The notes under the pieces are model-generated. The model was given only the letters and a program-made list of their open reading frames with translations, had not been told where the DNA came from and did not search any database. From IMG/VR virus record IMGVR_UViG_3300034418_010669, positions 1 through 29,594 of that record: a stretch of 29,594 nucleotides of DNA, one strand, 5' to 3'. The DNA is from a virus. Numbering within the stretch: position 1 is the stretch's first letter; every line of letters begins with the position of its first letter. Shown here in pieces: positions 1 to 29,594 of this stretch. Made by a program: the position numbers and the translations under genes.

Positions 1-34
1 CCTATTTCCTCGCCTTCTTATGTTATATCTGCCA

Positions 35-649
35 TTATTTATACCATCGTCCTTTCATATAATTTTCCATAATATTAGGGTCAGCCATAGCTTCTTTAGT
101 CTTAGCTGATACTGTTTGTTTTACCTTATCAGATCTTCCAAATGTCCAACCTTGGTCTAAAAAATGTTGTTGTGCTTCAGGTTTTACTAGTTTATCAGCT
201 TCCTGATTAGTCATCCATTTTTTTCCTTTAGAGCCTAACGCACCAATTTTTCTCATATGCTTTGGATCTTTTTTAGAGATATGATTACCATTTTCTAGAG
301 CTTTTGAAACTCCTTTTTTTCCTAAGTCTGAAAGTAATTCAGTATCTGAAAATGTATTATATTCACCGCCGGGTATACCATTCAAACAAAGTGGATCAGA
401 TTTCCATTTATCACCAATAACTATTTTCTCGTGAAGGCAAAGCTCTCGTAAGTTATCAAATAATAAAAGTACTTCTTTCTTCCAGCCGGGTAATCTTTCC
501 TGTGTAGGTTTTTTGTTTCCCGCATATTTTCTCAAGACACGTGAACTACCGAAATATTTATCTTCCTTCCAGTGCTTTTTTGTACTACGTCTTCCGTAAT
601 AATATTCACCTGTTTCAGGATTTGAAATTTTATATATGTAATGGTTCAT
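35..649 (-). CDS. GIY-YIG homing endonuclease, free-standing (copy 1)
   Basis: This 204-residue protein is a predicted site-specific DNA endonuclease of the GIY-YIG superfamily. The family signature is visible as YIY at residues 4-6 and YYG at 17-19, followed by Arg20-Arg21. The expected metal-binding glutamate is probably Glu74 and the conserved asparagine Asn90 (LCLNGIPGG). Downstream, KALENGNHISKK resembles a NUMOD3-type DNA-binding motif. Residues about 142-172, ending FLDQGWTFGR, resemble the C-terminal DNA-binding segment common in phage homing endonucleases. It lacks the C2HC zinc finger of the other two copies here and is a more distant relative. An AGGAGA ribosome binding site lies about 6 bases before the ATG. 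It sits after the tail fibre gene and is separated from it by one of the 61-bp intergenic elements. The fold is confident; homing activity is inferred. Confidence 0.85.
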   Translation of the reverse strand: MNHYIYKISNPETGEYYYGRRSTKKHWKEDKYFGSSRVLRKYAGNKKPTQERLPGWKKEVLLLFDNLRELCLHEKIVIGDKWKSDPLCLNGIPGGEYNTFSDTELLSDLGKKGVSKALENGNHISKKDPKHMRKIGALGSKGKKWMTNQEADKLVKPEAQQHFLDQGWTFGRSDKVKQTVSAKTKEAMADPNIMENYMKGRWYK

Positions 650-666
650 ATGTCTCCTGTTTGTCT

Positions 667-727
667 CTGTTTTTATTTTATGGCTCTACCTATATAAATA
701 TACCTGTTTTGCGAGAAGATAAAACAG
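667..727 (-). promoter_or_regulatory. 61-bp intergenic element, copy B (fibre / endonuclease 1 gap)
   Basis: On the + strand it begins CTGTTTTTAT (667) and ends ATAAAACAG (727), with TATAAATA at 693-700. Inside it, CCTGTTTT (703-710) and AAAACAGG (721-728) form an 8-bp stem 12 bases after the fibre stop codon. On the minus strand this stem is followed by TATATTTATAT, so it may also act as a weak terminator. The left end is 18 bases from the endonuclease start. The same CCTGTTT could alternatively pair with AAACAGG at 656-662, which carries the ribosome binding site. The length and the core position match four other intergenic elements in the window. Promoter function is inference. Confidence 0.55.
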
Positions 728-739
728 GGTTCAATCTGG

Positions 740-2725
740 TTATGCGAATGATAACTCTGTTTTACAATCAAATGTAATAGATATACGTTTGTCGTTTCTA
801 TTAGATTGTGGTATGCTAGTACATACTAATCCAATGTATTGACCATTAGTAAATGTATGATTAGTAGTATCAGTCGCAAGGCCTTGACCTAATACGTTAT
901 CTGAACCTGAATTATTCGTTACTGTAAATGATGAGCTAACTTGTGTCCAACTATTACTCAATGCATTAGCATCTGATGTAGCTTTTACAATTGCAAAGTT
1001 TAGAGATAAATTTCTCATTTCACCAACGTGAACAAATGTATTGTCTAATACAACGTCTTTTCCTGTTGTATTTTTTACCCACCAGATACAAGCTTGTTCA
1101 TCACCTGAATATATCAAGTTACCGCTACCGTCAAAACTACCCTCCTCAGTTACTTCTCGAGAAACGTGCGTTGTATATGCTACTCGTCCAAGTGGTTTTC
1201 CAAAGTCTAAATCTGTAGTTGTACCATCATTCTCGGTAACATACAATATGTTATTTACTGCTGCTGTATTACTTTCAGCTGGTAAACCAATTTGATATGA
1301 AGTAGTCATCTTGCCTTGTGTAACCAAGCTTAGATTTGCTGATGTTCCTACAAAAGTAGCTTTTGCCTCTGTTGCAGTAGAAGAAGCAGCAAATTGTACA
1401 TCATCTGCTTCGTTTCTAATAAGAGAGTTTAGACCAGCGTCATTTGAGCCTAATGTTTTGAATAACAATGTACCAATATCAGCATTGTTATTTGTTAGAC
1501 TAATTGAAGCTAAGCCGCTTGAACCCACATGAATTTCACCGCCTGTTGCAATAGATAATCTATCACCTAATGTAATGTCATCTGAAACATTTACATCATA
1601 TGCATAGATTGTTCTTGCTCTTGCAGAAGTAGAAGCAATATCATATTGATTATTTACTGTAGGAACTAAATGATTTGCAGCGGTTACTTGCCAGTTTGCA
1701 GCGCTAAATCCACCACTACCATCTGCAAGCTGTATATCATATTGGTCTCCTACTGAGGCACCACCTGCATTTGCTTGAATAAGATCGAGTATTGCTGCAG
1801 CAGTCATTAGAGAGCCATCTGTATCTGAAAATGCTTCTGCAGATGTTTGTAAGGCACTATCGATAAATGCAGCAACATCTAAATCTGCAACATTTAGTGT
1901 AACATCACCGCTTGTACCGCCACCTGTAAGATAAGAGCCTGCAGTTACACCAGTAATGTCACCATCTGCTCCGTTATCTGCAGGAATAAATGTAGAAGTA
2001 GCATAATCCCAAGCTAATACTTGACCAGGATTAGGTGCAACGGTAAGGTCAACATCAGCCAAATCACCAATACTTGCTAGTGCAATCTGTCCATCGGCAA
2101 TAGTCTTTATTTGATTACGTAGAGTGTTTACCTGACCACCAGTAAGAGCACCACCTGCATTATCAGATCCTAATACAGTTCCAAGCCTGTCAGGAGTTAT
2201 AACTAATTCGTGGTCACTATCACTATCTAATTTACCTGCACCTTGAGCAATCTCAACAACATTAGCTATTTCTGACGCACCACCAACTGTGAGTGTTGCT
2301 TTGCTAGCATTGAGATCTTCAACTGCCTGAACTAAGTCATGATAAACGTTTTGCCAGTTTCTTTGTGTAGGTGCTGGCTTTTGTAATTGTTTGTTTGTAC
2401 TCTCTACAGAGATTGTAAAGAATGAACCTAAAGGTGCACCAACAGGATTACTAGCTGATGTATCGTTACTATTTGTATTTGTTGCAATAACAAATATTTG
2501 ATAGTTTCCCCATACATCAATATCTAACGATACATTGCTACCAATAGTTTGTGATAAAGCAGCGCTAGAACCTGTAGGTTTACTAACGATGAAATAGCTA
2601 AACGCCATACTTGGTGATGCATCAAGAGTATCTACTGCTGTAGGTGTAAGAGTTACTGTTTGTGGAAGATTTGCCTGTGAAATAGGCATTGCCACGTCTG
2701 ATGTTATTGATACTGAAATTGCCAT
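740..2725 (-). CDS. Tail fibre / virion structural protein
   Basis: This 661-residue protein has the composition of a trimeric phage fibre: rich in Gly, Ala, Ser, Thr, Asp and Asn, with few charged residues and no catalytic motif. Residues about 10-110 look like an immunoglobulin-type beta domain (PQTVTLTPTAVDTLDASPS region). The middle has fibre-shaft phrases such as GDITGVTAGSYLTGGGTSGD and DITLGDRLSIATGGEIHVG. These are common in fibres of marine myoviruses and their relatives. It is the last structural gene of the baseplate-to-fibre run and follows a GIY-YIG gene whose 3' end supplies its ribosome binding site (TAGGAGAA). The likely role is host-surface recognition or attachment of another fibre. 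I cannot identify the receptor domain. It could also be a short-tail-fibre or collar-fibre protein. Confidence 0.7.
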   Translation of the reverse strand: MAISVSITSDVAMPISQANLPQTVTLTPTAVDTLDASPSMAFSYFIVSKPTGSSAALSQTIGSNVSLDIDVWGNYQIFVIATNTNSNDTSASNPVGAPLGSFFTISVESTNKQLQKPAPTQRNWQNVYHDLVQAVEDLNASKATLTVGGASEIANVVEIAQGAGKLDSDSDHELVITPDRLGTVLGSDNAGGALTGGQVNTLRNQIKTIADGQIALASIGDLADVDLTVAPNPGQVLAWDYATSTFIPADNGADGDITGVTAGSYLTGGGTSGDVTLNVADLDVAAFIDSALQTSAEAFSDTDGSLMTAAAILDLIQANAGGASVGDQYDIQLADGSGGFSAANWQVTAANHLVPTVNNQYDIASTSARARTIYAYDVNVSDDITLGDRLSIATGGEIHVGSSGLASISLTNNNADIGTLLFKTLGSNDAGLNSLIRNEADDVQFAASSTATEAKATFVGTSANLSLVTQGKMTTSYQIGLPAESNTAAVNNILYVTENDGTTTDLDFGKPLGRVAYTTHVSREVTEEGSFDGSGNLIYSGDEQACIWWVKNTTGKDVVLDNTFVHVGEMRNLSLNFAIVKATSDANALSNSWTQVSSSFTVTNNSGSDNVLGQGLATDTTNHTFTNGQYIGLVCTSIPQSNRNDKRISITFDCKTELSFA

Positions 2726-2729
2726 TTTA

Positions 2730-3311
2730 TTATTCTCCTATATATCTTTTTGAGCTTGGGTTATTAGCACAATTATCAAAATGCCAACGTTTCATTGTTG
2801 AACCTCGGCCTTCTTTGCCACAATATGGGCAACAATGTTGTTGATGAGAAACATGGTTTCCACTTTCAATAGCTTTTTTTGTACTATTTACCGCAGTTTT
2901 ACTTCGAATGTTACGAACGTGTTGTAATGAAGCAGCTTTTCTACCAGCTTTTGTTAGTTGAGAAACTAATGTATCTTTGTTTTCTTTACGCCACTTCTTA
3001 GCTTTATTGTGCATTTCTTCGGTGAATTCACCTCCACCAACACCACCTTTTACAAGATTATAACATTGAGGATTATTTTTGTTTATCATCTTTTCACTGA
3101 CAATAACTCCCTCATATTCATATGCTTCGGCTTCGGTATCAAACCATAGTAATATCTCTTTACTGAAATTGGCTTTACCGTGCTTCTTATAAGCTTGCTT
3201 TAGTAGCTTACCACTGCCCTCATAGTTTGCAGTATCACTGCCATTATGAACGCCATAATAGTATTTACCATTTACGTTATTTGTTATTTTATAAATATGA
3301 GGTTTATCCAT
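2730..3311 (-). CDS. GIY-YIG homing endonuclease with C2HC zinc finger (copy 2)
   Basis: This 193-residue protein has HIY at residues 5-7 and YYG at 18-20 with the usual ten-residue spacing. A probable catalytic glutamate lies at 67 in YEYEGVIV and Asn85 in CYN. The C-terminus has a zinc finger: Cys161, Cys164, His177 and Cys181 in CPYC...HFDNC. NSTKKAIESGNHVSH before it is NUMOD-like. It is a close paralogue of the gene at 28414-28893, sharing both ends of the protein. The start codon overlaps the previous stop as TAATG with no good ribosome binding site, so translation probably depends on re-initiation after the 489-residue protein. Its own 3' end provides the ribosome binding site of the fibre gene. 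It therefore sits in the gap with almost no disturbance to either neighbour. Confidence 0.88.
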   Translation of the reverse strand: MDKPHIYKITNNVNGKYYYGVHNGSDTANYEGSGKLLKQAYKKHGKANFSKEILLWFDTEAEAYEYEGVIVSEKMINKNNPQCYNLVKGGVGGGEFTEEMHNKAKKWRKENKDTLVSQLTKAGRKAASLQHVRNIRSKTAVNSTKKAIESGNHVSHQQHCCPYCGKEGRGSTMKRWHFDNCANNPSSKRYIGE

Positions 3312-4780
3312 TATTGACTCGCTCTGCCGTATACTTTTACTAGAAGTCTAAATGCTGGAGCTGCATATTCTCCGTCATTATCTCTAAAATATTCAACAAC
3401 TTGATTATGGAATATACCTATTTCAGCAAGTGATGTTTGAAAAATAACTCCAGGTGTGCTTGTTGAGCTATTCCAAGGATAATAGTTTCCTTGTGGTGAA
3501 GCTAAGCAACTTTGTAAACTACCAAATATTCCTGATGGGTATCTTCCTCGCTGGTCGTTTGTTGATGTTCCAGCACCTTCAATTGTCATACTTTTTATTT
3601 GATTTATTGAAACTCCACTTGCAAGTGGTATCAATATCTGATAATTGTGTGCACTGCCAATATTATAGTTTAGTCCATCACCAGTTGGGCCAAGAGTAAC
3701 TGTATCACGTGTTAGTGCAGTAAGCGTTGATGTTTCATAACCTAATATTCTAAATGGTGTTTCTTGATTTAGAATGATAGTATTTCTTGCAGTTGCCTGA
3801 TCTGATGTGCCAACAAGTGCTGTCCAAGCATCACTATAAATAGGTTCTAAAATAACAGTATCTAAATGCACTGTTAGATCTTGTTTTACTGTTTCATCAA
3901 CTTTTTCAATCTCTTTTTTGAGACCCTGTAATGAATATTTAGGTTTACCGTTTACATTGATTAGATCAGTATCAGTTCTATCATCAGTTCCAAAGGACAT
4001 AATACGTTGAATATCACGTTCCATTCTAGCAAAAGGTGAGTTTAGACCGTTTCCATTTACTAGAGTTCCAGGATTGAAGTCAGTTGAAAGCGATGTATGT
4101 CTATCATTCAAAACATTTGGTAAAGAATTGTCATCCCAGCTTCTACTATTACCATAAGCTTCATCAAAGTAATTATATGAAATAAAGTTTGACGTAAGAA
4201 AGGGTGAGCCTTGATTAGCAGTATTTATGTTTCCTGAGGCAACATATCCTAATGCAATAGGCTGATATGAACCTTGTGTAACTCTGTAAGAGGCATCAAA
4301 ATTAGCAAAGAAGGTAAGTTTACTAAGCCTTCTTGTTGCAACGTTTTGTGTTATAGGTGCATCATCAATAACACTGTAAAATTCTCTATTTTCGTTTTGA
4401 CCGTCTTCAAACGTAGGATAAGCATAGAAATAAATGCCTGAAATAACTTCACCGTTATTTGTTTGAGTAACGTAGTTAGAAATAACATCAGTAATATCAC
4501 ATTGTGTAAGTCCGTTTGTTACATCTGTACTGTCAAATGCAATTACCTCGTCTTCTGCAGAAATACACGAAAAAGGATTGAATGTAACAATACCATTTGC
4601 TACACCTTGAACTGTAACGTTTTCTACTGGATAACCTACAAGTGAACCTTGAATATCACTTCTATAAGGTCTCATTGCTGTAATTACTTTTTTGATTTTG
4701 TCTAACACGCCTTGTTGAAGCTCATTAGCATCAGCAAGATCAAGTCTCTGTAATGTTTGGAATAATATCTTCTTTATCAT
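3311..4780 (-). CDS. Baseplate or fibre-adaptor protein, family not recognised
   Basis: This 489-residue protein lies directly downstream of baseplate J and upstream of the fibre. That is the usual place for a baseplate wedge, P2 gpI-like or fibre-adaptor protein. The first 40 residues (LFQTLQRLDLADANELQQGVLDKIKKVITAM) look helical. The rest is beta-rich, with few cysteines and no enzymatic motif. Residues about 280-310 (NGKPKYSLQGLKKEIEKVDETVKQDL) could form a short coiled coil before a C-terminal beta domain. A ribosome binding site, AAGGACA, precedes the ATG. I do not recognise the family. The role is inferred only from position and composition. Confidence 0.6.
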   Translation of the reverse strand: MIKKILFQTLQRLDLADANELQQGVLDKIKKVITAMRPYRSDIQGSLVGYPVENVTVQGVANGIVTFNPFSCISAEDEVIAFDSTDVTNGLTQCDITDVISNYVTQTNNGEVISGIYFYAYPTFEDGQNENREFYSVIDDAPITQNVATRRLSKLTFFANFDASYRVTQGSYQPIALGYVASGNINTANQGSPFLTSNFISYNYFDEAYGNSRSWDDNSLPNVLNDRHTSLSTDFNPGTLVNGNGLNSPFARMERDIQRIMSFGTDDRTDTDLINVNGKPKYSLQGLKKEIEKVDETVKQDLTVHLDTVILEPIYSDAWTALVGTSDQATARNTIILNQETPFRILGYETSTLTALTRDTVTLGPTGDGLNYNIGSAHNYQILIPLASGVSINQIKSMTIEGAGTSTNDQRGRYPSGIFGSLQSCLASPQGNYYPWNSSTSTPGVIFQTSLAEIGIFHNQVVEYFRDNDGEYAAPAFRLLVKVYGRASQ

Positions 4781-4792
4781 TTTTTATTGTCC

Positions 4793-6202
4793 TTATAAGC
4801 TTGTTGTAACAGAAATTTTAGATGAGTCAGTTCTCAACACATGTTTTGCTGAATTGGGATAAAGTGCTTCAAACAATGTATTTGTACCCTTTATATAAAT
4901 AGAACAAGATGCTAAAGGCTGTGTAACCATCAAGTGTGTTGTCAATGTAGATGAAGTAACTTCTTTACCTATGTCTAGACTATTTATATAATCAACAGCC
5001 GCATTCTTTACTGATAACTGTACAACTTCTCTATCTTGTTGTGGTTGGACGATTATTCGAATATCAACTTCAAAATCTGTGATTGTAGGTGGTACAACTC
5101 TTACACGAGTTCCTGCAGCTCTAAAGCCAGTTTGAACTGATCCATTATTGATATTTCCTTCAATTTGCTCTTGAAGTTGTGGTATCAAACCGTTATAAAC
5201 TCTAAATCCTGTAAATTGTACGGTGTCATCTTCTAATAAAACGCCAGGCTTGAAATAAACCAAACCCCTTTCGGGCAAAGAAACAAACTCATCTTCTCTT
5301 AGATTTACTCTTGCATTGTTTCTCGTAACAATTATATTATCAGTAGTAAAGTCTCTAGTTGCAGGCCTTTGATGTGTTAGAAATCTTGCGCCGCCAGCTG
5401 GTACAGTATAAACTGCAGTTTCTTGTAAAAGTGACTCAACGTTTCTAAGGCCTGTTCCATCATCAACAACTAATTCTGAATATCCTGGGATAGTAGGATC
5501 TTCGTAAACCTTTGCAAAAGTAAACGAAGAGTTGTCTGAAGATTTGTATGTTGTTCCTAGATATTCTAACGAACTTTTACTAACTCTGCCAATAGAGTTT
5601 ACATATCTCAATGCTCTTTGACGTAATGATGCATCACTCTCTTTATTCAGTCCATTACCTATAGGTGAAGTATTTGTAACTGAAATGACAGAGGCTGGCA
5701 TATTTACTACAGTATCTATTTCGCCTTCTAAGCAGTTTCCATCATCACCCGGTCTACTTGCAACAACAGGAACATTTTCAACAGTAGTTGCTGCAGCAGC
5801 AATAACTGCATCTTGTGTTGTTCTATATTGTACACCATTCGAAGATCTAGATACTGTAGAACCTGCAGGTATAACTAACGGGTTATTCAAATCTACGTTA
5901 CTTGAACGTGTAATCTTCAAAACGCTACCACTAGCAGCAATATTCTTTTTTCTAGAAATACCAATAGGAGGTAATTCTGAACATCTTTGGTCTAGCTCTT
6001 CACCTGTTGCATTTGATAAACTAAAACCTTCACGGATTTCAAATAATCTACTTTCGGTATTAGCTATTTCAGTTGCAATTGCATTCAATAGAATGTGCAA
6101 TGTCGAACCAATGTTGATGTCTGAAAGCTTTGTTCTAGAAAGAACTTTTGCTTGAAGATCTTGGAGGACTTTTTTTGAGCTGCGGGGTACAAACAAAGCC
6201 AT
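4793..6202 (-). CDS. Baseplate J-like protein (wedge component)
   Basis: This 469-residue protein matches the baseplate J / T4 gp6 / P2 gpJ pattern. It has an N-terminal helical part (LSDINIGSTLHILLNAIATEIANTESRLFEIREGFSLSNATGEELDQRCSE, seen in shorter pieces). Then come a beta segment with PAGSTVSR and VPVVASRPGDDGNCLEGEIDTV, the family phrase SPIGNGLNKESDASLRQRALRYV, and a C-terminal alpha/beta region ending in TSSTLTTHLMVTQPLA. In known phages the protein links the inner baseplate wedge to the peripheral part and triggers sheath contraction. A GAGGTGAT ribosome binding site lies 6-7 bases before the ATG. The upstream 69-base gap is very AT-rich and holds no 61-bp element. Confidence 0.88.
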   Translation of the reverse strand: MALFVPRSSKKVLQDLQAKVLSRTKLSDINIGSTLHILLNAIATEIANTESRLFEIREGFSLSNATGEELDQRCSELPPIGISRKKNIAASGSVLKITRSSNVDLNNPLVIPAGSTVSRSSNGVQYRTTQDAVIAAAATTVENVPVVASRPGDDGNCLEGEIDTVVNMPASVISVTNTSPIGNGLNKESDASLRQRALRYVNSIGRVSKSSLEYLGTTYKSSDNSSFTFAKVYEDPTIPGYSELVVDDGTGLRNVESLLQETAVYTVPAGGARFLTHQRPATRDFTTDNIIVTRNNARVNLREDEFVSLPERGLVYFKPGVLLEDDTVQFTGFRVYNGLIPQLQEQIEGNINNGSVQTGFRAAGTRVRVVPPTITDFEVDIRIIVQPQQDREVVQLSVKNAAVDYINSLDIGKEVTSSTLTTHLMVTQPLASCSIYIKGTNTLFEALYPNSAKHVLRTDSSKISVTTSL

Positions 6203-6271
6203 TATATCACCTCTTTTCTTTTATCATTATATAATATATATTACGTATTTGTATAAAATCTTTCAATATGT

Positions 6272-8191
6272 TTAGGCTTCAGCACGAATTGGTATCGTTT
6301 CGCCTTCAATAGTTTTTACATTGCAAGAAATAATAAGCGTATCATCTTCAATTTCTATAACAATATCAGTTACATCTACAATTCTTGGATCGCCTATTAG
6401 CATATTTCTGAGTACAGCAGCACCGTAAGTAACGTTACCAACAGCTTGATTTTGTGCTAGTCCGAAGAATTCAAATCCCGGGACTTCACCTATTCTAGTA
6501 AGTAGTGCCGTTGTTATTGCTTGTCTAATGTTTTCACTTCCACCAACAGTTCTAATATCGCCACCATCAAATATAATATCACCTAACTGTGTAAGTAAAT
6601 CAACTCCAATAGGGTCGTCCTCTTCTCCATAAGGATTTGCATTAGGTAAGAAGCTATTTGGTATATAAATCTTTTCACCTATTTCAAAATAATTACCATC
6701 ACTATTTCTTCTGTGATCACGTGTATCATTTTCTCTTTGGATTTCTACCCAACGTTCAGCATCACCAAAGTATTTTATAGCGAGTGATACTAAATCTTCG
6801 TCTTTAGCAATAGTATGGACTAAAACATTTTGTCTACGTCCTCTATCATTTAGTGCTCTATGTGGGAAGTTAGAAGCAATCAAACCTAAGTTTTCTTCAT
6901 TTAGTAAGAACTCACCTCTAATAACACCTGATGTTAGTGTATCAGGATTTGTTATTCTATTATCATATATTTCTTTAGGAATACTACCACGTAAGTTTTC
7001 TCCCAATGAGTTTATTCTATTTTGAATAGTAATTATCTTACCTATTTCACTATCTCTTTTATCACTCTCACCAACAGCAGGCTCTGATGCTATACGTAAT
7101 GCACTAATTGAAGCATCAAGCTTGGCTTTACTATCAATCTGCCCTGTAATATTTCCACCTATAGCGCCTAACAACTGAAATGGGTAAAATTCTTCTAATG
7201 TTGAAGTATCGCCAATTGCATCAAACATATTATCCCAACTATCACCTATGATTGAAAAATCTCTAGTAACTTGGGCTAAATCAGAACCTATACCATATAC
7301 GTTTTGTGTAAGACTACCAACAGAATTCAATACATCAGACACAGAGTTGAATATACTTCCTATATTGCGTATAGCACCTCTAACAGGACTAACGAAATCA
7401 TTTGAAATATTATTTACAACATTGCCTGCAACACTTACTGCTCCACCAATAGCGTTTATTTGATTATTTGTTGCATCGATAAATGTATCAAATGGTCCGC
7501 GTTTTACTTCTATGTAATCATATCCTTGAAATTGACAGGACCAAATGTAATCGTGCCTATTACTATTTGTATCTTTTTGCCATTGAAATGATACAGGCTC
7601 AACTACTAAATGTAAATCTTCATCTAGACACCGCAATATCATTTTAGGCACTTTATTATGATTTCCACCAACAGCTAATCTTTGTGCTGCTTGACCTTCA
7701 ACTGGACTGATAGGTACTAAGTTTTGGCTTATACCATATTCTTGTGTAGATATTTCTATATATCGTTTGAAGAATTCATCCATTTCTTGGAATAAAGCTT
7801 CACCTTCAGCGTAAATAATACCGCCATTTCTTGTATACCCACTACGCTGTGCTAAACCACTTCTACCAACTAACGTAATATCATGTCTTCTAATAGTATT
7901 TACTTCTCTTACAACACCACCCAAAGTATAATTTACTCTTATAGGATTAGGTCTATTGTAAATAATATTACTTGGATCGTATGGGAATACCATTGTTGAA
8001 ACAATTTCCTCACCGTTTCGAAACTCTAAATAATATTTTGCAGGTATTCGACCAAGCCCATCAGTACCTATAAATGAACCTAGGCCTCCTGTAAGTGTGG
8101 TTAGGCCTAATAAATCATCACGAGAAGGCCTAGCGCCCGGCGCAGAGAAGTTTTTATATTTTGTCCGTAATGACCCCATCAATAAGCTCAT
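6272..8191 (-). CDS. Baseplate fusion protein: N-terminal tube-initiator-like domain, LysM, gp25-like domain
   Basis: This 639-residue protein appears to carry three parts. Residues about 50-235 form a beta-rich domain (YYLEFRNGEEIVSTMVFPYDP, then HDYIWSCQFQGYDYIEV) of the type found in tail-tube initiator and baseplate proteins. Residues about 235-350 are a low-complexity Gly/Ala/Asn/Val helical linker. Residues about 454-511 are LysM-like (VLVHTIAKDEDLVSLAIKYFG, ending IGEKIYIP). Residues about 527-639 match the T4 gp25 wedge fold (IRTVGGSENIRQAITTALLTRIGEVPGFEFFG). In T4, gp53 (LysM) and gp25 are separate neighbouring wedge proteins, so this looks like a fusion of adjacent baseplate functions. 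An AAAGGAT ribosome binding site precedes the ATG. The LysM domain here probably binds baseplate partners rather than peptidoglycan. Confidence 0.8.
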   Translation of the reverse strand: MSLLMGSLRTKYKNFSAPGARPSRDDLLGLTTLTGGLGSFIGTDGLGRIPAKYYLEFRNGEEIVSTMVFPYDPSNIIYNRPNPIRVNYTLGGVVREVNTIRRHDITLVGRSGLAQRSGYTRNGGIIYAEGEALFQEMDEFFKRYIEISTQEYGISQNLVPISPVEGQAAQRLAVGGNHNKVPKMILRCLDEDLHLVVEPVSFQWQKDTNSNRHDYIWSCQFQGYDYIEVKRGPFDTFIDATNNQINAIGGAVSVAGNVVNNISNDFVSPVRGAIRNIGSIFNSVSDVLNSVGSLTQNVYGIGSDLAQVTRDFSIIGDSWDNMFDAIGDTSTLEEFYPFQLLGAIGGNITGQIDSKAKLDASISALRIASEPAVGESDKRDSEIGKIITIQNRINSLGENLRGSIPKEIYDNRITNPDTLTSGVIRGEFLLNEENLGLIASNFPHRALNDRGRRQNVLVHTIAKDEDLVSLAIKYFGDAERWVEIQRENDTRDHRRNSDGNYFEIGEKIYIPNSFLPNANPYGEEDDPIGVDLLTQLGDIIFDGGDIRTVGGSENIRQAITTALLTRIGEVPGFEFFGLAQNQAVGNVTYGAAVLRNMLIGDPRIVDVTDIVIEIEDDTLIISCNVKTIEGETIPIRAEA

Positions 8192-8220
8192 TTTATATCC
8201 TTTCGAGTTCTAAGATTGTT

Positions 8221-8281
8221 CTGTTTTGACTTTTATCATAAACTTATATAAACATACCAGAAAAGTCATAAATCAAAACAG
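8221..8281 (-). promoter_or_regulatory. 61-bp intergenic element, copy A (spike / baseplate fusion gap)
   Basis: The ends are a perfect 9-bp inverted repeat: CTGTTTTGA (8221-8229) and TCAAAACAG (8273-8281). A second inverted pair, GACTTTT (8228-8234) and AAAAGTC (8261-8267), lies inside. TATAAACA is at 8247-8254 on the + strand. The element starts 12 bases after the spike stop codon and ends about 30 bases before the start of the LysM/gp25 gene. Candidate promoter, operator or RNA processing site; the direction of action is not clear. Confidence 0.6.
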
Positions 8282-8293
8282 AGACAAATCTGA

Positions 8294-9157
8294 TTATTTA
8301 GGTAACCTAACTTTATGATTGATAGCTTTTATAGTATCATTTTTTGATGTTGCAATAGTTCTACGTGGTGTATCATTCAATAGAGTGTTTTCTGCATTTT
8401 CAGCACTAGTTCTAGCAGCTTCATTTGAAGCTAATGCTGTTTGTAAAGTTGAAAAAGGCGCATTTAGAGGAGCAAGTGGTCCAGTTGTATTAGCTACACC
8501 TGTTGCTGCAAATGCTGCCAGCTGTTGTTGTAATGCGCTATCTAATAATCTTAGTGTTCTTAGTTGTTGCTCTATAAGCTCTTGTTTTGCATGAAGCTCT
8601 TCTAATAGTTTATATAACTCTGTTATGAATTTTGCGCCATCTAATGCACAGTCACCAGCTCTACCGCCGGCACTTATTCTTAGCATACCATCACTTGGTA
8701 GCTGTATTCTGACGTCTGATGATGTTGATAACTGTATTCCGTAACCATCTGAAAGATTTAGAGAGTTTCCTTTATTAGAAACATAATAATCAGATGTACA
8801 GGGAATATGTCTATCTTGAACACGTGAAGTAGGATAAACTTCATTTGCAATTGCAACACCTGCAGGTTTGAAAACACTTCCTATGATATAAGGTTGCTCA
8901 CTAGCTGAAGTTTTCAATAAATATACTTCTTGGCCAATGTCGTGAGGCATTATGCTATACATTTCGTGATGTCCACCACACTGAACAATTGTTTCTACGT
9001 GTGTGTGCAATTCACCATTGACGTCAATTACTTCACATATTTGTGCATTATCAACTGCTCTAACACTTAGACTAGTAACGTGCCCACGAATTACTTCAGG
9101 TCTAGCTTCTTCACCGTGTGAATATCTACTCTTATCAGTTTTAGCACTTGTCCACAT
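8294..9157 (-). CDS. Baseplate central spike / gpV-like OB-fold protein
   Basis: This 287-residue protein sits between the hub and the wedge genes. Residues about 20-130 (VIRGHVTSLSVRAVDNAQICEV, then MPHDIGQEVYLLKTSASEQPYIIGSVF) have the OB-fold pattern of P2 gpV and the T4 gp5 N-terminal domain. These domains cap the tail tube under the hub. A short beta stretch (YGIQLSTSSDVRIQLPSDGMLRISAGG) resembles the start of a spike helix. A coiled coil follows at about 180-215 (ITELYKLLEELHAKQELIEQQLRTL, seen as heptads), then an Ala/Thr-rich tail. No lysozyme domain is seen. AGGAGAG lies before the ATG and overlaps the 3' end of the hub gene. The histidine-rich HxH tip motif seen in some spikes was not found. 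Confidence 0.75.
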   Translation of the reverse strand: MWTSAKTDKSRYSHGEEARPEVIRGHVTSLSVRAVDNAQICEVIDVNGELHTHVETIVQCGGHHEMYSIMPHDIGQEVYLLKTSASEQPYIIGSVFKPAGVAIANEVYPTSRVQDRHIPCTSDYYVSNKGNSLNLSDGYGIQLSTSSDVRIQLPSDGMLRISAGGRAGDCALDGAKFITELYKLLEELHAKQELIEQQLRTLRLLDSALQQQLAAFAATGVANTTGPLAPLNAPFSTLQTALASNEAARTSAENAENTLLNDTPRRTIATSKNDTIKAINHKVRLPK

Positions 9158-9168
9158 TATTACTCTCC

Positions 9169-12100
9169 TTATTCTTCTTCCTCGATGAGTTCACCATCAG
9201 GTGTCATTTGTCCTGTTGCAACAAGGTACCTTACATTGGCAGGAACTTCGATTGTTTCAACGTATTCATCCCATGATATTGTATTTGTATAGAAATCACG
9301 ACTTGAGTTAGGAGCTTCTGTAGGATTGTGTACCAGAGGATTTGTACGAAGACGAACTTCTTCATAATCATCAAGGCCATCACCATCTGTATCAACACGT
9401 GTTGTGTCTAAACCAAGAGTTCTTTCGTACGAGTCAATTAGAACATCGTTATCTCTATCATCTTCAGGTAATTTACCAGTTTCAGAGAAGCCAGTCACTT
9501 CACCTACACCATCATCTATTTCATGATCTACAAATTCTTCAAAGTCTGAGAATACATCATAGTCAGTATTGGCACGATCTATACTTGTACCAATTATTTG
9601 CTCTTCTTCATCTGTAAGACCATCACCATCGGTATCACCAGCAATAGCAACACCAAATTTTTCGTCTTGCCAGAATTCGCCTTGTCTTGCAATAATTGTT
9701 GCACGAAGCTCTGCAAGCTGTTCTATTCTTCGAGTTTCATCTGCAGATGTTCCAGCTAAAGTATCTAGGTCTCCTTCACGTACTTCTTCACGTGCACCTT
9801 CCTGAGTTGTAGCAATCTCTTGTCTATTGGTTTGTACATCATCAGGGTTGAGAGGAGTTTCACCATCAGCATTTCGTGGTCTAGTTTCTTGCGTTTGCTG
9901 AATATTTTCTGTTTCTTGTGTTACACCCGGTGGCAACGCGCCAGAAGAGGCGTCTCGAGCATCGATTGCTTTCTGTTTTTGAACAATTTTAGCTTTATCT
10001 GTTTCACCTTCTTTTGCTTCTGCAGAAGCGCGATTAGCTTCTTGTTGTTCATACATATCACTGAAGTCATAATCATCTGCATCAGGGTTTGTTGCATCAT
10101 CTTCGATTTCTATATCTTCAGCTAAATTCAATAAATCTGTCAGCTCTTTGAAATCATCTCGTGGTATTCTTTTTAGTCCTTTTAGAATTATATAATCTGC
10201 TTGTGTTATAACACCTTTATCTCTTAGCTGAATTAGAAATTCTTGAGTTATTTCAACAGTTTTTATTTGTGTTGTTTGTTCACCACGATGGCTTCTAGCT
10301 GCTGGCAAGTCTGGCTCATTAGGATTTTTTACTCTTTTACCGCCTGAAATGGGACTATCTGCACCCATCATAGCTTCAAAGATTTTTGAGCCCCAAGATT
10401 GTTGTTGCAATCTAACAGGTGTTACCCCGCTTTGTTTTGTTCTACTACCTACTGCTGCTCTATGATCAGGAATAGCTGCTCTAACAGTTGGGAAGTTTGG
10501 CGCAATAGCACCATATGAACCTCTACTAAATCCTATTCGTGTAGTTACAGAAACGTTACCGTCAAATATATCAGTAAAATAATCGTGTGATACACTATCT
10601 ACATAAATATGAAGTGTTGAATGCTGGTCTTTTATTTTGTTTCCTGTTGGCTCTTGCAAAAATACTTCTGCCCAACAACCAGGATAAATATTTTGTGGAA
10701 TTAGTGAAGTACAAACAAGATTTCCAGAGAAATATTTTTGCTCATCGCCATAAATCATATAAGCACGTTCTGCTAACGCTGTTGTTTTGAAACGTGTCAT
10801 ATCAGTATAATTATCAGCTGCCAAAGCGAAGAATGTACCCATATCATCTCCCCTACTATGCTTTTGCCCTTGAAAAGCTGATAGTTCGAAATAGGGATAA
10901 GTTGACTCGTACATTCTCAAGCCATGTTTTAGCGCAGCTGTATTGTTTATAACAGGGTCGCTCATAATTCCGTATTTGACCCTTGAAGACATATTCTTCA
11001 CACCGGGCAAATTCATAAAAGTTGCATTTATTCTAGAAGCGTCATTTTGACTAAAGCGCATTCCTTTTATTTGGTGTTTTCTAATCTGTACAGGTATAAT
11101 AGGTTTAGCGCCTTCTGCAGAAACTTTTGTAAGATCTGTTTTACCTCCACCTATTTTCATAGTTCTTGAGAAATTAGCTGGGCCCATTCTTGTGTCCATA
11201 GTACGTCCCAATACACCATTTGGCCCACTCAAATCCAAAGTTTCAGTTACTTCATCGTCATAGTTTTGTTCGAACTCACCCATCTCAATAGTGTCAGATG
11301 ACATAATCTTACCAAATGAGTTATCTTTGACGTTCATACCGACAATTTCTGATGATGTTATATAACAGGGCGGCGGTAGTGGTGAAGGAGAACCAAACTG
11401 GTGTTTTCTCAAATATTCATTATCTATGCTTACATGGTCTATAGATACTGTAGGATGCATAGGTTTTAGTCTAAGAATAAGTGTAGGAATACCACCCAAC
11501 TTTTTATGTATAAGTTTTACAGGATTAGCTATTTTCCCTTGCATTTTTTCAAAGTATTTTATATCTGAGTCGAGCAAAGGCACCATTGTTGGATAAAATT
11601 CTATAAGTTGACTATCAATCTGGAAAGTACCTTGAAACAATCCCCAAACAGTTAGAGACTTAGCACCAAGATTTCTAATACGATTTAGGTCTTGAAATGC
11701 CTCAGTAGTAACTGGCATTGTACCATATAATTCTGAAGATGGTGGTAAATCATCTCTTTTTGTTGCTACGTGAATAATATCTCTAAGTTGTAGTTCATAT
11801 TTAGGTTGAACTTTTGTTGTCTGTCTAAGGAAAACAGCTTCACCTACTACGTCGCCTCTTGCATACCTAGTTTCAGCATATGCTTCATCTGGGTTCGTAA
11901 ATCCATTTGATATCCATTTTTCAAAGCTATTACGTGTAGGATTTTCAGGATCATAAAACTGTGTGAAAGGGTCGCCACCAAAACCTAACTGTTCATCACC
12001 TGCTAATTGTGCTAAATCAGCAAGACCATAAAGAAGTCCGTTTATTATTGGCTCCGGAACATATAATTTTAGATTTGCTATAGTCTCTTCAAATGTAGCC

Positions 12101-13137
12101 CCCGGAGTAAGTAGTAACTTATTCAAAGCTTGTGAGTTCATTGGCTCTGAATGTAATGATATAGGAAGCATTGGATAAGCAAACTGTTGTACAAAGTTTC
12201 TTAGTGATTGACCTAAATCAAATGCACCAGTTGCGGCTGCAACTTCTTTCTTTATAAATGCTAAGAAGTCATCAATATTTTTATAATATTCTCTACTTCC
12301 ATATCCTTCTTGCCTTACTTCTCTAATCTGTTTTCCTTGTTCATCTTGCATTACAACTTCATCTTGAGAGTTTAGAAAAGTAAACCTGTATTCGCCGTAA
12401 ATAAGATTATGTATAAAACTAGAAGCACCTAAATCAATAGTACATATAAGATTACCAGTATCATCTGTTTCTATATTATAACTCAAGTCTGTAACAACAC
12501 CGAAATGTAAAGCATTTTCAATGTTTTCTGGAGATGTTGTTTTTAGTATTTCCTCAAAATCTGTAGGAGGCCTAGTTTTTATTAGAATATAACCACCCGG
12601 TTGAGGCTGTGCATCATCCTCAGCGAAAAGAGAAAGTGCCAATTGGTAAGGCATTTTTAGTGTAAGATTAGCTGTCTCATATGCTCCCGTTTTTGACTTT
12701 GAGAACGAACAGTTAGTTACATAATGTTCAATTGAAAAAGGTAACGGTGCTGTATATGAGTGATAGTTTATAATAAAATTGTTTGCGTATACATTGTTTG
12801 ATGACATAAAATATTCTGAATAATCAGAATTAGCATCAGTCATCTGTTTCCAAATAAGCTGGGCCCAACCAGCTGGGCCACCTCTATGAAGTAATTCACC
12901 ATCTGGACTATAAACATCTTCATCACCCATCAATAAGTTCAAACCAGTCGTAACGGCACCATCCTCGCTTATGCCACTCGGAGTTCTCTCAATATAATGC
13001 ATGAGAGGTTTTCTTTGTCGTGCAGTTACAACTTCTTCTTCAAAGTCTAAATACTGCGTACTACCATCAGCATCGTATATTCTAGTTTCTTCTTTTACTA
13101 TTTGAGGTCTTTTAGTGCTTTCGTCTTGACCAGCCAT
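9169..13137 (-). CDS. Large baseplate hub protein with C-terminal calcium-binding repeats
   Basis: This 1322-residue protein is the largest in the window. The N-terminal third carries segments like late-control gpD / T4 gp27 hubs: NNFIINYHSYTAPLPFSIEHYV, then HFGVVTDLSYNIETDD. Near residue 880, IYPGCWAEVFLQEPTG and LHIYVDSVSHDYF match the hub phrase in which the last beta domain sits on the tube. Residues about 900-1160 are charged and low in complexity (Gln, Glu, Arg, Asp). Residues about 1165-1273 carry DTDGDGLTDEEE, DRDNDVLIDSYE and DTDGDGLDDYEE, which are thrombospondin type 3-like calcium-binding loops. A GGGAGAA ribosome binding site precedes the ATG. The hub identity is inferred from these segments and from its position between tape measure and spike. 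The function of the repeats is unknown. Confidence 0.75.
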   Translation of the reverse strand: MAGQDESTKRPQIVKEETRIYDADGSTQYLDFEEEVVTARQRKPLMHYIERTPSGISEDGAVTTGLNLLMGDEDVYSPDGELLHRGGPAGWAQLIWKQMTDANSDYSEYFMSSNNVYANNFIINYHSYTAPLPFSIEHYVTNCSFSKSKTGAYETANLTLKMPYQLALSLFAEDDAQPQPGGYILIKTRPPTDFEEILKTTSPENIENALHFGVVTDLSYNIETDDTGNLICTIDLGASSFIHNLIYGEYRFTFLNSQDEVVMQDEQGKQIREVRQEGYGSREYYKNIDDFLAFIKKEVAAATGAFDLGQSLRNFVQQFAYPMLPISLHSEPMNSQALNKLLLTPGATFEETIANLKLYVPEPIINGLLYGLADLAQLAGDEQLGFGGDPFTQFYDPENPTRNSFEKWISNGFTNPDEAYAETRYARGDVVGEAVFLRQTTKVQPKYELQLRDIIHVATKRDDLPPSSELYGTMPVTTEAFQDLNRIRNLGAKSLTVWGLFQGTFQIDSQLIEFYPTMVPLLDSDIKYFEKMQGKIANPVKLIHKKLGGIPTLILRLKPMHPTVSIDHVSIDNEYLRKHQFGSPSPLPPPCYITSSEIVGMNVKDNSFGKIMSSDTIEMGEFEQNYDDEVTETLDLSGPNGVLGRTMDTRMGPANFSRTMKIGGGKTDLTKVSAEGAKPIIPVQIRKHQIKGMRFSQNDASRINATFMNLPGVKNMSSRVKYGIMSDPVINNTAALKHGLRMYESTYPYFELSAFQGQKHSRGDDMGTFFALAADNYTDMTRFKTTALAERAYMIYGDEQKYFSGNLVCTSLIPQNIYPGCWAEVFLQEPTGNKIKDQHSTLHIYVDSVSHDYFTDIFDGNVSVTTRIGFSRGSYGAIAPNFPTVRAAIPDHRAAVGSRTKQSGVTPVRLQQQSWGSKIFEAMMGADSPISGGKRVKNPNEPDLPAARSHRGEQTTQIKTVEITQEFLIQLRDKGVITQADYIILKGLKRIPRDDFKELTDLLNLAEDIEIEDDATNPDADDYDFSDMYEQQEANRASAEAKEGETDKAKIVQKQKAIDARDASSGALPPGVTQETENIQQTQETRPRNADGETPLNPDDVQTNRQEIATTQEGAREEVREGDLDTLAGTSADETRRIEQLAELRATIIARQGEFWQDEKFGVAIAGDTDGDGLTDEEEQIIGTSIDRANTDYDVFSDFEEFVDHEIDDGVGEVTGFSETGKLPEDDRDNDVLIDSYERTLGLDTTRVDTDGDGLDDYEEVRLRTNPLVHNPTEAPNSSRDFYTNTISWDEYVETIEVPANVRYLVATGQMTPDGELIEEEE

Positions 13138-13149
13138 AATTTTTCTCCC

Positions 13150-15384
13150 TTATACTCCTATTTTCTTTAGGATCCAGTCGATAATCTTTGGAACGTATTG
13201 TAGTTTTTCATTTATTTTTTGTGCAGCTTGAACTATTTTTTCGAAATCTTTTATTGCTATTCCTTCAATAATTGCTTTTTCAATTGCTTTGTTTTGGTCT
13301 GTTAGTTGTTTGAATGCCTCTGTGAATTTTACACCTTCTTTTGTTACACCAGTCTGAAAATTTTCTAATACGTCTAATCTATCTTGCGCTAATTTTGCTG
13401 ATATGTCTATATCATTAGTTAGTCTGCGTCCTCTCGCAGCCACACCAATTCCTTGAACATCACCAACATCAAGCCCTCCTATTGTTCCAGTTCTCATCCG
13501 TCCGTATCTACGTTCTGCAACAGTAAGACCCTGTCCCATTTGAAGTAATTCGAAAACTTTGCTTCCATCTCTAAGACCTGTACCTCTGCTCAATAAGCCT
13601 TTACCTCCAGCAATTGAAGCACCTTCTAAAAGAGCAGATGCTTTATCTAAGTCGCCACCACTCTCCATAATAGCTTGTGCCATCATAATATCGTTAGCAA
13701 TACCACCAAACATTGAATTTAGACTTTGTGAAGCACCAATTGTTGTTTTCTGCCTTATTCTACCATAGGCTTCAACTGCACCGATACCACTAAGTGACGT
13801 ATATCCACTTAGAGCTAATTTCATAACCTCATCATATGTGCCTGCTTGCATATCGATGCCCATATTTCTAAACATTGCGCCCATTGACTCAACACCACCA
13901 ACGAATTGAGATGCGCCGGCACCTTTGAGGCCAAGCTGCGCGGCCATACCTATAGCATCTAGACGGCGTTTAGATCCAAATCTAGTATTTTGTAAGTTAG
14001 AGCCTGCCATTCTGAATGATGCATTTCTAGCAAAAGCAGCAGGATCAAAACCTGCACCAAAAGCCGTGACATATGAGCCAACCAATTCTTCTGTAGTCGT
14101 ATATCCGCCACTCCCTTGCATCAATGTTTCACGTGCCATATCTAGCGCACCTTTAGCATCAATACCAAACAATCCAGCCATTTCAGTAAGATAATCTTTG
14201 TGTCTCGTTACTGCGCCCATACCCGTTGGGCCTCGACTAAATGCAGGGCCAAATGCTGACATCATAGCAGCAGGAAGTTCTAATATGGCTGCCTGCATAC
14301 CTTGAGCTTGTAATGATCCAATTGGAGCAGCAAGAGCACCACCAACAAAAGGAGTAGCTGCTGCCATATCAACGACACTAGTAGCAGCACCTAATCTAAA
14401 TCCGTAATCTCTAGTACCTCTAATAAATTGTTTTGTGTAGTGTCCGGTTGCTGCTCGTACGCCTTGTCCTACTTGATATTGTTCTTGGGCAATTTGTTCT
14501 TGCGCTCGTCGAGCACCATGTGCTTCACCCAGAGTGCGCGCTGCGCCAGCTTGGCTAGGATGGTCAATTATCATAGGATCAACTGGAGCAGGTCCTACTA
14601 CATATGGTTCTCTAGCGCCAAATAAACCTCTAGCAAAATTTCTTGCTGCGCCTATAGTCGCTGGTTGTGCAGTAGGGCCAGAATTCATAAACAAATCATT
14701 GAATATGCTCAGGCCGCTTGGTCGACCGCGATAAGTATCAGCACCTGCTTGTGCTGCACCCTGTGCAAAAGCTCCACGAACACCGCCCATTTGATCTTCA
14801 CCGAAGCCAGATCCGGGCTCAAAAGGTGTCATATGTCTAATTTCGTCACCACTAGGTATAAATCTTCCTCCACCCGCTGTCTGTTGGCCAAAAACATCTC
14901 CTGATCCTCTAGCTTGTCGTGCATTTAGACCTGCTCGAGCACCATAAAGCAATTGCCTATCTAAAGCACTGCTTCCTAAACCTCCCATGCCACCGCTACC
15001 GATGCCGCCTTGGCCTCCGCCTAATCCTAAACCTCCCATTCCTCCGCCGCCAGCTCCGCTTTCTCCTCTTACAGCTTTAGTTAGGTTATTCAATGCAGTT
15101 ATAAGGTCTGTGTTTGACTTTATAAGTTTTTGAATATTATCGCCCATACCTCCACCACCGCCAAACGGTGATGAACCTCCACCAAATGCAGGTGCAGCAG
15201 AACCTATTCCTGAAGAAGATGCAAAAGGTGAGCCAGCACCGTGGGGTCCAGCAGCAGCAGCTTGACCTGCAGCATTTCCTCCAAAAGGATTACCACTACC
15301 ATGATTAGGTAGCTCTAAACTACTAGTATTTGTAAAATCATGTGGGCCAGAGCTGCCCATGGGCATTGGTGGTGGTGTAGCCAT
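13150..15384 (-). CDS. Tail tape measure protein
   Basis: This 744-residue protein lies immediately after the tail-assembly chaperone pair, the standard position of the tape measure gene. The first 140 residues are glycine-, alanine-, serine- and proline-rich (GGGSSPFGGGGGMGDN, GGMGGLGLGGGQGG). A helical stretch IQKLIKSNTDLITALNNLTKAV is embedded within this. The central part has hydrophobic helices (AAATPFVGGALAAPIGSL, AAMMSAFGPAF) that could act as membrane-inserting segments at DNA ejection. The C-terminus (DRLDVLENFQTG, then IIDWILKKIGV) is helical. By the usual rule of about 0.15 nm per residue it would set a tail of roughly 110 nm, if no residues are removed. The ATG follows the chaperone stop directly (TAAATG). 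The Gly-rich N-terminus is unusual for a tape measure. Confidence 0.75.
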   Translation of the reverse strand: MATPPPMPMGSSGPHDFTNTSSLELPNHGSGNPFGGNAAGQAAAAGPHGAGSPFASSSGIGSAAPAFGGGSSPFGGGGGMGDNIQKLIKSNTDLITALNNLTKAVRGESGAGGGGMGGLGLGGGQGGIGSGGMGGLGSSALDRQLLYGARAGLNARQARGSGDVFGQQTAGGGRFIPSGDEIRHMTPFEPGSGFGEDQMGGVRGAFAQGAAQAGADTYRGRPSGLSIFNDLFMNSGPTAQPATIGAARNFARGLFGAREPYVVGPAPVDPMIIDHPSQAGAARTLGEAHGARRAQEQIAQEQYQVGQGVRAATGHYTKQFIRGTRDYGFRLGAATSVVDMAAATPFVGGALAAPIGSLQAQGMQAAILELPAAMMSAFGPAFSRGPTGMGAVTRHKDYLTEMAGLFGIDAKGALDMARETLMQGSGGYTTTEELVGSYVTAFGAGFDPAAFARNASFRMAGSNLQNTRFGSKRRLDAIGMAAQLGLKGAGASQFVGGVESMGAMFRNMGIDMQAGTYDEVMKLALSGYTSLSGIGAVEAYGRIRQKTTIGASQSLNSMFGGIANDIMMAQAIMESGGDLDKASALLEGASIAGGKGLLSRGTGLRDGSKVFELLQMGQGLTVAERRYGRMRTGTIGGLDVGDVQGIGVAARGRRLTNDIDISAKLAQDRLDVLENFQTGVTKEGVKFTEAFKQLTDQNKAIEKAIIEGIAIKDFEKIVQAAQKINEKLQYVPKIIDWILKKIGV

Positions 15385-15690
15385 TTACTTGCCTTCTTTC
15401 TTTTCGAATTGTGCCATAAGTGCATCAAGTGAACCTTTATCTCCGCTTTGGAATGCTTTTTCCATTTCTCTAAGAACTGGATCTTCAATTTCTTTAGCGA
15501 AGTCTTTTTTGGTTTCTTTTACACTAGGCATAAATATGTCAAATTGTTGTTCTTCTAAACACAGCAAACAGTGTTCTATATTTTCCCAACAGTTTATATC
15601 TGATGTATTAGGCAAGGGAGACTGTGTCAACTTTGTCCTAACTAATGGAAAAGCGTGGTGAGACCTTATTTTCCTCATCCTTGGTACCAT
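15385..15690 (-). CDS. Tail assembly chaperone, downstream frame (frameshift extension)
   Basis: This frame overlaps the end of the 162-residue chaperone and ends right at the tape measure start. It is open from about 15732 and stops at 15385. The in-frame ATGs at 15690 and 15678 have no ribosome binding site at a useful distance, so it is more likely made as a C-terminal extension by ribosomal frameshifting, like lambda gpGT. It reads RTKLTQSPLPNTSDINCWENIEHC and ends in a charged helical stretch (EDPVLREMEKAFQSGDKGSLDALMAQFEKKEGK in pieces). It contains CWENIEHCLLCLEE, with three cysteines. Relative to the upstream gene the frame is +1 (or -2), not the common -1. The fused product would be 246 residues. 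Confidence 0.65.
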   Translation of the reverse strand: MVPRMRKIRSHHAFPLVRTKLTQSPLPNTSDINCWENIEHCLLCLEEQQFDIFMPSVKETKKDFAKEIEDPVLREMEKAFQSGDKGSLDALMAQFEKKEGK

Positions 15691-16126
15691 CGTATCGAAA
15701 GTAGCGAGCTTCGTGAGATACGAGCTTACCTCCTAACGCATAACAAAAGTCAATATCCTCAGATGCTTTTTCTAAGACCCAATCAGGTGATTGTATTACT
15801 TGACAAACTAATCTTGCTAAACAAATATATCTATTTTTTGTTTCCATTGGAAGATTATCAAAAGCCATACCACTAGATAATTCTGCTAATATTCTATCAT
15901 ATTTAGCACGACCTTCTGCATCCATAACTTTGCTTTGTAGAGTTGCCTTTTTGATTTGTTTATTATCTACCTGATAACTAATGTCAAAGCTCTCAATACG
16001 TTCGGCAAAATCTTTTACTTTCAGTTCGTCAATCTTTTTTTCGACTTTTTGCTCAATAGCTTTTACGTCGACTATTTGTTCTTCTTGTGAAGCTTCAATT
16101 TCTTTCTTGATTTTTGTCAAATCCAT
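15638..16126 (-). CDS. Tail assembly chaperone, upstream frame (gpG-like)
   Basis: This 162-residue protein lies between the tail tube and the tape measure, as tail assembly chaperones do. The N-terminal 40 residues are strongly charged and helical (LTKIKKEIEASQEEQIVDVK, then VEKKIDELKVKDFAERI). The middle (DAEGRAKYDRILAELSSGMAFDNLPMETKNRYICLARLV) and the tryptophan-containing SPDWVLEKASEDIDFCYALG have the helical look of gpG-type proteins, which bind the tape measure and recruit tube subunits. AGGGAGA precedes the ATG. It overlaps a second frame that is +1 relative to it. It is preceded by a 173-base AT-rich leader downstream of the 61-bp element at 16299-16359. The assignment rests on position and on the overlap. 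Confidence 0.72.
   Translation of the reverse strand: MDLTKIKKEIEASQEEQIVDVKAIEQKVEKKIDELKVKDFAERIESFDISYQVDNKQIKKATLQSKVMDAEGRAKYDRILAELSSGMAFDNLPMETKNRYICLARLVCQVIQSPDWVLEKASEDIDFCYALGGKLVSHEARYFRYDGTKDEENKVSPRFSIS
15649..15700 (-). other. Candidate +1 ribosomal frameshift region
   Basis: Two slip sites fit a +1 move from the upstream chaperone frame into the downstream one. The first is TAC TTT CGA at about 15703-15695, where tRNA-Phe could move from TTT to TTC with CGA, often a slowly read codon, in the A site. The second is CGC TTT TCC at about 15655-15647, where TTT re-pairs on TTT. A strong Shine-Dalgarno-like AGGAGGT lies inside the gene at 15728-15734, about 28 bases before the first site. 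Either site gives a 246-residue fusion. I cannot choose between them. Confidence 0.4.
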
Positions 16127-16283
16127 TTTTACATTCTCCCTAAAATAAAATATATATCTATAAGTATATCTAAACTTTGTTATTTTTGAAATATTAGTTG
16201 ATTTTTTTTTATTACTTACATTTTATTTAGTTTTATGGGCAAATAAGCTTCAATGACTAAAAAATCTGTCTTCGAATACTAAA

Positions 16284-16374
16284 ACACGACGTTTATCTCT
16301 GTTTTATATTAGAACCTTACTTACCTGTTTATATGGGGCAAGTAAAAAAGTTCAAACAGGATAAAACGTCGTGT
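16284..16374 (-). repeat. 91-bp extended inverted repeat enclosing element E
   Basis: ACACGACGTTTATC (16284-16297) and GATAAAACGTCGTGT (16360-16374) are inverted repeats with a single extra base. They give a 14-bp stem around element E. The minus-strand RNA would fold into a long stem with nested helices and is followed by GTGTTTTAG. It could therefore serve as a terminator of the sheath-tube transcript, an RNase III-type processing site or a DNA cruciform. About 150 bases of AT-rich sequence with no gene follow, up to the chaperone ribosome binding site. Confidence 0.6.
16299..16359 (-). promoter_or_regulatory. 61-bp intergenic element, copy E (tube / chaperone gap)
   Basis: On the + strand it begins CTGTTTTATA (16299) and ends TTCAAACAG (16359). 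TGTTTATA at 16325-16332 reads TATAAACA on the gene-sense strand. TTACTT (16317-16322) and AAGTAA (16340-16345) can pair around that core. It follows the tail tube stop codon by 41 bases and lies 173 bases before the chaperone start. Unlike the other copies it is enclosed by a longer inverted repeat (16284-16374). Confidence 0.55.
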
Positions 16375-16400
16375 ACGATTATTATACGGTATTCTATTTA

Positions 16401-16898
16401 TTAGACACTGTCATGTCTAACAAGGTGTGTACCGTCGATAGTTACCTGAACGCCGGCAATAGAGCCACGATCAACGATAAAGTTTTGTGAGCTAATACGA
16501 CAGTTTTGCATTGTATAGATAACCTGTTGTGTAGTAGTTCCTGGTGCACTGTCATAGATTTCTAAGTCAAATGTAGCTTTTGTCAATGCAGAAGTTGTAC
16601 GAGTACTTTCAGCTTCATTTAGAACTTGTGAAGTGTTTACGATTGCTCCTTCGTCAACCTCACCTTCTGCTAAACCTTCAAATTGGGTCATATTAGCATA
16701 CTGAAAAATACGTAAGAAGTTTACCGTAGCACTTACAGCGCGTCCGATAGGTACTACTTCACGTGTATCAATAAATCCAAGTGAGTCGACGCGTCCGTTG
16801 AATGTGCTTTCAGTAATAGAAATACCTGTTGCAAATCCGGCTACGTCACCTCCTATTTTTATGAGCGCTTTGGCGCCTGTAATTACGTTGAATGCCAT
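16401..16898 (-). CDS. Tail tube protein
   Basis: This 165-residue protein directly follows the sheath gene and has the tail-tube pattern. The N-terminus has IKIGGDVAGFATGISITES, then FIDTREVVPIGRAVSATVNF, where the protein name to its target is described in related tubes as a beta hairpin arrangement. A loop region rich in Thr and Glu follows. The C-terminal strands are QNCRISSQNFIVDRGSIAG and VQVTIDGTHLVRHDSV. Hexameric rings of this fold stack to form the tube through which DNA passes. The length fits contractile-phage tubes. AAAGGAT precedes the ATG. The stop codon is followed by 41 bases and then by the regulatory element described at 16299-16359. Sheath followed by tube is the usual order, which strengthens the call. 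Confidence 0.85.
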   Translation of the reverse strand: MAFNVITGAKALIKIGGDVAGFATGISITESTFNGRVDSLGFIDTREVVPIGRAVSATVNFLRIFQYANMTQFEGLAEGEVDEGAIVNTSQVLNEAESTRTTSALTKATFDLEIYDSAPGTTTQQVIYTMQNCRISSQNFIVDRGSIAGVQVTIDGTHLVRHDSV

Positions 16899-16913
16899 TT
16901 TCTAAATCCTTTC

Positions 16914-18692
16914 TTATTGTCCATCACCAATGACAGCTGAAACTTTGATGAAATTGAGAGGTGCGATGATCGCAATCTCGTAATCTACATAAGCAGTATC
17001 ATCTACAATGCTAACAGAAATATTAGCGAATTCTTTGATGATGCCACTTGAACGCTGGAATGCAAGTCTTTTTGAAACTAAATTCTTTAGCTTAGCAGCA
17101 GATCCATTTGTAACCTGTGTACCTAATTCAGCTGTAACATAGGCACGTAAGTCACGTGAAGATGCGTCAACACTTTCAAGACCACTGATTTCAACATTTT
17201 GTGTAAGGTTATCTTTACGCCATGATGTAAGACCACGAATAACTACTAAGCTGTTATTTGAGTCAAGAGCAACACCTAGTAGAGAATATTTAGCAACCAA
17301 GTTTTTATCTTGAATACTATCTCTATCGTAAGTTTCAACAGTATCTTCAATTCTTGGGAGTTTACCAGTCAAAGGAACTGCAATTCCCAAAGAACCTTGC
17401 ATACACATCATGAAGAATGCCATATCAGCAACAGCTAAATCATTGGCACCGCTAGTAACATTACCTTGATAATCTTTGTATCTTGCGCCCTGAATAACAA
17501 CAGAAACACGTGATGAACCAAGTGGTCTCGAATACAAAGAGAACAAGCTTGAGAGTGTTTGATTTACTGGACAAGGTACAAAACCGTTTCTCTCTTTTTG
17601 ATATGAAGCACTCTCATCTAGATATGTTTTGAAATATCCGTGAGTTGTTGCATCAGTTGCTTCAACCATACAAGATGTAAAGTCTTTATTGAGAATATCT
17701 ACTCTCTGGAAACAAGCTCTATAACCTGCTGCAGTTGGTGCTGATTGTGTTCCGCCTGAAAGTGTGATTTTGTTTGCATCATATCCACCAGCAACATCAG
17801 CGTCTCCCTCTAATAAGCGATATCTATCGTCATCTAGAGTGAGTGACAATGGGAAATCGCTTCCACTTTCGAGAAGAGTTACTAAAGAAAGAAGTGCTGC
17901 TGTATGTGCATGTAGCTGTGTTGTTACTGAAGCATTAGCATTATCAGTTAGAGTAAAGATACCTTCATCAAGTTGTGAAGGTAAGAAGTTGAAGTTGATA
18001 GCTTCACATTGCAAACGTGGATCTACAGCTGAGATAGCTGCTGCTAAATCATCATTTGTAGAATAATCAGCAAGTGTAAAGTCTTGGTCAACAGCATCAA
18101 ATGAGATATTCAAAGTACCATCTGCAACTGTAATTGTACAGTTGTTTGCAGCTGCTTGATCATCTTGATAAGTGAATTCTAACTGGTCAGGTCCACCAGC
18201 AGTTACAGCAAACTCAAGGTTTCCATTATAACCGGGTGCTTTTACACGCAAACGATAATATTGGTCGCTTGCAGAAAGGCCTCCATCACCATTGACTGTA
18301 TTTGGGTCTTCTAGGATAAAACTTACAGAGTTACCCTCGATACCAAACTTTTTTGATTTGAATGAAGCAAGACCACCAATTTCATCAGCATCAGCCTGAA
18401 CTGTTGATGATACATTGATAATCGAAAGCGCGGTTGCTGGTTGTGCCCCATTGAAGGGCTCTTTGTAAATGTACTCCAGATTGCGTAAACGTGAAACGCC
18501 AGGATAGAGATCTGATACACCTAAGCCAGAGGCTCTAAATGTATGAACTTTATACTGTTCGAGTTGTGGAAAGTCACCAAAAATGGCAACTGATTTACCT
18601 AGCGCGCCAGGATTTACCAACTCATTACGTACGTCGACAACAGTCTGAGGAGCGAAAAATGTTTTTCCTCTAGAGGTTATTGAACTTGGCAT
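16914..18692 (-). CDS. Tail sheath protein
   Basis: This 592-residue protein is the contractile sheath subunit, and it is the main evidence that this is a myovirus. The N-terminus (FFAPQTVVDVRNELVNPGALGKSVAIFGDFP) has the usual sheath start. An inserted variable domain occupies about residues 120-330, rich in Asp, Ala and Thr. The conserved half contains YLDESASYQKERNGFVPCP, then VAVPL-like FFMMCMQGSLGIAVPLTGK. The C-terminal domain has LRAYVTAELGTQVTNGSA, and DDTAYVDYEIAIIAPLNFIK is the strand-swapping end that knits sheath subunits together. TAGGAGAA precedes the ATG. It is upstream of the tube with a 15-base gap. Confidence 0.9.
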   Translation of the reverse strand: MPSSITSRGKTFFAPQTVVDVRNELVNPGALGKSVAIFGDFPQLEQYKVHTFRASGLGVSDLYPGVSRLRNLEYIYKEPFNGAQPATALSIINVSSTVQADADEIGGLASFKSKKFGIEGNSVSFILEDPNTVNGDGGLSASDQYYRLRVKAPGYNGNLEFAVTAGGPDQLEFTYQDDQAAANNCTITVADGTLNISFDAVDQDFTLADYSTNDDLAAAISAVDPRLQCEAINFNFLPSQLDEGIFTLTDNANASVTTQLHAHTAALLSLVTLLESGSDFPLSLTLDDDRYRLLEGDADVAGGYDANKITLSGGTQSAPTAAGYRACFQRVDILNKDFTSCMVEATDATTHGYFKTYLDESASYQKERNGFVPCPVNQTLSSLFSLYSRPLGSSRVSVVIQGARYKDYQGNVTSGANDLAVADMAFFMMCMQGSLGIAVPLTGKLPRIEDTVETYDRDSIQDKNLVAKYSLLGVALDSNNSLVVIRGLTSWRKDNLTQNVEISGLESVDASSRDLRAYVTAELGTQVTNGSAAKLKNLVSKRLAFQRSSGIIKEFANISVSIVDDTAYVDYEIAIIAPLNFIKVSAVIGDGQ

Positions 18693-18707
18693 AGTTTTTT
18701 TCTCCTA

Positions 18708-19319
18708 TTATATGTCATTGTTTATTTCTGGGGTTAGATCCCAAGTTGAAAAAGTTTCTACAGAGCCTGCTATTGGGTCTGCTAGAAGTTGTCTTAGAGC
18801 ACTGTATGTCAATTCTCTACGATAAACTACAACGCCATCACCAATAACGAGAAGCTTGTCAACTCTTCCACCGATTGACTCATCTGCAGGCTCTAAATCT
18901 TTTGATTTTTCGAAGTCAAGAGTTAGATATCCCATCTCAAGAAACGATTTTTTGAACACTAACAAAGAAGACTGTATTATTCTATGCAATATACGTATCT
19001 CATCTAAATCATTAGTATAGATAGTTATTTTACATTCTTGTGAAAGATACAAACCTAACTTACCTTGTGCAGAGAAATTTGACAAAGTTTGATTAGCGGC
19101 TTGTGTCTTTTCTGCCAAGCCTGTTGTTATCAACGGGAATACATTATGTTTTCTATTGTTTGATGTATCAAATTGTACATTCATCTCGACTAATTTAGCA
19201 TGCAACCTATCAGCATAATCTTGTGAGACGTCATCAAAAGTCGTTCTAAAGTTTGCTATATTATCCTGATAGAATTTTATGCCATTTGTAATCGCATGAA
19301 TGATGTGCAGATCGATCAT
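18708..19319 (-). CDS. Tail terminator / tail completion-like protein
   Basis: This 203-residue protein lies between the neck genes and the sheath gene. It starts within the ATGA that also holds the stop codon of the stopper-like gene, so the two are translationally coupled. The sequence has a helical N-terminus (IDLHIIHAITNGIKFYQDNIANF). It then has a strand-rich region (GLYLSQECKITIYTNDLDEIRILHRIIQSSLL) and a C-terminal beta part (LLVIGDGVVVYRRELTYSAL). This arrangement is seen in tail terminator proteins that cap the tube and sheath and meet the neck. No family signature is strong enough to be certain. The position is the main evidence. Confidence 0.55.
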   Translation of the reverse strand: MIDLHIIHAITNGIKFYQDNIANFRTTFDDVSQDYADRLHAKLVEMNVQFDTSNNRKHNVFPLITTGLAEKTQAANQTLSNFSAQGKLGLYLSQECKITIYTNDLDEIRILHRIIQSSLLVFKKSFLEMGYLTLDFEKSKDLEPADESIGGRVDKLLVIGDGVVVYRRELTYSALRQLLADPIAGSVETFSTWDLTPEINNDI

Positions 19320-20140
19320 CGTTTATCCCTTTCTAGCGCTGTTCTTAGCCTTCCTGAACATTGTACAGGCATAGGGGATGGAGTATCAACAGCATTCTTC
19401 AATACTCGCGTATCTCGAATTGTATGTGGATATCCGTTTACAACATATACTGGATTAGTATAGTAAGTTATCGAAGCGCGGAGGCCGTCTGCGAATATGT
19501 TTATATTATTTTGCAGATTTATTGTTCCATCGGCATTTACTGTTATTAGATCTTTTCTATCAGTAGTATCTGTAACATTGCCATTAGCATCAGCAACAAC
19601 CATGTTTAGAATACCATATGATATTACGCCTGCATTGAGTGTCATTGACCTGTTTATAACTGGTGAAGATAACTTTATACTAGTGAGAAGTCCATTTACT
19701 CTTTTTATTTCAAATGTTTCTCTTTTTATGATAACACTGTCTAATAGTGTGAATTGATCTCCGTAAGTAGGCAAATGTTCAGGCTCTAAAGTTATTTTTA
19801 CGTCACCTTGTTGTAATACACCAAACTGTTCTACAGTCTCTAAGGCTTTGTTTTCTGTAACGATACCTCTTACTTCGATATTACTATGAAAAAAGGTACC
19901 TTTTCCATCACATAAATTGCAGCCTGTCCTACTACCTAATTTAGATACATCTATATCATTTACATTTCTAAGATCTAATCCTAAATCTGTTGTTGATTTA
20001 GTTGTACATGGACAATCAGCAGACTGTTGCCAAGACATTCTCATGCCTTTTTGTTGTAGCATCTTACGGAAGTCGTCTATTCTAAAGTCAATTCTGTTCT
20101 TTACATTATTTTGTGTTGGGACTGTTAGATCTATAGACAT
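19316..20140 (-). CDS. Head completion / stopper-like protein with putative zinc site
   Basis: This 274-residue protein lies between the adaptor and the tail completion gene, where the head stopper is expected. Near the N-terminus Cys43 and Cys45 (DCPCT) and Cys74 and Cys77 (GCNLCDGKGTFF) make a likely four-cysteine zinc site of the zinc-ribbon or knuckle kind. The rest is beta-rich (VRGIVTENKALETVEQFGVLQQGDVKITLEP in parts, then LLTSIKLSSPVINRSMTLNAGVIS), which suits a ring protein with a beta-barrel. An AGAGGT ribosome binding site precedes the ATG, inside the end of the adaptor gene. The role is inferred from order. The zinc site is read from the spacing of the cysteines. Confidence 0.55.
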   Translation of the reverse strand: MSIDLTVPTQNNVKNRIDFRIDDFRKMLQQKGMRMSWQQSADCPCTTKSTTDLGLDLRNVNDIDVSKLGSRTGCNLCDGKGTFFHSNIEVRGIVTENKALETVEQFGVLQQGDVKITLEPEHLPTYGDQFTLLDSVIIKRETFEIKRVNGLLTSIKLSSPVINRSMTLNAGVISYGILNMVVADANGNVTDTTDRKDLITVNADGTINLQNNINIFADGLRASITYYTNPVYVVNGYPHTIRDTRVLKNAVDTPSPMPVQCSGRLRTALERDKR

Positions 20141-20149
20141 AGCTTACCT

Positions 20150-21160
20150 CTAAAATCCGGCAGCTATTTTAGGCTGTTTGTATATACTTTTTAGCCTTTT
20201 CATTGTAGCTTCCATTTGCCTTTTATAACTAAGTATACGCGCACCATAACCACTGTTAGTAGCTGAAGATGTTGTATCTATTCTTTGCTGTAAGCCATCA
20301 ACTTCTAGATTGAAGTTTGCAATACCAGCACCTACGATAAGATCACCGGCAGTGTCTAGAGGTAGTGCTGCAGCAATATACAAAATAACTTTTATCATAC
20401 TATCAGGAATAGTGTAATATGTTACTTCAACAAGAATTCTTCCTTGTGCACCTGCAGTATCTGTTTTTATGCTGTAATTTTCGCCATCATTACTGTTTAG
20501 TGTAATACGTGGGAGAGTAGCACCCGCTATATTACCATTTCCATCATCTAAGACTTTGAAACGAAAGCTAATCTTATCATCACCTGGGTCAGTTATTTTT
20601 ATTGGAATATCAGCTCCAACAAGTTGATTTTGTTGAATAGCTATTGTTTCCCTATAAGCTTGAAATCCTGCAGTGTATTTATAATTGAAATATGCAGGAA
20701 CTCTATTATATTGACCATAATTTGATATAGGGTCAATCAAAAGAGGAAGTACATTATTGAACCTAAAAGTACCAATACTTTCTGCTGTAGGGATAAGTGA
20801 TACCGAACCAAAACGAGGTGATGTTATATTTATCCAAGCATCTGGAATATCTACAGGTGAATAATTACCATAAGATATTTGTAAACTATCAACAGAACGT
20901 AAAGGCCTATAGTCTAATTGTTGACCATACCAAGCATTTCTTTGATCGTTTGATAAGTCGTGCCTCTCTGAAAGTATTGTTCTTTTCGATATAGTAATTT
21001 GTAATGCATCTTCAACAGTTGATATAGCTCCTCTAATTGCTTCCTCAAATAAATCATCTGGGAAAGGGTCGCCGTTATCTAAAGTCAAATCGATACCAGC
21101 AAGTAGAGTGTCTTTCAATAACTGAGGTGTTATTATGTCCTCTATTTGTATTTCAGCCAT
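20150..21160 (-). CDS. Head-tail adaptor (connector) protein, gp6-like
   Basis: This 336-residue protein follows the capsid gene and starts the neck module. The N-terminal helices (ITPQLLKDTLLAGIDLT, DDLFEEAIRGAISTVEDALQI, RPLRSVDSLQISYG) match the helical core of HK97 gp6 / SPP1 gp15-type adaptors that dock on the portal. The last helices (PDSMIKVILYIAAALPLDTAG, YGARILSYKRQMEATMKRL) complete that core. About 70 beta-rich residues (about 180-250) are inserted between them, which would make it larger than simple adaptors. AAAGGT precedes the ATG. It sits behind the capsid terminator and the 61-bp element at 21192-21252, so it is likely the first gene of a separate transcript. Confidence 0.7.
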   Translation of the reverse strand: MAEIQIEDIITPQLLKDTLLAGIDLTLDNGDPFPDDLFEEAIRGAISTVEDALQITISKRTILSERHDLSNDQRNAWYGQQLDYRPLRSVDSLQISYGNYSPVDIPDAWINITSPRFGSVSLIPTAESIGTFRFNNVLPLLIDPISNYGQYNRVPAYFNYKYTAGFQAYRETIAIQQNQLVGADIPIKITDPGDDKISFRFKVLDDGNGNIAGATLPRITLNSNDGENYSIKTDTAGAQGRILVEVTYYTIPDSMIKVILYIAAALPLDTAGDLIVGAGIANFNLEVDGLQQRIDTTSSATNSGYGARILSYKRQMEATMKRLKSIYKQPKIAAGF

Positions 21161-21191
21161 TTTATTACCTTTCTGGATATCGCAGTTTGCT

Positions 21192-21252
21192 CTGTTTACA
21201 TTTTTATCCAGTTTCTATGTATTTATATATACAGTATATAAACATTTTACTG
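21192..21252 (-). promoter_or_regulatory. 61-bp intergenic element, copy D (candidate late promoter of the neck-tail genes)
   Basis: This lies between the capsid terminator and the adaptor gene. TATAAATA, the T4-type late promoter core, reads on the minus strand at 21220-21227, and TATAAACA reads on the plus strand at 21237-21244. CCAGT (21208-21212) and ACTGG (21249-21253) flank the pair. The left end CTGTTTAC starts at 21192, but the right end is degenerate (ACTG instead of AAACAG). It is about 32 bases from the adaptor start codon. A position just after a terminator makes this the best promoter candidate of the five copies. Confidence 0.6.
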
Positions 21253-21277
21253 GCTTTATTCTGTTGTTTGAGGTCAT

Positions 21278-21312
21278 AAAAAAATCCCCGCGCGGGAGAG
21301 AGGAACGCAGGG
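21278..21312 (-). terminator. Rho-independent terminator after the major capsid gene
   Basis: On the minus strand CCCTGCG (21306-21312) can pair with CGCGGGG (21286-21292) over a 13-base loop, with one G-U pair. The stem is followed by one A and seven Ts (21278-21284). A short palindrome CCCGCGCGGG (21287-21296) allows an alternative compact hairpin. It lies about 60 bases after the capsid stop codon. It is one of the few GC-rich spots in the intergenic DNA. Confidence 0.8.
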
Positions 21313-21370
21313 CCAAAAAATATTTTTTTTGAAAGTGGGTTCTTCCCTAGTAACGATAATCTAGCTGATA

Positions 21371-22906
21371 TTATTTGCTAACGTTACGTAGGATGAAGTT
21401 CTTCTTTGGAACTTTTACACTTGGAGCACCAAAAAGCATAAGGAGGAACTGCTTAGCAGCGCCAACTTCTGCGAGAGGGCGACGGATAAAGTCAAGAAGA
21501 CGTGCGAACTCGATAACGCTTTGATCCATCTGAGTGATGAGAACTTGGTCACAATCAAGGCGCTCAAATCCAGCATCGTACCAATCAGCTCCGATAATCT
21601 CAGAAGCTTTTACCTCACCGATAAGCTGTGCATTCTTGAGAGTTTGTGCATCGCTAAGATCGCCAGCACAACGATAGATACGTACGTAAAGAGCAGTACC
21701 AGTCTGAAGTGCAGCAAGGTTGAAGCGAGGAACTGCATCACTGTGTGCATCAACAGCAGCAGAGATGATAGGAGCACCGTAGCCAATCTTGTTTACAGGA
21801 ACGAAGACATAACGGAACTCACCCTCATGTCCAGTACCAGCGCCAGTTGCGTCCCAACCATTATCAGTAGCAAGATTAGCATTGATACCTGCAACTGCTG
21901 CAGCATGCTGTACTTGTGTACGAACGTCTTGGGTGGTGAAAGGAGCAGCTGCTGCTACTAGAGGAGAAGAAGCTGCAGCATTGCTAGCAGACTGATCCGA
22001 AGGCGGAGCAAGACGACGGCTAATAAATGGAGCTGCTACAACAGGAACTGGTCCCATAGGTCCCATAATGTGGATACGAGGACCAGCACCAATAGTGTGA
22101 ACGCCCATATCACCTTGATTTACGAGAACCATGCTATCATGACGACCGTTTTGTGCACTATCAGCGATAAGCTTGCTGTATGCCTTAGGTGACATAAAGA
22201 TTGCATCAGGATTACCGAAACGAGGAGCTGAGTAAAGCTCACCGAGTACTTCGTGAAGTTTAGTACCAGTAAGTGATGCACCAGCTAGGTCTTCTTGGTT
22301 ATCAGAGAAGTCACGACCGAAGATGAATGGGTTACGAACACCACTATCACCACGCTCGATTTGCTTCATGATACCATCAAATGCTAGACCATTTACATCC
22401 TCGTCACCGTGGAAAAGCTGAACTTCCATTTTACGAAGAAGGCTCATTGTTCCGCGCTCGGTCTCTTCTGCAAGAGCGTCTGCGTTAGGTCCAACGATAC
22501 CAACGAGAGTAGCAACGTCTGAAACGCTGCGCTTCTCTGCCATATATTTGATCTTTACTGACTTGCGGTCATATTGTGAAGCAGATGCTCCGAAAGAACT
22601 ATCTCCGCCACCTTCAGCGATGAATGGATCTAGATCCTCACCGTGGTCACGAATTACTGCATACTCGTGGAGAGTGTTGCTAACCTGAACTTTAGGAAGC
22701 ATAGGCCAAAGAGCAAGGTCACGCATGGTGTTTGCTGCAGAAGCAAGAGTACCCTCGATAGATTGAGGAACGATAGGTGCAAGTGAACCACCACCTACAG
22801 AAGAGCCGACACCACTTTGGTAGCCAACTTCGCTGTTTTTACGGAGTGAGTCGTTGAGGCGTGTCAATTCATTGACAGTAATATTTTCATTGATTTGTGG
22901 TAACAT
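21371..22906 (-). CDS. Major capsid protein
   Basis: This 511-residue protein is the HK97-fold capsid subunit. The N-terminal region (about 1-55) is charged and Gly/Ser-rich and could be trimmed by the prohead protease. It continues with TLASAANTMRDLALWPMLPK, then DDPFIAEGGG-like LDPFIAEGGGDSSFGAS. After it come RKMEVQLFHGDEDVNGLAFDG and FMSPKAYSKLIADSAQNGR, typical of the long helix and A domain. Residues about 305-450 (FRYVFVPVNKIGYGAPIISA, TALYVRIYRCAGDL, WYDAGFERLDCDQV) look like an inserted immunoglobulin/fibronectin-type domain. The C-terminus FARLLDFIRRPLAEVGAAKQ returns to the capsid fold. AAGGAG precedes the ATG. The codons are visibly GC-richer and more uniform than those of its neighbours, as expected for a highly expressed gene. 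Confidence 0.85.
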   Translation of the reverse strand: MLPQINENITVNELTRLNDSLRKNSEVGYQSGVGSSVGGGSLAPIVPQSIEGTLASAANTMRDLALWPMLPKVQVSNTLHEYAVIRDHGEDLDPFIAEGGGDSSFGASASQYDRKSVKIKYMAEKRSVSDVATLVGIVGPNADALAEETERGTMSLLRKMEVQLFHGDEDVNGLAFDGIMKQIERGDSGVRNPFIFGRDFSDNQEDLAGASLTGTKLHEVLGELYSAPRFGNPDAIFMSPKAYSKLIADSAQNGRHDSMVLVNQGDMGVHTIGAGPRIHIMGPMGPVPVVAAPFISRRLAPPSDQSASNAAASSPLVAAAAPFTTQDVRTQVQHAAAVAGINANLATDNGWDATGAGTGHEGEFRYVFVPVNKIGYGAPIISAAVDAHSDAVPRFNLAALQTGTALYVRIYRCAGDLSDAQTLKNAQLIGEVKASEIIGADWYDAGFERLDCDQVLITQMDQSVIEFARLLDFIRRPLAEVGAAKQFLLMLFGAPSVKVPKKNFILRNVSK

Positions 22907-22919
22907 ATTTATAATCTCC

Positions 22920-23453
22920 TTAGAAAGTTACTTTATCTAATGATACACCAGCCTCAAGACGAGAAACTGCTTTGAAAAGCTGGGTTTTGCGGTTGTAATC
23001 AGTAGTTGTTTGAAGTTCGTTTAGTGCTTTATTGATGAGGTCTTGACGAGTAGGAGCTGGAGCTTCAACAACCTCTTCTACTGCATTTTCGTCCTCGTAA
23101 ACAACAGTGGCAGATTTTTGCATAGGCTCGTTCTCAAGCTCTTCTACTTTCTTTGAAAGAGCTTCAGTTTTCTCTTCTACAGACTTAGCAATCTCTTCTG
23201 CTTTATCATTTACAGCTTTTTCGATTTCCTCTTTGGTAGGGATTTGAAGAGCTGCAATGCTTTCGTTGATAGCATCAAGTTTAGCTGAAAGAGTTTCTAC
23301 AGTTTTAGCAAACTCTTCAAACTTAGCAACTTGTGCAGAAATGAGGGTATCAGCATTTTTAGCAATTTCCTCACTTACTTTTGCGTCATTATCAAGACTA
23401 TTCTTGATATCGGCGAGAATTTCTTCGACCTTGTTTGTGTCTACGTTCTCCAT
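22920..23453 (-). CDS. Scaffold / prohead core-like protein
   Basis: This 177-residue protein lies directly upstream of the major capsid gene, the usual place of the scaffolding protein. It is almost entirely helical and charged. From about residue 5 to 110 it reads as coiled-coil heptads (KVEEILADIKNSLDNDAKV, AKFEEFAKTVETLSAKLDAI, then KSVEEKTEALSKKVEELENE). A short linker with VYEDENAVEEVVEAPAP separates this from a C-terminal basic helical part (RQDLINKALNELQTTTDYNRK, ending SRLEAGVSLDKVTF). That layout, coiled coil plus basic C-terminal capsid-binding helix, is typical of scaffolds. TAGGAGAA precedes the ATG. It could be a decoration or other core protein, but position and composition favour scaffold. 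Confidence 0.65.
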   Translation of the reverse strand: MENVDTNKVEEILADIKNSLDNDAKVSEEIAKNADTLISAQVAKFEEFAKTVETLSAKLDAINESIAALQIPTKEEIEKAVNDKAEEIAKSVEEKTEALSKKVEELENEPMQKSATVVYEDENAVEEVVEAPAPTRQDLINKALNELQTTTDYNRKTQLFKAVSRLEAGVSLDKVTF

Positions 23454-23690
23454 TTTATTTTCTCCTATAAAAAATTAGTTTTTATTTGATGACGAATAAA
23501 ACTGTGGAGAATGTACTACACAACTCCAAGTTTCTCTAGCAAACTAAATAAAAGTATATGATATAACTATCATATTTTTACAATATTTATTTACTTAGCT
23601 GTGCTTTTTTTAGTTTGATGTCGGAAAGACTGATATATCTATGTGTTTTATGAGACATATCAGCTTTATTTATGTATTACTTTTTTAGTG
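23454..23690 (-). promoter_or_regulatory. 237-base AT-rich gap with two inverted repeats (protease / scaffold)
   Basis: No gene is seen here. On the minus strand an 11-bp stem (CTGATATGTCT with AGATATATCAG, one G-U pair, 12-base loop) lies at 23630-23663, soon after the protease stop. It is not followed by a T-run, so it is a doubtful terminator but a possible mRNA 3' end or processing hairpin. Farther on, ATATGATA and TATCATAT form an 8-bp palindrome with a 4-base spacer at 23556-23575. Its AT-rich surroundings could hold a promoter for scaffold and capsid. No 61-bp element end is present. Confidence 0.4.
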
Positions 23691-24956
23691 TTATTTTTTG
23701 TAAAACTGTAGAATATAGTTTTTTACTAGTTTTTCATTCATTCCAGCTTTTAGTAAAGAAGATACAATTGACTTCATTGAATAATCTTCAGAAGCCATTT
23801 CCTCGTCGTCTTCTAAACTTTGAGGCTGAATTGCAGACATATCAGACATTTTCTTGTAATCACACATTTTGTGATACATCTTAGAAAGCATATCGTGTAA
23901 CATACTCATTACTTCTGGATCTTTTAGTTCTGGATATTCTTCAACAATATCCTCTAACATATCCTCAATACTTTCGTCTTCCTCGTCTTCATCTTTCTCT
24001 AGTTTCATATACATTTTCTCGTACATCTTAGAAAGCATATCAACAAATCTCTTGTATCTATCATAATCCATAAGATCGTCTTTTACAGCTTTATCCATAT
24101 TTGCATCTGTACGATAATCATCATCTCTAGTTTGTGAAGGAGGCTCAACACTATGTGGTGCTACAACGCTTTCCTCTTCTAGACTTTCTAAATAATCAGG
24201 ATTTACATCCTTACCTAGAGGTCCTTCTTTCATTTCAATATCTAGATAATGATATGCTGCTTGCATATAATCACATGCTTTGATAATTTTTGCTTGGCAC
24301 CATTCAGGAAGATCTGCATCTTCTGGAAGCATAGAAAGTAATTGTACCATCTTGCTTGAATATTCTGCTAGCAATTTAGATTTATCTAATGACATAGGAA
24401 CGTCATTGTATTCATCACTCTTATTCATAGTTTCAGTTTCCTTATTAGCTAATATGTTTTTTACTAAAGCAACAGTGCTCTCAGGATTTGCAGGTGTATG
24501 TGTTAGGCTGATATTTAGTACTTTTGCGCGAGTAACAATATGTGGATTTCTTTTATCACGTGCTAATACTTGACCTTCAATACTAAAACCTAAGTTTCTT
24601 CCGCTGTTTGTATTCTTCATTACAGAAATATTTTCCATCAAATCTTTTACGATTTGTTTATCTGCATACAAAATACCTTCTATTTCAGTTGCTTTTTTGC
24701 CATTATGTGAAACTTTAGAGATTTTTTGTGGTGCTCCTAGAATATATTTAGGGTCATTCTTGTGGTCATAATTGAAGTGTCCACTTTTTAGTGCATAACT
24801 AAAGTCTAGGCCATCCTGAAGAATGATTTCGTCGTGTTGATCGACGTGCTCTGTTGATGCAATGCCTTTGATAAAATATGTTTTACCATCCTTAGACATT
24901 ATAATGTTAGATTTTTCGAGTGGGCGCCAATGCGCAAAAACTTCCAGTTTACTCAT
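23691..24956 (-). CDS. Prohead maturation protease with acidic C-terminal extension
   Basis: The protein has 421 residues from ATG 24956. I prefer this ATG because GAAAGGA lies just before it; a TTG 15 bases upstream would place the ribosome binding site inside the coding region. Residues about 1-175 fit the phage serine prohead protease family. His65 in FNYDH and Ser125 in GFSIEG are the likely catalytic pair, and LTHTPANPES follows at 151-160. The protease cuts scaffold and capsid N-termini during maturation. Residues 175-421 are acidic and Met-rich (DMLSKMYEKMYMKLEKDEDEE, then LHDMLSKMYHKM) with helical character, possibly a scaffold-like tail. It overlaps the previous gene by 8 bases (ATGAGTAA). 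Confidence 0.8.
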   Translation of the reverse strand: MSKLEVFAHWRPLEKSNIIMSKDGKTYFIKGIASTEHVDQHDEIILQDGLDFSYALKSGHFNYDHKNDPKYILGAPQKISKVSHNGKKATEIEGILYADKQIVKDLMENISVMKNTNSGRNLGFSIEGQVLARDKRNPHIVTRAKVLNISLTHTPANPESTVALVKNILANKETETMNKSDEYNDVPMSLDKSKLLAEYSSKMVQLLSMLPEDADLPEWCQAKIIKACDYMQAAYHYLDIEMKEGPLGKDVNPDYLESLEEESVVAPHSVEPPSQTRDDDYRTDANMDKAVKDDLMDYDRYKRFVDMLSKMYEKMYMKLEKDEDEEDESIEDMLEDIVEEYPELKDPEVMSMLHDMLSKMYHKMCDYKKMSDMSAIQPQSLEDDEEMASEDYSMKSIVSSLLKAGMNEKLVKNYILQFYKK

Positions 24957-25386
24957 CGATATTCCTTTCAAATTGGCTGTTTAGCGCCTCATGAAGAGGC
25001 ATACCTTGTTCGAGTTTATTTCGAAGTGCTTGTAAAGCATAGCCGCCAACAACATGCCAGTCAGCTCTTCGAGGATTATACTGTTTCTGTATGTCAAATG
25101 CTTTATTTAGTTGGCTCAAACGTACATTATTAGCTGCAATAGCTTTTGCAATTCTACGTGATTTGCCTGTTGGATTGCCTTTTAGTTTACTTTTTTTATA
25201 AGATTTTAGAGACTGTGCACTAATCTTTATAATAGCATCACCAATTGATATCGCAGATGTTTCCTGTTTTGTCTCTGTTTGAACTTCTTGCTCAATAGGT
25301 ATATCAACCAAGTTCTCAACAAAAGTTTTTTCTGGCTTTATATGGTGTTTATCTCTGGCTTTTTGTAGCAATTCAACAAATGACAT
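24949..25386 (-). CDS. Small basic head-region protein, family not recognised
   Basis: This 145-residue protein is placed between the DUF-type protein at 25406 and the protease. It has a hydrophilic N-terminus (SFVELLQKARDKHHIKPE). A lysine/arginine-rich middle follows (LKSYKKSKLKGNPTGKSRRIAKAIAANNVRL). The C-terminus is a helical part with a tryptophan (NPRRADWHVVGGYALQALRNKLEQGMPLHEAL). The C-terminal segment looks like a small folded domain. I do not recognise the family. A GGGAGAG ribosome binding site precedes the ATG and the stop overlaps the protease start, so the two are likely translated together. A role in head assembly or DNA handling is only inferred from position. Confidence 0.6.
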   Translation of the reverse strand: MSFVELLQKARDKHHIKPEKTFVENLVDIPIEQEVQTETKQETSAISIGDAIIKISAQSLKSYKKSKLKGNPTGKSRRIAKAIAANNVRLSQLNKAFDIQKQYNPRRADWHVVGGYALQALRNKLEQGMPLHEALNSQFERNIDE

Positions 25387-25405
25387 AATATCTCTCCCTG
25401 ATATT

Positions 25406-25939
25406 TTATATTTCTATTTCTTGTCTAAGATCGTCATAATAACGCTTAGCTTCTTCCATATATTCTCTATCACTGTCATTTATAACAGCGACAAAGTCAG
25501 AAGATGATTTTTTGGTGTTTTCTAAATGTTCTTCCCATAAATCCCTATCAGCTGTTCTTTGTGTTTTACCACCAGTAAGAAACGAATAAACTCTGGCTTT
25601 TGACCACTGAACAGATGTGGCACCGGGTCTATGACTACCTTCCCAAGCTCCAGCTCCACGTTCCCAAACTTGTTCGATAATTTTTCTAGAAACACCACTA
25701 ACTTTAGAGGCTGCTCTGATAAATTCATCTTTGCCCGGCTTTTTCATTTCTTCTCTAACTTCTTCAGCTAGTTTAGTTCTAGAATATTTACTGGGCTTAG
25801 TTTTTACTTTATCATCACCAGGAAGTGGAGAATAGTCAGGTTTTGGATCTTTCTTTCTCCTATCCATTTCCTTTTCTCTAGCTTCTTTATCTTTTTCAGA
25901 GAGCTTAGCTCGTGCTGCTTTTAGAATATCTGTAAACAT
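25406..25939 (-). CDS. Small phage protein with a conserved W/GG domain (DUF5824-like)
   Basis: This 177-residue protein begins with a charged helix (KAARAKLSEKDKEAREKEMDRRKKDP) and a basic linker (DDKVKTKPSKYSRTKLAEEV). From about residue 85, FIRAASKVSGVSRKIIEQV, then GAWEGSHRPGATSVQWSKAR and YSFLTGGKTQRTADRDLWEE form a compact domain. It resembles the small domains of unknown function (recalled as DUF5824) that recur in large phages. The match is from memory and not checked. The start codon has only a weak ATAGG upstream, so it may be coupled to the 32-codon ORF just before it. No catalytic motif is visible. Confidence 0.6.
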   Translation of the reverse strand: MFTDILKAARAKLSEKDKEAREKEMDRRKKDPKPDYSPLPGDDKVKTKPSKYSRTKLAEEVREEMKKPGKDEFIRAASKVSGVSRKIIEQVWERGAGAWEGSHRPGATSVQWSKARVYSFLTGGKTQRTADRDLWEEHLENTKKSSSDFVAVINDSDREYMEEAKRYYDDLRQEIEI

Positions 25940-25947
25940 ATTATTGC

Positions 25948-26046
25948 CTATAGATAATATTTCGACTTATAAACTTTATCAGCCTGAAGGTGTAATACAT
26001 CGTACCAATGCATTATTTGGTCGTCTAATTCTTTTAGGTTTTTCAT
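25948..26046 (-). CDS. Small ORF, 32 residues, coupled to the portal gene
   Basis: The ATG overlaps the portal stop codon as TAATG, and the frame ends at TAG (25948-25950). The product begins MKNLKELDDQIMHWYDVL and ends DKVYKSKYYL. It is amphipathic, with a hydrophobic stripe of Leu, Ile, Trp and Tyr. It fills almost all of the 106 bases between portal and the next gene. No ribosome binding site is needed if translation re-initiates after the portal stop. It could be a real microprotein or chance. I rate it as plausible because it exactly fills the gap in a densely packed region. Confidence 0.45.
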   Translation of the reverse strand: MKNLKELDDQIMHWYDVLHLQADKVYKSKYYL

Positions 26047-28139
26047 TATTCTTTTTCCATTCTTTGGTCTACTTCATACAATAATTTTTCTGCCCATATT
26101 CCACCTGGGTGTGATGCCCAAATTTGGAGTGCAGTCCAACCATTGTCTTTCCAAGGTGTATCTTTCCACTCTTCTTTTACGCCACCATTCTTTTTATGGC
26201 GTACCCAGAAAGAATACATTCTCTCAACAATATTTAGTGATAGTTTTTCACCATTAGCGAGTTGTGTAGCGCGGCCCCAGCCAACACGTGTTCCACCTCT
26301 AACTTCATCACCATGTTCCTCACGTAAATCTAGAATATTCTGTGCTATTTCTTTTAGCTCATCAGGAACTTCAAAAACAGCGTCATCATCAGAGAATTTA
26401 CTCCAATCAATATCATCTAAATAACTAAAGTCAAATTTTATTTTCTTAGCTCTATCAATCTCTAATTGTAGCTCTTTTTGTGAATATTCTTCTTTGTATA
26501 AAGCATCTAAGAAAACATCTTTTACATCTTTTACGTTTTTACCAACCATGTGTGGAGGAGGAGGAACATCACCATATCCTGGCTGGTCGTATCCTTCGAG
26601 CTCAAGCTTTCTTTCATGCTCTTCTTGAATAACTTGGTCAAGTTCAGCTTGAGGACGTCCATAAGCATCTGCGAGTGCAATACCTTGTCGACCACGTAGA
26701 ATAGCAACCTTTAGAGCTGAATATGCAGAAGCAATGATATTTCCATCATCTATCTCTTCTAAATCATGTTGTGCACGTATTTCGTTTAGTGTTAGGTAAT
26801 CCATACGATGTTTTTCAAGTTTCATTTTATCAATAGGTGAAACTGAGTCGAAACCAACAAAAACTAATTGGTATCTATCATCTATCTGATCTATTATATA
26901 ACGATTTATCCAAGTTTGTAAACTTCTAATAAGAGGTCTCAAACCTTTTTCTTTACCCATAAGAACACGTGAAGTTGGATCGCCAGCAAAAACTGTTGAG
27001 CTTTGCATTTCATTACCAAAAACAAATCCAATTTCTGCAGGATCAATCTGGTAAACTGCACATGTAACTTTGATTAGATAATTTACCCAGTTTTGATATT
27101 CCATTTCTCTATTAGAAGAACCTAATGAGATACTTTGGATTGCTTCATTTTCCTCTGGGTCTAATTGAATAAGTGGTGTTCTTTTAGCGTTTGCTGTACC
27201 ATTTAGCATTTGATAAAATTCACGCCTGAAAGAACGGAATAACTTTGGGTCCATTTTACTCTTTACAGCAATAATACCATTAGCATTTATACCGTTAGTA
27301 AAATGTGCACCATTATAAGTTTCAGCATTGAATAAGTTATTTAGTGTTCCATATAATTCATATAACTCACTATGACCATATCCACGTGCACCTAAATCTG
27401 TTCTAGGCCTACGAATACCGAAACATAATTCATCTTGTTTATATTCAGCAACAACCTTTTGGTTGATTACCTGTAAGTATCTAGTTCCTGATGGATCTTT
27501 TCTTCCTCTTTTTACTTCTTCTTTAGACATCTTAGCACGTCTAATAGTAGTTGCATCAACAGGAATAAATCCAGTTACTTGTCCTTTTCTATTTTTTATA
27601 ATTTCAAAACAGCAAGCATCATATACGAGACTATCTCTAACAATCTGTCTTAGGAAAGCTTCAAATGTTAGTTCGTAATCTTGAACAGTTGTGCCACAAT
27701 TCTGTAAGAAGTTGTTGAGGGCACGCATATTCAATTTGTCATCTTCAGTTACTTCTGCTTCTGGGTCTTTCATAACTATTCTATAACCCAGGTCATCATC
27801 GTTAGAAAACTGTGCAAATTCAGCAACTTGGTTTACACGAGCGCCGATAATAGAAGCAATAATATGATGTTTAGCTAATTCTTTCATTGACCACATTGAT
27901 AATTCATCTCTTCGATGCTCATCAAAGAAATATTTCTTACCATTGCCATCATATGCTTCTGCTAGATAATAATTTGCGTGATCTTGCGGATTTATTTCGA
28001 AAGATCTTGCTTCTTTTTCTAGGTTGTCTAAAATATGTGCGCTTTTTGTAATAACCTCAGTTTCAGGCTGAACACTTTCTGTTAGTAAATTAGAATTTTC
28101 TGTGTCTCTACTGAATAGTCTTTGCCACCAAGTTGCCAT
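26046..28139 (-). CDS. Portal protein with C-terminal accessory domain
   Basis: This 697-residue protein forms the dodecameric vertex through which DNA is packaged. The portal pattern is clear: WSMKELAKHHIIASIIGARV, SLVYDACCFEIIKNRKGQV, FIPVDATTIRRAKM, RRPRTDLGARGYGHSELYEL, LNNLFNAETYNGAHFTNG, then TCAVYQIDPAEIGFVFG and GLRPLIRSLQTWINRYIIDQ. Residues about 595-697 are extra: LREEHGDEVRGGTRVGWGRA, LSLNIVERMYSFWVRHKKN and WTALQIWASHPGGIWAEKLL resemble a small conserved domain seen in other phage proteins (recalled as DUF6321). AGGAGAG precedes the ATG. It is the first large head gene in this stretch; the terminase is outside the window. Confidence 0.85.
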   Translation of the reverse strand: MATWWQRLFSRDTENSNLLTESVQPETEVITKSAHILDNLEKEARSFEINPQDHANYYLAEAYDGNGKKYFFDEHRRDELSMWSMKELAKHHIIASIIGARVNQVAEFAQFSNDDDLGYRIVMKDPEAEVTEDDKLNMRALNNFLQNCGTTVQDYELTFEAFLRQIVRDSLVYDACCFEIIKNRKGQVTGFIPVDATTIRRAKMSKEEVKRGRKDPSGTRYLQVINQKVVAEYKQDELCFGIRRPRTDLGARGYGHSELYELYGTLNNLFNAETYNGAHFTNGINANGIIAVKSKMDPKLFRSFRREFYQMLNGTANAKRTPLIQLDPEENEAIQSISLGSSNREMEYQNWVNYLIKVTCAVYQIDPAEIGFVFGNEMQSSTVFAGDPTSRVLMGKEKGLRPLIRSLQTWINRYIIDQIDDRYQLVFVGFDSVSPIDKMKLEKHRMDYLTLNEIRAQHDLEEIDDGNIIASAYSALKVAILRGRQGIALADAYGRPQAELDQVIQEEHERKLELEGYDQPGYGDVPPPPHMVGKNVKDVKDVFLDALYKEEYSQKELQLEIDRAKKIKFDFSYLDDIDWSKFSDDDAVFEVPDELKEIAQNILDLREEHGDEVRGGTRVGWGRATQLANGEKLSLNIVERMYSFWVRHKKNGGVKEEWKDTPWKDNGWTALQIWASHPGGIWAEKLLYEVDQRMEKE

Positions 28140-28149
28140 TGTGCTCTCC

Positions 28150-28395
28150 TTATTTCTTCATCAATTCTTGAACTTGTGTATCGATACGAGTAATAATAAC
28201 TTTGATTTCATTTATACTAACAAGTATTTTATCAATATTATCATCATTTTTATCCATACGTTGTTCTAGAGAGTCAATTCTACTATGAAGTTGCGTCATC
28301 TCTTTCGTCGTTTGTTTACTATCCTTATGCCATGTATAAAAGAGTGTCAAAGCACCCAAAATACTCCCTGCTGATAATACTAATGAAGTGTCCAT
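28150..28395 (-). CDS. Small membrane-anchored coiled-coil protein
   Basis: This 81-residue protein has one hydrophobic segment near the N-terminus (SLVLSAGSILGALTLFYTW, residues about 4-22). It is followed by a basic/polar turn and then a coiled coil (LHSRIDSLEQRMDKNDDNID, then KVIITRIDTQVQELMKK). The shape resembles phage spanin, holin-like or XhlA-type small proteins, but in XhlA the membrane segment is at the other end. It lies 10 bases before the portal gene, an odd place for a lysis protein. The ribosome binding site is weak. The function is not known; membrane attachment is inferred from the hydrophobic segment. Confidence 0.6.
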   Translation of the reverse strand: MDTSLVLSAGSILGALTLFYTWHKDSKQTTKEMTQLHSRIDSLEQRMDKNDDNIDKILVSINEIKVIITRIDTQVQELMKK

Positions 28396-28413
28396 TTCTA
28401 CTCGTTTCTTAGA

Positions 28414-28893
28414 TTATAGTTTCTTTTTGCATTTCTCGAAGTGCCAGCGTTTCATATTAGGAACGCTACCTTCCTTTCCACAATGTGGACAAATGACTGT
28501 TTGATTATTTACATGTCTAGGAGAACGAGCTGATTTTTTTCCACATGAGACCCTAAAGTCGTGTGTCATTTTTTCTGTTGAAGCTTTTCCACCTTTGCTA
28601 CAATCAGAGTGTGTCCAACCACCTCCAATGCCGCCAAGTTTTATATTGTAACACATAGGATTATCAACTAATTTCTGATTTACAATAACTGCTTCATATT
28701 CATAAGCTTCAGCTTCTGTATCAAACCACATAAGTATTTCTTTAGTAAAAGCTTTAGGACCATGTTTATCATACGCCCTTTTCAGCAATTTACCACTGCC
28801 TTTATAATAATCAGTATTCGATCCGTTATGTACTCCATAATAAAACTTTTTGCTGATATTGTTGGTAATTTTATAAATGTGTGGCTTATTCAA
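28414..28893 (-). CDS. GIY-YIG homing endonuclease with C2HC zinc finger (copy 3)
   Basis: This 159-residue protein starts at a TTG (28893), preceded by AGGAG about 6 bases away. That start matches the N-terminus of copy 2 (MDKPHIYKITNN) exactly; a longer frame upstream runs through the intergenic element and is not credible. HIY is at residues 5-7 and YYG at 18-20. Glu67 in YEYEAVIV and Asn83 in CYN are the likely active-site residues. The zinc finger is Cys135, Cys138, His151 and Cys155. It shares most of its N-terminal 90 residues and its last 25 with copy 2 but has a shorter middle. It sits between a fibre-like gene and the small membrane protein gene. Confidence 0.85.
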   Translation of the reverse strand: MNKPHIYKITNNISKKFYYGVHNGSNTDYYKGSGKLLKRAYDKHGPKAFTKEILMWFDTEAEAYEYEAVIVNQKLVDNPMCYNIKLGGIGGGWTHSDCSKGGKASTEKMTHDFRVSCGKKSARSPRHVNNQTVICPHCGKEGSVPNMKRWHFEKCKKKL

Positions 28894-29059
28894 ATTTGTC
28901 TCCTGACATTCTACAGGCTCCGCCTCCTGTATTCCACCGAAGTGGCCACCTATTACAAATAGGGTATCTACATTTGATCTGTTTTTACATATACGAAAAA
29001 TACGTATAAACATACATATCAAGCAGGCCGTAAAACCTGCGTCAATCTATAACCTAATA
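28894..29059 (-). promoter_or_regulatory. Leader region of endonuclease copy 3 with two small hairpins
   Basis: The 166-base gap holds the 61-bp element at 28979-29039. Close to the gene it also holds two minus-strand hairpins. CCAC-TTCG-GTGG (28934-28945) is a UUCG tetraloop type. AGGC-GGA-GCCT (28915-28925) overlaps a GGAGG stretch. The area 28912-28950 is clearly GC-richer than the rest of the intergenic DNA. A 7-codon frame (ATG at 28909, TAA at 28886) overlaps the TTG start. These features could tune translation of the endonuclease, but that is inference. Confidence 0.4.
28979..29039 (-). promoter_or_regulatory. 61-bp intergenic element, copy C (fibre-like gene / endonuclease 3 gap)
   Basis: On the + strand it begins CTGTTTTTAC (28979) and ends TAAAACCTG (29039), a degenerate form of the AAACAG end. 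TATAAACA is at 29005-29012, at the same offset (26 bases) as in copies A and B. A separate small hairpin, GCAGG (29023-29027) and CCTGC (29036-29040), lies 20 bases after the upstream stop. ATACG (28991-28995) and CGTAT (29003-29007) also pair. It is 86 bases from the TTG start of endonuclease copy 3. Confidence 0.5.
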
Positions 29060-29594
29060 TTACCAACCAGTAATTGCTACGCGCTTCCAAGTATCTGTGT
29101 CTACACAAACATAGATATAAGCAGAGTCGTAACGAATATCACCAGCAGTACCTGTATCTGATGCAGTAGAAGGAGCCGAACCTTCTGTACGGAGTTGACC
29201 AATAACTGCGCCTTCTGCCTCAAGTTCAGATGCATGGATCTTAGCTTTAGAGTGAGTTCCTACAGTATCAGTTGGCTCATTACCACTTGTCGCAGTAAAT
29301 GGTACCCACTCATCAACAGACTCATCCCATGCAAAGCCTGCAAAACCTTGACCCGTCGAGCCATCACCTCTTTGACCATAAAATCCAATGTCCTCAACTG
29401 CAGTGTTATTTACACCAAACTCGATGAGGTTATCAGCGAATGAAATGTTAGCACCAGAAGCAGTAAGCTGTCCTGAAGCTGTAACGTTGCCAGTAACTGT
29501 CAATGCACCAGAAACTGTAGCATTACCACCAACGTCAAGGTTTGAAGTGATATTTACTGAAGATGGTAGACCGATAGTAAACTTATTAGAAGCT
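29060..29594 (-). CDS. Fibre-like virion structural protein, C-terminal part (partial)
   Basis: The frame is open to the right-hand window edge, so the start is outside. About 177 residues are visible. Residues near the edge read as short repeats (NLDVGGNATVSGALTV, TGNVTASGQLTASGANISF), typical of beta-helical or fibre-shaft proteins. Then NLIEFGVNNTAVEDIGFYGQ and GFAGFAWDESVDEWVPF follow. The end SDTGTAGDIRYDSAYIYVCV, with TWKRVAITGW, resembles the C-terminal module found on many tail-fibre and collar proteins of marine myoviruses. The TTG at 29503 is internal and not the start. The likely role is as a virion fibre or whisker-like protein. It is separate from the fibre gene at 740-2725. Confidence 0.65.
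   Translation of the reverse strand, partial: ASNKFTIGLPSSVNITSNLDVGGNATVSGALTVTGNVTASGQLTASGANISFADNLIEFGVNNTAVEDIGFYGQRGDGSTGQGFAGFAWDESVDEWVPFTATSGNEPTDTVGTHSKAKIHASELEAEGAVIGQLRTEGSAPSTASDTGTAGDIRYDSAYIYVCVDTDTWKRVAITGW

Follow-up and report, generated by a model that had tools for sequence, protein, structure and literature searches.

The stoperators of cluster A mycobacteriophages (L5, TipsytheTRex) are asymmetric 13-bp sites, each recognized by a repressor monomer and oriented according to transcription (PMC9283540), and phages can also exploit the host CtrA through clustered sites (PMC9437464). By analogy, stoperators may be the nearest functional counterpart of a repeated element present in the virus record IMGVR_UViG_3300034418_010669, which likewise occurs in many dispersed copies, mostly in short intergenic spaces. 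The element differs from stoperators in its length (∼60–85 bp), in its tripartite and often dyad layout and in the absence of an asymmetry that follows transcription. No candidate for a phage repressor that halts elongation, as at stoperators, was found among the proteins scanned. The boxes of host response regulators (CtrA, TTAA-N7-TTAA; PhoP; PhoB; ArcA) resemble the element in having tandem half-sites ∼11 bp apart, whereas its best conserved part is CTGTT between TTWAA stretches. The CtrA box TTAA-N7-TTAA(C) was found in one of 37 dyads (28 in all contigs against 12.6 ± 4.8 in shuffles) and the exact 11-bp tandem PhoP, PhoB and ArcA boxes in none of the 37; hence, these boxes were rejected as the identity of the element. 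Literature searches revealed no earlier description of it, and the Rfam search gave no match in the window.

In the window, i.e., the whole 29.6-kb stretch of DNA analyzed, the main genes all lie on the minus strand. The products include a portal, a maturation protease, a major capsid protein, a tail sheath, baseplate proteins and three homing-endonuclease-like proteins (genes 35–649, 2730–3311, and 28414–29022), and two of the latter genes directly adjoin the element copies W1 and W5. No close isolate was found; the capsid and portal proteins resembled those of SPO1-like phages of Bacillus and their relatives, with ∼28–37% identity over part of the length. The capsid protein was 72–100% identical in ∼20 IMG/VR contigs, and further relatives were gathered via the portal and terminase, while a search with a baseplate protein yielded none. 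The main comparison set comprised 17 contigs (the window and 16 relatives), most of them fragments, and called genes span 90–96% of the bases in the contigs analyzed. Searches of bacterial and archaeal genomes with capsid or terminase detected no relatives, and so no host was assigned. The element was present in an AT-rich lineage (capsid at least 72% and terminase at least 77% identical) and absent from more distant relatives (terminase 44% identical, GC 0.475–0.52). A scan of 2.9 million viral contigs with TTCTGTTTTTN{38,52}AAAAACAGAA matched mainly unrelated sequence, and a stricter pattern including the core matched one contig, which had no protein in common with the group in the compared stretch. 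The portal gene itself varies in the lineage: a 111-aa stretch of the portal of contig G015 (residues 564–674) is missing from the window portal and is 79% identical to a separate downstream ORF of the window (region 25406–25939 and 26046–28139). The same gap sequence in G001, G003, and G021 excludes a single assembly error.

The initial annotation had described five 61-bp spans, each starting with CTGTTT, and all of them were recovered exactly. Three end in AAACAG, while W5 and W4 end in ACCTG and ACTG, respectively. The shared left flank TTTG-N-TCTGTTTT was also confirmed and corresponds to the outer of the two repeats of an arm. The element has three parts (Table 1): one arm, a core that is AT-rich and TATAAATATA-like, and another arm in inverted orientation. 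Each arm consists of two degenerate direct repeats or half-sites, 10–11 bp apart, around a nearly invariant CTGTT (arm consensus approximately YY..gaTTTAAnTCTGTTTTAAnTTT). The core, often reading TATAAA[TC]A, lies ∼20 nt inside the arm, with the distance from CTGTTT to TATAAA fixed at 19–21 nt, and the inner sequence differs from copy to copy. Either arm can be absent, and many sites are halves. The core had been read in plus orientation in three copies and in minus orientation in two, so that three of five would oppose transcription of the minus-strand genes. This orientation holds little information, since the core is close to a palindrome and all but one of the five window copies score well on both strands. 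For the same reason, the use of the core as a direction marker and the idea of invertible promoters were dropped.

Table 1. Copies of the repeated element and the gene holding the coding copy in the window.
Feature	Coordinates	Strand	Profile score (bits)	Description
W1	653..741	.	35.5 on +, 31.2 on −	61-bp dyad 667–727, flanked on both sides by ∼14 bp of outer arm; tandem CTGTTT at 657–662 and 667–672; core ∼693–702
W2	8207..8295	.	26.8 and 31.3	dyad 8221–8281 with outer arms; core ∼8247–8256
W3	16285..16373	.	29.0 and 21.5	dyad 16299–16359 with outer arms
W4	21178..21266	.	24.5 on +, 18.6 on −	degenerate dyad 21192–21252 with outer arms, behind the capsid-gene terminator; strong arm on + strand
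W5	28965..29053	+	25.9	dyad 28979–29039 with outer arms; strong + strand arm
Coding half copy	25261..25315	+	20.1	tandem CTGTTT at 25264–25269 and 25275–25280; core-like TATATC at ∼25302
Gene with half copy	24949..25386	−		145 aa, between portal region and protease; N-terminal linker holds the half copy

The view that these copies form a phage-specific repeated module with a dyad was upheld. The pattern clearly exceeds shuffled sequence, and CTGTTT…AAACAG pairs of the same size were found in relatives. A hand-picked 12-copy profile detected 65 sites above 16 bits and none in shuffles; later iterations of the profile were trained on their own hits and are hence not independent. Spacing counts, which use no profile, gave 28 inverted CTGTTW…WAACAG pairs at 60–63 bp in the 17 contigs (7, 12, 7, and 2 at 60, 61, 62, and 63 bp) as compared to ∼0.7 in shuffles (0.1–0.3 for each length), although some contigs are related and the counts are thus not all independent events. 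Full dyads gathered at 60–61 bp, some at 62–63 bp. Other lengths were close to background except 51 bp (four pairs) and 71–72 bp (five pairs), and direct CTGTTW repeats peaked at 11 bp (9 in the 17 contigs against 0.6 in shuffles). Arm spacings of 51, 61, and 71–72 bp suggest helical phasing; the tandem repeat within each arm is itself expected to give satellites one helical turn away. As a control, CTGTTTTN{30,50}AAACAG had no match in the window read backwards.

The copies are placed with respect to gene ends. Twenty-two of 27 intergenic dyads start 12–41 nt past a stop codon (p = 0.0004 as compared to random positions in their gaps), and intergenic copies remain close to the stop codon upstream of them even where the gap measures 300 nt or more. 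Three of the remaining five follow the capsid gene, where a terminator separates the stop codon from the element. W1 starts 12 nt past the stop of gene 740–2725 and ends 17 nt before gene 35–649, and W2 starts 12 nt past the stop of gene 8294–9157. Copies persist at orthologous loci in gaps that otherwise diverge, with the exception that the W2 locus lacks the element in the relatives G006, G015, and G020. W3 is a near-perfect inverted repeat extending to CACGACGTTTAT. At its locus, behind the ortholog of gene 16401–16898, most relatives keep the gene-sense arm (ACGACGTTTATCTCTGTT) and the core, usually followed by a terminator-like hairpin that replaces the second arm. In W5, a GCAGG..CCTGC hairpin replaces the other arm, and most relatives have the strong arm of this locus on the same strand; the stronger arm at the W5 and W1 loci of relatives usually lies on the other side than at the 16401–16898 locus. 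The W5 dyad overlaps ORF 28414–29022 as called from a TTG start; the homing-endonuclease match begins ∼30 residues into the tested piece of its product, and the true start is probably downstream of the called TTG. Other repeated sequences were seen in G015, G006, G020, G022, and G016, in the gaps that follow the portal gene and in those of the W2 locus: each phage has a short leader of its own that is repeated ahead of several genes (for example, CATTGATAGGCAGTTA in G015 and G006, ACATTGGTTATACGTTAAGGAG in G020), and the motif (C)GACATC(T/A)AA also recurs in gaps. In the capsid 3′ region of most relatives, a GGGAGAG…CTCTCCC complementarity was observed, the second part of which lies in the loop of a GCCTC…GAGGC-T7 terminator hairpin; this possible pseudoknot terminator is degenerate in the window (21253–21370, minus strand).

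It had been stated that no copy lies inside a gene. This does not hold, as a sixth copy, a half, was found within coding sequence; among distinct exact CTGTTT..AAACAG copies, 15 of 18 were intergenic. The element favors gene ends and is also written into a gene. The 145-aa product of that gene has no Pfam match and a weak match to phrog_8230 (function unknown). In alignable orthologs, the arm and core are present in antisense in an otherwise poorly conserved linker. When the profile was rebuilt with intergenic copies alone, the half copy exceeded synonymous-codon randomizations at p ≤ 0.005 in nine of 11 orthologs and at p ∼0.08 in the remaining two, with p = 0.005 for the window copy, the orthologs being related and hence representing fewer than 11 independent tests. 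These results indicate selection at the nucleotide level inside the coding region, which argues against an intrinsic terminator and against functions that need an intergenic setting. A dyad in a signal-peptide-like early-region gene of G006 and G015 also exceeded synonymous randomization (p = 0 to 0.05) and was given little weight, as CTG-TTT-TTA-CTT also spells a leucine-rich signal peptide.

The earlier suggestion of a T4-type late or bidirectional promoter found no support. In such a promoter, the arm would serve as an activator or upstream box and the core as a −10 element, T4-late-like or host-like, with dyads forming two overlapping promoters. The fixed distance between CTGTTT and TATAAA is compatible with this, as is the sequence of G014, which reads TTGACA-N17-TAAAAT across the element. 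TATAAATA is the T4-type late promoter sequence, and the frequent TATAAA[TC]A core resembles it; the core differs in being near-palindromic, often antisense, far from start codons and at a fixed distance to the arms, and TATAAATA itself occurs in gaps 13 times in sense and nine times in antisense. The unit occurs in both orientations relative to the genes: arm plus core is gene-sense at two loci and opposite at others, consistently across relatives. In most relatives it opposes the genes at several loci, including one inside a gene. The element moreover lies at gene ends rather than starts. Sigma-70-like sites were absent from the five spans, and the five regions were no richer in them than shuffles. 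TATATAAT is more strand-biased (27 sense against nine antisense in gaps) and often lies 130–155 or ∼30 nt ahead of a gene in late-gene gaps of the relatives, making it the better candidate for a gene-sense late promoter of the lineage. A promoter leaves the inverted second arm at 60–61 bp unexplained, and we consider it improbable.

An RNA processing signal had also been proposed, and a hairpin behind stop codons could stabilize, process, or terminate late transcripts. Besides this location, the reading draws on the arms themselves, as intergenic outer arms fit their own partner at 5.39 of nine positions against 4.34 for swapped partners (0/3000 permutations), intergenic copies frequently form hairpins, and the W3 fold reaches z = −7.7. 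Structure is nevertheless not the common denominator: the W1 fold (z = −1.0) is no stronger than that of shuffles, halves that lack a second arm are common, and in-gene copies show no pairing beyond the consensus (4.22 own, 4.23 swapped). No intrinsic terminator (G+C-rich stem and U run) was found inside the five spans; the sole one detected lies at 21285–21299, outside W4, and separate terminators also exist at the W3 locus of relatives. An RNA function of the element is accordingly given little credence. Hairpins may be of importance at some intergenic loci, or else template switching homogenizes the arms, and the latter is favored here because half copies and coding copies manage without pairing. 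Template switching has been described as homogenizing the arms of inverted repeats and inverting spacers (PMC8604942) and as creating and maintaining RNA hairpins (PMC8794818). The element might alternatively be a site for a DNA transaction (packaging, replication, recombination, or homing-endonuclease targeting) or the relic of a small mobile inverted-repeat element, which we regard as rather unlikely. It is generally known that recombinase and initiator sites have an arm–core–arm layout with tandem half-sites, which the element resembles, and both the empty W2 locus in relatives and the homing-endonuclease-like genes adjoining W1 and W5 would fit such a reading. Against it, copies do not share their inner sequence, no target-site duplication was noticed (judged by eye only), and the scanned proteins included no recombinase or initiator; that relatives retain the element at orthologous loci speaks against a neutral relic.

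We infer, at about even odds, that the element is a distributed, phage-specific candidate protein-binding DNA site, probably acting at the ends of transcription units. This reading is based on the rigid arm spacing (51, 61, and 71–72 bp) together with the 11-bp CTGTTW repeat, on conservation at orthologous loci within diverging gaps, on nucleotide selection in the coding linker and on the position of most dyads shortly after stop codons. An oligomeric protein, phage-encoded or host-recruited, would bind the tandem half-sites, bend the core and, in full dyads, bridge both arms. As most copies lie directly behind stop codons and next to terminators, the complex would most likely act where late transcription units end, serving as a roadblock or insulator against read-through or antisense transcription. 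Template switching between inverted arms in intergenic copies would homogenize the arms and could flip the core, so that hairpin-like pairing and cores of either direction would arise with no RNA function involved; the restriction of extra pairing to intergenic copies is in agreement with this part. A Pfam search of the scanned early proteins of G015 found no DNA-binding domain. A roadblock accords poorly with the coding copy, which lies close to the 5′ end of its gene, and the direction of the arms does not track transcription; both points count against the protein-binding reading.

More broadly, it is tentatively conceivable that the lineage has a phage-encoded system of genome punctuation or architecture, in which a hypothesized protein would occupy 60–61-bp tripartite sites at late-unit ends, and at least one coding site maintained through codon choice, and would thereby insulate units or organize the chromosome. 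The punctuation of a phage genome by dispersed protein-binding sites is well documented in the cluster A mycobacteriophages. If the present reading is true, the element would represent a second such system, with a different site geometry and kept even in coding sequence, which would suggest that other phages too organize their late transcription or chromosome by dispersed sites. The sequence of the element would provide a handle for isolating the protein, and the apparent homogenization of its arms may also allow template switching in phage DNA to be tested on a naturally occurring example.
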